NCBI RefSeq assembly: GCF_026427775.1
Contig: NZ_CP044532.1
Span: forward strand, 1,364,001-1,428,000
Reading direction: 5' to 3'
Length of the DNA stretch: 64,000 bases
From: Arthrobacter sp. CDRTa11
GTDB lineage: Bacteria > Actinomycetota > Actinomycetes > Actinomycetales > Micrococcaceae
Below are positions 1 through 64,000 of the stretch, in pieces. The position numbers were made by a program, and so were the translations under genes. Every line of letters starts with the position of its first letter. The stretch's first letter is position 1. The notes beneath the pieces were generated by a model. That model saw only the letters and a program-made list of their open reading frames with translations, had not been told where the DNA came from and searched no databases.

Positions 1-943
1 GGTGCGCCCAGACTGTCATGGACAGGGCGGCGATGGCGATGGTGGCGTACACCAGGCCCTTGTAGCCGAAAATCGGTTTGCGGCTGAAGACCGGGAAAAT
101 TTCGGACACGATGCCGAAGAACGGCAGCGCGATGATGTACACCTCGGGGTGGCCGAAGAACCAGAACAGGTGCTGCCAGAGTACGGCGCCGCCGTTGTTC
201 GGATCGTAGATGTGGGCGCCGAACCGCCGGTCAGCGCCGAGTCCGAACAGGGCTGCGGCCAGCGGCGGGAACGCCATGATCACCAGGATGGACGTGACCA
301 GGGCATTCCAGGTGAAGATGGGCATCCGCCACATGGTCATGCCGGGGGCGCGCATACAGATGATGGTGGTGATGAAGTTGACGGCGCCCAGGATGGTGCC
401 GAAGCCGGACAACGCCAGGCCGAACACCCACAGGTCCCCGCCGACGCCGGGGCTGAACGTTGTGTTGTTCAGCGGCGCATAGGCGAACCAGCCAAAGGAC
501 GCCGCGCCCTGGGGTGTGATGAATCCGGAGACGGCGATGGTCGAGCCGAAGAGGAAGAACCAGAATGCCAGGGCGTTCAGCCGCGGGAACGCGACGTCAG
601 GGGCGCCGATCTGCAGCGGCATGATGACGTTCGTGAACCCGGCGAAGAGCGGGGTGGCGAACATGAGCAGCATCATGGTGCCGTGCATGGTGAACAGCTG
701 GTTGTACTGCTCCTTGGTCTGCAGGATCTGCATGCCAGGTTCGTAAAGCTCAGCCCGGATGAGCAGGGCCATCACCCCGGCCATCATAAAGAACACAAAC
801 GACGCGATCAGGTACATGTACCCGATGACCTTGTGGTCTGTGGAGGTAACCCAAGTGACGATGAGGCTGCCTTTGCGCCGCGGTACCACCGCGGGTGATG
901 CCGTGGCGGCTACCCCTTCAGATGATTGTCCTGTGATGGCCAA
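1..943 (-). CDS. ctaD: Cytochrome c oxidase (aa3) subunit I, 5' part
   Basis: Membrane haem-copper subunit of the terminal oxidase, which reduces O2 and pumps protons. The reverse strand reads without a stop from a TTG at 943 to the window edge (314 codons), so the gene is cut at its 3' end. Start choice: GAGGTGA lies about 5 nt upstream of the TTG, and no ATG occurs before the conserved block [10 protein letters not shown]. Visible signatures are the haem-ligand region [12 protein letters not shown] and the CuB site [14 protein letters not shown], with the His and the cross-linked Tyr in place. Hydrophobic helices match the first half of the usual 550-580 residues. It is transcribed away from the gluconate locus. 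The family is certain; the start is well supported. Confidence 0.96.
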
Positions 944-1002
944 TTTTTCACCTCGTCCGGACGGTGCCTATGGGCCCGTGTGCATGAGCCCCCTCATCAG
1001 CC

Positions 1003-1017
1003 CGGAATAACATTCCG
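1003..1017. promoter_or_regulatory. Inverted repeat upstream of ctaD
   Basis: CGGAAT-AAC-ATTCCG is a perfect 6+3+6 inverted repeat about 60 nt upstream of the ctaD start, in the gap between ctaD and gntR. It could be an operator for the oxidase operon or a small hairpin in its leader. No regulator can be named. Confidence 0.35.
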
Positions 1018-1092
1018 AGGTCCTGATTTCCTTCAGGTTACCCATGAATGCCGCTCCGGGAAAGGGTTTCAGGGGTGCACGCGGAGGGGTTC

Positions 1093-1827
1093 TTAGGGCA
1101 GCCCCATCGCGTTCCGCACTTCGTCCAGGATGTGGTGCATGGCGGTCTCGGCGGTGGTCGCGTCACCGCGGGCGACGGCGGCGGCAACATCCTCGTGCGC
1201 CTGAAGTGCTTCGTCCCGTGGCCTGAACGGCATCAGGCCCTGCTTCGTCCGGCTGGTCAGGACCTCGGCCACCATCCCTTCTAGGGCAGTGAACATTTCG
1301 TTGCCGCAACTCTGCAGCAGCAGGCAGTGGAATTGGATATCGGCGGCCAGGAACGCCTCCAGCTCCCCGGCTTCGCCCAGGCGCCTCAGCTCGGCGGCAA
1401 GGGCAGTCAGTTTGGCGCGCTCCGCCGCGCTGGCACGGCGGGCAGCCCCGGCCGCGGCGATGGGTTCGACGGCGATCCGCAACTCCGTGAGGCTGCTGTA
1501 CTGTTCCGCCCGGCTGTCGGAGGCAAGGCGCCAGCGCACCAGCTTGGGGTCAAAAACATTCCACAGCGCCCGCTCCTGGACCACAATGCCAACGCGGCGC
1601 CGCGAGTAGACGAGGTTCATCGACTCCAAAACCTTCATGGTGTCGCGCGCGACGGTCCGGGAAACCCCATACTCCTGCTGAAGCGTGTCCAAGGTGAGGC
1701 GGCTGCCTGGCGGGAGGCTGCCGGAAGCGATGGCAACGCCTACCGCCTCAAGAACGCGTCCCTGCATCGCGGGGGAAGCCCCGCCGTCGTCCGCTTCATC
1801 CGCGGGCCCAACTGTCGCCGTCGACAT
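1093..1827 (-). CDS. gntR: GntR/FadR-family regulator (FCD), probable gluconate repressor
   Basis: DNA-binding transcription factor of 244 residues. A winged helix-turn-helix occupies about residues 20-90 (TLDTLQQEYGVSRTVARDTM). An FCD effector domain follows at about 100-235; its candidate metal/ligand residues are an Asp and His in ADIQFHCLL, a His in QAHEDV and a His pair in MHHIL. It is divergent from gluconokinase and gluconate permease, so local control by gluconate or 6-phosphogluconate is the natural inference. Three operator-like inverted repeats lie in the shared upstream region. Length and domain order are normal for the FadR subfamily. The family is secure; the ligand is inferred from neighbours. 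Confidence 0.88.
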   Translation of the reverse strand: MSTATVGPADEADDGGASPAMQGRVLEAVGVAIASGSLPPGSRLTLDTLQQEYGVSRTVARDTMKVLESMNLVYSRRRVGIVVQERALWNVFDPKLVRWRLASDSRAEQYSSLTELRIAVEPIAAAGAARRASAAERAKLTALAAELRRLGEAGELEAFLAADIQFHCLLLQSCGNEMFTALEGMVAEVLTSRTKQGLMPFRPRDEALQAHEDVAAAVARGDATTAETAMHHILDEVRNAMGLP

Positions 1828-1882
1828 TTTGCTGCCTCCATCCGCGCTCGAGGCGCCCTCTCATCATAGGCAATATGACGAA

Positions 1883-1939
1883 AAGGTATGACTTGTGACA
1901 CTCAAAGATAGTATCTATCGCGATGAAAGGTGATACCTT
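1883..1939. promoter_or_regulatory. Probable GntR operator cluster between gntR and gntK
   Basis: Three repeats lie in 57 nt. 1927-1939 is a perfect palindrome AAGGT-GAT-ACCTT. 1883-1895 (AAGGTATGACTTG) resembles the reverse complement of the first (AAGGTATCACCTT). 1907-1919 is GATAG-TAT-CTATC, a perfect 5+3+5 repeat. They sit in the divergent promoter region, about 85-140 nt upstream of the gntK start. The first two look like copies of one site bound by the adjacent FCD regulator; the third could be a separate site. Confidence 0.6.
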
Positions 1940-2024
1940 ATCTCCAGTGCACTCGCCTGCTATCCAGACGGCAGTGCACGTGAGCTTCTTCACTAAGCCA
2001 AAGACGTCTTCTTCGGAGGTAAAC

Positions 2025-2552
2025 ATGCAGTATCCAGCCACGCACCTGGTGGTGATGGGGGTAGCCGGTTCCGGCAAGTCCACCATCGCTGCGGCCCTTT
2101 CCCAGCAACTGGGCTGGGCCTGCGCCGAGGCGGACGAATTCCACCCGCAGGCCAACATCAACAAGATGAGCCAGGGGATTCCCCTGCAGGATGAGGACCG
2201 CTGGCCGTGGCTCCAGGAGATCCGGGACTGGATGACCGCCCAGGCTCAAAGTGGCCAGTGCACCGTACTTACGTGTTCGGCCCTCAGGAAGAGCTACCGG
2301 GACCTGCTGGCCGAGGCTGAAGGCCGAGTCCTGTTCCTGCACCTGCATGGTGAAGCTGACCTGATTGGCCAGCGGATGCAGGGGCGCGAAGGCCACTTTA
2401 TGCCGCCCACGCTCCTGCCCAGCCAGCTGGCGACGCTGGAACCGCTCAGCCCGGAGGAACTTGCCCAGGGAAGCCTCCGCCTGGATATTTCCAAATCCCC
2501 GGAAGAGCTGGTCCAGACCATCCTCGCCGCGCTCAGGCTCCCGGCCGCCTGA
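2025..2552 (+). CDS. gntK: Gluconokinase
   Basis: Phosphorylates D-gluconate with ATP to 6-phosphogluconate, the entry to the pentose phosphate pathway; cytoplasmic. The 175-residue protein has the Walker A loop GVAGSGKST at residues 12-20, the ADEFHPQANINKMSQG block typical of GntK, and TCSALRKSYRDLLR-like and REGHFMP segments. The frame is open back to 1923, but the ATG at 2025 is preferred: a GGAGG sequence stands about 5 nt before it and homology begins there. The transporter gene follows after 61 nt, probably in one operon repressed by the divergent GntR. Length and motifs are typical for the family. Confidence 0.95.
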   Translation: MQYPATHLVVMGVAGSGKSTIAAALSQQLGWACAEADEFHPQANINKMSQGIPLQDEDRWPWLQEIRDWMTAQAQSGQCTVLTCSALRKSYRDLLAEAEGRVLFLHLHGEADLIGQRMQGREGHFMPPTLLPSQLATLEPLSPEELAQGSLRLDISKSPEELVQTILAALRLPAA

Positions 2553-2613
2553 CCGGCCTCTTTTCCCAAACACGACTTTCCCCGATTTGTTTCAGCTGTT
2601 TCAAAGGAGAACC

Positions 2614-4017
2614 ATGACCATCGAAGGTTGGACTCAAACGATGGGCGCAGCGCCCTTGCTGCTCATCGCGGCGGCCGCAATAGGCGTCCTGCTGTTCCTG
2701 ATCATCAGGCTTCGCATGCATGCCCTCATCGCCCTGATTGTGGTCAGCCTCGCCACGGCTTTCGCCACAGGAATCCCCGCCAACCAGGTGGTGCCGGTGC
2801 TGATCAATGGCTTCGGCACCACTCTGGGCACCGTGGCGCTCCTGGTGGGCCTGGGCGCCATGCTGGGCCGCATCGTGGAGACCAGCGGCGGGGCGAAGGT
2901 CCTGGCCGACTACCTGATCGGCGTCTTCGGTGAAAAGCGTGCCCCGTTCGCCCTTGGCCTGGCCTCGCTGATCTTCGGCTTCCCCATCTTCTTCGACGCC
3001 GGCCTGGTGGTGATGCTGCCCGTGGTCTTTGCGGTGGCCCACCGCCTGGGCGGGGGAGTGCTGCGCTTCGGCCTTCCGGCGGCCGGCGCCTTCTCGGTAA
3101 TGCACATCTTCCTGCCGCCGCACCCGGGACCCGTCTCCGCTGCCGCATTCTTTGACGCGAACATCGGCCTGGTCATGATCGCCGGCCTCATCACCGCCAT
3201 CCCCACCTGGTATGTGACCGCCTACCTCTACGGCCTGTACACCGGCAAGAAGCTGGTCCTTCCCGTGCCTGAAATCCTGGGCCACGCCAGCGCGGAAGCC
3301 GAGTCGCACCCGCCGCGCTTCCGCACCATCATCGGCCTGCTGCTCCTGCCCCTGGTCCTGATCTTCATCAACACCGGCCTGAACACCCTTGCCTCCTCCG
3401 GCGTGCTGTCCGAGGCCGTCAAGAACGAGCAGTGGTTCCAGATCCTGCGCACCATCGGCGAAACCCCTGTGGCGCTGCTGATCGCGGTCCTGGTGGCCAT
3501 GTACGTCCTCGGCGCCCGGCGCGGAACTGCCAACGGCGCACTGGAGAAGCTGCTGGAGTCTTCACTGGGCCCTGTCTGCTCGGTCATCCTCATCACCGGG
3601 GCCGGCGGAATGTTCGGCGGCGTGCTGCGGGCCTCCGGCATCGGCGATGCCCTGGCCGACGTACTCGGCAACCTCGGCATCCCGCTGATCCTGGCCGGCT
3701 TCCTGATCTCAGCCATCCTGCGCATCGCCCAGGGTTCAGCCACCGTGGCCCTGACCACCACTGCAGGGCTGATCGCCCCGGCCGTTGCTTTGGCAGGCCT
3801 CAACGGCATGCAGGTTGCAGCCCTTGTTATCGCCGTGGCCGCAGGATCCGTGGTGGTCTCGCACGTCAACGACTCCGGCTTCTGGCTGGTGGGCCGCTTC
3901 TTCGGCATGGATGTCAAGACCACGCTGAAGACCTGGACCGTGATGGAAACCCTGATCGGCGTGATGGGCTTCGGCATCGCGGCCATGATCTTCCTGCTGG
4001 CCGGGGTGGCTGGGTAG
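2614..4017 (+). CDS. gntP: Gluconate:H+ symporter, GntP family
   Basis: Inner-membrane permease of 467 residues that imports gluconate for GntK. About 12-14 hydrophobic helices are visible. GntP-type signatures include GFPIFFDAGLVVMLP, the motif HIFLPPHPGPV and the C-terminal SHVNDSGFWLVGRFF. The ATG at 2614 follows AAAGGAGA with good spacing; the reading frame stays open far upstream only because it overlaps gntK in another frame. Together with gntK it forms a two-gene gluconate uptake operon. Other GntP substrates (idonate, glycerate) cannot be excluded, but the kinase neighbour favours gluconate. Confidence 0.94.
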   Translation: MTIEGWTQTMGAAPLLLIAAAAIGVLLFLIIRLRMHALIALIVVSLATAFATGIPANQVVPVLINGFGTTLGTVALLVGLGAMLGRIVETSGGAKVLADYLIGVFGEKRAPFALGLASLIFGFPIFFDAGLVVMLPVVFAVAHRLGGGVLRFGLPAAGAFSVMHIFLPPHPGPVSAAAFFDANIGLVMIAGLITAIPTWYVTAYLYGLYTGKKLVLPVPEILGHASAEAESHPPRFRTIIGLLLLPLVLIFINTGLNTLASSGVLSEAVKNEQWFQILRTIGETPVALLIAVLVAMYVLGARRGTANGALEKLLESSLGPVCSVILITGAGGMFGGVLRASGIGDALADVLGNLGIPLILAGFLISAILRIAQGSATVALTTTAGLIAPAVALAGLNGMQVAALVIAVAAGSVVVSHVNDSGFWLVGRFFGMDVKTTLKTWTVMETLIGVMGFGIAAMIFLLAGVAG

Positions 4018-4040
4018 CCGCTGCCCTCAGCTGCTCACGC

Positions 4041-4097
4041 CGAACTGGCAGCAAATGACCGCAAACCAGGGATTTGAGGTCATTTGCTGCCAGTTCG
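4041..4097. repeat. 57-nt perfect palindrome (20-bp arms) between convergent genes
   Basis: Left arm 4041-4060 begins CGAACTGGCAGC and the right arm 4078-4097 is its exact reverse complement, with a 17-nt loop. It lies between the 3' ends of gntP and the TfoX-like gene. A bidirectional terminator is possible, but there is no clear T-run. The size and the 3'-end position resemble the 62-nt palindromes elsewhere in the window, although the sequence differs apart from an AACT at the outer edge. Confidence 0.7.
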
Positions 4098-4119
4098 CGA
4101 AGCAGGTTTTCGGGCCTGG

Positions 4120-4506
4120 CTACTTGCGGGGCGCGCGGGGCTTGGGTTCCTTGGGTTCCTTGGGCGGGAGGTCCGCCACGTACTCGAACGCCTTCTCCAC
4201 CCAGGCGCGTACCCGGGCGTCATCGCCGTCGCCTTCGGCGTTCCACACTTCCGGCAGGCCGACGTAGCCGCCCATGGGACGTTCCACCGGCCCGAACGGG
4301 ACGGTCCGCTCTGTACTTTCAAGCTCCGTGCGGTCTTCGCTGGAGAGGCGAACGCCGATGGTGGGGCCGAACAGTCCTGCAAACATGTTGCCGTTCACGA
4401 AGGCGCCGAGGTTGCCGAACATCGGTTTGACCACCACGTCCGGCCTGTCCGGCACCACCGACCGGAAGCGCTCCTTGTCAGCCTCTGACGGTTTGGGCAT
4501 CTCCAT
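4120..4506 (-). CDS. TfoX/Sxy N-terminal domain protein
   Basis: Small cytoplasmic protein of 128 residues made of one TfoX-N domain: the KPMFGNLGAFVNGNMFAGLF stretch near residues 26-45 is the family's MFG signature, followed by a conserved RLS..DR segment and a GGYVGLP block. The C-terminus is a Lys/Pro tail (PPKEPKEPK). The TfoX C-terminal domain of competence regulators is absent, so a Sxy-type competence role should not be assumed; such single-domain proteins are common in actinobacteria with no known function. The start ATG at 4506 has GGAGGAGAC upstream. No neighbour hints at a function. Confidence 0.82.
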   Translation of the reverse strand: MEMPKPSEADKERFRSVVPDRPDVVVKPMFGNLGAFVNGNMFAGLFGPTIGVRLSSEDRTELESTERTVPFGPVERPMGGYVGLPEVWNAEGDGDDARVRAWVEKAFEYVADLPPKEPKEPKPRAPRK

Positions 4507-4619
4507 GGTGGTCTCCTCCGGTTGCAGGGGAATGCAGATCTGAGTGCAGGATATGCCCGCTACGCCATCCGGTACAGATCGGGCACTGCCGAATTGCCCT
4601 CCCGCTTTGGGTTGCGGGT

Positions 4620-5096
4620 TTAGCCGTCGTTGCCCTGTGGTTTCGCGGACATTCGGGTTGCATTCAGGACGTCCTGAAGTGTCTGCAATGCTGCTTCAAA
4701 CCTCTGTTCCCCTGCGTACATGCCCCAGAGCTGCTCCAGTTCCTTCACCTTGTCTGATGCCTCGTGCAGAAGCCGCAGTCCCCGGGCGGTGGGGAAGATC
4801 AACTTTGCCCTGGCATCGGCCGGATCCGGCCGGCGCTCCAGATACCCCATCTTCTGCATCTCGTTGACCAGTTCGGACGTTGCGGCCAGGCTCAGCTGTG
4901 CGCGTGCGGCCAAGGCTGTCAGCCGTATTCCCTTGGTCCCAATGTTCCCTGTGATCTGGAGGTGGGCGGGACGGAGGTCGCCGTAGCCATGGGATTCGGC
5001 CTCAGCCAGAAGCTCGCGACGGAACTCCGACAGCAGGCGGACCAATAGCTGGCCCACGGGAAGCCTGTGCGGATGCAAATCTCTTGACGGCGGCAT
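4620..5096 (-). CDS. MarR-family transcriptional regulator
   Basis: Winged-helix repressor of about 158 residues. The HTH lies around RLTALAARAQLSLAATSELVNEM and the wing at YLERRPDPADARAKLIF, the standard MarR D-x-R pattern. The ATG at 5096 is chosen because homology begins with PPSRDLHPHRLP; a GTG at 5102 is nearly equivalent, and the longer open frame to 5312 runs through the divergent promoter and is unlikely to be used. No clear ribosome binding site is seen. It faces an alpha/beta hydrolase gene across an 88-nt gap with a perfect palindrome, a common MarR-plus-target arrangement. Confidence 0.87.
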   Translation of the reverse strand: MPPSRDLHPHRLPVGQLLVRLLSEFRRELLAEAESHGYGDLRPAHLQITGNIGTKGIRLTALAARAQLSLAATSELVNEMQKMGYLERRPDPADARAKLIFPTARGLRLLHEASDKVKELEQLWGMYAGEQRFEAALQTLQDVLNATRMSAKPQGNDG

Positions 5097-5124
5097 GTCC
5101 ACGGAGGAGACTTTATCCCATAAG

Positions 5125-5139
5125 CTTCGGATTCCGAAG
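5125..5139. promoter_or_regulatory. Palindromic operator for the MarR/hydrolase pair
   Basis: CTTCGGA-T-TCCGAAG is a perfect 15-bp inverted repeat in the divergent gap. Its size and place fit the binding site of the adjacent MarR dimer, which would then control both its own gene and the hydrolase. Confidence 0.6.
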
Positions 5140-5184
5140 TAAATCACGGCAAGCAAATCACAGCAGAGGCCATTGGAGGATGGG

Positions 5185-6024
5185 ATGCATCTGGACATTT
5201 CCCCGACCATGATCGACACCACGCTTGGTCCTCTCATGGTCCGCCGCAGAGGATCCGGCCAGCCGGCGCTTTTATGGCACAGCCTGTTTGTTGATTCCAG
5301 TACTTTCGCCAACGTCGTTGACAGCCTGGGTCAGGAGAGGGAACTCATTTTGCTGGACGGTCCCGGGCATGGTGGCAGTCCCGGGCCGCGGCGCCCCTAC
5401 TCCCTGGTGGAGTGTGCCGTCGCTGCAAACCAAATCCTGGATGCCTTGGGCATCCCTGGCCCTGTCGATTGGGTGGGTAACGCCTGGGGAGGGCATGTGG
5501 GAATCGTCTTCGCAGATACTTTCCCAGCCCGCTGCCGGACCCTCACCACGATCGGCTCACCCCCTTATCCGCTTTCCCGATCCGAGCGCCTGCAGATTGT
5601 TCCCATGGTGTACGCCTACCGGATCCTGGGCCCGGCCCCGTTCACAGGTGGCATCGCGAATGCGTTGGGAGGCAAAGGCGTTTCGAAGTCAGCACCGCAG
5701 GCCGCAGCGGCAGTGGCGGAGGCCTTCCGCAGGGGCAGCCGGCGTGACAAATATTGGGCCATGCAATCCGTTATGCTGCGCCGGCCGGACCTTCGCCCTG
5801 TCCTGGCCCGGCTGCAGGTCCCCACGCTGGTGCTGGTAGGCCGGAACGATCCCATGAACGACGCTGCGGAGGCAGAGCGTGCAGCCCGAAGTGTGCGCGA
5901 CGGACGCTTCTCCGTGGTCACCGGCGCCGGTCATGTTGCCCCGCTTCTGATCGAACCGGGCGAAGTGACGCGGCACATCCTGGCGTTCTGGTCGGAGAGC
6001 CGCAACCAGAGGGCCGCAGCATGA
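5185..6024 (+). CDS. Alpha/beta-hydrolase fold protein without the nucleophilic serine
   Basis: 279 residues with the alpha/beta-hydrolase plan: an early WHSLFVDSSTF segment, LLDGPGHGGS at 57-65, the nucleophile elbow, an Asp in VLVGRNDPMND and a His in GAGHVAPLL. The elbow reads V-G-N-A-W-G-G, with Ala at residue 100 where Ser is expected (codon GCC, seen directly), so classic ester hydrolysis should be impossible. The start ATG at 5185 has GGAGG 5 nt upstream. It is divergent from a MarR gene and probably its target. It may be a non-catalytic binder, a cofactor-independent lyase-like enzyme, or a recent loss of function. No frameshift is visible. Confidence 0.88.
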   Translation: MHLDISPTMIDTTLGPLMVRRRGSGQPALLWHSLFVDSSTFANVVDSLGQERELILLDGPGHGGSPGPRRPYSLVECAVAANQILDALGIPGPVDWVGNAWGGHVGIVFADTFPARCRTLTTIGSPPYPLSRSERLQIVPMVYAYRILGPAPFTGGIANALGGKGVSKSAPQAAAAVAEAFRRGSRRDKYWAMQSVMLRRPDLRPVLARLQVPTLVLVGRNDPMNDAAEAERAARSVRDGRFSVVTGAGHVAPLLIEPGEVTRHILAFWSESRNQRAAA

Positions 6025-6101
6025 ATCTTCGCTGACCTTGGGGTTCGTGTGCAGTCCAGCCGAATCCTGGCCAGCGCTGCCGTGGGTCAGTCGCATGATG
6101 C

Positions 6102-6144
6102 AAAAGGTCCCCAGTAATGAAAGTTCGTCGATGGGGACCTTTTT
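6102..6144. terminator. Bidirectional intrinsic terminator
   Basis: AAAAGGTCCCC (6102-6112) pairs perfectly with GGGGACCTTTT (6133-6143) and a run of T follows. It serves the hydrolase gene on the + strand and, since the other side also ends in a T-run when read in reverse, the His-rich gene on the - strand. Confidence 0.85.
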
Positions 6145-6150
6145 GTGGAG

Positions 6151-6450
6151 TCAGTGCTCGTCGTAATGGCCTTCATGTTCGGCATGCCGGTGGCCGTCAT
6201 GGATGTAGTCAACGTGATCGCCGTGCTGCGCCGTTTCGTGGCTGCAGTCCGGGCCGCCGTGCTGGTGCTGGGCAGGCGTGTGCTCGGCCGGGTCGTCATG
6301 CTCGTCGTAGTGGCCTTCGTGTTCGGCGTGGCGGTGGCCGTCGTGGATGTAGTCAACGTGGTCGCCGTGCTGGACGGTGACGTGGGTGCAGTCGTCTCCG
6401 CCGTGCTGGTGGTCTGTAAGGGTGTGTTCAGCGTGGATTTCCTGGGTCAT
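6151..6450 (-). CDS. Histidine-rich small protein with an internal duplication, probable metal binder
   Basis: 99 residues, roughly one fifth His, plus many Asp and Glu. It is built from two nearly identical halves, each containing HGGxDC, a QHGDHVDYIHDGHRHAEH block and GHYDEH. There is no signal peptide or membrane segment. Proteins with this HVDYIHDGHRH motif occur in actinobacteria and are often labelled as zinc-transporter related only because of the His content; binding of Zn, Ni or Cu in the cytoplasm is an inference. The start ATG at 6450 has GAAGGAGA upstream. A perfect tandem 18-bp repeat lies 41-76 nt before the start and may be regulatory. Confidence 0.85.
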   Translation of the reverse strand: MTQEIHAEHTLTDHQHGGDDCTHVTVQHGDHVDYIHDGHRHAEHEGHYDEHDDPAEHTPAQHQHGGPDCSHETAQHGDHVDYIHDGHRHAEHEGHYDEH

Positions 6451-6490
6451 CTTTGCTCTCCTTCAGTGGGTGGAAACTTCCTGCCGTGAC

Positions 6491-6526
6491 TGCTTCTGCG
6501 GGACTTTGTGCTTCTGCGGGACTTTG
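6491..6526. repeat. Perfect tandem 18-bp repeat in the promoter of the His-rich gene
   Basis: TGCTTCTGCGGGACTTTG occurs twice head to tail (6491-6508 and 6509-6526), 41-76 nt upstream of the His-rich gene on the - strand. It could be a pair of regulator sites, for example for a metal sensor, or a replication-slippage duplication. Confidence 0.8.
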
Positions 6527-6680
6527 GATGGCCGTTCCCGCGTGTACGCCATCGTTCCACCCGGCATCTGATTTTGGCTAGGGCCGACAGGCGAGGAATG
6601 CGCCCTCTGCCAAAAGAGACCTGGGAGTCGTAGACTCCGACCAATCGCTATCCCCGCAGTCCTGATCGTGGAGGCCTCTG

Positions 6681-7349
6681 ATGAACACTCCGGATTCACG
6701 GTGGCGGCGTCTGCTCGGCCACGGACCCGGGCTACTGTGGGCCATGGTGGCCGGAGGTCTTCTCTGGATGGTCCATGGATACCTCCGGTTTCTGACGCCG
6801 CAGGGGCCGGACGCTGTGTGGCGGGAGGATCTGCAGTATTCGCAGATCCTCAGCACGCCACTTTTCCTGATGTACAGCCTGCCGGGCGTACTGGCCCTCC
6901 TGCTTTCTTCCTGGGCGGCCCTCTCCTTCCTGCCCACCTTGGCCACGGGACGCACTGGGCTGAGGCGCGCGGCCCGGATATTTGCGCTGCTGGCGTTTGT
7001 CTTCGGACTGGTGGCCGCCGTCGGCCAGGTGGTTCTGTTCGTTTCCCCGACAATCGGCGGGATCAGTTTTGGGGTTCCTTCACTGGGGCTGGCCCTGTTC
7101 CTTGCGGGGCTTGCTGCCGGCAGGGAAGGCGGCGCAGACGGCCGCGGACCACACAGATTCGTGGGGCTGTGGATGATGCTGTTGGGCGGGATCGGAATGC
7201 TCACCCTGCCAGTGCAGCCGCTGGTGTACGCGCTGGAACTGCTGCCTCTTACCTTCGCGACCGCCGTGTTTGCCCTGTTCGGCGCGGGCTGGATTGGGCT
7301 GGCTTTCACCCTCCGCACGGAAACGGCGCCTGCGGCCCAAACCCTCTAG
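6681..7349 (+). CDS. Hypothetical multi-pass membrane protein
   Basis: 222 residues with about six hydrophobic segments (for example LLWAMVAGGLLWMVHGYL, FLMYSLPGVLALLLSSWAAL and VFALFGAGWIGLAF). There are no recognisable catalytic motifs and I do not recognise the family. The ATG at 6681 has GGAGG about 7 nt upstream. The next gene (SDR) is 133 nt downstream with its own operator-like repeat, so co-transcription is not evident. The short Arg-rich N-terminus suggests an inside N-terminal end. Confidence 0.8.
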   Translation: MNTPDSRWRRLLGHGPGLLWAMVAGGLLWMVHGYLRFLTPQGPDAVWREDLQYSQILSTPLFLMYSLPGVLALLLSSWAALSFLPTLATGRTGLRRAARIFALLAFVFGLVAAVGQVVLFVSPTIGGISFGVPSLGLALFLAGLAAGREGGADGRGPHRFVGLWMMLLGGIGMLTLPVQPLVYALELLPLTFATAVFALFGAGWIGLAFTLRTETAPAAQTL

Positions 7350-7441
7350 CGCCACCTCTCAACCCGCTGAGCTAATCCAGCAGAACGCACCCAGCTCGGG
7401 AACACCGTCCGCCCCGCCGTCGTTGTGCCCAACGGCAGCCC

Positions 7442-7458
7442 ATCCGAAACCTTCGGAT
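7442..7458. promoter_or_regulatory. Inverted repeat before the SDR gene
   Basis: ATCCGAA-ACC-TTCGGAT is a perfect 7+3+7 repeat ending 24 nt upstream of the SDR start codon. It could be a regulator-binding site or a leader hairpin near the ribosome binding site. Confidence 0.45.
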
Positions 7459-7482
7459 CGATCCCCAACCAAAGGACACCCC

Positions 7483-8301
7483 TTGACTCCTCGCACCATC
7501 GTGATCACCGGCGCCAGCGACGGGATCGGCGCAGCAGCCGCAAGGTCGCTGGCGGAGGCAGGGGAGCGGGTTGTCGTCGTCGGCCGTTCCGCTGAAAAGA
7601 CGCGTTCCGTCGCCAAAGAGCTCAACGCTGACTACTTCGTCACGGACTTCGCCGACCTGGCGCAGGTCCGCACCCTCGCTGCCCAGCTCAGGGAAAACTA
7701 CCCGCGGATCGACGTCCTGGCCAACAACGCCGGCGGCATCATGGGCAAGCGCACCCTCACCGTGGACGGGCACGAATCCACCTTCCAGATCAACCACCTG
7801 GCCCCCTTCCTGCTTACCACCGGACTGATGGACGTGCTGGCCGCCAGCAACGCCAAGGTCATCAACACCTCCAGCGCCGCGAACGGCTTCGGCAAACTGG
7901 ATCTCTTTGACCTCACCTCGGAGCACGGCTACTCCACCCACCGCGCCTACGGCACCGGAAAACTGGCCAACATCCTGTTCACAAGCGAACTGCACCGCCG
8001 TTTCGGCGATCAGGGAATCACGACGGCGGCATTCCACCCGGGCGTGGTCCGCACCAACTTCGCGGCCGAGTCCAGCAGCCCCTGGCGGCACGCCTACAAG
8101 ACGCTCCTGAACAGGTTCATGCTCTCGCCGGAGCAGGGTGCGGACACCCTGCTTTGGCTCATTAACGGCACCCCGGGGACTGACTGGATCTCCGGTGCCT
8201 ACTACTACAAGCGCGCCCTGGCCAAGGCCAACGCCCAGGCCTACGATGCCGATCTGGCCCGCGAGTTCTGGGACCGGAGTGCGGAGTTGGTTACGGCCTG
8301 A
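7483..8301 (+). CDS. Short-chain dehydrogenase/reductase
   Basis: NAD(P)-dependent oxidoreductase of 272 residues, resembling the retinol-dehydrogenase/WWOX-like branch. The Rossmann motif TGASDGIG is near residues 10-17, followed by NNAGG, the catalytic Ser in INTSSAAN and YGTGK (YxxxK). The TTG start at 7483 is chosen: AAAGGA lies 6 nt upstream and the protein begins just before the nucleotide-binding strand; the frame is open upstream but overlaps the previous gene. Substrate unknown. C-terminal residues GAYYYKRALAKANAQAYD are typical of this branch. Confidence 0.92.
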   Translation: MTPRTIVITGASDGIGAAAARSLAEAGERVVVVGRSAEKTRSVAKELNADYFVTDFADLAQVRTLAAQLRENYPRIDVLANNAGGIMGKRTLTVDGHESTFQINHLAPFLLTTGLMDVLAASNAKVINTSSAANGFGKLDLFDLTSEHGYSTHRAYGTGKLANILFTSELHRRFGDQGITTAAFHPGVVRTNFAAESSSPWRHAYKTLLNRFMLSPEQGADTLLWLINGTPGTDWISGAYYYKRALAKANAQAYDADLAREFWDRSAELVTA

Positions 8302-8358
8302 ACACAATCTTCCAGCAGCCTTGGACGGCCACCGAGTAGGTCCTACCCTTGAGATCGT

Positions 8359-8368
8359 AAGCATGCTT
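8359..8368. promoter_or_regulatory. AAGCATGCTT palindrome upstream of lipoprotein gene
   Basis: Perfect 10-bp palindrome ending 24 nt before the lipoprotein start. The same core, within a 12-bp TAAGCATGCTTA, lies upstream of the PRC-barrel stress gene at 21865. A GTAGG-T-CCTAC repeat (8336-8346) is just upstream here. Confidence 0.4.
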
Positions 8369-8391
8369 TCTATTGGTGAGGGGTGGTTTTC

Positions 8392-9258
8392 ATGCGCAAG
8401 TCCTCGGTCATCGGGCTGGCAGCAGCAAGTGTCCTGGCATTGGCATCATGCACCGGGGGAGGTGCGGGGCAGGGGCCCTCACCCACTGCCACCACCACCG
8501 GAAATTCGCAGGCCAAGGCCTATACCGAAGACGAACTGCGCGACCTGATTTCCGGAATGAAGGATGCCGAGGGCAACGAACTGAAGCTCTATTCCAAGGA
8601 GCAGGTTGACCAGGGCGGCACTATTGCCGAGAAGCTGATGACTACGGCGACGGTGGAGCCCGAGGACTGCAAGTCGATCGCCACAGCAGGGCTCCTGGAT
8701 GAGGTGGAGAACGGCGATGTTGCCGTTGCCGTCTCCGAGAGTGCCATGCCGCGGACGCTGTCCGCACAATCCAGCAGCAGTGGGCCGGCCGGCGTCGAGC
8801 TGCTCCGCGAGGTGAAGGGCAAACTGGGCCAGTGCTCCGACTTCACCATCGAGGTTCTGGGGCAACGCCACGAGGTGTCCAGCGAAAGCCTGGAGGCTAA
8901 GACCAATGGCGAGGAGACCTTTGCCACCGTGAGCACGCGGAATGGTGACACCGGGGAAATGCTCATGCAGGTTTCCGCGGCCGAGGGGCGCTTGCTGGTG
9001 GTTGCTACCAAGACAGGAGCTGACCTGAGGGATCCCGACCGGGAGGAACTCGAGGGCCTGGTGAATGAAGTCCTGGCCAAGGCCGGCGGCGACGGGACGG
9101 CCACGGCGTCGCCCACGAGGACACCGACGCGGACGGCGAGCCCAACAACAACCACCACGGCCTCGCCCACGGCTACCGTTACTGTGTCGCCTACGGAGAC
9201 GGAGGGGAACACCAGCCCGTCTCCATCGCTGCCAGCGAGCCCCACGGCTACGCGCTAG
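8392..9258 (+). CDS. Secreted lipoprotein with Thr/Ser/Pro-rich tail
   Basis: 288 residues. A lipoprotein signal (MRKSSVIGLAAASVLALASC) ends in the lipobox LASC, so Cys20 should be lipidated and the protein anchored outside the membrane. A low-complexity linker and a roughly 190-residue globular domain follow, and then a tail of TASPT/TPTRT-type repeats of about 55 residues that probably spans the cell wall or is glycosylated. The domain is not recognised, though it has the layout of actinobacterial extracytoplasmic sensor lipoproteins. ATG 8392 has GGTGAGGGG upstream; a GTG three codons earlier is less well spaced. Confidence 0.82.
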   Translation: MRKSSVIGLAAASVLALASCTGGGAGQGPSPTATTTGNSQAKAYTEDELRDLISGMKDAEGNELKLYSKEQVDQGGTIAEKLMTTATVEPEDCKSIATAGLLDEVENGDVAVAVSESAMPRTLSAQSSSSGPAGVELLREVKGKLGQCSDFTIEVLGQRHEVSSESLEAKTNGEETFATVSTRNGDTGEMLMQVSAAEGRLLVVATKTGADLRDPDREELEGLVNEVLAKAGGDGTATASPTRTPTRTASPTTTTTASPTATVTVSPTETEGNTSPSPSLPASPTATR

Positions 9259-9297
9259 GAAACTCCTCGCCAGGTTTGGTGGACTGTTGGCTGCAGG

Positions 9298-9849
9298 CTA
9301 TTCGCCCAGCAGCCCGTAGGTGCTGATGACATTGCCTTTGCTGGTCCGGTACTGGTCCTGCAGGCTGAGCCGGGTGATGGGGTCGTCGGTCTCGAACAGA
9401 CGGCGGCCCCTGCCGGCCACCACAGGATGGGTCATCAGGGTCAGGGAGTCCAGCAGCCCGGCGAACAGGAGCTGGCGCACCACGGAAATGCTGCCGCAGA
9501 CGGCGATCTCGCCGCCGTCGCGTTCTTTCAGCCCGCCCACAAATTCCTCCAGCGAACCCTCAATGAGGTGCGAGTTCTCCCACTCCAGCGGTTCGGTCAG
9601 GCTGCGTGAGGCGACGTGCTTCTCCACGGGGTTGATGAAACCGGCGAAGTCCTCGTCCACCGATGCCGTGGGCCAGTAACCGGCCCACTCCTGGTAGCTG
9701 ACCCGGCCCAGCACCACCGTGTCCACACTCTTGATCATGCGGTCCAGCCCCATGCCCAGCTCGTCGTCGAAGCTGTCGAACTGCCAAAGATTGGGGTCTG
9801 ACACCACTCCATCCACGGAGTGGAACAGGCCGGCGGTAACTTTGCGCAT
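9298..9849 (-). CDS. Dihydrofolate reductase-like (RibD C-terminal) protein
   Basis: 183-residue protein of the RibD_C/DHFR-like superfamily, probably NADPH-binding. Recognisable parts are GLFHSVDGVVSDP at the start, VVLGRVSYQEW around residue 46, GEIAVCGSISVVRQLL around 113 and VAGRGRRLF. It is stand-alone, without the RibD deaminase domain or other riboflavin genes nearby, so it is not a riboflavin enzyme by context. Such small reductases are common in Arthrobacter and mostly uncharacterised. It converges with the lipoprotein gene. Confidence 0.87.
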   Translation of the reverse strand: MRKVTAGLFHSVDGVVSDPNLWQFDSFDDELGMGLDRMIKSVDTVVLGRVSYQEWAGYWPTASVDEDFAGFINPVEKHVASRSLTEPLEWENSHLIEGSLEEFVGGLKERDGGEIAVCGSISVVRQLLFAGLLDSLTLMTHPVVAGRGRRLFETDDPITRLSLQDQYRTSKGNVISTYGLLGE

Positions 9850-10222
9850 AAGGACCTCTAAGATGATGCCAACGGTTGCTGCGGGCCGGCGGATACCGGC
9901 GGACAGGTCCCACGGTATTAGGCCGACGGACGATGGGGAAGACTTGGTTCTTCTTCAGCCGCCCTTCGGAAATGCGTAACTCTTGTGGGTCCGCGCGCGC
10001 GTGGCCTGCGCAAATCCGGGCTCGAAGCCTTCCCTGAGACCAAAAGTTACGCATTCCCGGCGCACTTGCAGGGTAAGTATTGAGCAAGCCCCAGCCAGCG
10101 AAAGTTCCCGCCGTAGTTAGGTTGGTCACGCGCGCCTGCGTGTTGCACGATTCCTGGCATCGCCAGCCGCATACTGGTCATGAGCGGCCACTCGCCGGCC
10201 CCGGACAGACAGGAGGAAGTGC
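9850..10222. other. Intergenic region with an imperfect palindrome
   Basis: No gene seen in these 373 nt. They contain an inverted repeat: AATGCGTAACT (9971-9981) is the exact reverse complement of AGTTACGCATT (10045-10055), separated by a GC-rich loop with an alternating CGCGCGCG run. It may be a further member of a palindromic repeat class or a cruciform-forming regulatory site between the two divergent genes. Confidence 0.5.
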
Positions 10223-10699
10223 ATGGAAACCTTGAAGAAAATCGTGAGCAACCAGTATTTCCCCGCAGCCGTCGTCCTGACGGCTGTGGTGCTTTTCTGG
10301 GCCGTGGGCATGCTGGGCGGCCTGTCCATGCTCAACGACAAGAACGCGCCGATGGCCACCCTCACGTGGATGCTGTTCGTCTACATGGCAGCAGCCCTCA
10401 CGCCGATCGCCGGGATCATGGCTGCCATGGACCTGGTCCGCCGCTACAGGCTGAACCGCCAGATGCGTCGGACTCAGTTCACCGAAGCGGAGAAGGCTGA
10501 GTGGGAGCTGACGGAGGCCGTGCAGGCCGAGTTCGAGCAGACCGAGGCGGAGCAGGCCGAGTTCGAGCAGGCGGAGGACCAGCCCGCTGAGAACCAGCAG
10601 CAGCCTGAGGTCCAGCATCCGAAGGTCCAGCAGGCACCGGCCCAGCATCAAGAAACCCCGTCAGCGCACAAAAGGCCCGGCTGGAAACAGGCCGCCTGA
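10223..10699 (+). CDS. Small membrane protein with Glu/Gln-rich repeat tail
   Basis: 158 residues: two transmembrane helices (FPAAVVLTAVVLFWAVGM and WMLFVYMAAALTPIAGIM) in the first 75, then an acidic, Gln-rich cytoplasmic tail carrying repeats of the type EAEQAEFEQ and a PEVQHPKVQQAP stretch. The DNA behind the tail has an imperfect tandem repeat around 10528-10571. The ATG at 10223 follows GGAGGAAG. No family recognised; the tail looks like a charged low-complexity linker or coiled coil. Confidence 0.75.
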   Translation: METLKKIVSNQYFPAAVVLTAVVLFWAVGMLGGLSMLNDKNAPMATLTWMLFVYMAAALTPIAGIMAAMDLVRRYRLNRQMRRTQFTEAEKAEWELTEAVQAEFEQTEAEQAEFEQAEDQPAENQQQPEVQHPKVQQAPAQHQETPSAHKRPGWKQAA

Positions 10700-10715
10700 G
10701 CGCCGCGGCTGAACG

Positions 10716-11624
10716 TTACAGCGCCAGTTCCACCCGGTTCCGCCCGGCGGCCTTGGCAGCGTAAAGCGCCGAGTCAGCCTCGCCCAGCAACTGCTCGGCG
10801 TCCACTCTGTGCTCTGCGCTGAAGGCGGCAATCCCCGCGCTGAGCGTCAGCAGCCCCGCCGGATCGCCCTCGTGGGGGATCGCCAATTCCCGAACGCTGT
10901 GGAGCGCCCGCTCCATCACTTCCCGGGCGCCCAGCTGCGTCTGGTTCGGCAGGACCATCAGGAACTCTTCGCCGCCGAACCGGTACACGCCGTCGCTTTT
11001 CCTGGCCTGGCTCACCAGCGCGGCAGCCACTGCCCGCAAAGCGAGGTCGCCCGCCTGGTGGCCATAGATGTCGTTGTAGCTCTTGAAGTTGTCCACATCG
11101 CACATGGCTACCGAGTACACCTCCGCGTACCGCTGGCTGCGTGCGTGCAGCTGCTCCAGGTCCTCGGACAGCTTCAGCCGGTTGTGCAGACCGGTGAGCG
11201 GATCGGTGCGCGCTTCCTGCGAGAGCACCTTCCGGTAATGGGCCAGATCGGCATGGAGGGTGGTGACCCGCAGCGCCACCAGCAGGCGGGCATGCAGCAC
11301 AAACGGATCCAGGGGCTTGGTGACGTAGTCGTCAGCGCCGGCTTCAAGCCCTGCCAGTACGTCATCCCGGGATCCCTGGGAGGTCAGCATCACGATGTAG
11401 GTGTAGAGATCGGCCTCGCGTGCCCGGATGGCCCGGCACAGCGCCAGGCCATCCATTCCGGGCATCATCCAGTCGGTGACCACAACGTCCGGCTGGTGCT
11501 GCAGGTAGAGCTTCCACGCCTCATCGCCGTCCGCCGCTGCAAGGCAGTCATGTCCGGAACGCTCGACGGCGGCCCTGGCCACCATGAGTGAGCCAGGATC
11601 GTCATCAGCTACCAGGACCTTCAA
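10716..11624 (-). CDS. Response regulator with GGDEF diguanylate cyclase output
   Basis: 302 residues. The receiver domain (1-120) has the acidic pocket DDD at 7-9, the phospho-acceptor Asp51 in VVTDWMMPGMDG and the conserved Lys in YVTKPLD. The GGDEF domain (about 140-300) has FGGEEF as the active site (the functional GGEEF variant) and RKSD exactly five residues before it, a match to the inhibitory I-site RxxD. It should make c-di-GMP when phosphorylated and be product-inhibited. Its start overlaps the end of the hybrid kinase gene by 4 nt, so translation is coupled and the kinase is the likely phosphate donor. Confidence 0.94.
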   Translation of the reverse strand: MKVLVADDDPGSLMVARAAVERSGHDCLAAADGDEAWKLYLQHQPDVVVTDWMMPGMDGLALCRAIRAREADLYTYIVMLTSQGSRDDVLAGLEAGADDYVTKPLDPFVLHARLLVALRVTTLHADLAHYRKVLSQEARTDPLTGLHNRLKLSEDLEQLHARSQRYAEVYSVAMCDVDNFKSYNDIYGHQAGDLALRAVAAALVSQARKSDGVYRFGGEEFLMVLPNQTQLGAREVMERALHSVRELAIPHEGDPAGLLTLSAGIAAFSAEHRVDAEQLLGEADSALYAAKAAGRNRVELAL

Positions 11625-14600
11625 TGCGTCACCACCAGGGCTTCGTCCAGGGCGGCGCCCACCAGGACCAGTTCCCGTTCCAGCCGCCTGATCAGCTGCA
11701 CCCCGCCGTCGTGGTTTCCGCTTCGTCCCATTCCTTCCAGCTCCTGGCAGAGATCCGCGACGGCGGTGGCACCGATGTTGGCGGCTGCCCCTTTGAGCGT
11801 GTGGGCAGCCAGCTGCAAAGCAGGCCCGCCGCCGTCGTCCACCGCCTGCTTTAGGGCCGCGAGCCGCGCCGGAACATCCCGCTGGAACGCCTCCGCGGCG
11901 GCGGGCAGCAGGCCCAGTCCGTCTGCGGGGCCCAGCTCCCTCAGGACGGCGAGACGTTCCGGATCCACCGACGGCGGCCGCTCGACGTCGTTCCCCGGTT
12001 CCGGGATCCAGCGGGCCAGCGTCGCCTCCAGCTCAGCGGCCACCACCGGCTTGGAGAGGTAATCGTCCATGCCCGCAGCCAAGCACCGTTCGCGGTCGCC
12101 GTCGAGTGCTCCGGCTGTCATGGCGATAATGGGAAGGCGGCTGTGCTTTCCGCTGCTGCCGCGGATGATCCGGGTGGCCTCGAAGCCGTCCATCACCGGC
12201 ATATGGCAATCCATCAGGACAGCCGAATAGTTGGTGGAGGCAGTGGCGGCCACGGCCTCGGCGCCGTCGGCCACCACGTCCACGTCATATCCGAACCGGA
12301 TGACAGTAGCCCGGGCCACCAGCTGGTTTACCTCGTTGTCCTCCACTACCAGGATGCGGCCGCGGGACGGCCCCGCGGGAGCCTCTTGAGCAGCAGCCGC
12401 TGCACGAGGTTCAGCTGCGGGTGCGGGTGTCATTTCCCGGGCAGACATCAGCCGGACCAGCCGGTTGTAGAACTCGGAACTGCGTACAGGCTTCATCAGC
12501 CATTCACGGACTCCGGCGTCCGCCACTTCCTCCGCATCCACCTGCATGGTGGAAGTCAGCAAGATCATTTCAAGCCTGGCTAACAGGGGGTCGGCCGTGA
12601 TCTGGCGTGCAAGCTCAAGGCCGTCCATTTCCGGCATGCAAAGGTCAAGCACGGCGATGTCGAACGGCTCCCCGGCGGAGGCCGCCTCCCGGGCCCGGGC
12701 CAGCGCGGACTGCGCATCCGGCACCGCTTCCGGTTCCAGGCGCCAGCCGCGCAGCTGTGATTCCAGCACCAGCCTGTTGGTGGCGTTGTCATCCACTACC
12801 AGCACCTTCAGCCCCTTAAGGAAGCCGGAGGGCGGGACTGGAGCACTGGAGCCTGGTGCCACCGGCAGCGGGATGCGGAACCAGAACGTGCTGCCTTCCT
12901 GCAGTTGGCTCTTGAGCCCAATCTCTCCGCCCATGGCTTCGGTCAGGCGGCTGCAGATAGCCAGCCCCAGCCCCGTGCCACCGTAGCGCCGGGTGGTGGA
13001 GGCATCTGCCTGCGAAAACGATTCGAAGAGCCGTGTGTGGTCCGCCGGATCAATGCCGATGCCGGTATCCCGGACGTCGAAGCGCACCATTGCCGTGTTG
13101 TCCTCCTGGATCTCCGAGCGTACCCGGATGGACACCTCGCCGGTCGCCGTGAACTTCACCGCGTTGGAGGCCAGGTTCAGGAGGATTTGGCGGATCCGGC
13201 CGGAATCGCCGGAGAGGAGTGCCGGAACGTCCGGATCGCAGTAGGCAATAAGCTCCAGCTGCTTCGCCTGCGCAGTCTCGGCCAACAGCCCTGCCACTTC
13301 TTCCACCAGGATCCGCGGATCAAAGGGCCGCACATCCAGGTCCACCTTGCCGGCTTCCAGCTTGGAGAAATCCAGGATGTCATTGATGAGCGCAAGGAGT
13401 GCCTCACCGGCGCCCTTGACCCCCTGGGCGTACTGCCGCTGCGTTTCATCCAGGGGAGTTTCCAAAAGCAGGGCCGTCAGCCCCACCACCCCGTTCATCG
13501 GCGTGCGGATCTCGTGGCTCATGGTTGCCAGGAATTCGGACTTCAGCCGGCTGGATTCCAGGGCTGCCTCCTGTGCAGCCTGAAGCTCCCGTTCAGCCGC
13601 CCGGCGCTGGGTGATATCGCGGGCGATAGTGGCCACACCGTGCAGCTCTCCGTTTTCACGGATCGGGGAGACGGTCAGGGACACCGGAATGACGGTTCCG
13701 TCTTTCCTCAAGTGCTCGGTTTCGTAGCTCATGGCGTCCTTGCCGTCATAGAGCCGCGCGAAGGCCTCCAGGTCCCGTTCCTTGTTTTCAGGTGTCAGGA
13801 GGAAGGTAGCGTCACGGCCGATCACCTCGTCCGCCATATAGCCGTACTGCTTTTCCGCGCCGGGGTTCCAGCTGGTGACGATGCCTTCGCTGGTGGTCCC
13901 CAGGATGGCGTCTGTGGAGGAGTTGACGATTGCTGCCAGTCCCTCCAGCTCATGGGTACGTGCGGTAACCTCTTGCTCCAGGCCGGTAGTCAGCCTGATG
14001 TTCTCGATAATGATCAGCACCTGCCGGACCACCACGGCTACCAGCGTTATCCTGGCCACCACCAGCAGGAAAGTATCAACATCCTGAATGTGCGGGGCAG
14101 CAAACATCACCAGTGCGATCAGGAGCGGGGCGTAGGGGAGGAGCTCCAGGGCCAGCGCGTACGACCTACGGTCCGGGGCCGGATTCTCACTAAAAGGAAC
14201 CAAGGGTGCCAGGGCAATCAGGAGGAAGGCGGAGATCCATCCGATGGCCAGCGGCGAGCCGGTGACCCCTGTGACCCCTTCAAACGTGAGCCGGACGTAG
14301 ATGCTGTCCGTCACGGTCAGTACCAGGAGGCCGCCGCCAAAACACAGCCAGGGGAGCCGCTCGCCGGGCTGCCGGCGCATGACCAGCACCAGCACCAGGG
14401 ACGTGATGACCACGTCTACAACCGGATATCCCAGTCCCGTCAACCGGGTCAGAAGGTCTGCATATTCGGTGCTGAACACTGGCCCCAGCGCCGTGTGCCA
14501 GCTGACCACCAGCACTGATCCGGCGATAACGACGGCGTCCAGGACAGTCCTGAGCAGGGCCACCCTGCTGCCGCTGCGCCGCTTGAAGGCAAAGAGTGCG

Positions 14601-14980
14601 GCGGCGGCCGGGATTGAGTACCCCAGGAAGCCAGCATCAGCCAGGGAAGGAAAGGGGTAGACATGGTTGTAGGCAAGGCCGTAGTACGTCCACAGCGCCA
14701 TGCCTGCTGCCCAAATAAACGCGGCCAGGGCCATGAAACCCCAAGCACGGGCGTTGGGTCCACCCCTCAGCGAGGCGCGTCCACAGCTGGCACCGGCCAG
14801 TAGCGCTGCCAGCATTATGGCGAAATCGCCGGCCACCAGAGCCGTTGTTGTGCCGCTGTTGGCGGTGAAAAACAGTCCAAGCGCGGCAACCACCACAACA
14901 GCCAGCAAGATCAGCCGCCCCAGCGGGACCTTGCTGCTGTCGACGGCGGGCCGCTGCTCGACGAGACCAGTCTGAGACAC
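11621..14980 (-). CDS. Hybrid sensor histidine kinase, membrane-PAS-HisKA-HATPase-REC-REC-HPt
   Basis: 1119 residues. The N-terminal ~320 residues hold about ten transmembrane helices (a MASE-like sensor), followed by a short coiled coil, PAS (about 345-465), HisKA with [11 protein letters not shown], HATPase with NAVKFT, DTGIGID and GGTGLGLAI, two receivers ([11 protein letters not shown] and [11 protein letters not shown], both with Lys in MKP/SKP) and a C-terminal HPt with [11 protein letters not shown]. This is a complete four-step phosphorelay in one chain. The coupled downstream receiver-GGDEF protein is the likely final acceptor, linking an unknown membrane signal to c-di-GMP. All key residues look intact. 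Confidence 0.95.
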
Positions 14981-15119
14981 GCGGATCCCTCCCCATAGGT
15001 GCGCCGTCCACCTGACCCCGCTTATTGCTTGCTTAAGCAGGGTCCGGCGTCACCTGAGACCGAGGTGTAGACGCAAGGCTATGATATCCCTCACATCTCA
15101 AGAGGGCTGGCGTTCCGGA

Positions 15120-17246
15120 CTACCGGTTTCTCAGAGCCTCGAGCGCTTCCTTTGCATGCCGCAGTGCCATGTCCAGCCGTTCACCCGGCTCCGGGTGGGA
15201 GAACAGGTAACCCTGCAGGGAATCGCAATCCAGCGCGATCAGGTAGTCCGCTTGCTGGGGCGTCTCGATACCTTCTGCGGTGACCGTCAAGCCAAGGCTG
15301 TGAGCCATGTTGATCATTGAGCTGAGGATAGGCAGGCGCTCGGCCCCCGATCGGATCATGGACACAAAAGTCTTGTCGATCTTCACGGTATCCACCGGCA
15401 GGTCCTGCAGCCGGCCCAGCGAGGAGTACCCCGTCCCGAAGTCATCCAACGCCACCCGGGCGCCGGCGTCGCGCAGTCTTCCAAGCTGGCCAATCACGTG
15501 CTGGTCGGCGTCGAAAAATACGCTTTCGGTGACCTCCATGACCAGCTGGAAGGCGGCTACATCGCTTGCCTCGGCGAGATCAAGGACACGGTCTGCAAAG
15601 TCCAGTTCCTGCAACTGGACCCCCGAAACGTTCACCGCAAGCGAACGCGACGGATCTTCCCTCAGCCAGGGCGCCAACCGGACCAGGCTCTGCGACAGTA
15701 CCTCCAGCCCGATCTGGTTGATCAGGCCACTCCGCTCCGCCATGGGGATAAAGACGGTCGGCGGGATACGCTCGCCTCCGCGGTCCCACCGGGCCAGCGC
15801 CTCGAACTTGACCACCTGGCCCCTGCGCGGAGACGAGATGGGCTGGAAATCAACGGAAATCTCGCCTCTTGTGAGCGCCGACTGCAGGGCAGCCTGCATG
15901 TCCGTCCGCTGCACCAGTGCCGTCATCATGTCCGGCTGGAACCGCAGGAACCTGTTTTTCCCCGCGCCCTTGGCAGCATACATGGCGATGTCCGCCTCGC
16001 GGAGCAGGCCGGAGGCACCGATTGCTTCCCTTCCGGCGGACGCGACACCCAGGCTCAGGCAAGGACGCAGCATGGTGTCGTGAATCTGCATCGGCACGTT
16101 CAGGCACCGCACGATGCAGGCCGCTGTGGCTTCGACATCCTGGCAGGCGGTCAGCAGCACCACGAACTCATCGCCGCCAAGCCGGGCCACAACATCGGCA
16201 TTGGGGACACAGCCGGTGAGGCGGCGCGCCACCTCCACGAGCATGTCGTCGCCCGCCTGATGGCCCAGGATGTCGTTGACTTCCTTGAAATCGTCAAGGT
16301 CCAGCAGCAGGACATCCACTGACTTGAGCCGCGGCTGGCTTAGCGCTGCCTCCAGGGCGCTATTGAACACCGCCCGGTTGGCGAGGCCTGTCAACGGATC
16401 CTGGAAAGCCATCGCCTTCAGCTGTTCCGCCTGCGCTGCCATTTCCTGCATGGCCCGCTGTGCCTGCTCCTGCGCCTGCCGCCGCGGGGTCACATCCCGG
16501 AAGCTCCAGACCCGGCCTACGATGCGGTCTCCCACTTTCTGCGGACGTGAATACCTCTCGAAGGTCCGGCCGTCCCGGAAGTCCAGCATGTCATTGCTTT
16601 CAGCGGCAGGGTCCTCCTGCAGCTCCGCCACCCGGGCCATAAAGGCTTCCGGGTGAGTGACCTGCGCCAGGATGAGCCGCATGATGGGCTCGGCTGAGTC
16701 ACCGTCCAACAGCTCCGGGGGGATGCCCCACATCTTGAGGAACTGCTCGTTGAGCCCGGCCAGTTTGCCCTCCGAGCTGACCACCAGGATGCCGTCTGCC
16801 GTGGACTCAAGGGTTGCTGTCAACAGCGACATGGCTTTGCGAAGATCCGCGTCGGCCGCTCTCCGATGGGCGGTGCTTCTGACGGAAACCAGGAGCTGGG
16901 TCCCCTCATCGGCCTCAAGAATTGCCCCGGCCATCTCGGCGGAGAAGCTGTAGCCGCTGCTGTGGACGCCGTGCACTTCCCGCGGTGCAATATCTTTCCC
17001 TGGCTGCTCCTGGAGCTGTTGGAATAGCTCGACGAGTTCGCCCTGGGATCCCGCCAGCAGCAGGTGCCGGTGGTCAGTTCCCAGGAGCTCGTCCTGGCTC
17101 AAGCCAAAGAGCCTGGCGGCGGCTTTGTTGGCGAGGCTTATGGTGCCGTCCGGGGCCAAGGCAATAAGTCCGTCAGGGTTGGCGTCCAGGAGGCTGCCGA
17201 AAGTTCTTCCTTCAGGCCTTTCCCTATGACGCACCGATTTCGGCAT
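15120..17246 (-). CDS. PAS-PAS-GGDEF-EAL bifunctional c-di-GMP enzyme
   Basis: 708 residues, cytoplasmic. There are two PAS domains (about 15-130 and 140-260), a GGDEF domain with the canonical LGGDEFVVLL, and an EAL domain with KFEALARW, AVNVSG, MEVTES, LDDFGTGYSSLGRL, KIDKTFV and AEGIET, so all residues expected for phosphodiesterase activity are present. The I-site is missing (PNAD in place of RxxD). It could act in either direction depending on the PAS signal. It lies on the same strand as the hybrid kinase/GGDEF pair, 139 nt upstream, making a local c-di-GMP block. Confidence 0.95.
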   Translation of the reverse strand: MPKSVRHRERPEGRTFGSLLDANPDGLIALAPDGTISLANKAAARLFGLSQDELLGTDHRHLLLAGSQGELVELFQQLQEQPGKDIAPREVHGVHSSGYSFSAEMAGAILEADEGTQLLVSVRSTAHRRAADADLRKAMSLLTATLESTADGILVVSSEGKLAGLNEQFLKMWGIPPELLDGDSAEPIMRLILAQVTHPEAFMARVAELQEDPAAESNDMLDFRDGRTFERYSRPQKVGDRIVGRVWSFRDVTPRRQAQEQAQRAMQEMAAQAEQLKAMAFQDPLTGLANRAVFNSALEAALSQPRLKSVDVLLLDLDDFKEVNDILGHQAGDDMLVEVARRLTGCVPNADVVARLGGDEFVVLLTACQDVEATAACIVRCLNVPMQIHDTMLRPCLSLGVASAGREAIGASGLLREADIAMYAAKGAGKNRFLRFQPDMMTALVQRTDMQAALQSALTRGEISVDFQPISSPRRGQVVKFEALARWDRGGERIPPTVFIPMAERSGLINQIGLEVLSQSLVRLAPWLREDPSRSLAVNVSGVQLQELDFADRVLDLAEASDVAAFQLVMEVTESVFFDADQHVIGQLGRLRDAGARVALDDFGTGYSSLGRLQDLPVDTVKIDKTFVSMIRSGAERLPILSSMINMAHSLGLTVTAEGIETPQQADYLIALDCDSLQGYLFSHPEPGERLDMALRHAKEALEALRNR

Positions 17247-17351
17247 GACGCACCACCCCCACGCACATCATAAAGTGCGCCGAGCCGATAACAAGGGGGA
17301 CGGCAGGAATCGTTTTCCATTCGCCGCCGGAGATCCGGCCGGCAGAGCAAA

Positions 17352-17382
17352 GGCGCCGCCTTCCATTTCTGGAGACGGCGCC
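17352..17382 (-). terminator. Likely terminator downstream of the GlsB-like gene
   Basis: GGCGCCG (17352-17358) pairs with CGGCGCC (17376-17382), with additional TCC/GGA pairing inside. Read on the - strand, the hairpin is followed by TTTGC. It lies 44 nt after the GlsB-like stop codon. Confidence 0.6.
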
Positions 17383-17425
17383 CTCGCTGGTGTTGCGTGT
17401 CAGCTGCTTATTGTCTTTGCGTTGG

Positions 17426-17695
17426 TTACACGCGGCTTCTGCCCCGGTTCGCCACTGCGCCATAGATCAGCAGGACAATGATGGAGCCCAGGATTGCCAG
17501 CAGCCAGGTCCGGAGGTCAAAGAATTCGGCAAGTCCGCCGCCGAAGATGAGGGAGCCGATCCAGCCGCCAAGAATAGCGCCCACGACGCCCAGAACGAGC
17601 GTGATCAGCCAGCCTCCTCCTTGCCTTCCGGGCAGGATGGCCTTGGCAATGGCTCCAGCGATCAAGCCCAAAATGAGAAACCCGAGAATTCCCAT
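17426..17695 (-). CDS. GlsB/YeaQ/YmgE-family stress membrane protein
   Basis: 89 residues with three hydrophobic helices and the family pattern GLIAGAIAKAILPGRQGGGW, VGAILGGWIG and a C-terminal helix. Such transglycosylase-associated small proteins are membrane-embedded and stress-induced in many bacteria; molecular role unknown. The ATG at 17695 is preferred to the GTG at 17701 because AAGGAAG lies about 7 nt before the ATG but only 1 nt before the GTG. It is separated from the next gene by a 184-nt upstream region that contains nothing else recognisable. Confidence 0.9.
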   Translation of the reverse strand: MGILGFLILGLIAGAIAKAILPGRQGGGWLITLVLGVVGAILGGWIGSLIFGGGLAEFFDLRTWLLAILGSIIVLLIYGAVANRGRSRV

Positions 17696-17879
17696 GGTCA
17701 CACTTCCTTGTCGATAATTGGTGCCGACGCCTCACCCCGGTCATCCAATTCAATCAGCGTACTTACTATTCTGCAAGGATTCGGGATATCAAAAGGTGCC
17801 AATAATTGTTGTTGTGACCGAAATGTGAGGGTTTTGGTCCCTGCCGGCCTGTATATGGACGGCGGCACGGAACTGACAG

Positions 17880-19271
17880 CTACGAGTTGCGCATTTCCGG
17901 CAACCGGACTTCGGCGTTCAGCCCGTTTGTCCCGAGCCCGTTCGTCCCCAGCCCGCGCACTGTCCAGCCCTCGGCCTGCCAGGCAGCAGCATCCAGCACG
18001 TTCCGTGCATCCAGGACCACCCGGCGTCGGACGGTTGCGCCCGCAACAGCAGGGGAGAGCAGCCTGTATTCGTCCCATTCCGTCAGGAGCAGCACCAGCT
18101 CGGCTCCCTGCAGCGCCTTCAGGGTTGAGGTCTCAAATCGAAGCCGCGGGTAGCGCATCCAGGCGTGGTTCACGGCCTTGGGGTCCGTGACAGTGACGTG
18201 CGCCCCTGCCTCCGCCAGCCGGGAGGCCACATCAAGGGCGGGGGAATCGCGGATGTCGTCCGTGTCCGGCTTGAAGGACGCGCCAAGAACAGTGACCGAC
18301 CGCCCTGCCAGCTCGCCGCACAGCTCCCGGGCGAGGGCAACCGTCCTGGTCCGCTGGCCCAGGTTGATGGCATCCACCAGGCCCATCCAGTCATCCACCG
18401 AGCTGACCCCTAAACCGGCCGCCTGTGCCCGGAAGCTGCGGATGTCCTTGGGCAGGCACCCGCCGCCGAAACCCAGCCCGGCGTGCAGGTAGCGGCTGCC
18501 GATCCGCGGGTCCATGCCCATGGCCTCGCCCAGTTCGGCGACGTCGGCGCCCGATGCATCGCACAGCTCCGAGATCGCGTTGATGAAGCTGACTTTCGTT
18601 GCCAGGTAGGCGTTGGACGCGGACTTGATGAGCTCGGCGGTGGCAAAGCTGCACACCACCCGGGGGATGCCGGCATTCAGAAGCGGCTCATAGACGGCAT
18701 CCAGTACTGCGGTGACTGCCAGGGGCGCCCCTGTGGAGGCGTTGAACGCCCTGGTACTGCCGCCTTCCACGCCGTACACCAGCCTGTCCGGAACCAGGGA
18801 ATCCTTGACGGCTGTGCCCTGCCTCAGGAACTCCGGATTCCACCCCACCAGCACATCAGGGCGCCGGGACAGGATTCCGTGGAGCATCTCCACAGTGCCC
18901 ACGGGCACCGTGGATTTCCCGACGACGACGGCGCCCCTCGCCAGGTGCGGGAGCAGCGCCTCCGTTGCGGACACCAGATAGGTGAGGTCGGCGCCGTCGG
19001 ACGTCTTTGACTGGGGCGTCCCCACGCAGAGGAAATGGACCTGTGCCCCTGCTGCGTCGGAGAAGTCGGTGGAGAAGGTCAGGCGCCCGGTGGTGCGCCC
19101 GTCCTGCAGGAGCTCGTCCAGTCCGGGCTCATAAAACGGGGCCGTGCCGCGGCCGAGGTGCTCCACCTTGGCCACGTCCACGTCGATGCCGACGACGGAG
19201 TGCCCCATCGATGCGAGAGTGGCGGCGTGGACTGCCCCCAGGTAGCCGCAGCCGATGACTGAGATTTTCAC
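17880..19271 (-). CDS. UDP-glucose/GDP-mannose dehydrogenase family protein
   Basis: Oxidises a nucleotide sugar to the uronic acid in two NAD-dependent steps, giving UDP-glucuronate if UDP-glucose is the substrate. The 463-residue protein starts with the Rossmann motif IGCGYLGAVHA, has STVPVGT, WNPEFLRQGTA and the catalytic Cys in GFGGGCLPKDI, plus the C-terminal LGASFKPDTDDIRDSP block. The C-terminus carries a short repeat (GLGTNGLGTNGL). Its start overlaps the glycosyltransferase stop by 4 nt, so both should be made together for a cell-surface glycan. Confidence 0.95.
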   Translation of the reverse strand: MKISVIGCGYLGAVHAATLASMGHSVVGIDVDVAKVEHLGRGTAPFYEPGLDELLQDGRTTGRLTFSTDFSDAAGAQVHFLCVGTPQSKTSDGADLTYLVSATEALLPHLARGAVVVGKSTVPVGTVEMLHGILSRRPDVLVGWNPEFLRQGTAVKDSLVPDRLVYGVEGGSTRAFNASTGAPLAVTAVLDAVYEPLLNAGIPRVVCSFATAELIKSASNAYLATKVSFINAISELCDASGADVAELGEAMGMDPRIGSRYLHAGLGFGGGCLPKDIRSFRAQAAGLGVSSVDDWMGLVDAINLGQRTRTVALARELCGELAGRSVTVLGASFKPDTDDIRDSPALDVASRLAEAGAHVTVTDPKAVNHAWMRYPRLRFETSTLKALQGAELVLLLTEWDEYRLLSPAVAGATVRRRVVLDARNVLDAAAWQAEGWTVRGLGTNGLGTNGLNAEVRLPEMRNS

Positions 19272-20428
19272 AGCGTGGCCCCGTTCCTGCTGGCCGGCGC
19301 CACCGGCGAACCGGCGATCGCGGCCTGGTAATGTGCCACCAGTTCGGCGCTCAGTGCAGGCCAGGTGCGGTTCTGCACCGAGGCGTGGGCCGCTGCCGCA
19401 AAGGCACGGCGCTTGGCGTCGTCTCCCATCAGATCCAGCACGTGCGCCCGCAATCCGGCCAGATGGCCGGGTTCATACAGCCAGCCTGTGCGGGAATTTT
19501 CCACCAGGTCCAAAGGCCCGCCCCTCCCCGTAGCCACCACCGGAACACCGGACGCCATGGCTTCCTGGATGGTCTGGCAGAACGTCTCGAATTCGCCGGG
19601 ATGGACAAAGAGATCGAACGACGCCACCGCCCGGGCGAGTTCGTCCCCGCCCAGGAATCCGGCAAACACCGCGCCCGGCAGGGCCTCCTGCAGGGCCGCC
19701 CGCTGTGGCCCGTCACCCACGATCACCAGCCTGGTGTTGGGCACATCTGCCAATACGGCGAGGTCTTCCACCTGCTTTTCGACAGCCAGCCGGCCAACAT
19801 AGCCGATGATCCGTTCGCCGCCGGGTGCCACCGAAGCCCGCCAGCCGTCGTCGCGCTTTCCGGGTGAAAACCGGACGGTATCCACGCCCCGCCGCCACAT
19901 GGCCACCCGCGGTATGCCCCGCCCGCGCAACTGATTCAGCGCGAACGTCGAGGGGGCCAGGGTCCGGTTGGCGAGCAGGTGGATGTTCTCCACGCGGTTC
20001 CACGCCCAGTTCTCCAGGAACGGAACACCATAGCGTGCAGCGTAACTGGGGACCTCGGTCTGATAGATGGCGATCGTGGGAATGCCAAGCTGGTGTGCGG
20101 CCTGGACTGCGCGCCAGCCCAGGACAAACGGGGAGGCCAGGTGGACAATGTCGGGTGCGAAATCGGCAAGGATTCGCTTGACCCGATACACACCACCCAT
20201 CGCCACGCGCACCTTGGTGTATCCGGCCAGGGGCATGGAAGGCAGCCGGTGCACCTGCGCGCCGTACACCTCTTCAGGAACTGCAGCCCCCGTGGGCTCC
20301 TGGGTTGACGGGGCAATCACCAGGACTTCATCGCCCCGGTCCCGCAGATGCTCAAGCACCCGCAGGATGGAGTGCGTTACCCCGTTCATCGATGGCAGGA
20401 ATGATTCAGCGACAATTGCGATCCTCAC
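19268..20428 (-). CDS. GT4-family glycosyltransferase, MgtA/PimC-like mannosyltransferase
   Basis: 386 residues, GT-B fold. The N-terminus AESFLPSMNGVTHS and the PDIVHLASPFVLG block resemble actinobacterial GDP-mannose-dependent alpha-mannosyltransferases for lipoglycans. The C-terminal domain has GYVGRLAVEKQVEDL, VGDGPQR and the donor site HPGEFETFCQTIQEAMASG. It is translationally coupled to the nucleotide-sugar dehydrogenase downstream, suggesting a glycan containing a uronic acid. The exact acceptor is unknown. The ATG at 20428 starts directly with MRIAIVAESF, as expected. Confidence 0.88.
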   Translation of the reverse strand: MRIAIVAESFLPSMNGVTHSILRVLEHLRDRGDEVLVIAPSTQEPTGAAVPEEVYGAQVHRLPSMPLAGYTKVRVAMGGVYRVKRILADFAPDIVHLASPFVLGWRAVQAAHQLGIPTIAIYQTEVPSYAARYGVPFLENWAWNRVENIHLLANRTLAPSTFALNQLRGRGIPRVAMWRRGVDTVRFSPGKRDDGWRASVAPGGERIIGYVGRLAVEKQVEDLAVLADVPNTRLVIVGDGPQRAALQEALPGAVFAGFLGGDELARAVASFDLFVHPGEFETFCQTIQEAMASGVPVVATGRGGPLDLVENSRTGWLYEPGHLAGLRAHVLDLMGDDAKRRAFAAAAHASVQNRTWPALSAELVAHYQAAIAGSPVAPASRNGATL

Positions 20429-20508
20429 CCCTCCACGGTGGGCGCCCGGGCTGACGCCGCGGGGTCGCAGGGATAGAGCGGAGGGAAAGGTTGGGTTAAC
20501 AGATCGGC

Positions 20509-20526
20509 GCGGTCAGGCGTGACCGC
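20509..20526. promoter_or_regulatory. Inverted repeat upstream of the glycosyltransferase operon
   Basis: GCGGTCA-GGCG-TGACCGC is a perfect 7+4+7 repeat about 80 nt upstream of the glycosyltransferase start. It could be an operator or a small hairpin after the upstream small gene. Confidence 0.45.
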
Positions 20527-20583
20527 ATGGTCCCAGGCCGCAGCGCTTTGTCAGGAACCGCCTCCCTATGGCAACTGCTGGCC

Positions 20584-20614
20584 GGGTGGGGCGGCCCCCA
20601 GCACCGCCCCACCC
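20584..20614 (-). terminator. Strong GC hairpin following the 28-residue gene
   Basis: GGGTGGGGCGG (20584-20594) and CCGCCCCACCC (20604-20614) form a perfect 11-bp stem with a 9-nt loop, 12 nt past the stop codon of the small gene. No U-run follows, so it may be a rho-assisted terminator or an mRNA-end stabiliser. Confidence 0.6.
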
Positions 20615-20626
20615 AACCCCCTGGCC

Positions 20627-20713
20627 TTAGCCGAGCTTGCGCATAGGGTCTGGCCAGTTGCCCACAGCGGACATAACGGTGGCGCGGTTGATTACGGCAG
20701 TGTTGATGGACAT
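20627..20713 (-). CDS. Small 28-residue protein of unknown function
   Basis: On the - strand, AGGAGAAACCC stands directly before an ATG at 20713 and 28 codons follow to a TAA at 20627. The peptide begins MSINTAVINRATVMSAVG and ends NWPDPMRKLG. It has no signal peptide, no Cys and no membrane helix; the middle is mildly amphipathic and the end basic. It lies 86 nt downstream of the SFDPGSSPD-tailed secreted protein gene on the same strand and is followed by a strong hairpin, so it is probably the last gene of that transcript. I do not recognise the family. Ribosome binding site and spacing are unusually good for a chance ORF. Confidence 0.65.
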   Translation of the reverse strand: MSINTAVINRATVMSAVGNWPDPMRKLG

Positions 20714-20799
20714 GGGTTTCTCCTGACTGAACGTGGTGTCCGCGGGCCGGTGGCGCGCGGGTGGTCATGTCCTGCCGAAAAAGGGCAGGGCTGACCCGT

Positions 20800-21732
20800 T
20801 CAGTCGGGTGAAGAGCCGGGATCGAAGGAAGGGCCGGCGGGCAGCGTCTGGCTGCCTGACCGGTGCGTTTCATTAGAGGAAGTAGGAAGGGCGAGCCAGG
20901 AACCGCCAAGGTCTGCAGGGCTGAATGAACCGCCGGCCGACCCCGAGTTGGCCGTCCCCGCGCCGTTAGCCAACGCCGCAGGATCCTGCTTGCCGGTATT
21001 GCCCGGGCCGTCCCCGCGACCTGAGGGGCTTCCTGTTGCCGCAGCAGGCGAGGCCAGTCCGGCGACATCCTGGGCGGGGGCGAATCCGAACCGCAGCGTG
21101 TTGGACCGCGGCGCCACGTCCGTCTCGTCAGTCGCGACGGTAGAAGTGTCGGCCGGAGTCGCACCAGGCTCGGCGGCGACCTGCGCAACAGCTTCCGACG
21201 CCGGGAGGCTGGGCGCGGGCGTCGGCGTCGTCAGCGGGGGCAGACCGGGCAACTGTGGCGGGGAGGGGACGGGCAGCAGGCCCGGCAGCGGCACGGGCGC
21301 GGGCAGGGGTTCCGACAGCAGCGGGGGCAGCTGGTCAGGCAACGGCAGGACGTCGGGGAGGGGAAGCGGGAGGGGAGCCTGCACCAGCGGGAGGTCGGGC
21401 AGTTCCGGTGCCAGGCCGGTGACTGTTGCGACTGTCCCCGCGACCACAGGCACAGCTGGGGCCGCCAATGTATTGACGGCGGCTGGTGCCGAATCCGTGA
21501 GGGAGACTGCTTTGGATACCGCGGTTTCACCCGCGCTGGCGATGACGGGAGGTGCCGGAAGCGGCTGAGTCAGAACGGATGACGAAAGGTTGCCGAGATC
21601 GCCGCCTTCCGGAACCAGGCTGGAGGCGGTGGCAGTTCCGGCTCCCCAGAGGAGCCAGGCCATCGCGGTCAGGAAAGCCAGCAGGACTGAGCGGACGGCA
21701 GGGCGCCAAAGAGTCCGTGGTATCGCCCCCAT
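20800..21732 (-). CDS. Secreted Pro-rich protein ending in SFDPGSSPD
   Basis: 310 residues. A Sec signal peptide (VLLAFLTAMAWLLWGAGTATASS) is followed by an Ala/Val/Pro region, a long stretch of P-L-P repeats (LPLPDVLPLPDQLPPLL type) likely to span the wall as an extended polyproline rod, then a Gly/Ser/Asn-rich segment and the C-terminus SFDPGSSPD. A second protein in this window (43588-44547) has the same plan and an identical last nine residues. The ATG at 21732 is chosen because GAGGGGGTGG precedes it, the same kind of ribosome binding site as in the paralogue. No catalytic domain; probably structural or a surface substrate. Confidence 0.8.
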   Translation of the reverse strand: MGAIPRTLWRPAVRSVLLAFLTAMAWLLWGAGTATASSLVPEGGDLGNLSSSVLTQPLPAPPVIASAGETAVSKAVSLTDSAPAAVNTLAAPAVPVVAGTVATVTGLAPELPDLPLVQAPLPLPLPDVLPLPDQLPPLLSEPLPAPVPLPGLLPVPSPPQLPGLPPLTTPTPAPSLPASEAVAQVAAEPGATPADTSTVATDETDVAPRSNTLRFGFAPAQDVAGLASPAAATGSPSGRGDGPGNTGKQDPAALANGAGTANSGSAGGSFSPADLGGSWLALPTSSNETHRSGSQTLPAGPSFDPGSSPD

Positions 21733-21864
21733 CCGATCCACCCCCTCGCCGATGGGCACCAGCGTACGCTCAGCGGTGCCGTTCGTCGAGGGGTTTTTCG
21801 TGCACCTCTCGTGCTCTTCAAAACAGGGAACAGAAAAATGCTAAGTAGGCTTTCCTTTCGATGC

Positions 21865-21876
21865 TAAGCATGCTTA
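21865..21876. promoter_or_regulatory. TAAGCATGCTTA palindrome upstream of the PRC-barrel gene
   Basis: Perfect 12-bp palindrome 137 nt before the PRC-barrel start and 133 nt before the divergent secreted-protein start, in the AT-richest part of the gap. It shares AAGCATGCTT with the site at 8359-8368. Confidence 0.45.
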
Positions 21877-22012
21877 TCGTATAGGGGCAGCTATAGCGGA
21901 ACCTCAAGAAGATGGGGTGGACGCCAAGAGGCCCGGAGACTCTCCCGAGCTCCCGGCGGTATGGCAGGTCCACCGCAAGCGCGCAATCCCAGCACATCCA
22001 AAAGGAGACGTC

Positions 22013-22813
22013 ATGCTCACGAGGGAAAACATTGAAAACCTCCTGAATCGGGGAGGAAACGTAGTTGCTTCGGACGGCGAGAAGATCGGTTCGATCGGCC
22101 AGCTCTACGCCGATGACGATACGGGCGAGCCCACCTGGGTCACAGTGAAGACTGGTTTGTTTGGAACGTCCCAGTCGTTTGTTCCGGTTGAAGGCGCCCG
22201 GATCGACGGCGACGACCTGGTGGTTCCGTACACCAAGGACCACGTCAAGGATGCCCCGCGGGTGGAAGCGGACGGTCATCTGGAACCAGATGAGGAAGAC
22301 CGCCTGTACGACCACTATGAACGGGGCGGCCGGACCTACTCTGAAGCCCGCACCGACGCCGACTATCGCGGTGACGCCGACCTCAACGCCGGCAACGCTG
22401 CCGGAACCGTTGGCCGCGACACGTCCGGGCCCACCACCGATGACGCCATGACCCGCTCAGAGGAACGCCTGCACGTGGGTACCGAAAAGCAGGCCACCGG
22501 ACGGGCAAGGCTGCGCAAGTACGTCACCACTGAGAACGTCACCCGCACGGTTCCAGTGCAGCGCGAGGAAGTCCGCATCGAGCGCGAACCCATCACTGAC
22601 GCGAACCGCGGAGCAGCAATGTCGGGCCCTGACCTCAGCGATGAAGAGCACGAAGTGACCCTTCACGAGGAGCGCCCCGTGGTGGACAAGGAAACCGTGC
22701 CGGTGGAGCGCGTCCGCCTGGACAAAGACACCGTGACGGACGATGTCACCGTCAACGAAGAGGTCCGCAAGGAACGCATCGAGGCCGACGGCATCGACGA
22801 AACCCGCCGCTAG
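22013..22813 (+). CDS. PRC-barrel plus DUF2382 (YsnF/AvaK-like) stress protein
   Basis: 266 residues, cytoplasmic. The N-terminal PRC-barrel (about 5-80) contains GEKIGSIGQLYADDDTGEP and WVTVKTGLFG. An acidic linker follows, and then a DUF2382 domain (about 155-266) with the charged repeats RKYVTTENVTRTVPVQREE, HEERPVVDKETVPVERV and VNEEVRKERIE. This combination is associated with general stress responses in actinobacteria and Bacillus (YsnF); biochemical role unknown. The ATG at 22013 follows AAAGGAG; the upstream open frame is not needed for the domain. Confidence 0.9.
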   Translation: MLTRENIENLLNRGGNVVASDGEKIGSIGQLYADDDTGEPTWVTVKTGLFGTSQSFVPVEGARIDGDDLVVPYTKDHVKDAPRVEADGHLEPDEEDRLYDHYERGGRTYSEARTDADYRGDADLNAGNAAGTVGRDTSGPTTDDAMTRSEERLHVGTEKQATGRARLRKYVTTENVTRTVPVQREEVRIEREPITDANRGAAMSGPDLSDEEHEVTLHEERPVVDKETVPVERVRLDKDTVTDDVTVNEEVRKERIEADGIDETRR

Positions 22814-22858
22814 CACAACGGGGAGCAGGCCGGCGCACCGTTCGCGGTTCGCCAAGAA

Positions 22859-22893
22859 CGACGCCGGGTCCCACTTTCAGGGGCCCGGCGTCG
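22859..22893 (+). terminator. Terminator after the PRC-barrel gene
   Basis: CGACGCCGGGTCCC (22859-22872) pairs with GGGCCCGGCGTCG (22881-22893), allowing one mismatch, around an 8-nt loop. It also faces the 3' end of the convergent HNH gene. Confidence 0.75.
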
Positions 22894-22904
22894 CTTGCCC
22901 GGTC

Positions 22905-23747
22905 CTACTTCTCCAGTCCCAGAATCTCCTTGGCAGCCCGCTCGGCTTCAAGTTCGGCGACGGACACAGTGGTTCCGCGCAGGAACCCGGCAGCAGCCAG
23001 GACCCGCCTCAGCTCCCCTTCGGTTCTGGGAGTGCTTACTCCGTGGTGTGCCATCGCGTGGCAATTGGCGCACAGCGGGACAAGGTCCGTGATTGGATCA
23101 AGTTGGTATCCGTTGCCGAGTTCAGACACCGGCACCACATGGTGGACCTGGATGAAGTCCCGGCCAATCTCGCCGTAAGTAACTTCAAACGAGAACCCAC
23201 AGGCCGCACAGTTGGTGCCGCGGTGGGCGATACAGGCCCGCCGGGCTTCCGGGTCGCGTTCGTACCGGTTGACCTGCTCCCAGCTGACCGCGCCTCCCGG
23301 ATACGTGCCGGGCACCGGGTGCGTGGGGTCTGGCCCCGGCGCCGGCCCCAAGGCTCCCCAGAGAGCCCGGATGTTCGCTTCCTCAGAGGGGCGGACGGTG
23401 AGGCCTGAACGGTTGGCCCGGCTCCACGGAACGGTAGGCGTGGCCTGCATGAGAACGTCGAACGTGATGTGGTCACCCATCGGCAGGAGGGCGTCGAAGG
23501 CGACTTGCACCTGCATGGTGGGCGTCCCGGCCCCAGGCGCCGGGGCAACCGCGCCGTGACCAATGAGCCCAGGCCCGCGTTTTCCCTGCAAAACCAGCCA
23601 GATGTCTGTGCCGGCCGGGATGTTTCTCCGCCGTCCAGGGTTCCAGGAGTGGACATAAAGGCCCGCGGCGGCCACCTCTTCGAGGACTGCCGGGTAAGTC
23701 CAGTCGTTCCAGCGGTCCGGGTTCCAGCCCAGGATGATGGCGGTCAT
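22905..23747 (-). CDS. HNH endonuclease with an N-terminal PUA/EVE-like region, candidate type IV restriction enzyme
   Basis: About 280 residues. The C-terminal third is an HNH nuclease: a CAACGF knuckle, FIQVHHVVPVSE, PLCANCHAMAH, the McrA-like ββα-metal arrangement. The N-terminal part (ILGWNPDRWNDWTYP, then a WLVLQGKRGPGLIGHGAV strand pair) looks like an EVE/PUA-type modified-base reader, though this assignment is from pattern only. That architecture is known for modification-dependent restriction enzymes. The ATG at 23747 is chosen because the domain starts at MTAIILGW; no good ribosome binding site is seen and the frame is open to 23885. It is solitary, with no methylase nearby. Confidence 0.82.
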   Translation of the reverse strand: MTAIILGWNPDRWNDWTYPAVLEEVAAAGLYVHSWNPGRRRNIPAGTDIWLVLQGKRGPGLIGHGAVAPAPGAGTPTMQVQVAFDALLPMGDHITFDVLMQATPTVPWSRANRSGLTVRPSEEANIRALWGALGPAPGPDPTHPVPGTYPGGAVSWEQVNRYERDPEARRACIAHRGTNCAACGFSFEVTYGEIGRDFIQVHHVVPVSELGNGYQLDPITDLVPLCANCHAMAHHGVSTPRTEGELRRVLAAAGFLRGTTVSVAELEAERAAKEILGLEK

Positions 23748-23965
23748 GGGCCCATTGTTGCACCGGTTCTTCCCCGGCCGGCGCTCGCGGTGATGACTCG
23801 CTGTACTCGCTGTAAACCCAGGGAGCGCGTGGCCCGGGCACAAAGAAAGCCGGTGCAGCTGCTCGCGGGACCGCGCCAACTGCACCAGCCAGTAGGACGA
23901 ATATTCAGAACTTTATGGATCATTCTTCATTCGCGGCTCCTATTTCCCGGGTGTGTTGTCCGGGT

Positions 23966-24427
23966 TTATCTCCTCTCGCCGGCCATGTTCCGTGAAAACA
24001 GCCAGCCAGCAGCAATCATCAGTACACCCAGCACCAGATGGGTCCAGTTGTCCGTCATGTTCAGCGACAGGAAATTGGCCGCCGAATCAACACCGACACT
24101 GAGCCCGAAAATGGCGAGGACGATGTACAGCGCGCCGGCGCCATAGAGGAAGTTTCGTGCGCCATGTTCCGTGCGGGACATTGCCCAGCCGGTTGCACCG
24201 ATGGCCAGCTGCACAATGTTGAGCAGCATGGACACCTGGAACAGGCCAAGGAGCATGGCGTGTGAATCAGGCCCAAGGAACATCAGTTCGCTGTACCGGG
24301 TGGTGACGCCGGGGATAAAGCCCAGGATACCCACCAACAACAAGAGAATACCTACACCCATGCCGGCGTTCTGGACGTCTGAACGTCCAAAATGGACACC
24401 ATGTGCATGTGGGGATGCGGTAGTCAT
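23966..24427 (-). CDS. DUF4383 membrane protein
   Basis: 153 residues with four transmembrane helices (GMGVGILLLLVGILGFIPG, LLGLFQVSMLLNIVQLAIG and two more) and the GVHFGRSDVQNAGM start and NWTHLVLGVLMIAAGW end that mark the actinobacterial DUF4383 family. Function unknown. The ATG at 24427 has GGAGG about 8 nt upstream; the longer open frame to 24742 crosses the promoter region. It is divergent from the perM-like gene. Confidence 0.87.
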   Translation of the reverse strand: MTTASPHAHGVHFGRSDVQNAGMGVGILLLLVGILGFIPGVTTRYSELMFLGPDSHAMLLGLFQVSMLLNIVQLAIGATGWAMSRTEHGARNFLYGAGALYIVLAIFGLSVGVDSAANFLSLNMTDNWTHLVLGVLMIAAGWLFSRNMAGERR

Positions 24428-24732
24428 TTTTCTGCCTCCAACCACTGATTGCGGACATTCCAATTTTACGGCTGACCCGTGGAAAAAGCGCCGAAAACCG
24501 GGGCCATGGGGACTTCTGCTAAGGCCCGACGACGGCGCCGGAATGGGCGGCGGACGCCCCGCCGTCGTCGTCGACTGCTCAGCAGGGAACACCGCTGAAC
24601 AGGGGGAGGAACTTCTGCCGAAAGTCAACGTGAAGCCCTGGCATAGCGCGTTGCGCAGCGGACTACCAGCTGTGGTGAGCCCCGTCTCCTGCATGGAATG
24701 AGCCTGTCGGAAACGGGGGAGCAGGCCCGGCC
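24428..24732. other. Divergent intergenic region with an 11-bp inverted repeat
   Basis: No gene seen. CGACGACGGCG (24527-24537) and CGCCGTCGTCG (24560-24570) are perfect inverted arms around a 22-nt GC-rich loop, between the DUF4383 gene and the perM-like gene. It could be a divergent operator or a transcript hairpin. Confidence 0.5.
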
Positions 24733-26064
24733 GTGACACCATGGAACACGATGAAACTGCGCGCTGATCAGACCGGAGACCGTGGCATTCCCATGCCTTT
24801 ATGGCTGCAGGGGGCGCTGGAAACGGCGCAGGCCGCCATCATTTCCGCGCTGGTGGTTGTGGCTCCCGTCGTGGCGGTATGGGCCACGGCGGGGTTCCAG
24901 AACTCGGCGTTCGACGTCCTGGCCCGCCTCGCCGGGCAGGCCTGGCTGCTGATCCATGGAGTGCCCCTGGAACTGGTGGCGTTGAATTCAGGTACAGCTG
25001 CCGATGCCCGTTCAGGCACGCTGTCGCTGATTCCCCTCGGGCTTACCCTGATCCCGTTCCTGCTCGCGTGGCGTGCCGGACGCAGGTTGGCGAGGGCCTC
25101 CTACACGGACCAGCTGTGGCAGGCGCTCCTGGGATCGTGGGTAGTCTATGGGGCGTTTGGCGGCGCCACCGGCTTCGTGTGCCGCACCCCTGATGTTGTG
25201 ATCAACCTCTGGTACGCCATGCTGATCCCGCTGATTCCTTTCGCCCTGGGCATGGTGATCGGGGCCAGGCGCGAAGCAGGCTCGTGGAGCCGGCTGATCG
25301 GCGTGGACGCCGTAGCCTGGATCTCGCGGACCAGCCAGCACTCGCGTTGGGCCGGGTCCTACTTTGCCTCGGCCGCCAAAGCCGGCTTTGTGGCGGTGAT
25401 TGCTGCGCTGGCCTTGTCCTGCGTGCTTCTTGCAGCGGACCTTTTTATCCACTGGAACCTGGTCATTGCTGTGTACGAAGCGCTCGACGCCGGTGCCATC
25501 GGCGGCGCGGTGCTCACCATTGCACAGCTTGGCTTCCTCCCCAACCTTGCCGTCTTTGCGCTTGCCTGGGTCTCCGGATCCGGTTTCGCCATGGGCGTCG
25601 GATCACAGGTGGGACCCCTTGCCACCGCTACCGGGCCGCTGCCATCCATTCCGGTGTTCGCCGCCATCCCCTCAGGTGCGCTGGACTACGGTTTTGTGGC
25701 CTTGGTGGTCCCCGTGCTGGCCGGTGTGCTGGCGGGCTGGTGGTTCCTGCGGGAGGGTGAAAACCACTTCGACGAATGGCTCGCCATCAAGATCCACGCC
25801 CGCTGGTTCACGGCAATCGTGTCCACCCTGGTGCTCGGCGCACTCGTCGGTCTGGCATCCGGGCTGCTGGCTGCCGGGCTGGCGTGGCTGGCCCGCGGCT
25901 CTGGCGGAATTGGCCGCCTCACGGACATCGGACCCGACCCGTTCTGGATGGGAACCTGGCTGGCCGCCGAAGTGGGGATCGGCGTCGTGATTGGCTACGC
26001 AGCGGGGCCATGGCTGGAACGCCGGCAGGTGGAAGAGGAAGAAGAAGCCGAACTGGTGCGGTAG
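24733..26064 (+). CDS. DUF6350/PerM-like membrane protein
   Basis: 443 residues with about ten transmembrane helices and an acidic C-terminus (VEEEEEAEL). It is placed directly before purN and purH, as is Rv0955 (perM) in Mycobacterium tuberculosis, whose product supports cell division under stress; the family assignment rests on this synteny and the overall layout. The GTG start at 24733 is preferred because CGGGGGAGC lies about 11 nt upstream; an ATG at 24751 is an alternative. Conserved-looking segments include GFLPNLAVFALAWVSGSGFA and GSQVGPL, typical of the DUF6350 proteins. Confidence 0.8.
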   Translation: MTPWNTMKLRADQTGDRGIPMPLWLQGALETAQAAIISALVVVAPVVAVWATAGFQNSAFDVLARLAGQAWLLIHGVPLELVALNSGTAADARSGTLSLIPLGLTLIPFLLAWRAGRRLARASYTDQLWQALLGSWVVYGAFGGATGFVCRTPDVVINLWYAMLIPLIPFALGMVIGARREAGSWSRLIGVDAVAWISRTSQHSRWAGSYFASAAKAGFVAVIAALALSCVLLAADLFIHWNLVIAVYEALDAGAIGGAVLTIAQLGFLPNLAVFALAWVSGSGFAMGVGSQVGPLATATGPLPSIPVFAAIPSGALDYGFVALVVPVLAGVLAGWWFLREGENHFDEWLAIKIHARWFTAIVSTLVLGALVGLASGLLAAGLAWLARGSGGIGRLTDIGPDPFWMGTWLAAEVGIGVVIGYAAGPWLERRQVEEEEEAELVR

Positions 26065-26108
26065 TTGGGCTGCGGTCGATACCTGCTGTTCACTACGTGC
26101 TCGGCCAG

Positions 26109-26534
26109 CTACATTCCGGGCAGCGAGTTCCGCAGCTGGACGACGCATCCGGACTGTGCCTGGTCCGTGAGGGCACGCCGGGCGCACTCCTGGTAATCCT
26201 GGAACTGGTCCGTGAACGCTCCGATGCCCAGGATCATGAGCACCATTACCAGCGACAACGCCAGACCCGAGATGGTGCCGAACAGCACCAGCTTGGATTC
26301 CTTGAGCTGCCCGGCGCGGATCAGCAGCACGATTCCCAGGACCAGGCTCGCCGCCGTCAGAATGCCCGCAAGCCAGTAGTAAGTCAGGTCGAGCTGGATC
26401 ACCAGGAGTGATCCCAGCACGGTGAAGACGAAGGTCCGGAAAAGGGTGTGAGTCTTCGCCAGCGAGGTCTTGGCGGCTTCGCTGAGCGGAGCCGCTGCCC
26501 GCTGTTGCCCAGCCGGGTCCGGAGTGGTGTTCAT
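26109..26534 (-). CDS. Hypothetical membrane protein
   Basis: 141 residues, with three transmembrane helices (FRTFVFTVLGSLLVIQLDL, YWLAGILTAASLVLGIVLLI and LVMVLMILGIGAF) and a short extracytoplasmic end with two Cys (YQECARR and SGCVVQL) that might form a disulphide. The gene lies on the opposite strand between perM and purN; its start is 39 nt from the purN start, so the two share a divergent promoter. Not recognised as a named family. Confidence 0.78.
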   Translation of the reverse strand: MNTTPDPAGQQRAAAPLSEAAKTSLAKTHTLFRTFVFTVLGSLLVIQLDLTYYWLAGILTAASLVLGIVLLIRAGQLKESKLVLFGTISGLALSLVMVLMILGIGAFTDQFQDYQECARRALTDQAQSGCVVQLRNSLPGM

Positions 26535-26573
26535 GTTTTCCAGCCTACGCGAGCGTGCCCATAAGCTAGTGCC

Positions 26574-27146
26574 ATGCGCATCGTAGTCCTCGTCTCAGGT
26601 ACCGGCTCCAACCTCCAGGCCGTCATCGACGCCGTCAAGGCAGGGGACCTGGACGTGCAGATTGCCGCAGTGGGCGCGGACCGGGAGGGGACGTACGGCG
26701 TCGAGCGTTCCTCTGAAGCCGGGCTGGAGACGTTTGTGGTCAACTTCAACTCCTTCCCAACCCGCGCTGAATGGGATGCCGCACTGACCGCGAGGGTGGC
26801 TTCCTATGCCCCCGACGTGGTGGTGTCCTCCGGCTTTATGCGGATCGTCAGCCCGGAGTTCATCGACGCCTTCAACGGCAAATACCTGAACACCCACCCT
26901 GCCCTGCTGCCTGCATTCCCCGGCGCCCACGGGGTGCGCGACGCCATCGCCTACGGAGTGAAGGTGACGGGCTGCACCGTGCACTGGGCCGACGCCGGGG
27001 TGGACACCGGCCCCATCATCGCGCAGGAGGCCGTGGCCATCGAGGACTCCGACACGGAGGAGACCCTGCACGAACGCATCAAGGTGGTGGAGCGCCGGCT
27101 CCTGGTCTCGACGCTGGCCTCCCTCGCCGCCGCCCCTCCGGCCTAA
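26574..27146 (+). CDS. purN: Phosphoribosylglycinamide formyltransferase
   Basis: Transfers the formyl group from 10-formyl-THF to GAR in purine synthesis; cytoplasmic. 190 residues with the N-terminal VSGTGSNLQAV, the catalytic Asn/His in YLNTHPALLPAFPGAHG, and VHWADAGVDTGPIIAQ with the catalytic Asp. Length and start (MRIVVLVSG) are typical. It stands next to perM, with purH about 2.7 kb downstream: the usual purN-purH pair has been split here by a nuclease gene flanked by palindromes and an MFS gene. Confidence 0.97.
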   Translation: MRIVVLVSGTGSNLQAVIDAVKAGDLDVQIAAVGADREGTYGVERSSEAGLETFVVNFNSFPTRAEWDAALTARVASYAPDVVVSSGFMRIVSPEFIDAFNGKYLNTHPALLPAFPGAHGVRDAIAYGVKVTGCTVHWADAGVDTGPIIAQEAVAIEDSDTEETLHERIKVVERRLLVSTLASLAAAPPA

Positions 27147-27159
27147 TAGTGTCCCCACC

Positions 27160-27221
27160 CAACTAGGTAGCGCTATCTGACGTTTTGACCCCTCAAAACG
27201 CCAGATAGCGCTACCTAGTTG
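27160..27221. repeat. 62-nt dispersed palindrome, copy A
   Basis: Starts CAACTAGGTAGCGCTA and ends with the complementary TAGCGCTACCTAGTTG; arms of 29 nt around a CCCC centre with a single mismatch (27180/27201). The variable stem triplet is TCT/AGA. It begins 14 nt after purN and contains the TAG stop codon of the DUF559-type gene (27213-27211). It belongs to the same family as copies at 28221, 52712 and 59662. Confidence 0.93.
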
Positions 27222-28155
27222 TTGACCAACCTCGGCTGACAAGCGCAGAGCGGACCTTGGAGACCGCCGCCCGTGCTTCGTTCTCCATGTGACGCTTGGA
27301 TATGCGGACCAGCGTCCAGCCCGCACGGGCGAAATCTTCTTCGCGCGCGATGTCCTTGACGATCTGGGCCGCTTCGGAATGCCCCGCTCCCTCGTACTCA
27401 ACCGCCACCTTTTCTCCCGCATAAGCCAGGTCCGGTTGACGCACTACGCCGCCAGTCAGTTCGACGGGAACGTTCAGTTGCGGTTCGGGCAGGCCGGCGT
27501 TTTCAAGGACCAGCCGGAGCCTCGTTTCCGGGGCGGAGTCGGATCCTACCCGGGCCTGCTCCAGCGCAAGTCGGGCTTTGCGGATGCCGGGAGTTCCTTT
27601 GTGCCTGTCCAGCATGTCCGCGAGATCCTCCAAAGTTGCGTAGGGCTCGGATCGACCCTCAAAGTCGGCTCTGGGCAGCCTCAGCAAATGGTCGGCGACA
27701 ACCGTCAGTTCGTCGATGGTCATCTTCCGCGCACAGTCCAGCCATGTACGCGTGCGGGACGTGATGAAGAGTCCATCCAGTTCGACAATTTCGTCGGCAA
27801 AGAACTGCCCTCGGTGCCCTCGAACCCCTGGGCGACGCATGATGGCTGCCGTATCCGGACGCGAAATGTGAATCAGCGGTTCATCGCTCCCCGGAAGGAA
27901 CCCTGGAAAGCCCCACAACTGGAACGCCGTCGCGTGCGAAGCGGCCGCGAACTTCGTGATGAGCGTGTACGGCCGAATATTTGGTGCCGGTCCGGGGCCC
28001 GCCACGTCGCCCGCCTTTGGCACCCGCATGCCCCGGGTGGGCCGCTGCAGACCTTGGTGACGTAACTGCCGCTTGGTAATTCCGGCGTCGGCCGCTTCTC
28101 TTAAGGTGAACGGGATGGCAGCCAGGGGCTCCGGCAGTGATCTGGGGACTTTCAT
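27211..28155 (-). CDS. AbiEi-like N-domain plus DUF559 (PD-(D/E)XK, Vsr-like) protein
   Basis: 314 residues. The N-terminal part (FTLREAADAGITKRQLRHQG) is a winged-helix of the type seen in AbiEi-like proteins. The C-terminal ~110 residues are a DUF559/Vsr-like nuclease core: SAPETRLRLVL supplies the Glu, RQPDLAYAGEKVAVEYEG the Asp and E-x-E, and a final VRISKRHM strand follows. It could cut DNA, but no target is known; such genes are multicopy in Arthrobacter. It lies between purN and purH, bracketed by 62-nt palindromes A and B, and its last codons and stop (ACT AGG TAG) come from palindrome A. Its wobble bases look less GC-biased than purN or purH. Confidence 0.82.
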   Translation of the reverse strand: MKVPRSLPEPLAAIPFTLREAADAGITKRQLRHQGLQRPTRGMRVPKAGDVAGPGPAPNIRPYTLITKFAAASHATAFQLWGFPGFLPGSDEPLIHISRPDTAAIMRRPGVRGHRGQFFADEIVELDGLFITSRTRTWLDCARKMTIDELTVVADHLLRLPRADFEGRSEPYATLEDLADMLDRHKGTPGIRKARLALEQARVGSDSAPETRLRLVLENAGLPEPQLNVPVELTGGVVRQPDLAYAGEKVAVEYEGAGHSEAAQIVKDIAREEDFARAGWTLVRISKRHMENEARAAVSKVRSALVSRGWSTTR

Positions 28156-28220
28156 CTGCCCATGGTGACAGCTGGGCGAAGATGCCGCTGAAGTTATCCA
28201 CAGGTCCGTATGGGTCGGTA

Positions 28221-28282
28221 CAACTGGGTAGCGCTAAGTGTCGTTTTGGGAGCTCAAAACGACACTTAGCGCTACCTAGTTG
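28221..28282. repeat. 62-nt dispersed palindrome, copy B
   Basis: Starts CAACTGGGTAGCGCTA and ends TAGCGCTACCTAGTTG. The variable stem triplet is AGT on the left and ACT on the right: both arms changed relative to copies A and D, so pairing is kept. It lies 66 nt upstream of the DUF559-type gene and 38 nt after the MFS gene stop. Confidence 0.93.
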
Positions 28283-28294
28283 GGGATGGACTAC

Positions 28295-28319
28295 GGGGAG
28301 GGGAGGGGAGGGGAGGGGG
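28295..28319 (+). repeat. G-quadruplex-type tract (GGGGA)4-GGGGG
   Basis: Five G-runs of four or more separated by single A, ending at the base before the MFS stop codon. Single-nucleotide loops are the most stable class of intramolecular G-quadruplex on the + strand; the MFS mRNA carries the C-rich complement directly after its TAG. Confidence 0.85.
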
Positions 28320-29672
28320 CTACTCGAGCCGGCGCTGCTTGGTCTCTGGCGAGAAGAAGGCCATCCACAGCACTGCAACCAGGACCAGCCCGCCGGCCAG
28401 CGCGAAGGACGTGGCCAGCCCCAGTTCGGGCCAGAAATAGGTGGCAAAGACCAGCGGTCCGAAGCCTGCCCCGAGCCGGGAGAACGTAGACGCCCAGCCG
28501 AAGCCGGTGCCGCGAAGTTCCGTGGGATAGAGCTCGGACACATAGGCGTAGAGCACGGGAATGGCCACTTGCACCACAAAACCGAATACCAGCAGCCAGA
28601 ACACCGCGGCCGTGGGGATGTCCACCACAAACGCCACGATCACCAGGGTCAGTGCGGACAGCGGACCGGTGATGGCCAAGATCCATTTACGGCCCACCCG
28701 TTCCACCAGGAGCGCCGCCACAATCACGCCCAAAAGCCCGACGGCGGCCATGGAGGCCGTGGTCACAAAGGCCTTGTACTCGGCGAACCCGGCCCCAATG
28801 AGGATCCGCGGCATCCACGTCAGCGACAGGTAGTAGACCAGCAGGATACTGAAAAACAGGGACCAGGCAGCCGCGGTGATTTTCCAGTTGAACTGCCACA
28901 CAAGCCGCAGCTGCTGCCAGGCGCTGCCTGCCGACAGCCGCGGAACGGCCTGGGCATCGGGCAGGCTGTACGCGCGTGGCTCCACTCCAGTCGCCGCAAC
29001 GAGCGCGTCGATAACTTTGGCTGCCTCTTCGCGGCGGCCCTTGCGGATGAGGAACAGCGGCGATTCGGGGACACTCCGACGGACCCAGAACACCAACAGG
29101 GCGGGGAGCACCATCACCAGCATGGTCAGGCGCCAGTCGGCGAACGCAGCCACCAGTGCCGCTGAGACAAACCCGCAGAGCGCTGCCCCCACCGGCCACC
29201 AGCCGTCCATGGCCGTGAGTACCTTGCCGCGCTGCTTCCGGGGCGTGAATTCCCCCACCAGGGCATAGTCCACCGGAATGCAGCCGCCCAGTCCGAAGCC
29301 GGCCATAAACCGGAAGGCGCAGAACCAGATGAAGTCGGGGGAGAAGGCGCCCAGGACGGTGAAGAGCGAGAAGATGAGCAGCGTTGCCGTAAACGCCTTC
29401 TTGCGCCCGATGGTGTCAGCGATGGTTCCCCATACAAACGCACCAAGGGCCATGCCAATCAGGTTGGCCGTGCCGATCCAGCCGGCCTCGCCCGGGGTCA
29501 GCGACCAGTGGCTGGAGAGCAGGGGGATCAGGATGCCGTTGAGGGTCACATCCCAGGCGTCGAACATAAAGCCGAGCCCGCCGATCAGAAAGATCCTGCC
29601 CTGGACTTTCCATCGCCACGGCAGTTCCTGGACCACCTGTTCGCCGCTGGGCACAGTGGTGTATGTATTCAT
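28320..29672 (-). CDS. MFS transporter, NiaP/SV2-like
   Basis: 450 residues, twelve transmembrane helices. The N-terminal FMFDAWDVTLNG and the loop DTIGRKKAF carry the MFS signature; RFMAGFGLGGCIPVDYALV, the EFTPRKQRGK loop, and YVSELYPTELRGTGFGWAS resemble the SV2/NiaP and aromatic-acid symporter branch. An organic acid, aromatic compound or nicotinate is possible as substrate; context does not decide. The start ATG at 29672 has a purine-rich GGAGGCCGAG upstream. The gene ends at a G-quadruplex-type tract followed by palindrome B. Confidence 0.88.
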   Translation of the reverse strand: MNTYTTVPSGEQVVQELPWRWKVQGRIFLIGGLGFMFDAWDVTLNGILIPLLSSHWSLTPGEAGWIGTANLIGMALGAFVWGTIADTIGRKKAFTATLLIFSLFTVLGAFSPDFIWFCAFRFMAGFGLGGCIPVDYALVGEFTPRKQRGKVLTAMDGWWPVGAALCGFVSAALVAAFADWRLTMLVMVLPALLVFWVRRSVPESPLFLIRKGRREEAAKVIDALVAATGVEPRAYSLPDAQAVPRLSAGSAWQQLRLVWQFNWKITAAAWSLFFSILLVYYLSLTWMPRILIGAGFAEYKAFVTTASMAAVGLLGVIVAALLVERVGRKWILAITGPLSALTLVIVAFVVDIPTAAVFWLLVFGFVVQVAIPVLYAYVSELYPTELRGTGFGWASTFSRLGAGFGPLVFATYFWPELGLATSFALAGGLVLVAVLWMAFFSPETKQRRLE

Positions 29673-29826
29673 CTCGGCCTCCTGGGAAAACTCTAGCGGG
29701 GCCGGGGAGCGCCCACGCCCGCGCCGTCACAGTGCGGCAGGCAAACGGCGCACCGCCACTTCACGATAAACTGGCCGTATCCCCACCAACCGCGGCGTTG
29801 TTCCGCGAGATAAGACGGAGACTTTT

Positions 29827-31497
29827 GTGAGCTTCACGCAGCTTGACCGTGTTCCCATCCGCCGGGCCCTGATCTCGGTTTACGACAAGACCGGTCTGGA
29901 GGAGCTCGCCAAGGGCCTGCATGCAGCGGGCGTGAAGATCGTATCCACCGGCTCCACGGCCAAGAAGATCGCCGAGGCCGGCATCCCGGTCCAGGAAGTC
30001 GAGGAAGTCACGGGCTCCCCGGAAATGCTAGACGGCCGCGTCAAGACGCTGCATCCGCGCGTGCACGGCGGTATCCTCGCCGACCGCCGCGTCCCGGCAC
30101 ACATGGAAACCCTCGCCGGCATGGAGATCGAAACCTTTGACCTGGTGGTGGTGAACCTCTACCCGTTCGTCGAGACCGTCAAGTCCGGCGCCGCCCCGGA
30201 CGACGTCGTCGAGCAGATCGATATCGGCGGCCCCGCCATGGTCCGTTCGGCTGCAAAGAACCACGCCGCCGTCAGCATCGTTGTTGATCCGGGCTTCTAC
30301 GGCGAGGTCGTCAACGCTGCCGCTGAAGGCGGCTTTGACCTGAAGACCCGACGCCGGCTGGCCGCCAAGGCGTTCGCCCACACCGCCACCTACGACAACG
30401 CCGTGGCCACCTGGACTGCCAGCCAGTTCCTGGATGAAGACGGCGACGGCGTCATCGACTGGCCGGCCTACGCCGGCCTGGCACTGGAACGCTCCGAGGT
30501 CCTCCGGTACGGCGAAAACCCGCACCAGCAGGCGGCCCTCTACGTGGACAAGGCCGCTCCTGCCGGCATCGCGCAGGCGGACCAGCTGCACGGCAAAGCC
30601 ATGAGCTACAACAACTTTGTTGACGCAGACGCCGCCCTCCGTGCCGCCTACGACTTCGTCGAGCCGGCCGTCGCCGTGATCAAGCACGCCAACCCCTGCG
30701 GTGTGGCTGTCGGTGCTGCCGATGCTGAAGATCCGATCGCGGACGCGCACGCCAAGGCCCATGCCTGCGATCCCGTCTCGGCTTTCGGCGGCGTCATCGC
30801 CGCCAACCGCATGGTCACTGCCGGCATGGCACGCACCGTGGCCAACATTTTCACTGAGGTTGTCATCGCCCCCGGCTTCGAGCCGGAAGCCGTGGAGATC
30901 CTGTCCAAGAAGAAGAACATCCGCCTGCTTGCCCTGCCTGAGGGCTACGGCCGCTATCCGGCCGAAATCCGCCAGGTCTCCGGCGGCGTCCTGGTCCAGA
31001 TGTCAGACAAGGTGGACGCCGACGGCGACAACCCGGCTAACTGGACGCTGGCCGCCGGTGCAGCTGCCGACGAGAGGACCCTCGCCGATCTGGCTTTCGC
31101 CTGGACCGCCTGCCGCGCCGCCAAGTCAAACGCGATCCTGCTGGCCTCCGAAGGCGCAGCCGTCGGCATCGGCATGGGCCAGGTTAACCGCCTGGATTCC
31201 TGCAGGCTGGCCGTGGAACGGGCGAACACTTTGGGCGTGAACGTAAGTTCGGATGTTGAGGGAGCAGGCGGAGCCTCCAACACCCAGTCGGACGGTGCAG
31301 CCGAGCGCGCCCGCGGCGCGGTTGCGGCCTCCGACGCCTTCTTCCCGTTCGCTGACGGACTCCAGATCCTGATCGACGCCGGCGTGCGCGCCGTGGTGCA
31401 GCCGGGCGGTTCGGTCCGGGACGAGGAAGTAATTGCGGCGGCGAATGCGGCAGGCGTCAGCATGTACTTCACCGGTGCCCGCCACTTCTTCCACTAG
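29827..31497 (+). CDS. purH: Bifunctional AICAR transformylase/IMP cyclohydrolase
   Basis: Last two steps of IMP synthesis; uses 10-formyl-THF. 556 residues with an N-terminal MGS-like cyclohydrolase ([41 protein letters not shown]) and a C-terminal transformylase ([35 protein letters not shown]). The GTG start at 29827 follows CGGAGAC and begins the usual sequence [16 protein letters not shown] short inverted repeat (CGCGG-7-CCGCG, 29791-29807) is in its leader. A strong terminator follows. Confidence 0.98.
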
Positions 31498-31533
31498 TCG
31501 CCACCGGCTCCCAAGCGCGCCGGGTTAAACGTC

Positions 31534-31577
31534 GACGGCGTCTGTCCCCCTGAGGGGAGAGACGCCGTCGGGCTTTA
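31534..31577 (+). terminator. purH intrinsic terminator
   Basis: GACGGCGTCT (31534-31543) pairs with AGACGCCGTC (31560-31569), with an inner CCCC/GGGG stem and a CTGA loop, followed by GGGCTTT. Confidence 0.88.
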
Positions 31578-31585
31578 AGGGCTGC

Positions 31586-31783
31586 CTAGGAACCAGGTGT
31601 TTGAGCGTCCGCGCCCCGCTGCTTGAGGCGCGGACCCTTCTCCGGAAGCCGGAGCTCCCGGGGCCTGGCACTAGCCATCTTCTGCTGCGTCCAGTACTCG
31701 AGGATCTCCCCTTGCGTCCTGGCCGCTTGGCTGTGGCTGACTGATTCCCCGCCGGGTGAGGAATCCCTAGGCTGTTTCTGCAC
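31586..31783 (-). CDS. Small ORF resembling a protease pro-segment (possible inhibitor or remnant)
   Basis: 65 codons from a GTG at 31783 that overlaps the end of the protease gene by 17 nt. The segment ILEYWTQQKMASARPREL resembles the protease pro-region VAEYWTSERMQNAIPGDV: E-Y-W-T, a Met four residues on, then A-x-P. There is no signal peptide and no clear ribosome binding site. It may be a remnant of a duplicated secreted protein, or a translationally coupled pro-peptide-like inhibitor. The coding assignment is tentative; codon use is compatible with a gene. Confidence 0.45.
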   Translation of the reverse strand: MQKQPRDSSPGGESVSHSQAARTQGEILEYWTQQKMASARPRELRLPEKGPRLKQRGADAQTPGS

Positions 31784-32729
31784 TTGCGTAGGTCTGCTGG
31801 ATAACGGAGCCCCAGTAGGGGCCGTACATAACGGGGGAGCGGCTGTAGCCGTAGCTGTTGATCGAGTTCTGAAGGCCGGTGGCGTCTGAGCCGATGAACC
31901 AGGGGCCGCCGGAGGAGCCGCCGGTCATGTCGCAGGAAATGCCCTGCGTGTTGAACGGGTTGACGGTGTCGTCGAAGGCCGCGCCCGTGCAGCTCTTGAG
32001 GCTCTCGCCATTGAACGGCTTTGCGGCCGGGTAGCCGTAGGACTTATAGGTGAGGCCCCGTGCGGCGTTGAACTCGACTCCCGATTCCTGGACAACGTCT
32101 GCCAGGTACTGCCCGTTGAGCTGGTTCATCACTGCAAAACCGGTGTCGTACTGGATGTCGCCGTTCGAGCTCCACTGGGTTGGTGCGTAAACGTTACGCG
32201 CGGTCCATTTCCCGTAGGGCGCCACGCCGTTTTCGTATTTGGGTGCAAACATGAAATTGGTGGCGAAGGCGCCAGGGCCCTCGTTGAGGCAGTGTCCTGC
32301 GGTGGCTACGGTGCTCCTGTTCGTGGAAACGACTGCGTTGCCGGAGCAAACATAGTTGGCTCCGCCGAGGGTAAAGAACACCTTGCCGATGTGGTCCACC
32401 GGGGACTCGCTGACGGCAATGGTGGTTCTGCCTTTGGCCGCCCTCACCTGCGAATTAGTGCCTTTCTCCACGGACGCTGCGCTTGACGAATTGCCGCGTT
32501 CGAGTGCTTTCGCGGCCAGGACGTCACCGGGGATTGCGTTTTGCATGCGCTCGCTTGTCCAGTACTCGGCCACTCCCGTGCTGTCCACCGTTGCGCTTGT
32601 CACCGAAGGGGCCTGCTTGTCGTCCGAGGCAGCAGGCGCGGCCGTGGCTCCACCGGCGGCACCAAGTGCCAGCAGGGCGGCTGCAGAGAGGCTCAAAAGG
32701 CTGGTAGCCAGAGACCTGGTGCGTGTCAT
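31767..32729 (-). CDS. Secreted trypsin-like serine protease with pro-segment
   Basis: 320 residues. A signal peptide of about 30 residues (LSLSAAALLALGAAGGATAA) precedes a pro-region with the motif EYWTSERMQNAIP, and then an S1-type catalytic domain: His in VATAGHCLN, Asp in IQYDTGFAV and Ser in TGGSSGGPWF. Cys pairs (YVCSG/GHC and SCTG/ISC) suggest disulphides. The active enzyme should be extracellular. The ATG at 32729 is chosen: AGGAC lies upstream and the signal peptide starts there; the open frame continues to 32807. A small ORF with a similar EYWT motif follows at once. Confidence 0.92.
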   Translation of the reverse strand: MTRTRSLATSLLSLSAAALLALGAAGGATAAPAASDDKQAPSVTSATVDSTGVAEYWTSERMQNAIPGDVLAAKALERGNSSSAASVEKGTNSQVRAAKGRTTIAVSESPVDHIGKVFFTLGGANYVCSGNAVVSTNRSTVATAGHCLNEGPGAFATNFMFAPKYENGVAPYGKWTARNVYAPTQWSSNGDIQYDTGFAVMNQLNGQYLADVVQESGVEFNAARGLTYKSYGYPAAKPFNGESLKSCTGAAFDDTVNPFNTQGISCDMTGGSSGGPWFIGSDATGLQNSINSYGYSRSPVMYGPYWGSVIQQTYASAETA

Positions 32730-32911
32730 TTGTGTCCTGTCCAAACGGTGGGGGAGGGCTCCGGTGACGCCCGCCACGTGCACCATGAATTTATCCGGAT
32801 ATGACACTTTTGTAAATGAATTTTCCTCCTTTGTTGCACTCGTGGCGGGTCTCTGTTAAGTGATGTTTCCTGCCCTGGTTCGCTGAATCCGCTGGTCCGC
32901 TGACCGCAGCA

Positions 32912-33754
32912 TCAGGAGACGCTTGCCGCGGCGGGGCGGTGTCCCTTCTTGGCAAGCTGGATCTGTTCGTAGACGTGATGGCGCAATTCTGTGAACCGTG
33001 GCAGTGCCCGGGTGTTGAGCTGGTCCCGCTCCTGAGGAAGGTTGATGACGATGTCCTCCTGGATCACGGTGGGAGAGCTGGAAAGGATAATGACGCGTTC
33101 GCCGAGATAGACGGATTCGTCGATATCGTGGGTGACGAACAGGATAGTGACGCCGAGTTTCTTCCAGACGCTGCGGATGAGGTCTTCGAGGTCAGCGCGG
33201 GTCTGGGCGTCCACCGCCGCGAACGGTTCGTCCATGAGGAGTACTTCGGGCTGGTAGGCGACGGCGCGGGCAATCGCCACACGCTGCTGCATGCCGCCGG
33301 AGAGTTGCCATGGATAGGACTGGGGGACGTGGGCCAGCCCCACTGCTTCCAGGGCCTCGTCAACAATGCGGTCGCGCTCGGCCTTGGGAACACGCTGGTT
33401 TTTTAGTGGCAACTCCACATTCTGCCGCACCCGCATCCACGGGAAGAGGGAGCGGCCGTATTCCTGGAAGACCACCGCCATCTTCTTCGGCGGGCCACTG
33501 ACCCGCGTGCCGTTCAGGAGGACTTCACCCTCAGTGGGGGCCATCAGCCCTGAAATGCATTTGAGCAGGGTGGTCTTGCCGGAGCCTGAGGGGCCCACCA
33601 GGCAGGCCAGCTCGCCCGGACGCAGGTCGAAGGTGAGGTTCCGAACCGCCTCGACGTCGCCGCCGTCGGTCTTGTAGACCTTCTTCAGACCTCGGACCGA
33701 CAGCATGGGCTGGTCCTCTTGGCCGGATTTGCCCGGTGTTTCGTTATCCAGCAT
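32912..33754 (-). CDS. ABC importer ATPase, SsuB/TauB type
   Basis: 280 residues, cytoplasmic ATPase of a nitrate/sulfonate/taurine-type importer. Walker A GPSGSGKTT, Q-loop VVFQEYGRSLFPW, signature LSGGMQQRVAIARA, Walker B VLLMDEPFAAVD and the H-loop VTHDIDES are all intact. It is the last gene of a four-gene operon and overlaps the preceding permease by 11 nt. Substrate unknown: SsuB-like proteins serve sulfonates, nitrate, pyrimidines and other small organic compounds. No desulfonation enzyme is nearby. Confidence 0.94.
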   Translation of the reverse strand: MLDNETPGKSGQEDQPMLSVRGLKKVYKTDGGDVEAVRNLTFDLRPGELACLVGPSGSGKTTLLKCISGLMAPTEGEVLLNGTRVSGPPKKMAVVFQEYGRSLFPWMRVRQNVELPLKNQRVPKAERDRIVDEALEAVGLAHVPQSYPWQLSGGMQQRVAIARAVAYQPEVLLMDEPFAAVDAQTRADLEDLIRSVWKKLGVTILFVTHDIDESVYLGERVIILSSSPTVIQEDIVINLPQERDQLNTRALPRFTELRHHVYEQIQLAKKGHRPAAASVS

Positions 33755-34517
33755 TTTCTACCTCTTTCTGACCGTGGTACCAGCGCAATACGCGGCGCTC
33801 GCTCCACTGGAAGATGAATGACAGTGCCACGCCGATCAGGCCGAGGACGATGATGCCGGACCACATCTCGGGGATGGCGAAGGAGCGCTGGAACTGCACA
33901 ATGGTGAAGCCCAGTCCGGAAGACGAGGCGAACATCTCCGAGATGACCATCAGGATCAGGCCAATAGACAGGCACTGACGGACCCCGGCCATGATCTGGG
34001 GGCTGGCCGAGGGGAGAACCAGGTACCGCACGCGGGCCCAGCCCGTAATGCCGTACGTGTGGCTGGAATCGGAAAGCACCGAATCAACGGCACGGACGCC
34101 TTCGATGGTGTTCAGCAGCACCGGCCAGATGCAGCCGGAGATGATGACCACCACTTTCATCGAATCCGTGATTCCCATCAGCAACATGAGTACGGGCACC
34201 AGCACGGGCGGCGGGATAGCGCGGAAGAATTCCAGTGTCGGCTCCAGTAAGGACCGGAGCCATCTGACGGATCCGATCACCAGCCCGGCGGCGACGCCGA
34301 TCAGGATTGCCGCAGTTACCCCGGTGATCAACCTGCCGAGGCTGGGGAGGACATCAGAGAGGATCCGTTCGCCAAACCAGACCTCCACAAACGTATCAGC
34401 CAGGATCCCGGGCCTGGGAAAGAAAAAGTTGGGCCTCCCCAGTGTCAACGCCCACCAGAGGAAGATCAGCAGGAGCGGCAGCCCCACTATGTAGCCAAAC
34501 GCCTTCAACCAGCTCAT
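33744..34517 (-). CDS. ABC importer permease, SsuC type (second)
   Basis: 257 residues, six hydrophobic helices, BPD_transp_1 fold. The cytoplasmic EAA-like loop is around SHTYGITGWARVRYLVLPSASPQIMAGVRQ. It overlaps the first permease by 4 nt and the ATPase by 11 nt, so all three are translationally coupled. Two different permease subunits suggest a heterodimeric channel, which is less common in this family, where one gene usually suffices. Confidence 0.93.
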   Translation of the reverse strand: MSWLKAFGYIVGLPLLLIFLWWALTLGRPNFFFPRPGILADTFVEVWFGERILSDVLPSLGRLITGVTAAILIGVAAGLVIGSVRWLRSLLEPTLEFFRAIPPPVLVPVLMLLMGITDSMKVVVIISGCIWPVLLNTIEGVRAVDSVLSDSSHTYGITGWARVRYLVLPSASPQIMAGVRQCLSIGLILMVISEMFASSSGLGFTIVQFQRSFAIPEMWSGIIVLGLIGVALSFIFQWSERRVLRWYHGQKEVENAG

Positions 34518-35344
34518 ACGATCACCTCAGAACGGACTGACGAGTGCCAGGAAAGGGTCTTCTTTTCAATGAACCGCATCAGCAGGTTGATCAATACTCC
34601 GATCAGGCCCGTTGCCAATACCAACGCGTACATGCCGGAGATGGCGCCGCCCGATTGAGCCAAGGCGATTTCACGGCCAAGTCCAGGGGAGCCGATGATC
34701 AGTTCCGCCGTGATCGCCAAAATAAGCGCGACGGCGGCGGCCAGCCTGACCCCTGTCATCAGGTACGGCAAAGCCGTGGGGAACACCACGTACCGGATCC
34801 GCGCCCAGCGTCCCAGCCCGTAAGATTTGGCAGTGTTGTTGGCAACCATGTCGATGTCTGCCACCCCGTAAAGGACCTGGATAAAGACCTGCCAGAAGGC
34901 CGCATAAACGATCAGCATCAATGAAGATTCGATTTTTACGCCAAACATCAGTACTGCCAGCGGGATCAGCGCCACCGATGGGATGGGCCGCAGGAACTCC
35001 ACCGTGGAGTTCGTGGCTTTCCTCAGGAAGGCGGATGAGCCGATGAGAAAGCCAAGTACGACGGCGGCAATCACTGCAATCAGCAGGCCGAGGAACCAGG
35101 CAAGCATGGTTTCACCCACGCTCACCCAGAAGGCCGTCAGCCCGAGGGCCCGCAAGAGTGCTGCAATAACCTCGCTTGCGGGCGGGAGGAAGCGCGGTTC
35201 AACGATCCCCAACCGCGGTATCAGCTCCCAGGTCAGCAGAAATCCGATGATTCCCGCCAGACCCAGGAATTGCTGGACTGGCCACTTGGGCCGGGAGAAC
35301 AGCGATCCCCGGCCCGCAGCGGCCACGCCGCTCTTGCCGTTCAT
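34514..35344 (-). CDS. ABC importer permease, SsuC type (first)
   Basis: 276 residues with six helices and the EAA-like loop AKSYGLGRWARIRYVVFPTALPYLMTGVRL. It forms a probable heterodimer with the following permease. The start at 35344 is 15 nt after the substrate-binding protein gene. The N-terminal ~20 residues are basic and cytoplasmic. Confidence 0.93.
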   Translation of the reverse strand: MNGKSGVAAAGRGSLFSRPKWPVQQFLGLAGIIGFLLTWELIPRLGIVEPRFLPPASEVIAALLRALGLTAFWVSVGETMLAWFLGLLIAVIAAVVLGFLIGSSAFLRKATNSTVEFLRPIPSVALIPLAVLMFGVKIESSLMLIVYAAFWQVFIQVLYGVADIDMVANNTAKSYGLGRWARIRYVVFPTALPYLMTGVRLAAAVALILAITAELIIGSPGLGREIALAQSGGAISGMYALVLATGLIGVLINLLMRFIEKKTLSWHSSVRSEVIV

Positions 35345-35359
35345 TTTGCCTGATTTCGC

Positions 35360-36349
35360 TTACTTGGCGATCATGGCGTCGACGTCGGGCTCTTTAGTCA
35401 CGTAGTTGTACTTCACCATGAGGGATCCAAGCTTGGAGAGTACCTCGGTGGGAACTTCGCCGTCGTACGATTCCATCTTCAGATTCTTGGCGACGGCTGC
35501 GTCCATGTTCATGAACTTCGGCAGGAGGGCACGGACATTGTCCGGATTCTGCTCTGCCTTCTCCAGCGTCTCCTTCATGGCATCTTTGAAGGCCTTTACC
35601 GTGTCCGGGTTCTGCTGGGCGAAGTTTCCGCTGGTGAAGCTCACCATGGTGGGCAGCCCCGGAATTGCTTCCTGGTTCGGGCTTCCAACCAGCACATTCT
35701 TGCTGTCCGCGAGTGCCCTGGTCAGGAACGGCTCCGGCAGCCAGATGGCGTCCACTGACCCTCGGTCAAGCTGGGCCTGCATGTCCGGGAACGGCATCTC
35801 AACAAACTTGATTTTGGCCGGATCCGCACCTGCTTTTGCAGCGCTCTCCATGATGGTCAGGTCACCCTGGGTTTTCAGCGTGTTCACGGCAACGGTCTTA
35901 TCCTGCAGATCGCCGAAAGAACTGATTCCGGACGCCTTAGCGGCAACGACCCCATTGATGTCCTCACCCTCCGCCTTGGAGTTGCTGAAGCCGGTGACGA
36001 TCTTCATGTCCAGCCCCTTGTCGACGGCGAGCATCACGGAGAGTGGATTGCCCACAGAAAAGTTCATCGTTCCGGTGGATACCGCTGGAAGCATGGCCGC
36101 TCCACCTTGCCCGGTCTGGAGCTCAATTTTCAGGCCGTGGTCTTCGAAGATCCCTTCATCGATGCCGTACTGCACAGCAACGGATGGTGCGATCGAGAGC
36201 ACGCCGACAGTGATGTTTTTGACGTCGCCACCTGTCGTTGCTCCCGGGGACGTGCCGTCCTGGCCTGTGACCGAACCGGAACCACAGCCAGTGAGGGCAA
36301 TGGCGGTGAGGGTGCTGGCTGCGAGGATCTTAGCGAGGTGCCTTTTCAT
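35360..36349 (-). CDS. ABC importer substrate-binding lipoprotein (SsuA/TauA/NMT1-like)
   Basis: 329 residues. A lipoprotein signal ends in the lipobox ALTGC (Cys at residue 22). The mature domain has the NMT1/SsuA pattern VGVLSIAPSVAVQYGIDEG, GIFEDHGLKIELQTGQGG and PFPDMQAQLDRGSVDAIWLPEP. Ligand not predictable. The ATG at 36349 is preferred since AAGGAAGAG precedes it and the signal starts there; the frame is open to 36517 through the promoter. It is the first gene of the importer operon, divergent from a MarR regulator with repeated operator-like motifs between. Confidence 0.92.
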   Translation of the reverse strand: MKRHLAKILAASTLTAIALTGCGSGSVTGQDGTSPGATTGGDVKNITVGVLSIAPSVAVQYGIDEGIFEDHGLKIELQTGQGGAAMLPAVSTGTMNFSVGNPLSVMLAVDKGLDMKIVTGFSNSKAEGEDINGVVAAKASGISSFGDLQDKTVAVNTLKTQGDLTIMESAAKAGADPAKIKFVEMPFPDMQAQLDRGSVDAIWLPEPFLTRALADSKNVLVGSPNQEAIPGLPTMVSFTSGNFAQQNPDTVKAFKDAMKETLEKAEQNPDNVRALLPKFMNMDAAVAKNLKMESYDGEVPTEVLSKLGSLMVKYNYVTKEPDVDAMIAK

Positions 36350-36446
36350 CTTGTTCAACTCTTCCTTGAGTTCCATCACTGGCGCGGCGGCGCTCTTGCG
36401 CCTGACGCGGGGCGTGTGACTCAGCACACACCCGGATGTATCTATG

Positions 36447-36529
36447 TCAACTCTTATAATTGAAAATGTCAATAGTTTTTTTTCTTCTTTATGTGCGGCA
36501 TGATTGAGGGACGTCAACTCTAGGATTGA
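36447..36529. promoter_or_regulatory. Duplicated MarR-type operators in the importer/regulator gap
   Basis: GTCAACTCT followed by ATTGA occurs twice: TCAACTCTTATAATTGA (36447-36463) and TCAACTCTAGGATTGA (36514-36529). Each has TCAA...TTGA inverted ends. The second overlaps the likely ribosome binding site (AGGA) of the MarR gene, 3 nt before its ATG, and the first lies in the AT-rich promoter of the importer, so one protein could repress both sides. Confidence 0.65.
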
Positions 36530-36532
36530 TAA

Positions 36533-39387
<2,855 letters not shown>

Positions 39388-39426
39388 GCATCCCCGGCCA
39401 GCCAAACAGCTGAGCCGGCAGCGTTT

Positions 39427-39463
39427 GGCGGCGTCCCGTTCTGTGAACGGGGCGCCGCCTTTT
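39427..39463 (+). terminator. icd intrinsic terminator
   Basis: GGCGGCGTCCCGTTC (39427-39441) pairs with GAACGGGGCGCCGCC (39445-39459) around a TGT loop, with one mismatch, and TTTT follows. Confidence 0.92.
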
Positions 39464-39603
39464 GCATGCTGGGGGAAGACTGCGCGGTGACGAGGTCGAG
39501 GCTCGAGGCACGGCTGAGTTAAATCAGCAGCGCCCGTAAGGCTCAATAGCGTGCGCTGGCGGAAGCGCCGCCGTCGTGGGCCACAGCAGCTCCCACCTTC
39601 GTG

Positions 39604-40128
39604 TCAGTCGTCTTTGCCCTTGCCTTTTTCTTCGCCTTTGTCCTCGTTGCCTTTGGCGTTGTCTGCCGGGGCGGGCGGCGGGGATGCGGCTTCCTGGGCA
39701 GCTTTCGCAGCGGCGTCCGCTTCAGCCTTAGCCCGTTCTGCGGCTGCCGCCTCCTCAGCCGCTTTGGCTGCGGCCGCCTGGGCGGCGGCTTCAGCCTCAG
39801 CTGCCGCCGAGGCCAGATCGGCACGGACAGCGCTAAGGGCAGTCATGATGGTCCGCCTGCGTTCTTCTGAGACCTGCCCGCCTGTCACCGCAGCCGCCAG
39901 ATCAGACTCCAACGTATCCAGCGTCTTCAGGGCAGCGGCATGGTCACTGGCCGCGGCAGCCTGGGTCACACCCAGCACTTTCTCCTGGAGAGTCCGGGCA
40001 GCCTCGAGCTCGATACCCGGATCTGCGGGACCACATCCGGCCAGGGCTGCGGTGAGCAGGAGGGCAGCAGCAACGGGAGCCGCGAGCCGGTGTCCCCGAC
40101 GCCAGTGGCCGTTTTCAGAAAAGATCAC
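39604..40128 (-). CDS. Lipoprotein translationally coupled to the Ser/Thr kinase
   Basis: 174 residues. The GTG start at 40128 overlaps the kinase TGA as GTGA, so the two are coupled. The N-terminus is basic and then hydrophobic and ends in the lipobox LAGC; Cys should be lipidated outside the membrane. The mature part is helical: a 60-residue region (EAARTLQEKVLGVTQ, LKTLDTLESDL), a long Ala-rich coiled coil (AAAQAAAAKAAEEAAAAERA) and a Lys/Glu/Asp tail (KGEEKGKGKDD). The coupling suggests that it interacts with the short extracellular part of the kinase. Not recognised as a named family. Confidence 0.8.
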   Translation of the reverse strand: MIFSENGHWRRGHRLAAPVAAALLLTAALAGCGPADPGIELEAARTLQEKVLGVTQAAAASDHAAALKTLDTLESDLAAAVTGGQVSEERRRTIMTALSAVRADLASAAAEAEAAAQAAAAKAAEEAAAAERAKAEADAAAKAAQEAASPPPAPADNAKGNEDKGEEKGKGKDD

Positions 40129-41387
40129 GGTTCCACACTCTTCTGCAGTTCCTTCAGATGGTCTCCCAAGGTGCCGCTGACTGTTGGGTAGGGGACGACG
40201 TCGGGCGTGGACTGTGAGGGCAGCAGGCTGGCCGTGACCGCGGCCACCGCTGCCACGGCAGCCAGCACCAGCAGGACGGCCGCAACCCACAGGCGTTTAC
40301 CGCTGAGCCGCAGCCCGGACCACAGCGGCTCCTTGCCTGCTGACCGGCGGCCCGAGGCTTGCCCGGCCGGTGCTGCTGGCCCGGTCTGGCCGGCTGCTTC
40401 CGGCTCGGCGAAAGATTCACCCGTGGACTCCGCGGAGACGGTGGGGTAACTATGAGTTGGCGTGATGGACGGCGGCCTGAACGGCATGGCCGGCAGGACC
40501 AGGGTGGCTTCCGGCTCCAGTTCGCCGGGTGTGGAGGCCGGCGACACCAGCGCCTGCCTCAGAACCCTCTCAATGTCGGCGGCCCCGGGCCGTTCCATCG
40601 GCTCGATGGCTGTCATGGACCGGAGGAGGTCAGCCCATTCGCGCGGGAGGTCCTCGGGGATTTCCGGTGCGCGGTGGAGCCTGGCCACTGCCGATTCCAC
40701 TGCATTTCCGGGATACTCCACAACGCCTTTGATGCATTCCAGGAGTACCAGGCCGAAGGAATAGATGTCGCTGGCAGGCGAGAGCGGGGCGCCCATGGCC
40801 TGCTCCGGGCTGAGGTAGGCCGCCGTTCCCACCATGGTGCCGGTTGCAGTGAGGCGGGTCCCGTCCTCTATCCTGGCGATCCCGAAATCCGTCAGTTTCG
40901 GACGCAAGGGTTCCCCTGGCCTGATCTGCACCAGCAGGATGTTGGCGGGTTTGATGTCGCGGTGGATGATGCCAAGGCCGTGAACATACGCCAGGGCGTC
41001 AGCTATCCCGGCGCCGATGACTGCCAGTTCGTCCAAAGGCACGGTGCTGTGCCTGATTCGGCTCCTGAGGTCCTGGCCCTCAACCAGCTCCATGGTGAGG
41101 AAGGGGCGGGGCTCATCGGGGATACGGCTGTCAATACCGGCGTCGAAAAGTGTCACGAGGCTGGGATGATTGAGCGTTGCCAGCAGCTGGATTTCCGCTT
41201 CCTGGCGCTTGAGCTCTTCCGTGTCCGGAGCCTGGGGTGCGAAGAGCTTCAGGGCCACATCACGGCCGAGGTTCTCATCCCGAGCACAGTACACGGACGA
41301 CATGCCGCCGCGGCCGATCACTTCGCCCAGCCGATAACGCCCACCGACCACTTCATTCCTGATGGAGCTAGGCGAATCCGCCACCAT
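40125..41387 (-). CDS. Membrane Ser/Thr protein kinase (PknB-like)
   Basis: 420 residues. The Hanks-type kinase domain is at about 18-290: GRGGMSSV loop, VALKLF lysine, HRDIKPANILL catalytic loop, DFGIARIED, and the SPEQAMG P+1 segment. A Pro/Ala-rich juxtamembrane linker precedes one transmembrane helix (LWVAAVLLVLAAVAAVAAV) and a short 35-residue outside tail, so there are no PASTA repeats. The ATG at 41387 is chosen because AGGAGGGGGAC precedes it; the open frame to 41525 has no support. The lipoprotein gene downstream is translationally coupled. Confidence 0.93.
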   Translation of the reverse strand: MVADSPSSIRNEVVGGRYRLGEVIGRGGMSSVYCARDENLGRDVALKLFAPQAPDTEELKRQEAEIQLLATLNHPSLVTLFDAGIDSRIPDEPRPFLTMELVEGQDLRSRIRHSTVPLDELAVIGAGIADALAYVHGLGIIHRDIKPANILLVQIRPGEPLRPKLTDFGIARIEDGTRLTATGTMVGTAAYLSPEQAMGAPLSPASDIYSFGLVLLECIKGVVEYPGNAVESAVARLHRAPEIPEDLPREWADLLRSMTAIEPMERPGAADIERVLRQALVSPASTPGELEPEATLVLPAMPFRPPSITPTHSYPTVSAESTGESFAEPEAAGQTGPAAPAGQASGRRSAGKEPLWSGLRLSGKRLWVAAVLLVLAAVAAVAAVTASLLPSQSTPDVVPYPTVSGTLGDHLKELQKSVEP

Positions 41388-41704
41388 GATCCGTCCCCCT
41401 CCTGGGTGCGCTGCGGCACTATCTTGCACTAAATTATACGGTCCGGCAGGCGCACTTGAGCCGGCGCTCCGAGGGTGTGAAACGCCGTGCTGATCATATG
41501 GGTGGACAGCGCATTCCCGGCGCACCGGCGGTCCGTCTGCAAGGCCACGATAGGCCTGGCAGTCGGACCACCGGTCACAAGGACTTGTGCTGAATTATTA
41601 TCGGTCTACGCGGAAGCCTCACCTCCTTTCCAAGAGTTCCTGCGCTGCCAAAGGCAAGGGCGTTAGAGCTCATTGCTGCCCATACGGGCTCAAATGGAGC
41701 CTGT
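41388..41704. other. Region between the LAKTG protein and kinase with a compact structured element
   Basis: No gene seen. 41524-41535 pairs with 41564-41575 (ACCGGCGGTCCG with CGGACCACCGGT; the only non-match is a G·U when read on the - strand), with an inner CTGC..GGCC / GGCC..GCAG stem. A second hairpin, CACAAG-GA-CTTGTG (41576-41589), abuts it. Just upstream on the - strand is a full-strength Shine-Dalgarno sequence AAAGGAGGTGA (41629-41619) with no start codon in range. This could be the leader of the kinase transcript or a small RNA. Confidence 0.5.
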
Positions 41705-43498
41705 TCAGGAGGTCTTGCGCCGCCTGAACATCAGCAGTCCTGCCACGAGGAGCAGCAGGGCCAGGGGGACCAGCGCCGCATTGAGGCCCGTCTTGGCCAG
41801 CGTGTTGGAACCCTGGGCAGAGGTGGCTGGGGTTGCTCCTGCAGCCACAACGGTTCCGGCTGAAATAGAACCCGCCGGGACAACCGTGATGCCGCTCCCG
41901 TTGCCGGTGCCCGCTCCCGTGGTGACGGTTCCGCTGCCTGTTCCGGTTCCGTTACCTGGTCCGGTTCCGCTGCCAGGTACGGTGGGATCGGTTCCGCCGG
42001 TTGAGCCGGTCCCCGTACCGGGCGTTCCGGTCCCCGGGGTGCCCGTTCCCGGTGTGCCGGTACCGTCGGTACCGCCGCCGATGATCACTGATCCACCAAT
42101 ATCGGTGGTGACATCATCCAGCAGACCCACGGTGTCCAGTCCGAGGCCAAGGCCGACGTCGACGGCGGCGCCCAGGTCGGCGGTGGTGCCTGTGCCGTCT
42201 GTGCCGGTGACATCACCGAGTCCCAGGCCGAGGCCCAGGTCAACGGCGGCTGCCAGATCGGTTGTTCCGTCGGTGACTGTTCCCAGGCCAAGGCCAAGGT
42301 CGACGGCGGCGCCCAAGTCGGCGGTGGTGCCTGTGCCGTCTGTGCCGGCGAGGTCGCCGAGTCCGAGGCCGAGGCCCAGGTCAACGGCTGCTGCCAGGTC
42401 GGTTGTTCCGTCGGTGACTGTTCCCAGGCCAAGGCCAAGGTCGACGGCGGCGCCCAGGTCGGCGGTGGTGCCTGTGCCGTCTGTGCCGGTGAGGTCGCCG
42501 AGTCCGAGTCCGAGGCCCAGGTCAACGGCTGCTGCCAGGTCGGTTGTTCCGTCGGTGACTGTTCCCAGGCCAAGGCCAAGGTCGACGGCGGCGCCCAGGT
42601 CGGCGGTGGTGCCTGTGCCGTCTGTGCCGGTGAGGTCGCCGAGTCCGAGGCCGAGGCCAAGGTCAACGGCGGCTGCCACGTCCGCAGTGCCGTCGGTGAC
42701 TGTTCCCAGGCCAAGGCCAAGGTCAACGGCGGCTGCCACGTCCGCAGTGCCCTCGGTGACTGTTCCCAGGCCAAGGCCAAGGTCAACGGCGGCTGCCACG
42801 TCCGCAGTGCCGTCAGTGACGTTCCCGAGGCCGATGGCGACGTCGGCGGCGGCTGCCACGTCCGCGGTGGTGTCGGTGACGGTTCCGGTGGTGGCGTTTC
42901 CGAGGCCGATGGCGACGTCGGCGGCTGCTGCCACGTCGGCGGTGCTGTCCGTGACGGTTCCGGTGGTGGCGTTTCCGAGGCCTATGGCGACGTCGGCGGC
43001 TGCTGCCACGTCGGCGGTGCTGTCCGTGACGGTTCCGGTGGTGCCGTTCCCGAGGCCGATGGCGACGTCGGCGGCTGCTGCCAAGTCTGCAGTGCCGTCG
43101 GGGACGGTTCCGGTGGTGGCGTTCCCGAGGCCGATGGCGACGTCGGCGGCTGCTGCCACGTCGGCGGTGGTGTCGGGGACGGTTCCGGTGGTGGCGTTTC
43201 CGAGGCCGAGAGTAACGTCTGCTGCTGCAGCGAGGGCGGTGTTGCCCTCGGTTTCGGCGGTGCCGCTGTTCACGGCCACGTCTACTGCAGCGGCGACATT
43301 CGCGCTTTCTGGCGGCGTTGGACCACCCAGCAGGCCCAACGACGTCGGAGCAGCGGATGTCGCCGCTGAGACCAGGGCGGAGGCGGTGAGATCCGCTCCG
43401 CTTGTAGTGTCCGCAGCGCTGGCTGCGGTGGCGCCGAGGGCTAACAGCCCGCCGGCGAAGAGGGTGCTAAGCAGCCCTCTGCGAAGAATGCAATGCAT
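41705..43498 (-). CDS. Wall-anchored tandem-repeat protein with LAKTG sorting signal
   Basis: 597 residues: signal peptide ending ATAASAAD, then a repeat region made of modules centred on D-(V/L)-x-A-A-x-D-(V/L)-x-x-G-L-G, a Pro/Gly/Thr stretch (PGTGTPGTGTPGTG) and a C-terminal sorting signal: LAKTG, a hydrophobic helix (ALVPLALLLLVAGLLMF) and RRRKTS. LAxTG is the class E sortase motif of actinobacteria, so it should be covalently anchored. ATG 43498 follows CAGGAGACAAC; the frame is open to 43567. It sits 90 nt behind the second SFDPGSSPD protein on the same strand. Function unknown; fibre-like or adhesive. Confidence 0.85.
   Translation of the reverse strand: MHCILRRGLLSTLFAGGLLALGATAASAADTTSGADLTASALVSAATSAAPTSLGLLGGPTPPESANVAAAVDVAVNSGTAETEGNTALAAAADVTLGLGNATTGTVPDTTADVAAAADVAIGLGNATTGTVPDGTADLAAAADVAIGLGNGTTGTVTDSTADVAAAADVAIGLGNATTGTVTDSTADVAAAADVAIGLGNATTGTVTDTTADVAAAADVAIGLGNVTDGTADVAAAVDLGLGLGTVTEGTADVAAAVDLGLGLGTVTDGTADVAAAVDLGLGLGLGDLTGTDGTGTTADLGAAVDLGLGLGTVTDGTTDLAAAVDLGLGLGLGDLTGTDGTGTTADLGAAVDLGLGLGTVTDGTTDLAAAVDLGLGLGLGDLAGTDGTGTTADLGAAVDLGLGLGTVTDGTTDLAAAVDLGLGLGLGDVTGTDGTGTTADLGAAVDVGLGLGLDTVGLLDDVTTDIGGSVIIGGGTDGTGTPGTGTPGTGTPGTGTGSTGGTDPTVPGSGTGPGNGTGTGSGTVTTGAGTGNGSGITVVPAGSISAGTVVAAGATPATSAQGSNTLAKTGLNAALVPLALLLLVAGLLMFRRRKTS
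42160..43215 (-). repeat. Three nested tandem repeats in the LAKTG gene (141, 60 and 75 bp)
   Basis: Period 141 bp (47 codons): units start at 42160, 42301, 42442 and 42583. Period 60 bp (20 codons): 42661, 42721, 42781. Period 75 bp (25 codons): 42841, 42916, 42991, 43066, 43141. All keep the frame and encode variants of one module, so copy number can change by slippage without breaking the protein. Confidence 0.9.
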
Positions 43499-43587
43499 GA
43501 TGTTGTCTCCTGAGAAGTTGTTGTAGGGCGCTCGTGAGCAACCCAAATGGCCGTGTTCCGCTCGCAAAGGGGCAGAAAGGGCCGCAA

Positions 43588-44547
43588 CTAGTCAGGAGAA
43601 GAGCCGGGGTCGAATGACACCGGCGAAGGGGCATGCTCAGAGAATCCGCTGATGGGGTACGCGCCACCGAGCGGAAGGTAAAGACCGAAGGAATCCACCA
43701 AGGCCGCGGAACCGGAGGAACCGGCGGCCGAGGAACCACTTCCGGCTCCTGACGACGGTCCTGCAGGCGCGAGGGCAGAGAGGGGCGATGGATCGCCGGT
43801 GCCGGGGACATCCGGCTGACTTGACTGGACTCCAGGGGCGGCGGTCGATGCGGAAGACATGCCGGCCAAGGCCAGGGACAATGCTGACGGTGCCAGGGCA
43901 GCCCCTCCGGCATTGACGAGGTCGTCCGGACCCTCGACTGCCAAAGACGCCGCTATGGCCGCTGACACGTCGCCATCTGCAAGCCCACCGGCGGGGACGT
44001 CCGAGCCAGCTAAGGGACCGATGGCTGGCACCTCGAGGACGGGCAGTGAGACGGGCAGGGGGCTCACGCCAATGACAACGTCCACAACAGGCTGCAGCAC
44101 CGGTTCCAGGACAGGCACTGCTTCACTGAGCGGCGGAGCGACAGCGTTGACAAGCCCGGCAGCAGCTTCGTCCGCGACGACGGCGACGGGGGCCGAGACT
44201 GTTGAAACAGTGCCTGCCGGCACCAAAGCGCTGACCACTGGAACCGCCGCTACCAACTGATCGGCTGCACCTGCAACGCTTCCTATGCCAGGCTGCAGAA
44301 GACCGGGGGAGGCGGGGGCAGGAGCCGGGGCTGGCTCAGGTGCCGGCACGGCTGCAGGGGAAACGGTTCCGGTGAGGGGTGCCGAAATGGACGAAACAGA
44401 CGACGTCAGGCCGCCGAGCAAGGAACCTGATTCTGTTGAGGAGTCGGCCGAAGCGGCGGAAGTCGAAAAGGTCAGCCACGTGAGGGTAGCGGCACCGGCC
44501 AGCAAAACCGGCCGGAGAACGCGCCATGGCGATAGAGCTTTAGCCAT
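43588..44547 (-). CDS. Secreted Ala/Pro/Val-rich protein ending in SFDPGSSPD (second copy)
   Basis: 319 residues. A signal peptide (LLAGAATLTWLTFSTSAASA) is followed by a low-complexity Ala/Val/Pro region (VPAPEPAPAPAPASPG), repeated short hydrophobic stretches, a Ser/Gly segment and the C-terminus SFDPGSSPD, identical to the last nine residues of the protein at 20800-21732. ATG 44547 follows GGGGGGTG. The two proteins align only loosely elsewhere. It is directly upstream of the LAKTG repeat protein on the same strand (90 nt between stop and next start), so both may be surface partners. No catalytic domain. Confidence 0.8.
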   Translation of the reverse strand: MAKALSPWRVLRPVLLAGAATLTWLTFSTSAASADSSTESGSLLGGLTSSVSSISAPLTGTVSPAAVPAPEPAPAPAPASPGLLQPGIGSVAGAADQLVAAVPVVSALVPAGTVSTVSAPVAVVADEAAAGLVNAVAPPLSEAVPVLEPVLQPVVDVVIGVSPLPVSLPVLEVPAIGPLAGSDVPAGGLADGDVSAAIAASLAVEGPDDLVNAGGAALAPSALSLALAGMSSASTAAPGVQSSQPDVPGTGDPSPLSALAPAGPSSGAGSGSSAAGSSGSAALVDSFGLYLPLGGAYPISGFSEHAPSPVSFDPGSSPD

Positions 44548-44727
44548 GCGTGACACCCCCCGTATCGTGGAAACCGACGATTTCTACAGCGTAAGACCGG
44601 GTTGTTGCGCAAGTCTAGGGAAAATGAAGTTAATCCCACCGAATTGACCAACATTGTCACGGGTTGATGGAGAACTTGAAGACCTTGTTATTTGCCGTGA
44701 CTCGTCTGTAGGGACATGTTCACAAAG

Positions 44728-45810
44728 CTAGCGGCGGGGTTCGAATGCATCGTTGGGGTAACTGACGCCGAGCTGGGCGCGCACTCCGTCGAAGAGGCGC
44801 ATCGTATTCAGTGAGTCATCAAGGGGCATCACAGGACTTTCAGTCAGTCCTTGCTGGATGCAGCGGGTCACCTCGCGGAGCTCATACGCATAGCCCAGCC
44901 CGACGACGTCGAAAGCCTCGCTCCGGGGCGCTCCGCGTCCGATTCCGATCCGCAGTTCACGCGGATTGTTGATGGAACCAACGCTCTGAAGGTAGCCGAG
45001 GCTTCCGGCGACGGTGGCCGTACGCGGGCCGTGGGCTAAAAGTGAGGACGTGAGCTGCACCTGGGCACCGTGGTGGTACCCAAGGGTCAACGCGTTTTGG
45101 GCGTCCACGCCGTCGTCGTTGATAAAGCCCGTGGCACTGACGGTCTGTGGAAAGCCCAAGGTCCCCAGGGCCCAGAGCAGCGGGTACACGGAGATGTCCA
45201 GCAGCGCCCCGCCGCCGTCATGCCGGGACCAGAGCCTGGCGGTGGGGGAGTAAGGGGCAGGGAAACCGAGATCGGCAGTGACCCAGTGAACGTCACCCAG
45301 CTCGCCCGAAGCGGCTATCTCGAAGGCGCGCTGCATGCTCGGCAGGAACCGGCTCCAGACCGCCTCCATAAGGAAAAGCTTCTGCCTCCTGGCGACCTCG
45401 ATCAGTTCGCCGGCCTCCCTGGCATTGATGGTGAAGGCCTTTTCGCAGAGCACATGCTTGCCGGCATGGAGCGCGGCCAGCACCATCTGGTGATGCTGGG
45501 CGTGCGGAGTGGCGACGTAGACCACGTCCACAGCGTCGTCGGCGAGGAGACGCTGGTACCCGGGTACGCCGTCGTCGTCACCGTACGCCTTGGCGAAACC
45601 GTAGGTCCCGGCAAAACTGTCTGCGGTGGACTTGTCGCGGGAGCTCACGGCGTGCAGCTCAGCATCAGCCAGGAGCGAAAGATCCTGGGAAACAGCCCGG
45701 GCGATGGCGCCGGTGGCGATGACACCCCACCGCAAAGGGGTTCCGGTGGCGGAACGCGGATCCTGCTCGGGCTGGCTGGACAGCCACGGTGTGGCAATGG
45801 GCGCACTCAT
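44728..45810 (-). CDS. Gfo/Idh/MocA-family oxidoreductase
   Basis: 360 residues. The N-terminal Rossmann domain has WGVIATGAIARAVSQDL, VYVATPHAQHHQMVLAAL and the EKA motif GKHVLCEKAFTINA (catalytic Lys); the C-terminal domain has GGALLDISVYPLLWALG. Probably a NAD(P)-dependent sugar or trans-dihydrodiol dehydrogenase-like enzyme; no sugar genes adjoin. The ATG at 45810 is 9 nt after GAGAGG; the frame runs open to 46206, and the nitrilase gene begins on the other strand. Confidence 0.9.
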   Translation of the reverse strand: MSAPIATPWLSSQPEQDPRSATGTPLRWGVIATGAIARAVSQDLSLLADAELHAVSSRDKSTADSFAGTYGFAKAYGDDDGVPGYQRLLADDAVDVVYVATPHAQHHQMVLAALHAGKHVLCEKAFTINAREAGELIEVARRQKLFLMEAVWSRFLPSMQRAFEIAASGELGDVHWVTADLGFPAPYSPTARLWSRHDGGGALLDISVYPLLWALGTLGFPQTVSATGFINDDGVDAQNALTLGYHHGAQVQLTSSLLAHGPRTATVAGSLGYLQSVGSINNPRELRIGIGRGAPRSEAFDVVGLGYAYELREVTRCIQQGLTESPVMPLDDSLNTMRLFDGVRAQLGVSYPNDAFEPRR

Positions 45811-46151
45811 GACAGCCATCCTCTCATTGAGGTGCGAGAGGGTTGGGGAAAAGAGTGCCAAAGCTGAGGGAGGGTTGGGCCGGCTTCGCTCCAAGGCTCT
45901 CTGCGCAGGCTGTGCGGCAAACTGGCGAAACCTATGTTTCCGCTGTGAAGATCGTGATGCCCGGCTTCCCGCCGGTGCTCCTTCCTGCGGACGCTTGCTG
46001 AAGCGTGCGGAGGCAGCCGCTTGAAGTGGGCAAAACGCCCGCCCCCGGGCTGTTGCGGGTCCATCTGCACCGGATCGCCGGACCACGTCCGTGGCTAGGC
46101 TGGGACAAGCGGACACGCTTCCTGTATCCGCCCCGACGTCGTGAGGTGGTA

Positions 46152-46949
46152 ATGGTGCTGCTGGCGCTGATGCAGGCAAACTCTGCAGTACTGGACGTGG
46201 AGGCAAACTGCGCCGCGGTGGAAGCAGCGGCGAGGTCAGCTGCCGCCGCGGGGGCTGCGGTCCTGGTTACGCCTGAACTGTTTCCTGTGGGCTACGCCCC
46301 GCTCAAGGTCCGGGCCGGGCTGGACCCCGCCCGGCTCCCGGCTATCCGGGCCGGCCTGGCCGGCATTGCACGCCGCTGGGGGATCGGACTGGTCTACAGC
46401 CTCCCGGAAGTCGCCGCCGGCGGTGCCTGGCACATCACGTCCACCCTGCTGGATGCCGGGGGCAACGAGCTTCTTCACTACGCCAAGGTCCACCTTTTTG
46501 GCGATGAGGAGCGCGCTGCGTTCAGTCCCGCAGAGGAGCGTCCCGCCGTCGTCGATTTCAATGGAATCCCCACCTCAATGGTGATTTGCTACGACGTGGA
46601 GTTCCCGGAAATCGTCCGGGCTGCAGCGGTAAGCGGCGCCGAGCTCCTCCTGGTTCCCACGGCCCTGGCCCACGGCTTTGACGCCGTGCCCCAGGTGCTG
46701 CTCCGGGCCCGCGCGCTGGAAAGCCAGCTGACCATCGCTTATGCAAACCACTCCGGCATGGAGGACGGCTGCCGCTTCCTGGGCGGCAGCGTCATTGCCG
46801 GGCCGGACGGTGCCCTGCTGGCAGCTGCCGGCGAAGGGAACCAGCTGCTCTTCGCAGAGGTTGCTCCGGACTCGGCCAGGCAAGCCCGGGCCGTGGTGCC
46901 CTACCTCGAGGAACGCCGCCCGGACCTCTACCGGTCCTGGGGGCTCTGA
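46152..46949 (+). CDS. Carbon-nitrogen hydrolase (nitrilase superfamily)
   Basis: 265 residues, cytoplasmic. The Glu-Lys-Cys triad is clear: Glu42 in TPELFP, Lys112 in YAKVHLFG, Cys146 in ICYDVEFPE. It resembles the aliphatic amidase and omega-amidase-like branch, hydrolysing an amide or nitrile to an acid. The ATG at 46152 follows GAGGTGG; upstream frame not needed. Its 3' end overlaps the convergent PucR gene by 22 nt. With the PucR regulator, amino-acid permease and IaaM-like flavoenzyme nearby, an arylacetamide (for example indole-3-acetamide) is a plausible substrate. Confidence 0.92.
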   Translation: MVLLALMQANSAVLDVEANCAAVEAAARSAAAAGAAVLVTPELFPVGYAPLKVRAGLDPARLPAIRAGLAGIARRWGIGLVYSLPEVAAGGAWHITSTLLDAGGNELLHYAKVHLFGDEERAAFSPAEERPAVVDFNGIPTSMVICYDVEFPEIVRAAAVSGAELLLVPTALAHGFDAVPQVLLRARALESQLTIAYANHSGMEDGCRFLGGSVIAGPDGALLAAAGEGNQLLFAEVAPDSARQARAVVPYLEERRPDLYRSWGL

Positions 46950-48775
46950 AGCCCTTCCGCCGGAGACCGGTCCGCCTCTGCGCCGTCGACGTATTGCAGG
47001 GCAATCCAGAGTTCGGCCCGTACCTGGGCCTGGCCCAGATCCATGTCCAGCACCTCGGCCAGGGCTGTGATCTGGCGGCGCACACTGTTCCGGTGCAGCC
47101 CCAGGACCTTGGCGGTGGCATCCCAGTTTCCGTTTTCACCGAGCCACGACTTCAGGAGCACCAGCTGTGAACTGCGGCGCTCGGGCTCCTGGTTGAGGAC
47201 CGGTTCCAGGAGCCTGGCCGCGAGCATGCTGCCCGCCTCCCGGCCCAGGAGCCCGGTGACAGACCAGGTGACCTCGTCAACCCGGACACTTTTGCCCGTG
47301 GACTGGACCCTGGAACGCAAGGACGCGGCGCGCTGGTAGGCCGCCGGCAGTCCGGTCAGCTCCGTGGGATCACCCACCACGAGCCGCCACCCCAGCCGCT
47401 CCACTTCCTGCAGCAGCGACTCGTCCACCCTGAGCCTGGTGACGGCGGCAAACCCGTAATCGGTCAGCTCCACCATCTTGGTGTCGAACAGCCGACGCCA
47501 TTGGAGCAGCTCCCTGACGGGCCCGTCGGCGGGCGACTCCGGCTGCGCGTCCGCCCGCACCCCCTGGACCACCCGGAGCTGGCCGGACCTGGTTCCGGAC
47601 ACGCTCTGCGCCAGCAGGTCCTTCAGCACGTTCAGCTGCCTGGTGCTGCCAGAGACCAGGCTTTCCGGATGAAGCAGCAGGGCCGTGGCCAGCTGGCTGG
47701 GAGCCAGCGAACCGCTGGTCCGCTGCCGGACCAGCAGTTCCAAAAGTCCCACCACTGACGAAACAACACTGTTTTGCGCGGCAGTCAGCGGCTTGTCAGT
47801 GCCCAGGACAAGGCCACCCAGGGTGGCGTCCCTGGTGCTCCGCAGCGGGTGACCGAAAACCTGTGCGGCGCCGGGGACGTCGAAGGATTCCGTCTCTACC
47901 CGCGGGCCCTTGCCTGCCAGCAATCGCTTGAGCATCGGCTGCAAGAGGGAAAGTTCGACGCCGGCACCCCCGGCGCTGCCGGTTGGAGTTGCAGGGGCAC
48001 TGTCCTTTGATGCTGAACCTTCTTTGGCGCCGGCAGAGTTCATGCTCCTGACAGATTTGTTGCCCCCGCCAGATTGCTTGCCTGCTGCAGTTCCGGCCGC
48101 CGCAGCACGGGCCCGGACCCGCCCATCGGCGCCGATCAGAAGCGCCCAGACCGGAACCCGCTGTGCCAGCGCGGACAGGAGTTCGTGTTCAGGCCGCGCC
48201 GAAAGCACCGCCCGCATCAGCTGCCGGTTGGTGTCCGCGAGTTGCCGGAAGACCCTGGCGTTTCCGGACTCCAGCAGCTGGGAGAACTCCAGGCCAAGGG
48301 CAGCAAAAGGCAGGGAGCCGGGGATTTGAACTAGGGTCAGGCCATACTTCCGGCAGGCTGCCGCCAGCGGCTCCGGAACGGCGTCGAAATACGGCTCAAG
48401 GCCAAATCCGAGGGCTGCAACACCGGCATCCACCAGCCGCCGGACGTATGCGTCTGCCACTGCTTCCTTGGCTCCCGGGGTGACGCCGTCACCGCCGCTT
48501 TCGAGAAAGGGGAGTCCCGCTGTGAGGACAAACTCGCCGTCCAGCAGGTAGGGCGTGGGGTCTTCCAGTTCACTGGGCTCCACCCACCGCAGCGGTGCCG
48601 AACTGTTGCCGGCGTCGACAATAACGGTGAGCTCCGCGGGGAGGGCGGCCAGGAACTGCCCTAGGGTAACGGCATCCAACCCGTCAGCGGGGCCGGTCGG
48701 CAGGGGATTGGCGCGGACCGCGGAGCCCGGCCGAATCGGTTCAGAGGCCTCCATATGTGGTGCATTAAGTCTCAT
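46928..48775 (-). CDS. PucR-family transcriptional regulator
   Basis: About 615 residues. An N-terminal purine-catabolism PucR domain (TLGQFLAALPAELTVIVDAG, FVLTAGLPF), a middle GAF-like region with a Ser/Gly-rich insert of roughly 40 residues, and a C-terminal HTH_30: WLGENGNWDATAKVLGLHRNSVRRQI. It sits between the nitrilase and permease/flavoenzyme genes and probably activates both sides. Start is uncertain among the ATGs at 48775 and 48754. The 22-nt 3' overlap with the nitrilase could allow antisense interference. Confidence 0.9.
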   Translation of the reverse strand: MRLNAPHMEASEPIRPGSAVRANPLPTGPADGLDAVTLGQFLAALPAELTVIVDAGNSSAPLRWVEPSELEDPTPYLLDGEFVLTAGLPFLESGGDGVTPGAKEAVADAYVRRLVDAGVAALGFGLEPYFDAVPEPLAAACRKYGLTLVQIPGSLPFAALGLEFSQLLESGNARVFRQLADTNRQLMRAVLSARPEHELLSALAQRVPVWALLIGADGRVRARAAAAGTAAGKQSGGGNKSVRSMNSAGAKEGSASKDSAPATPTGSAGGAGVELSLLQPMLKRLLAGKGPRVETESFDVPGAAQVFGHPLRSTRDATLGGLVLGTDKPLTAAQNSVVSSVVGLLELLVRQRTSGSLAPSQLATALLLHPESLVSGSTRQLNVLKDLLAQSVSGTRSGQLRVVQGVRADAQPESPADGPVRELLQWRRLFDTKMVELTDYGFAAVTRLRVDESLLQEVERLGWRLVVGDPTELTGLPAAYQRAASLRSRVQSTGKSVRVDEVTWSVTGLLGREAGSMLAARLLEPVLNQEPERRSSQLVLLKSWLGENGNWDATAKVLGLHRNSVRRQITALAEVLDMDLGQAQVRAELWIALQYVDGAEADRSPAEGLQSPQDR

Positions 48776-48875
48776 GCCTGCCAACTATAGGTCACTTTGC
48801 ACATCCCTGAGATGCGGCTCACACCCCTACGCTGGACGAGGGAAACCGACAACTACTTCTGAATGGACGTCAACG

Positions 48876-50414
48876 ATGACTGTGCCCACACTCTCCCGGC
48901 CGACGCCGGAACGTACAGCCGGCCGTCCCGGCCTGGGCGCGCAACTGCTGCGCCGCAAGCCGATCGGCCAGATGGTCACCGAAGCCGACGAAGGCCACAA
49001 CGGCACCAAACTGGTGCGCAGCTTCGGTGTCTTCCAGCTGACCATGATCAGTGTGGGTGCCACGCTTGGGACCGGCATCCTGGTCATCCTGGGCGAATCG
49101 GTGCCGCTGGCCGGGCCCGCCATCTGGATTTCCTTTGCCATCGCCGGACTGGCCGCGCTGCTTTCCGCCGTATCCTACGCGGAGATGGCCGGCCTGGTTC
49201 CGGTTGCCGGCTCCAGCTACTCCTACAGCTACGCCACCATGGGGGAGGGGATGGCCTGGATCTGTGGCTGGTGCCTGGTGCTGGAGTACGCGGTCTCGGT
49301 GGCAGCAGTTGCCGTTGGCGCCGGCCAGTACGTCAACGAGGCCCTCGGGGTCTTTGGGCAGATTCTTCCGGATGCTATTTCTCAGCCACCCGGCGACGGC
49401 GGTGTGGTCAACATCCCGGCCATGGTGATCGTGGTGCTGGCCATGCTCCTGCTCGTGAAGGGCGCCAAGGAAAGCGCCTGGATCAACACCGCGATCGTGG
49501 TCATCAAGGTTGGCATCCTGGTCTTCTTCTGTGCCGTGGCCTTCACCGCCTTTAACGCCGGAAACTTCGAACCGCTCCTGCCCATGGGCGCTGCCGGGGT
49601 TTCCGCCGCAGCTTCCAGCGTTTTCTTCTCTTACATTGGCTTTGATGCCGCCTCCACCGCGGGCGAAGAAGCCCGTAACCCGAAAAGGGACCTGCCCCGC
49701 GCCATCATGCTCTCCATGGTGATCGTGACCACCATCTACGTCCTGGTGGCCGTGGCAGCGATCGGCGCCCGCCCCTGGGGCTGGTTCGACGGCACCGAAG
49801 CCGCGCTGGTGAAGATCCTCGAGGAAACCACCGGGCAGCCCTGGATCGCACTGGTCTTTGCGGTGGGCGCCGTGCTGGCCATCGCCAGCATTGTGCTGAC
49901 AGTTCTCTACGGCCAGACCCGCATCCTGCTCTCCATGTCCCGCGACGGCCTCATTCCCAAAATCTTCGGCCGCGTCTCCCGCCGCACGGGCACCCCCGTG
50001 GCCGGTACGCTGCTGGTGGGCATCGCCGTCGCACTCACGGCCGGGCTGGTTCCGCTGGGTGCCCTCGCTGATGCCACCAGCATCGGCACGCTGTTCGCCT
50101 TCGCCCTGGTCAACGTGGCCGTTATCTACCTGCGCCGCACCCGCCCCGAACTGGAGCGCACATTCCGCGTTCCGCTTTTCCCGCTGACCCCCATCCTGGG
50201 CGCCGCGATGTGCGGCTACCTCATGCTCAACCTTGGCGCGGACACCTGGCTGGTGTTCGGGGTCTGGATGCTGGTGGGCGTAGCCGCCTACTTCGGCTAC
50301 GGACGCCGGAACTCCAGGGTGGCGGCTTTGAGCCACGAGGAATACCGTGAGCTGAGCGGGCGGGAATCTTCACCACTGTCCACCCCCGAACCGACGAAGG
50401 CAGAGATTTCATGA
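48876..50414 (+). CDS. APC-family amino acid permease
   Basis: 512 residues with about twelve transmembrane helices. Family marks are GATLGTGILVILGESVPLAG, AEMAGLVPVAGSSYSYSY, FFSYIGFDAASTAGEEARNP and the basic loop SRRTGTPVAGT. It belongs to the cationic amino-acid-transporter-like branch, but the downstream flavoenzyme suggests import of an aromatic amino acid or amine. The ATG at 48876 is used; the ribosome binding site is weak. The stop codon overlaps the next start as ATGA. Confidence 0.93.
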   Translation: MTVPTLSRPTPERTAGRPGLGAQLLRRKPIGQMVTEADEGHNGTKLVRSFGVFQLTMISVGATLGTGILVILGESVPLAGPAIWISFAIAGLAALLSAVSYAEMAGLVPVAGSSYSYSYATMGEGMAWICGWCLVLEYAVSVAAVAVGAGQYVNEALGVFGQILPDAISQPPGDGGVVNIPAMVIVVLAMLLLVKGAKESAWINTAIVVIKVGILVFFCAVAFTAFNAGNFEPLLPMGAAGVSAAASSVFFSYIGFDAASTAGEEARNPKRDLPRAIMLSMVIVTTIYVLVAVAAIGARPWGWFDGTEAALVKILEETTGQPWIALVFAVGAVLAIASIVLTVLYGQTRILLSMSRDGLIPKIFGRVSRRTGTPVAGTLLVGIAVALTAGLVPLGALADATSIGTLFAFALVNVAVIYLRRTRPELERTFRVPLFPLTPILGAAMCGYLMLNLGADTWLVFGVWMLVGVAAYFGYGRRNSRVAALSHEEYRELSGRESSPLSTPEPTKAEIS

Positions 50415-52156
50415 CCATCGCCACCGAACTGCCGGCCTCCGACCCGTCAAGTACTTCTTCAGGACTGGCTACAGCCCCTTCGCCCGGCCCCGGCGAATAT
50501 GGTGTCCCGGCAGAGCCCATCACCATGCTGAACCCGGACTTTCCCTTCAGCTACGACCACTACCTGGCGCATCCGGCCGGCCTGGGAGCTGTTCCGCCCG
50601 AGCTTTACGGCACCGAGGTGGCAGTTGTCGGCGCCGGACTGTCCGGCCTGGTGACCGCGTACGAGCTGATGAAACTGGGCCTGCGCCCCGTTGTCTACGA
50701 GGCAGACCAGATCGGCGGCCGGCTGCGTACCGCCAACTTCCCGTCCGCTCCGGGGGTAGTGGCTGACCTCGGCGGGATGAGGTTCCCCGTGTCCGGCAAG
50801 GCCTTCTACCACTACGTGGACCTGCTGGGCCTGGACACCCAGGACTTCCCCAACCCGTTGGCGCCGGTAACGTCCAGCACGGTGATCGAGCTGGCCGGCC
50901 GGAAACACTACGCCGAGACTGCCCAGGACCTGCCGCCGTTTTTCCGCGAAGTGGCCGACGCGTGGAAGGCTGCCGTGAACGACGGCGCGAAGTTCAGCGA
51001 GATGCAGGAAGCCATCCGCGCACGGGACACTGCCCGGATCAAGGAGATCTGGAACGAGCTCCTGCCCCTCATGGATGAACAGACCTTCTATGGATTCATC
51101 GCCGGCAGCGAGTCCTTCAAGGAAGCAGGCTTCGCACACCGCGAGGCATTCGGCCAGGTGGGCTTCGGCACTGGCGGCTGGGACACCGACTTCCCCAACT
51201 CCATCCTCGAAATCCTCCGGGTTGTCTATACGGACGCTGACGACCAGCACCGGCTCATCACCGGTGGAGCGCAAAGGCTTCCCGAGGCACTGTGGCACCA
51301 TACGCCGTCGGGCATGGCGCACTGGCCGGACGGAACATCCCTGGCGTCCCTCCATTCAGGCTCGCCCCGCGGCGCCGTCGGAAAAATCAGCCGCGACGCC
51401 GGCGGTGACCTTCGGATCCGTGAGCGGTGGGGCCGCGAAGCCACGTACCCGGCCGTGGTGACCACCTGCCAGTCCTGGCTGCTGTCCACGCGCATCCACA
51501 CCGAGGAAGCCCTGTTCCCGGCGGAGCTGTGGACCGCCATCGAGCGCTCGCACTACATGCAGTCCTCCAAGACCTTTGTGATGGTGGACCGGCCCTTCTG
51601 GAAGGACATCGATCCGGAGACCGGACGCGAGGTTCTGTCCATGACCCTGACAGACCGGCTCAACAGGGCCACGTACCTCCTGGACGACGGCCCCGACAAG
51701 CCGGCCGTAATCCTGCTCTCCTACACCTGGAACGATGACGCCCTTAAATGGCTGGCGCTGGACGCGGACGAACGCGTCGAGCTGATGCTGCATTCGCTGG
51801 AGCAGATCTACCCGCGGGTGGACATTGCGAGCCACATCGTGGGCCAGCCCATCACTGTCTCATGGGAGGCTGACCCCAACTTCATGGGGGCGTTCAAGGC
51901 GAACCTGCCCGGGCACTACCGCTACCAGCAGAGGCTGTTCAGCCACTTCAAGCAGGACAGGCTGCCAGAAAGCCAGCGCGGCATCTTCCTCGCCGGTGAT
52001 GACGTGTCCTTCACGGCAGGCTGGGCGGAAGGCGCCGTCACCACCGGCCTGAATGCCGTGTGGGGCGTGGTGAACCACCTTGGCGGCTCATCCGCGCTTG
52101 GCAACCCCGGACCCGGCGAACTCCTGGACGCGATCGGTCCGATCAGCCTGGACTGA
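50411..52156 (+). CDS. Flavin amine oxidase, IaaM-like aromatic amino acid 2-monooxygenase
   Basis: 581 residues. FAD-binding VAVVGAGLSGLVTAYELM (about residue 70), the GGRLRT motif and a C-terminal FLAGDDVSFTAGWAEGAV. Blocks GGMRFPVSGKAFYHY, VILLSYTWNDDALKWLA and GAFKANLPGHYRYQQRLF closely follow the tryptophan 2-monooxygenase (IaaM) and phenylalanine 2-monooxygenase family rather than classical monoamine oxidases. The family decarboxylates L-amino acids oxidatively to the amide. Coupled by a 4-nt overlap to the permease gene, with an amidase-type gene nearby. The true substrate (Trp, Phe, Lys or an amine) is not settled by the sequence. Confidence 0.88.
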   Translation: MTIATELPASDPSSTSSGLATAPSPGPGEYGVPAEPITMLNPDFPFSYDHYLAHPAGLGAVPPELYGTEVAVVGAGLSGLVTAYELMKLGLRPVVYEADQIGGRLRTANFPSAPGVVADLGGMRFPVSGKAFYHYVDLLGLDTQDFPNPLAPVTSSTVIELAGRKHYAETAQDLPPFFREVADAWKAAVNDGAKFSEMQEAIRARDTARIKEIWNELLPLMDEQTFYGFIAGSESFKEAGFAHREAFGQVGFGTGGWDTDFPNSILEILRVVYTDADDQHRLITGGAQRLPEALWHHTPSGMAHWPDGTSLASLHSGSPRGAVGKISRDAGGDLRIRERWGREATYPAVVTTCQSWLLSTRIHTEEALFPAELWTAIERSHYMQSSKTFVMVDRPFWKDIDPETGREVLSMTLTDRLNRATYLLDDGPDKPAVILLSYTWNDDALKWLALDADERVELMLHSLEQIYPRVDIASHIVGQPITVSWEADPNFMGAFKANLPGHYRYQQRLFSHFKQDRLPESQRGIFLAGDDVSFTAGWAEGAVTTGLNAVWGVVNHLGGSSALGNPGPGELLDAIGPISLD

Positions 52157-52162
52157 CCTGTT

Positions 52163-52684
52163 CTACGGAGCGTGCAGTTCCCGATGGGCACGGGCCAGCT
52201 CCACGTAGCGGGCCGCGTTGCCCTTAACGCCCTCGAACTCCTCGTCGCTGAGTTCCCGCCGCACCTTGGCGGGGACTCCGGCCACGAGTGAGCGGGGCGG
52301 AACCACTGTCCCTTCCAGGACAACGGCGCCGGCCGCCACGAGGGAGCCGGCGCCGATGACCGCCCCGTTCAGGACGGTGGCGCCCATGCCGATCAGGCAG
52401 TCATCCTCCACCGTGCAGCCATGGACGACGGCGGCGTGGCCCACGCTGACCCGGGCGCCGACGCTGCAGGGGAACCCGGGGTCCGCATGGAGGACCACGT
52501 TGTCCTGCAGGTTGCTGCCCGCGCCCACGCTGATTGCTGCGGTGTCAGCCCGAACCGAGACGCCATAAAAGGCGCTGGAGTCCGCTGCAAGGCTGGCGTT
52601 GCCGATGATCGACGCCGTGGGGGCAATAAAGGCGGAGTCGTGGACGGCCGGAGTGTTCCCGGCAAAATCGTAAAGAGGAGCCAT
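52163..52684 (-). CDS. Gamma-carbonic anhydrase family protein
   Basis: 173 residues, left-handed beta helix of hexapeptide repeats (IIGNAS, VGAGSNLQDNVVLHAD, IGMGATVLNGAVIGAGSLVAAGA). The three metal His are visible: LHAD, then GHAAVVHG (two). Trimeric and cytoplasmic by family; enzymatic carbonic anhydrase activity is not certain for short bacterial members such as PaaY/YrdA. The start is 28 nt from palindrome C and the gene follows the methyltransferase on the same strand. Confidence 0.92.
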   Translation of the reverse strand: MAPLYDFAGNTPAVHDSAFIAPTASIIGNASLAADSSAFYGVSVRADTAAISVGAGSNLQDNVVLHADPGFPCSVGARVSVGHAAVVHGCTVEDDCLIGMGATVLNGAVIGAGSLVAAGAVVLEGTVVPPRSLVAGVPAKVRRELSDEEFEGVKGNAARYVELARAHRELHAP

Positions 52685-52711
52685 GCCCCCACCTTAGGAC
52701 ACCCACTGGCC

Positions 52712-52773
52712 CAACTAAGTAGCGCTAACTGTCGTTTTGAGGGCTCATAACGACAGTTATCGCTACCTAGTGG
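52712..52773. repeat. 62-nt dispersed palindrome, copy C
   Basis: Starts CAACTAAGTAGCGCTA. The variable stem triplet is ACT on the left and AGT on the right, another compensated pair. Four mismatches in the arms, the most decayed copy. It contains the TAG stop of the methyltransferase gene (52765-52763) in the same position as copy A holds the stop of the DUF559-type gene. Confidence 0.9.
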
Positions 52774-53449
52774 GGGAAGAAGGGGTGCGGAGGATGAGGA
52801 ACTGGTAGTGCTGGGTCCACGCCCCTGCGCCGGGACCTGATTCCGGGCCTTCGCCCTCCGGCCACGTGATAAATTCCTCGATCACGCCGTGTCGGCCAAA
52901 GACATCGCGTACCGTCCCGTCTGTTCGCCGGCTGAAGAACCGGCGGGGTTCGACGTCGTCCGCGGGGTTGAACAGCTCCTCGTCACCTCCGGACCAGAGG
53001 CCGACGGCGATGGGCGAGCCGGGTGCCGAGACCCGCACCAGCTCCCGCAGCACGCCGTCAACGTCGCTGTCGGGGATATGCACCAGTGTGCTCATGCACC
53101 ACACCGCGGGGAACACACCATTAGGGAAGGGCAGCCGCCGCGCGCTCGCGACCGAGACGTCCAGGCCCTTCGCCCTGGCCAGCCGGACGTTTCCCTCGGC
53201 GAGATCCACGCCTGTGTAGTGAATGCCTGCCTGGACAAACTTCAGGCCGTCAATGCCTGTGCCGCAACCGACGTCAAGGACGTCGTGGCGGCCTTCGGCC
53301 TTGAGGGTGCTGATAAAGCGTTCGCGCTGTTCGGCCCTCCGCGGGTCCATTGGATCGTCAATGCCGGAGGCCGCGAGGCGGTTATAGAACTCCGCCAGGC
53401 GCTGCTCGCTGCCGGGTTCCTCCGTCCACGGATCCACCACGCTGTTCAT
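52763..53449 (-). CDS. Class I SAM-dependent methyltransferase
   Basis: 228 residues. Motif I VLDVGCGTGIDG near residue 57, then the acidic YTGVDLAEGN and LPFPNGVFPAVWCMSTLVHI, the Methyltransf_11 pattern. Substrate unknown. ATG 53449 begins 4 nt after the purU stop, so the two are in one operon on the - strand. The last codons and TAG stop are inside palindrome C: the gene ends Pro-Thr-Arg with ACT AGG TAG, as does the DUF559-type gene with palindrome A. Confidence 0.9.
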   Translation of the reverse strand: MNSVVDPWTEEPGSEQRLAEFYNRLAASGIDDPMDPRRAEQRERFISTLKAEGRHDVLDVGCGTGIDGLKFVQAGIHYTGVDLAEGNVRLARAKGLDVSVASARRLPFPNGVFPAVWCMSTLVHIPDSDVDGVLRELVRVSAPGSPIAVGLWSGGDEELFNPADDVEPRRFFSRRTDGTVRDVFGRHGVIEEFITWPEGEGPESGPGAGAWTQHYQFLILRTPSSPTR

Positions 53450-53453
53450 GCTG

Positions 53454-54314
53454 TCAGTTGAAGACCACGGTGCGGTTGCCGTCCAGCAAGACCCTGTGCT
53501 CGGCATGCCATTGGACGGCCTGGGCCAGGGTGCGGCCCTCCACGTCACGGCCCATCTGCACGAACTGCTCCGGGGTGCGTGCGTGATCCACCCGGATCAC
53601 TTCCTGTTCGATGATGGGTCCCTCGTCCAGGGCTGCTGTGACATAGTGCGCGGTGGCGCCGATCAGCTTCACACCCCGGGCGTGGGCCTGGTGGTACGGC
53701 TTGGCGCCTTTGAAGGACGGCAGGAACGAGTGGTGGATGTTGATGGCCTTGCCGGTAAGTTCCGTGCACAGTTCATCGGAAATGATCTGCATGTAGCGGG
53801 CAAGGACCGTCAGCTGCACATCGTGTTCGGCCATGATGGCACGCAGCTTGTCTTCGGCCTGGGCCTTGGTGTCCGGCGTGACCGGGATGTAGTGGAACGG
53901 AACCCCATAGAACTCGGCCAGCCCCGCCAGGTCCTGGTGGTTGGAAACGATCGCAGGGATCTCAATAGGCAGGGTGCCGGAGCGCTGCTGGAACAGGATG
54001 TCGTTGAGGCAGTGCGCCGACGTGCTCGCCATCAGCAGGGTCCGCACTTTCTGGCCCACGGAGTTCAGGCTCCACTGCATCCCGAAGGACTGGGCCACCG
54101 GCTCGAGGGAGGCCTGGAGTTCGGCGCGGGAGGCTGACGTCCTGACTTCCACGCGCATAAAAAAGTTGCCTGTTGCGGGGCTGCCGTATTGCTGCGAATC
54201 GGTAATGTTGCAGCCCGCCTCCAGCAGCGCGCCGGCCACTGCGTGGACAATTCCGGGGCGGTCGGGGCAGGACAGGGTTACTACGTACGCTTGGTTCAGG
54301 TCCTCTTCAGTCAC
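53454..54314 (-). CDS. purU: Formyltetrahydrofolate deformylase
   Basis: Releases formate from 10-formyl-THF, balancing one-carbon units. 286 residues: an N-terminal ACT domain (VVTLSCPDRPGIVHAVAGAL) and a formyltransferase-like domain with LARYMQIIS, NIHHSFLPSFKGAKPYHQA and GATAHYVTAALDEGPIIEQ including the catalytic Asn, His and Asp. The GTG at 54314 is chosen because the ACT domain begins there; the frame is open to 54635 across the riboswitch region. Divergent from glyA. Confidence 0.96.
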   Translation of the reverse strand: MTEEDLNQAYVVTLSCPDRPGIVHAVAGALLEAGCNITDSQQYGSPATGNFFMRVEVRTSASRAELQASLEPVAQSFGMQWSLNSVGQKVRTLLMASTSAHCLNDILFQQRSGTLPIEIPAIVSNHQDLAGLAEFYGVPFHYIPVTPDTKAQAEDKLRAIMAEHDVQLTVLARYMQIISDELCTELTGKAINIHHSFLPSFKGAKPYHQAHARGVKLIGATAHYVTAALDEGPIIEQEVIRVDHARTPEQFVQMGRDVEGRTLAQAVQWHAEHRVLLDGNRTVVFN

Positions 54315-54373
54315 GCGTACCAGCCTACCCGCGCCGGCCGCCGTGTTTCGTGGCCGTCTTTGGTAGTCTTGTG

Positions 54374-54452
54374 GGGTCGCAACTGGCGTTGGGTGGCTAA
54401 CCACCAGGGAGCGGCAATCACGAAGACCACGGATCGTACGCCTGGGCCGAGG
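54374..54452 (+). promoter_or_regulatory. ZTP/ZMP riboswitch (pfl motif) upstream of glyA
   Basis: The + strand carries the pfl pattern: GGGTCGCAACTGGCGTT, a GGGTGGC..AACCACC stem with the conserved CAGGGAGC, a variable linker, and the 3' pseudoknot block CGCCTGGGCC. Known members sense the folate-stress alarmone ZTP/ZMP and switch on purine and one-carbon genes, and glyA is a usual target. A CCTTGATG / CATCAAAGG inverted repeat downstream (about 54482-54538) may be part of the expression platform. Confidence 0.85.
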
Positions 54453-54597
54453 GTCATGTTTTGCCGGACTTAGCTGCAGGCTCCTTGATGCAGCGCCTTC
54501 CTGCGCACTTATGCGCCCTGTCATCAAAGGGGTGCTGTGGTGCGCCAGCCGGTAGCCTGACCTTAGCAGTGCCCGTATCCCTAGCCAGGAGTTCTTC

Positions 54598-55896
54598 GTG
54601 ACTACAACAGCCACCACAACAGCCGCAGTCAGCAACCAGTCGCTGGCCGAGCTCGACCCCGAAATCGCCGCAGTCCTCGACCAGGAACTTGGCCGTCAGC
54701 GCGGCACCCTGGAAATGATCGCGTCCGAAAACTTCGCTCCGCGGGCCGTGATGGAAGCCCAGGGCTCCGTCCTGACCAACAAGTACGCCGAGGGCTACCC
54801 GGGCCGCCGCTACTACGGTGGCTGCGAATATGTTGATGTTGCCGAGCAGCTGGCCATCGACCGCGTCAAGGCCCTCTTCGGCGCCGAGTACGCCAACGTC
54901 CAGCCGCACTCCGGTGCCCAGGCCAACGCCGCGGCCCTCTCCGCCATGATCACTCCCGGCGACAAGATCCTTGGCCTGTCCCTGGCCCACGGCGGCCACC
55001 TGACCCACGGCATGAAGCTGAACTTCTCCGGCAAGCTCTACCAGGTTGCCGCCTACCAGGTTGAAGAAGACAACTTCCGGGTGGACATGGACAAGCTGCG
55101 CGAGCAGGCCATCGCCGAGAAGCCGCAGGTCATCATCGCCGGCTGGTCCGCCTACCCCCGCCACCTTGACTTCGCAGCCTTCCGCAGCATCGCCGATGAA
55201 GTGGGCGCGCTGCTCTGGACCGACATGGCGCACTTCGCCGGACTGGTGGCAGCAGGCCTGCACCCAAGCCCGGTGCCGCACTCCGACGTCGTCACCTCCA
55301 CCGTGCACAAGACCCTGGCCGGACCGCGTTCCGGCGTTATCCTGGCGAAGCAGGAGTGGGCCAAGAAGCTGAACTCGAACGTGTTCCCGGGCCAGCAGGG
55401 CGGCCCGCTGATGCACGTCATCGCTGCCAAGGCTGTGGCCTTTAAGATCGCCGGCACCGCTGAATTCAAGGAGCGCCAGGAGCGCGTGCTCGAAGGTGCC
55501 AAGATCATCGCCGACCGCCTCAACCAGGCCGATGTCGCCGATGCCGGCGTCTCCGTCCTCACCGGCGGCACTGACGTGCACCTGGTCCTCGTTGACCTGC
55601 GCAACTCCCAGCTGGACGGCCAGCAGGCCGAGGACCTCCTGCACTCCGTGGGTATCACCGTCAACCGCAACGCCGTGCCGTTCGACCCCCGCCCGCCGAT
55701 GGTCACCTCCGGGCTCCGCATCGGCACCCCCGCCCTGGCCACCCGCGGCTTCGGCGCCGAGGAGTTCACCGAAGTGGCGGACATCATCGCCACCGCGCTG
55801 AAGACCGGTGCGGCAACGGACGTGGACGCACTCCAGGCCCGCGTGGACAAGCTCGCCGCAGACTTCCCGCTCTACCCGCAGCACGAGCAGTGGTAA
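54598..55896 (+). CDS. glyA: Serine hydroxymethyltransferase
   Basis: PLP enzyme converting serine and THF to glycine and 5,10-methylene-THF. 432 residues with the characteristic [40 protein letters not shown], and the PLP-Lys region [16 protein letters not shown]. The GTG at 54598 follows CAGGAG. It is controlled by the upstream ZTP riboswitch, and folD follows after 8 nt, so the two make a one-carbon operon. Confidence 0.98.
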
Positions 55897-55904
55897 ACCC
55901 GTCC

Positions 55905-56816
55905 ATGACCCAGACCGCGAAGATCCTTGACGGCAAGGCAGCCGCTGCAGCCATCAAATCCGAGCTGGCTGACCGTGTGGCGGCCCTGAAAACCCGTGGC
56001 GTTACCCCTGGCATCGCCACGGTGCTCGTGGGCGCTGACCCTGCCTCCCAGCTGTATGTGTCCATGAAGCACAAGCAGTCCATGGAAATCGGGATGAACT
56101 CGATCCAGCGTGAGCTGCCGGCAGATGCCACCCAGGCGCAGGTTGAGGCCCTCATTGATGACCTCAATGCGGACCCCGCCTGCCACGGTTACATCGTGCA
56201 GCTGCCGCTGCCCAAGCACCTGGACACCGACGCCATCCTTGAGCGGATTGACCCCGCCAAGGACGCCGACGGCCTGCATCCGACCAACCTTGGCCGGCTG
56301 GTGCTCAATGTCAACGGCGAGATCACCTCACCGCTGCCGTGCACGCCCCGCGGCGTCATCGAACTCCTGGAGCGCAACGGCTACAGCCTGGCGGGCAAGC
56401 ATGTGGTGGTGGTGGGCCGTGGCGTCACGATCGGCCGCTCGATCGGTCTGCTGCTCACCCGGCGGGCCGTGAACGCCACCGTGACCCTGACGCACACCGG
56501 GACCAAGAACCTCTCGGAGCTGCTGCGGCAGGCGGACGTCATTGTGGGCGCGGCAGGTGCCAAGCACATCGTCAAGGCAGCGGACGTGAAGCCTGGCGCA
56601 GCCCTGCTGGACGTCGGTGTCACCCGCGAAACCGACCCCGAGACGGGCAAGAGCAAGGTCCAGGGCGACATCGATCCGGCTGCTGCCGAGGTGGCCGGGT
56701 GGATTTCGCCCAACCCCGGCGGCGTCGGACCCATGACCGTGGCCCTGCTGATGACCAACGTGGTGGAAGCCGCGGAACGCCAAGTGGCACAGAAAAGCGG
56801 CTCGGGCATCGCCTAG
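55905..56816 (+). CDS. folD: Methylenetetrahydrofolate dehydrogenase/cyclohydrolase
   Basis: Interconverts 5,10-methylene-, methenyl- and 10-formyl-THF. 303 residues with the active Lys in [33 protein letters not shown] and [14 protein letters not shown] (NADP loop), and [18 protein letters not shown] 55905 lies 8 nt after glyA. A strong terminator follows. With glyA, purU, purN and purH in the same window, it supplies and balances formyl-THF for purines. Confidence 0.97.
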
Positions 56817-56838
56817 CACTGGGTAAGAACTGTAACGC

Positions 56839-56892
56839 CCGACGGCGGCGCTGCACCTTTCACGGAAGGTGCGGCGCCGCCGTCGGACTTTT
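56839..56892 (+). terminator. glyA-folD terminator
   Basis: A near-perfect hairpin: CCGACGGCGGCGC (56839 on) pairs with GCGCCGCCGTCGG (ending 56886), with an inner GCACCTT/AAGGTGC stem, followed by ACTTTT. Confidence 0.92.
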
Positions 56893-56973
56893 AACCGCCC
56901 GCGCTGTTCAGCCTCACGTGAACGTTCACTCAAAGCCCTTCCGCATTCCAGAGTGCTCCACTAGTCTGCTGAG

Positions 56974-57948
56974 GTGCACAATGAAGCCATCCTCTCCTCC
57001 AATACGTCAGCCGGCCCCATGAAGCAGCAAGCGGTGATTGCAGCGGAAAACCTGAGGAAGACGTACGGGGATCTGGCCGCCGTCGATGGCATTTCCTTCA
57101 GCGTTCTGGCGGGGGAGTCCTTCGGGCTGCTGGGCCCCAACGGCGCCGGCAAGTCCACCACCATGAAAATGATCGGCGGTGTCACGCAGCGCACCTCCGG
57201 GACGTTGAGCATCATGGGCCTGGATCCGGACAGCCACGGGCCCGAGGTCCGGGCGCACCTCGGGGTGGTGCCGCAGCAGGACAATCTGGACGAGGAACTG
57301 CGGGTGCGGGAGAACCTGCTGGTTTACGGCCGCTACTTTGGTTTGCCCATGAGCTACCTGAAGCCCAAAGCCGACGAGCTGCTGGAGTTTGCCCAGCTCA
57401 CGGACAAGGCGAAGTCCAAGGTGGATGCCCTTTCAGGCGGCATGAAGCGCCGCCTGACCATCGCCCGATCGTTGATAAATGAGCCGCGGATCCTGCTGCT
57501 GGACGAACCCACCACCGGGCTGGATCCGCAGGCCCGGCATATCCTGTGGGACCGGCTGTTCCGTCTCAAGGAGCAGGGCGTCACGCTGATCCTCACCACG
57601 CATTACATGGACGAGGCCGAGCAGCTGTGCGACCGGCTGATTGTTGTGGACAAGGGCCGGATTATGGCTGAAGGCTCGCCTGCCCAGCTGATCCGGGAAC
57701 ATTCCACCCGGGAGGTCCTGGAGTTGCGGTTCGGCTCCGAGCGCAACTCCACCATTGGCCCGGAGCTGAAGGGAATCGGCGAACGGCTTGAGTCGCTGCC
57801 GGACCGGGTGTTGATTTACGCGCACGACGGCGAGGCGGCCCTTGAGCAGGTGGCGTCCCGCGGCCTGCGGCCACTGACTTCGTTGGTGCGCAGGTCCTCG
57901 CTGGAGGACGTGTTCCTCCGGCTCACCGGCAGGAGCCTCGTTGAGTGA
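56974..57948 (+). CDS. ABC-2 exporter ATPase (DrrA-like)
   Basis: 324 residues. Walker A GPNGAGKST, Q-loop VPQQDNL, signature LSGGMKRRLTIARS, Walker B ILLLDEPTTGLD and H-loop TTHYMDEAE, with a C-terminal DrrA-type extension. It drives the two ABC-2 permeases that follow, probably as a multidrug or lipid exporter. Start is uncertain: the GTG at 56974 gives the full frame, but a methionine 15 codons later (57019) is closer to the first conserved strand; neither has a good ribosome binding site. Overlaps the next gene by 8 nt. Confidence 0.93.
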   Translation: MHNEAILSSNTSAGPMKQQAVIAAENLRKTYGDLAAVDGISFSVLAGESFGLLGPNGAGKSTTMKMIGGVTQRTSGTLSIMGLDPDSHGPEVRAHLGVVPQQDNLDEELRVRENLLVYGRYFGLPMSYLKPKADELLEFAQLTDKAKSKVDALSGGMKRRLTIARSLINEPRILLLDEPTTGLDPQARHILWDRLFRLKEQGVTLILTTHYMDEAEQLCDRLIVVDKGRIMAEGSPAQLIREHSTREVLELRFGSERNSTIGPELKGIGERLESLPDRVLIYAHDGEAALEQVASRGLRPLTSLVRRSSLEDVFLRLTGRSLVE

Positions 57949-58813
57949 GTCATCGGGTTCCACCGGAACTGCCCGTCCCCCCGGCCTGACCGCCACCGTC
58001 CGGGCTCACAGCCCGGAGGTCTCCGCAGCCAAGGCCCGGAGATGGGGTGCCTTCTACTATGCCGAGCAGGTGATCCGGGTGTTGTGGGGGTATGGCTGGT
58101 CCATCCTGATGTACAGCGTGGGCCAGCCAGTGGCCTACCTGTTCGCGATGGGGGTGGGCCTGGCAACCCTCGTGGAAGCCGAAAGCGAGGCTTTCGGCGG
58201 GGTCAGCTACCTGGCCTTCATCGCCCCTGCGCTCCTGGTGTCCGCGGCCGTCATGACGGCGGCCAACGAGTTCACCTTCCCGGTGATGGCCGGCTTCAAG
58301 TGGCGCCGGACCTACTACGGTCCGCACGCCTCGCCGCTGACACCGGAGCAGATCGCGGCCGGACACATCATTGCCGTGACGCTGCGTTTCCTGGTGCAGT
58401 CGGCCATCTATTTTGTTGCCGTGGCGCTATTTGGAGCGTCCCCCGGTGGCTGGGGGTGGGTCAGCGTGCTGGTGGCAACTGTGGCAGGGCTGTCCTTCGG
58501 ATTGCCCCTGATGGCCTACTCGGCGTCGCTCAAGGAGGACAAGGGACAGTTCGCCCTGGTCATGCGGTTCATCGTGATGCCATTGTTCCTGTTCTCTGGT
58601 ACCTTCTTCCCCCTGGACACCCTTCCGCTGGCCGTTCGTTGGATCGGCTGGATCTCTCCCATCTGGCACGGCACTGAGCTGGGCCGGGTCTTCACGTACG
58701 GCTACCAGGAACCACCGCTGCTTACCGTTGTGCACATTGTGGTCCTGGTGGCGCTCGCCGTGCTGGGCTGGATCCTCACCAAGCAGCAGTTCGTCAAAAG
58801 GATGGGTCAATGA
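57941..58813 (+). CDS. ABC-2 exporter permease (DrrB-like), first
   Basis: 290 residues with six hydrophobic helices (FIAPALLVSAAVMTAANEF, FLVQSAIYFVAVALFG and others) and the ABC-2 pattern LFLFSGTFFPLDTLP and WISPIWHGTELGR. TTG 57941 is the most likely start: AGGAG lies about 5 nt upstream; the overlap with the ATPase indicates coupling. It pairs with the next permease. Confidence 0.92.
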   Translation: MSESSGSTGTARPPGLTATVRAHSPEVSAAKARRWGAFYYAEQVIRVLWGYGWSILMYSVGQPVAYLFAMGVGLATLVEAESEAFGGVSYLAFIAPALLVSAAVMTAANEFTFPVMAGFKWRRTYYGPHASPLTPEQIAAGHIIAVTLRFLVQSAIYFVAVALFGASPGGWGWVSVLVATVAGLSFGLPLMAYSASLKEDKGQFALVMRFIVMPLFLFSGTFFPLDTLPLAVRWIGWISPIWHGTELGRVFTYGYQEPPLLTVVHIVVLVALAVLGWILTKQQFVKRMGQ

Positions 58814-59643
58814 GCGTCCTCACCGGTGGCCACAGCGTCACCGAAGACGCGCGCAACAGAAGGTTCGGGCCGCTGTATTCCCGCAATTCCAAAGCGGTGA
58901 TCTCACGTGGCCTGATGGCCACCAAAAGCAGCAACTGGCTGGTGATGCTCTCCGGCTTCTTCGAGCCCGTGCTCTTCCTGATCTCGATGGGAGTCGGCCT
59001 CGGGCCCATCGTAGGGGCGGTGCAGGGGCCGGGCGGTGAAGAGATCAGCTACGCCGCCTACATCGCACCGGCACTGCTGGCTGTCTCCGCCATGAACGGA
59101 GCGGTCTACGACTCCACGTGGAACGTCTTCTTCAAGATGAACTTCGCCAAGCTGTACCAGGGGATGCTCTATACCTCCCTGGGACCGCTGGACGTTGCCA
59201 TGGGCGAGATCTTCCTGGCCCTCCTGCGCGGCGCCCTGTATGCCACGGGTTTCACCGCTGTGTTGGGCATAATGGGCCTGATTACCACGCCCTGGGCCAT
59301 CCTGATGATTCCGGCATCGCTGCTGATCGCTTTTGGATTCGCCAGCATGGGCATGGGCATCACAAGCTTCCTGAAGACGTTCCAGCAGATGGACTGGATC
59401 AACTTCATCATGCTGCCCATGTTCCTGTTCAGCGCCACGTTCTATCCGCTGAGCGTCTACCCCCAGGCCATCCAGTGGCTCATCCAGGCCATGCCGCTCT
59501 GGCACGGCGTGGAGTTGCTGCGGCAGATCAGCGTGGGTACGTTCACCCCGGCCACGGCCATCCACATCGGCTACTACCTGGTAATGACCGCGCTTGGCAT
59601 GCTGCTGACCACGGCCCGGCTGCGGAAACTGTTCCTCAAGTAA
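58810..59643 (+). CDS. ABC-2 exporter permease (DrrB-like), second
   Basis: 277 residues, six helices, with the same FLFSATFYPLSVYPQAIQW and PLWHGVELLRQ blocks as its partner. Overlaps the first permease as ATGA. Two dissimilar half-channels indicate a heterodimeric exporter. Palindrome D starts 19 nt after the TAA. Confidence 0.93.
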   Translation: MSVLTGGHSVTEDARNRRFGPLYSRNSKAVISRGLMATKSSNWLVMLSGFFEPVLFLISMGVGLGPIVGAVQGPGGEEISYAAYIAPALLAVSAMNGAVYDSTWNVFFKMNFAKLYQGMLYTSLGPLDVAMGEIFLALLRGALYATGFTAVLGIMGLITTPWAILMIPASLLIAFGFASMGMGITSFLKTFQQMDWINFIMLPMFLFSATFYPLSVYPQAIQWLIQAMPLWHGVELLRQISVGTFTPATAIHIGYYLVMTALGMLLTTARLRKLFLK

Positions 59644-59661
59644 CCCGCCGCTCTCCTTCCC

Positions 59662-59723
59662 CAACTAGGTAGCCCTATCTGTCGTTATGGGGGCCGAAAA
59701 CGACAGATAGCGCTACCCAGTTG
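59662..59723. repeat. 62-nt dispersed palindrome, copy D
   Basis: Starts CAACTAGGTAGCCCTA and ends TAGCGCTACCCAGTTG, with the variable triplet TCT/AGA as in copy A. Mismatches are at 59667, 59674 and 59687. Located between the exporter operon and a small membrane protein gene. Confidence 0.92.
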
Positions 59724-59802
59724 TGAGGGGAGGGTGTTCGAGGGCTGTTCGCCGGGGGTGGAAGGGTCCTTGGCCCCCTGCGGCGTTTGAGACAATGGAC
59801 GC

Positions 59803-60366
59803 ATGCGCTCCCTGGGTACCCCTCAATCTGCCTCCAACCCCGCCAAGGGCGGGTTCTCCCTGCTCCGTATCAGCGGCCCGGGAATGATGATCTTTGTCAT
59901 CGCTTTCCTGGTGGCCGTGATCTTCGCGGCCAACCAGAACGACGTCGTGGGCTGGATTGTTGCCATCATCGCCATGTTCTGGCTGCTCCTGGCCTGCTTT
60001 GTGGTCTTCAGCATCCAAAAGGCCGCCAAAAAGGCCGGTGCCAAGCTGGCTGAAGCCCAAAACGCCTTCAACAGCGCAACCGGACGCGCGCCGTCGTCGT
60101 CCTCGGCTGACCACGGCGGCACCCGGGTGGTGGCGGAGCGGTCCGAAGCTGACGAAGTCCGCGACCTGAAGCTGGACCATTCGTTCAAGATCGTGCAGGT
60201 GCAGATCCGGGTGGTGGAGCAGGAGCGCGCCAAGGGGGAGGCAGCCGACCAGGATACCATCCGCCGAGCCCTGGAAACCATTGAAATCACCGCCACGAAC
60301 GCCCGCGACATGATCAGGTCCTCCGGCGGCACCGGGGACCCGGTCAGCGGAACCATCATCGACTAG
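59803..60366 (+). CDS. Hypothetical small membrane protein with helical tail
   Basis: 187 residues. Two transmembrane helices (MMIFVIAFLVAVIFAA and IVAIIAMFWLLLACFVVF) are followed by a Lys/Ala helix (QKAAKKAGAKLAEAQNAF), a Ser/Gly linker, and a charged domain of about 65 residues (KIVQVQIRVVEQERAKG) that may be helical. No named family. The ATG at 59803 lies close to an out-of-frame ATG; no strong ribosome binding site is visible. Near-contiguous with xthA. Confidence 0.78.
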   Translation: MRSLGTPQSASNPAKGGFSLLRISGPGMMIFVIAFLVAVIFAANQNDVVGWIVAIIAMFWLLLACFVVFSIQKAAKKAGAKLAEAQNAFNSATGRAPSSSSADHGGTRVVAERSEADEVRDLKLDHSFKIVQVQIRVVEQERAKGEAADQDTIRRALETIEITATNARDMIRSSGGTGDPVSGTIID

Positions 60367-60376
60367 AGTGGAGCGG

Positions 60377-61210
60377 GTGAGCTCGGCATTGAAGAAGGAC
60401 CACCTTCGCATCGCATCTGTCAACGTTAACGGTCTTCGGGCTGCCTACAAGAACGGCATGGCGGCATGGCTTGAGCCGCGCGAGGTGGACATTCTGTGCC
60501 TCCAGGAAGTCCGGGCGCCGGACGCGATCGTGCGCCAGCTGCTCGGTGACGGCTGGCACATCCTGCACGCCGAAGCGGAAGCCAAGGGCCGCGCCGGCGT
60601 AGCCATTGCTTCCCGGGAAGAGCCGCTGGAGACCCGTAACGGCATCGGTGATGACTATTTCGCCACCGCGGGGCGCTGGGTGGAGGCTGATTTCCGGATT
60701 CCCGACGCCGGAGGGAACCCCGTGCAGCTTACTGTCGCCAGCGCCTATGTCCACTCGGGCGAGGTGGGAACTGCCAAGCAAGTGGACAAGTACCGCTTCC
60801 TGGATGCCATGACCACCCGCCTGCCTGAACTGACCAAGCACAGCGACCACGCCCTGGTGGTGGGTGACCTCAATGTTGGCCACACCGAGCTGGATATCAG
60901 GAACTGGAAGGGCAACGTCAAGAAAGCCGGCTTCCTCCCTGACGAACGGGCCTATTTTGACCGCTTCTTCGGTGACGAGATCGGCTGGAAGGATGTCCAC
61001 AGGGGCCTCGCGGGCAGCGTCGACGGCCCGTACACCTGGTGGTCCCAGCGCGGGCAGGCATTCGACAATGACACCGGCTGGCGCATCGACTACCACCTGG
61101 CCACACCCGAACTTGCGGCCGCCGCCTTCTCGGCAGTCGTGGACCGGGCCGCCTCGTGGGACACACGCTTCTCTGACCATGCACCGCTGGTAGTGGACTA
61201 CCGGCTCTAG
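60377..61210 (+). CDS. xthA: Exodeoxyribonuclease III (AP endonuclease)
   Basis: About 277 residues, DNA repair nuclease of the exonuclease III/EEP fold: SVNVNGLRAAYKNGM, the metal Glu in CLQEVRAPD, GDLNVGHTELD, WKGN, and the final SDHAPLVVDY with the catalytic His. The start is a GTG; 60368 and 60377 are both possible, and neither has ideal ribosome binding site spacing. Runs into trpS after 18 nt, so co-transcription is likely. Confidence 0.95.
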   Translation: MSSALKKDHLRIASVNVNGLRAAYKNGMAAWLEPREVDILCLQEVRAPDAIVRQLLGDGWHILHAEAEAKGRAGVAIASREEPLETRNGIGDDYFATAGRWVEADFRIPDAGGNPVQLTVASAYVHSGEVGTAKQVDKYRFLDAMTTRLPELTKHSDHALVVGDLNVGHTELDIRNWKGNVKKAGFLPDERAYFDRFFGDEIGWKDVHRGLAGSVDGPYTWWSQRGQAFDNDTGWRIDYHLATPELAAAAFSAVVDRAASWDTRFSDHAPLVVDYRL

Positions 61211-61216
61211 ACCTAA

Positions 61217-62374
<1,158 letters not shown>

Positions 62375-62378
62375 CCCG

Positions 62379-62972
62379 ATGCCGGCCTCCAGCAGTGTCA
62401 GTGAAGGAATGAGCGTAGGCGTCATTCTTGGATTTCCCCCTGCCATCGCCGAGGAACTCCAGCGATGGCGGGCGTCCTTCGGGGATCCCATGGCGGGTGT
62501 TGTCCCTGCCCACATCACGCTGGTCACCACAACTCCCACCCTGGACTGGGAGGCAACACATGCCCATGTGCGGGAGGTGGCCCGGCGGCAGGCGCCGTTT
62601 ATGGTCACGATCGCCGGAACCGGATCGTTCCGGCCGGTGTCGCCCGTGGTGTTTATCAATGTTGAGGAAGGCTTCGGCGAGTGCGTAGACCTGCACGAGA
62701 AACTCCAGACCGGCCCACTTGAGAGGGACCTGCCCTTTTCCTACCATCCGCATGTGACCATCGCCCACGATGTCGCTCCGGAAAGCCTCGATGAAGCCGA
62801 AACGGTGCTCAAGGACTACAGGGCAACCTTCCCCGTGGTTAGCATGGGACTTTACGAGCACGATGCCAACGGCATCTGGCAGCTACGGGAAGAGCTGGAC
62901 TTTGGGACCGAAACCGACGACGACGCCCCCGCCTTCTCAGCCGACGCCGACGGAGCCACCGCTTCCCACTGA
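62379..62972 (+). CDS. 2'-5' RNA ligase-like (2H phosphoesterase) protein
   Basis: 197 residues. Two 2H motifs: PAHITLV at about residue 46 and HPHVTIAHD at about 125, the HxT pair of LigT/CPDase-type enzymes. A C-terminal acidic low-complexity tail (DDDAPAFSADADG) is unusual. ATG 62379 starts 4 nt after trpS; an ATG 10 codons on (62409) is an alternative. Substrate unknown, possibly tRNA-derived 2',3'-cyclic phosphates. Confidence 0.88.
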   Translation: MPASSSVSEGMSVGVILGFPPAIAEELQRWRASFGDPMAGVVPAHITLVTTTPTLDWEATHAHVREVARRQAPFMVTIAGTGSFRPVSPVVFINVEEGFGECVDLHEKLQTGPLERDLPFSYHPHVTIAHDVAPESLDEAETVLKDYRATFPVVSMGLYEHDANGIWQLREELDFGTETDDDAPAFSADADGATASH

Positions 62973-63009
62973 CCTTGCCCAGCTAAGGCTTGCGGCCATT
63001 CGAAAGCGA

Positions 63010-64000
63010 ATGGAATGGGGAAAGGCCAGGCGATCCAACAAGGGTCCTGCAGCGAGTTTGCTGGCCATGATGCAATGGCTGGCGGCAAGGCTCAGCACAC
63101 TGCGGCCGGTCAGGGCATGGCAGCACTACAACCTCCAGCGTGGTCCGCTCCTGAGCGCTGGCATCGGTTTCAGGATGTTCTTCTCCATCACCGGCCTCCT
63201 GACCACGGGGTTCTCCGTTGCCGGGCTGGTGCTTCGGGGCCAACCTGCGCTCCTGGAACAGGCGATCAACACGGTTGCCCAGAGCGCGCCGGGGCTGCTC
63301 AAGGTGGACGGCGGCGAGGGCCTGGTGGACCCGGCAGAGCTGCTGAATCCCGAGGGACTGGGCTGGGCGGCGGTGATCGCCGGTGTTGTCACGTTCGTCA
63401 TCTCCCTCGGCTGGATCGACGGCATCCGGGCAGGGCTGCGGGTGGTCATGCAGCTGCCGCCCCCCAGGACCAACCCCGTGCTGCTCAAGCTGCGCGACGC
63501 CGGAACACTGTTGCTGCTGGGCGTCGCCGTGGTGATCAGCGCCGGAGCCTCCCTGGTCTTTGGCACTGCCGCAGGGTGGGTGGCGGATTTCCTGCGGCTC
63601 GATCCGTTGCTGGCAGGACCGCTCACGACGTCAGTAAAAATCGGCGTCCCGCTGGTTTTGAGCTGGGTCACCGCCTTCATCATGTTCCGCCTGGCTGCCG
63701 GCCTGAAGCTGTCCCGGCGGGCACTCCTGGAGGGGACAATCCTTGCCGCGGTGGGCACCACAGTGCTCCAGGTCTTCAGCACCGAACTGCTCGCCGGGGC
63801 TGGGCGGAATCCCATCCTGGCGCCGTTCGCCATCATCATTGGGCTGTTGATTTGGTTCAACCTGGTCAGCCAGGTTTACCTGGTTTCCGCAGGCTGGGCA
63901 GCGATCCGTGAAGAAGACCTCAGGAGCGTTCCCGCTGTGCATGAAAAGGTCCGCTGGGGGCCGCGGCAGGTCCAGCCTGGCAAGGTCCCCGTAGAGCATG
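63010..64000 (+). CDS. YihY/BrkB-family membrane protein, 5' part
   Basis: Open to the window end (330 codons). The first ~30 residues are basic and then amphipathic; the membrane part has helices such as SAGIGFRMFFSITGLLTTGF and WVTAFIMFRLAAG, with RNPILAPFAIIIGLLIWFN near the end. The pattern fits the YihY family (formerly annotated as RNase BN). The ATG at 63010 lacks a clear ribosome binding site. The same frame remains open upstream through the end of the previous gene and would allow a TTG at 62902 (GGGAAGAG upstream) adding about 36 residues rich in Pro and Thr, then LAQLRLAAIRKR. Confidence 0.85.
   Translation, partial: MEWGKARRSNKGPAASLLAMMQWLAARLSTLRPVRAWQHYNLQRGPLLSAGIGFRMFFSITGLLTTGFSVAGLVLRGQPALLEQAINTVAQSAPGLLKVDGGEGLVDPAELLNPEGLGWAAVIAGVVTFVISLGWIDGIRAGLRVVMQLPPPRTNPVLLKLRDAGTLLLLGVAVVISAGASLVFGTAAGWVADFLRLDPLLAGPLTTSVKIGVPLVLSWVTAFIMFRLAAGLKLSRRALLEGTILAAVGTTVLQVFSTELLAGAGRNPILAPFAIIIGLLIWFNLVSQVYLVSAGWAAIREEDLRSVPAVHEKVRWGPRQVQPGKVPVEH

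Follow-up and report, generated by a model that had tools for sequence, protein, structure and literature searches.

Results

The nuclease gene and the four palindromes

The window, which is the whole stretch of 64,000 nt that was analysed (G000:C1:1364001-1428000), belongs to the single 5.16-Mb contig of Arthrobacter sp. CDRTa11 (NZ_CP044532.1). It contains a predicted nuclease gene, whose neighbours are a formyltransferase gene (Formyl_trans_N, here called purN) and an MFS transporter gene (MFS_1), and four palindromes, A to D (Table 1). In the sequence-only reading of this DNA, these palindromes had been described as hairpins of 62 nt; their positions, their lengths and, by folding, their near-perfect hairpins are confirmed, as is the covariation of the stem triplets, which are TCT/AGA in A and D, AGT/ACT in B and ACT/AGT in C. 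The outer arms that were said to be shared are exact in A, for both arms, and are off by 1, 3 and 2 bases in B, C and D, respectively, and the inner CGTTTTG/CAAAACG is exact in A and B, not in C and D. It had also been remarked that no RAYT transposase is seen, with the advice to look for a linked transposase or nuclease. The remark holds genome-wide for Y1_Tnp (PF01797), which has no match here and matches in 5 of 14 control genomes, and RAYT/IS200 was rejected as the mobiliser in this genome; what had been overlooked is the linked nuclease gene between A and B, which are the two ends of its cassette.

Table 1. Positions of the palindromes, the nuclease gene and its leader element in the window
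Feature	Position	Strand	Remark
Solo of the palindrome family of the second nuclease gene (CGAACTGGCAGC...)	4041..4097		
Palindrome A, +2 nt each side	27158..27223		Downstream palindrome of the nuclease cassette; overlaps the nuclease stop codon
Nuclease gene, 314 codons	27211-28155	-	AbiEi-like part ~3-202; Vsr/I-Bth0305I-like nuclease part ~205-310
Exact DnaA-box sequence TTATCCACA	28194..28202		Leader, 39-47 nt upstream of the nuclease start codon; putative DnaA-binding site
Palindrome B, +2 nt each side	28219..28284		Upstream palindrome of the nuclease cassette
Palindrome C, +2 nt each side	52710..52775		Solo copy
Palindrome D, +2 nt each side	59660..59725		Solo copy; same site occupied or empty in relatives

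AbiEi profiles match all 20 nuclease-family proteins that were compared. For the C-terminal part, the predicted structure has the fold of a Vsr/I-Bth0305I-type nuclease, with the conserved acidic and histidine residues present; the best Foldseek E-value is 0.0055, none being 0.001 or lower. The protein P0001 scores under the gathering cut-offs of MTES_1575 (26.5 versus 38.2 bits) and DUF559 (19.5 versus 20.6 bits), and MTES_1575 is nonetheless matched at E-values up to 0.01 by 20/20 members. The gene product is a probable DNA-cutting enzyme. NCBIfam gives no match for four nuclease-family proteins, nor does PHROG for any of 20, and the few annotated members seen are labelled as hypothetical or DUF559 proteins. 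The family is common, with matches in 79 of 99 genomes of the order (E up to 1e-10) and 79 of 118 of the class (E up to 1e-12). A phage origin was considered and rejected, as nothing in the phage collection is matched by the composite palindrome and the protein matches one phage record, at 34%.

The palindrome family in this genome

The core pattern, with up to three mismatches, has eight matches in the window (two arms in each of the four copies) and none in 100 dinucleotide-preserving shuffles. The search of the genome, by pattern and then with a covariance model made from 31 copies, gives 77 strand-wise matches at no fewer than 39 places, a lower bound as 150 of the 544 first-look candidates were scored. 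When the contig is split into halves to look for an origin/terminus bias, the places divide as 16 versus 23, and such a bias was rejected (p 0.34). There is a void of 1.18 Mb among the 39 places, at about 2.035-3.218 Mb of G000:C1, opposite the contig ends (largest-gap p of about 0.001 for this genome).

The palindrome is 62 nt long at 37 of the 39 places, 60 nt at one and 67 nt at one, in agreement with the proposed fixed length, but the conserved unit extends to 66 nt, CC-62-GG, with C at -1 and at -2 in 36/39 places each and G at +1 in 37 and at +2 in 35. The exceptions to these flanks include copy A, which ends with TT, and copy B, which begins with TA. Past the 66 nt neither sequence nor pairing is kept at the 39 places, and no pairing exceeds that of shuffles.

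When the 31 copies are aligned, 15 of the 29 pairs are found to be changed on both sides, and the covariation score is reached by none of 500 column shuffles and is above all slid controls, so that the compensatory nature of the stem changes is borne out. The pairing is uneven along the stem: the pairs 14/49 and 18/45 flip together, and the pairs 6/57 and 26/37 are near-independent. Folded as RNA, the hairpins are of very high stability. The residual mismatches had been thought to be mostly G·U-compatible, which is not the case, the 37 copies of 62 nt having 42 A-C, 28 G-T and 77 other mismatches; the same is true along the direction of transcription, where the 19 tandem copies have 24 A-C, 13 G-T and 42 other mismatches. 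Rfam has no match to the palindromes. Its one match is a ZMP/ZTP riboswitch at window positions 54369-54454 (+), which scores barely over the gathering cut-off and precedes a gene for serine hydroxymethyltransferase.

As judged with a simple custom gene finder trained on this window, no place of the 39 is internal to a predicted gene, some of them overlapping gene ends. They are situated in 17 convergent, 19 tandem and 3 divergent gaps, as compared with 6, 21 and 10 among the 37 gaps in the window that measure 40 nt or more, and the convergent excess (17/39 versus 6/37) has a Fisher p of 0.013. At least one gene 3′ end adjoins 36 of the 39 places. In a test for intrinsic terminators, no T-run was found after the hairpin, to +20, across the 39 places. 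Hairpins with CGACGGCG ends, seen at window positions 31525-31578, recur at comparable places in G004, G015, G079, L125 and L128; these are probably ordinary terminators.

Clade I cassettes across the genus

The covariance-model search of 59 genomes, in which up to 91 candidates were scored per genome, finds matches in all 37 genus genomes, this one included, and in 1 of 22 others, the latter being marginal (E 0.002). Together with the count of at least 39 places in this genome, this shows that the family is not limited to the four copies seen at the outset. The named loci put the family I palindromes in Arthrobacter and Pseudarthrobacter. The composite palindrome also matches three plasmid records; in the conjugative plasmid pAD51 (NZ_CP014572.1; L431 1501-1558) the palindrome lies shortly after aceA and before aceB.

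In a protein search of 61 genus genomes, 33 close relatives of the nuclease (at least 66% identity, near full length, own included) were found, plus partial ones, and 30 of the 33 genes, referred to as clade I, were examined. The covariance model detects palindromes beside most of them. By pairing alone, palindromes are present on both sides of 25 of these genes, upstream only of four and on neither side of one, so that 29/30 have the upstream palindrome; one of the four upstream-only loci (L245) ends at a contig edge. The layout of the cassette is a palindrome, a leader of about 63 nt, the start codon, about 312 codons and a palindrome over the stop codon. Its two palindromes agree with each other, with a distance of 0.096 within the element versus 0.387 between elements (0/10000 permutations), and the interior sequences of the palindromes differ between species. 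In the species set, made up of 20 upstream palindromes, both sides are changed in 20 of 31 pairs, and the paired cells and the covariation are higher than in any of 500 shuffles; the number of further pair types does not stand out from the shuffles (208/500). As a control within the genus, palindromes of any kind flank 3 of 596 genes on both sides, one of the three being a nuclease cassette.

The region after purN was read in 30 genus genomes. Where the nuclease gene directly follows purN, the palindromes are present, and where purN is directly followed by the transporter gene, the 62-nt family is absent, the weak match in L206 being another palindrome. The flanks put 22 of the 30 clade I genes at the purN locus and the rest at two or more further places. 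In this genome and in G004 the cassette lies inverted between its palindromes when set against the other purN-linked copies that were compared. In L213, L219, L221, L228 and L230 the cassette-less gap between purN and the transporter gene has a longer, imperfect palindrome-like repeat with GACGCGC ends.

Cognate palindromes of other clades and beyond the genus

The clade II nucleases (44-48% identity) have a different palindrome (ATCGATTGCTCCG...), which flanks the gene on both sides at 10 of 12 loci; one of the two clade II copies of G012 is without a palindrome. The second nuclease gene of this genome (G000:C1:1492309-1493199) has a third palindrome family (GCGAACTGGCAGC..., mostly 63 nt), found upstream of the gene, as a degenerate half downstream of it and as solos. 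In a quick tree of 96 proteins, which came with long-branch warnings, two clades with full support contain 29 of the 30 family I rows and 12 of the 13 family II rows, respectively; L386 bears the label 'I' through a text-pattern artefact, and this label was disregarded. No palindrome accompanies 32 of the 96 rows, including a 960-nt gene group that is represented once in this genome.

Outside the genus, 49 loci from 49 genomes were considered, being the best match per genome among the 30 loci listed by each of the order and class searches. A palindrome is near 35 of them and on both sides in 17, and in 17/17 of these the two are sequence-matched; in the cross-locus control, 6 of 272 pairings score as high as the matched pairs. 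Among 621 control genes of 600-1300 nt in 80 named loci one has a matched pair, and that gene sits between two family I palindromes. G133, from outside the genus, has solo copies of its own palindrome, of which five were read, and the G133 palindrome pattern is matched in none of three further genomes from the genus of G133. The cognate association of nuclease clades with palindrome families is close to certain.

The DnaA-box sequence in the leader

The sequence TTATCCACA (reverse TGTGGATAA) is found at about -42 to -48 in 65/73 leaders (63/71 when two loci that were fetched twice are counted once), that is, in 30/30 of clade I, 11/12 of clade II and 24/31 of the others. The exact sequence has six occurrences in the window together with 384 kb from relatives, every one of them, by coordinates, in a nuclease leader. 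Three copies lie in the 8 kb from the two contig ends; the first ORF of the contig is taken by us to be dnaA. Beyond the genus, the exact box is present in 4/22 leaders, and CTGTGGA is found upstream in 25/49 loci. Palindrome-less nuclease genes, such as those of L232 and L277, still carry the DnaA-box sequence in the leader. As the box is present without the palindromes, it belongs to the nuclease family and not to the palindromes. From its sequence, the leader box may be bound by DnaA.

Turnover and copy number

Site D was compared in 50 genomes, read by eye, of the 51 that have the gene preceding it (the script recovers 10 of the 12 family I palindromes). A family I palindrome is present in 12, another palindrome (GGAGTTTTTGTACAGC...) in five and neither in 33. 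The five (G008, G022, G032, G060 and G069) have the GGAGTTTTTGTACAGC... palindrome downstream of the same gene, and the site thus holds different families in different species. At site C of G004, CCCCAACTA is joined to CCTAGTTGGGG, which are the outer palindrome ends only, as after hairpin loss. Occupied and empty versions of the same sites are thus found, and the palindromes are not fixed at orthologous sites. When the occupied and empty sites C and D are compared across species, no target-site duplication is recognised, the flanks being too diverged. Since, in addition, the 31 aligned copies all differ from one another, movement in this genome does not appear to be recent.

The solo at D is closer to the element of its own genome than to those of others (0.147 versus 0.246, p 0.005, 8 genomes). 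The median number of strand-wise matches is 76 in the 19 genomes with a clade I gene and 35 in the 17 without it (p 2.7e-5; G032, with a gene fragment, was left out and G026, with a stop, was counted as having the gene), and, when the gene is present, the best copy in a genome has more complete pairing (17 versus 10 genomes, p 0.0008; 27 of 29 loci, L074 and L089 being dropped), where both tests ignore phylogeny and share a model tuned to this genome. G006 and G016 are without a clade I gene and have 71 strand-wise matches each, with up to 91 candidates scored per genome. Nuclease remnants adjoin palindromes in G016, G026 and G032.

Discussion

The palindromes and their likely enzyme

It is rather likely that the 62/66-nt palindromes are the cognate partners of a family of nucleases with an AbiEi-like and a Vsr/I-Bth0305I-like part, and that the nuclease maintains or spreads them. 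The sequence-only reading had proposed that the folded form is either selected or regenerated. The evidence favours regeneration or spread by the nuclease, since the best palindrome is less perfect without an intact nuclease gene and the solos resemble the resident element, in tests that both ignore phylogeny.

Two explanations do not require such an enzyme. The palindromes could be bidirectional terminators, or stabilisers of mRNA 3′ ends, under host selection, with the nuclease gene merely insulated by two of them. The adjoining gene 3′ ends, the over-represented convergent gaps and the high stability of the hairpins as RNA agree with this, but there is no T-rich stretch behind the hairpin, A-C mismatches are no rarer than G-T mismatches along transcription, and termination needs neither a fixed length of 62 nt nor clade-specific matched sequences flanking one gene family; such a role is decidedly unlikely. 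A passive origin is unlikely too, if less so. In that case the palindromes would be the ends of an old insertion element, the solos would result from end-to-end recombination, and the arms would be corrected by template switching without the nuclease. The inverted cassette of this genome and of G004, the outer ends retained alone at site C of G004, as hairpin deletion would leave them, and the broken nuclease genes beside palindromes in three genomes are all in agreement with it. It does not explain why pairing and number are lower when the gene is absent or broken, nor why there are dozens of solos, matching the resident element type, versus one or two complete elements.

The gene could also be a defence or toxin-antitoxin factor, with the palindromes as operators or decoys of its AbiEi-like domain. 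This is suggested by the AbiEi profile matches of all 20 proteins and by AbiEi and Rv2827c, which, as stated in PMC7319586, regulate their own promoters via inverted-repeat binding. However, the neighbours of the window gene are those for a formyltransferase and a transporter, not one for an AbiEii-type toxin, a palindrome over a stop codon and solos at the 3′ ends of other genes are unlike operators, and some homologues are without palindromes; this explanation is, in our view, very improbable.

For the preferred explanation, in which the nuclease maintains or spreads its palindromes, we infer a scheme of binding, cutting, coupling to replication and mobilisation. The AbiEi-like domain would recognise the palindrome, which might then be in the form of a hairpin or cruciform that arises at a passing replication fork, and the nuclease domain would nick it. 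Repair or rejoining could then copy one arm onto the other, by which the arms would stay complementary, or, alternatively, could leave a copy of the palindrome at a new site. The nuclease gene would mostly be inherited in place and the solos would turn over, as with RAYT and REPIN.

Comparison with known systems

The sequence-only reading had likened the palindromes to REP/REPIN elements, and in their behaviour this is upheld: they form a family dispersed genome-wide and genus-wide, with covarying arms and with presence or absence at the same site between species. As in REP/REPIN systems with their RAYT (TnpA_REP), dispersed extragenic palindromes have close copies that flank a mostly single-copy gene inherited in place, and several enzyme-palindrome pairs may coexist in one genome; cognate repeats that flank the enzyme gene and are dispersed extragenically, by which REPIN/RAYT systems are recognised, are found here too. 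The enzyme, however, is not of the Y1 (HUH) type, and the palindromes are single hairpins of 62-66 nt, unlike the 20-40 nt units of REP/REPIN, which form inverted doublets. REP sequences are described, in PMC3733652, as 20-40 bp long with GTAG or CGTC at one end. GTAG occurs inside the arm of many of the palindromes, neither terminal nor fixed: among 20 species, 11 have G and 8 have C as the first base of this motif. One table of REP counts in the RepRanger paper (PMC12306157) includes Arthrobacter livingstonensis.

IS200/IS605 elements with palindrome-ended short derivatives are similar in being one-gene elements with a hairpin at each end and with short solo forms, but their enzyme fold is unrelated, and here the two ends are near-identical palindromes. 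The I-Bth0305I-type homing endonucleases and Vsr have the closest fold to that predicted for the C-terminal domain, but here the gene is a stand-alone intergenic cassette with an AbiEi-like domain and cognate palindromes; an intron or intein location, as for homing elements, was not found, the gene standing alone between genes. The N-terminal part resembles the AbiEi antitoxins (of the AbiE type IV toxin-antitoxin system) and Rv2827c in fold and profile, a family that binds inverted repeats according to PMC7319586. Unlike in these antitoxins, it is fused to a nuclease domain, and in the window no AbiEii (DUF1814) toxin gene is beside the nuclease gene.

The best reading of these data is a system like REP/RAYT whose enzyme is an unrelated nuclease. 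It resembles REP/RAYT in its working, yet it fails the defining test of RAYT as the enzyme differs; if systems were grouped by the RAYT analogy, the palindromes and their nuclease would be placed within one kind with REP/RAYT. The search of the open literature gave no report linking such nucleases to palindromes, and neither the enzyme nor the palindromes fit a described class of element that we could find there. In Arthrobacter and some other actinobacteria, the palindromes and their nuclease have the look of mobile DNA of an undescribed type, with a dedicated enzyme. A wider proposal, which is held tentatively but deserves consideration, is that it is class-wide selfish DNA of the Actinomycetes, in which a homing-type nuclease of the Vsr fold, with a repeat-binding AbiEi-like domain and turned on via DnaA at the start of replication, would use one arm of its own palindrome, extruded as a hairpin, to restore the other and would seed copies at gene ends, each clade driving its own population, which would decay once the nuclease is lost.

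The cognate palindromes give a common nuclease family a testable substrate, and repeats that would otherwise be filed as REP-like now stand beside their likely enzyme. If this is true, REP-like systems have evolved on two or more separate occasions, each time with an unrelated enzyme, and the DnaA box ahead of the nuclease would tie a selfish element to replication.
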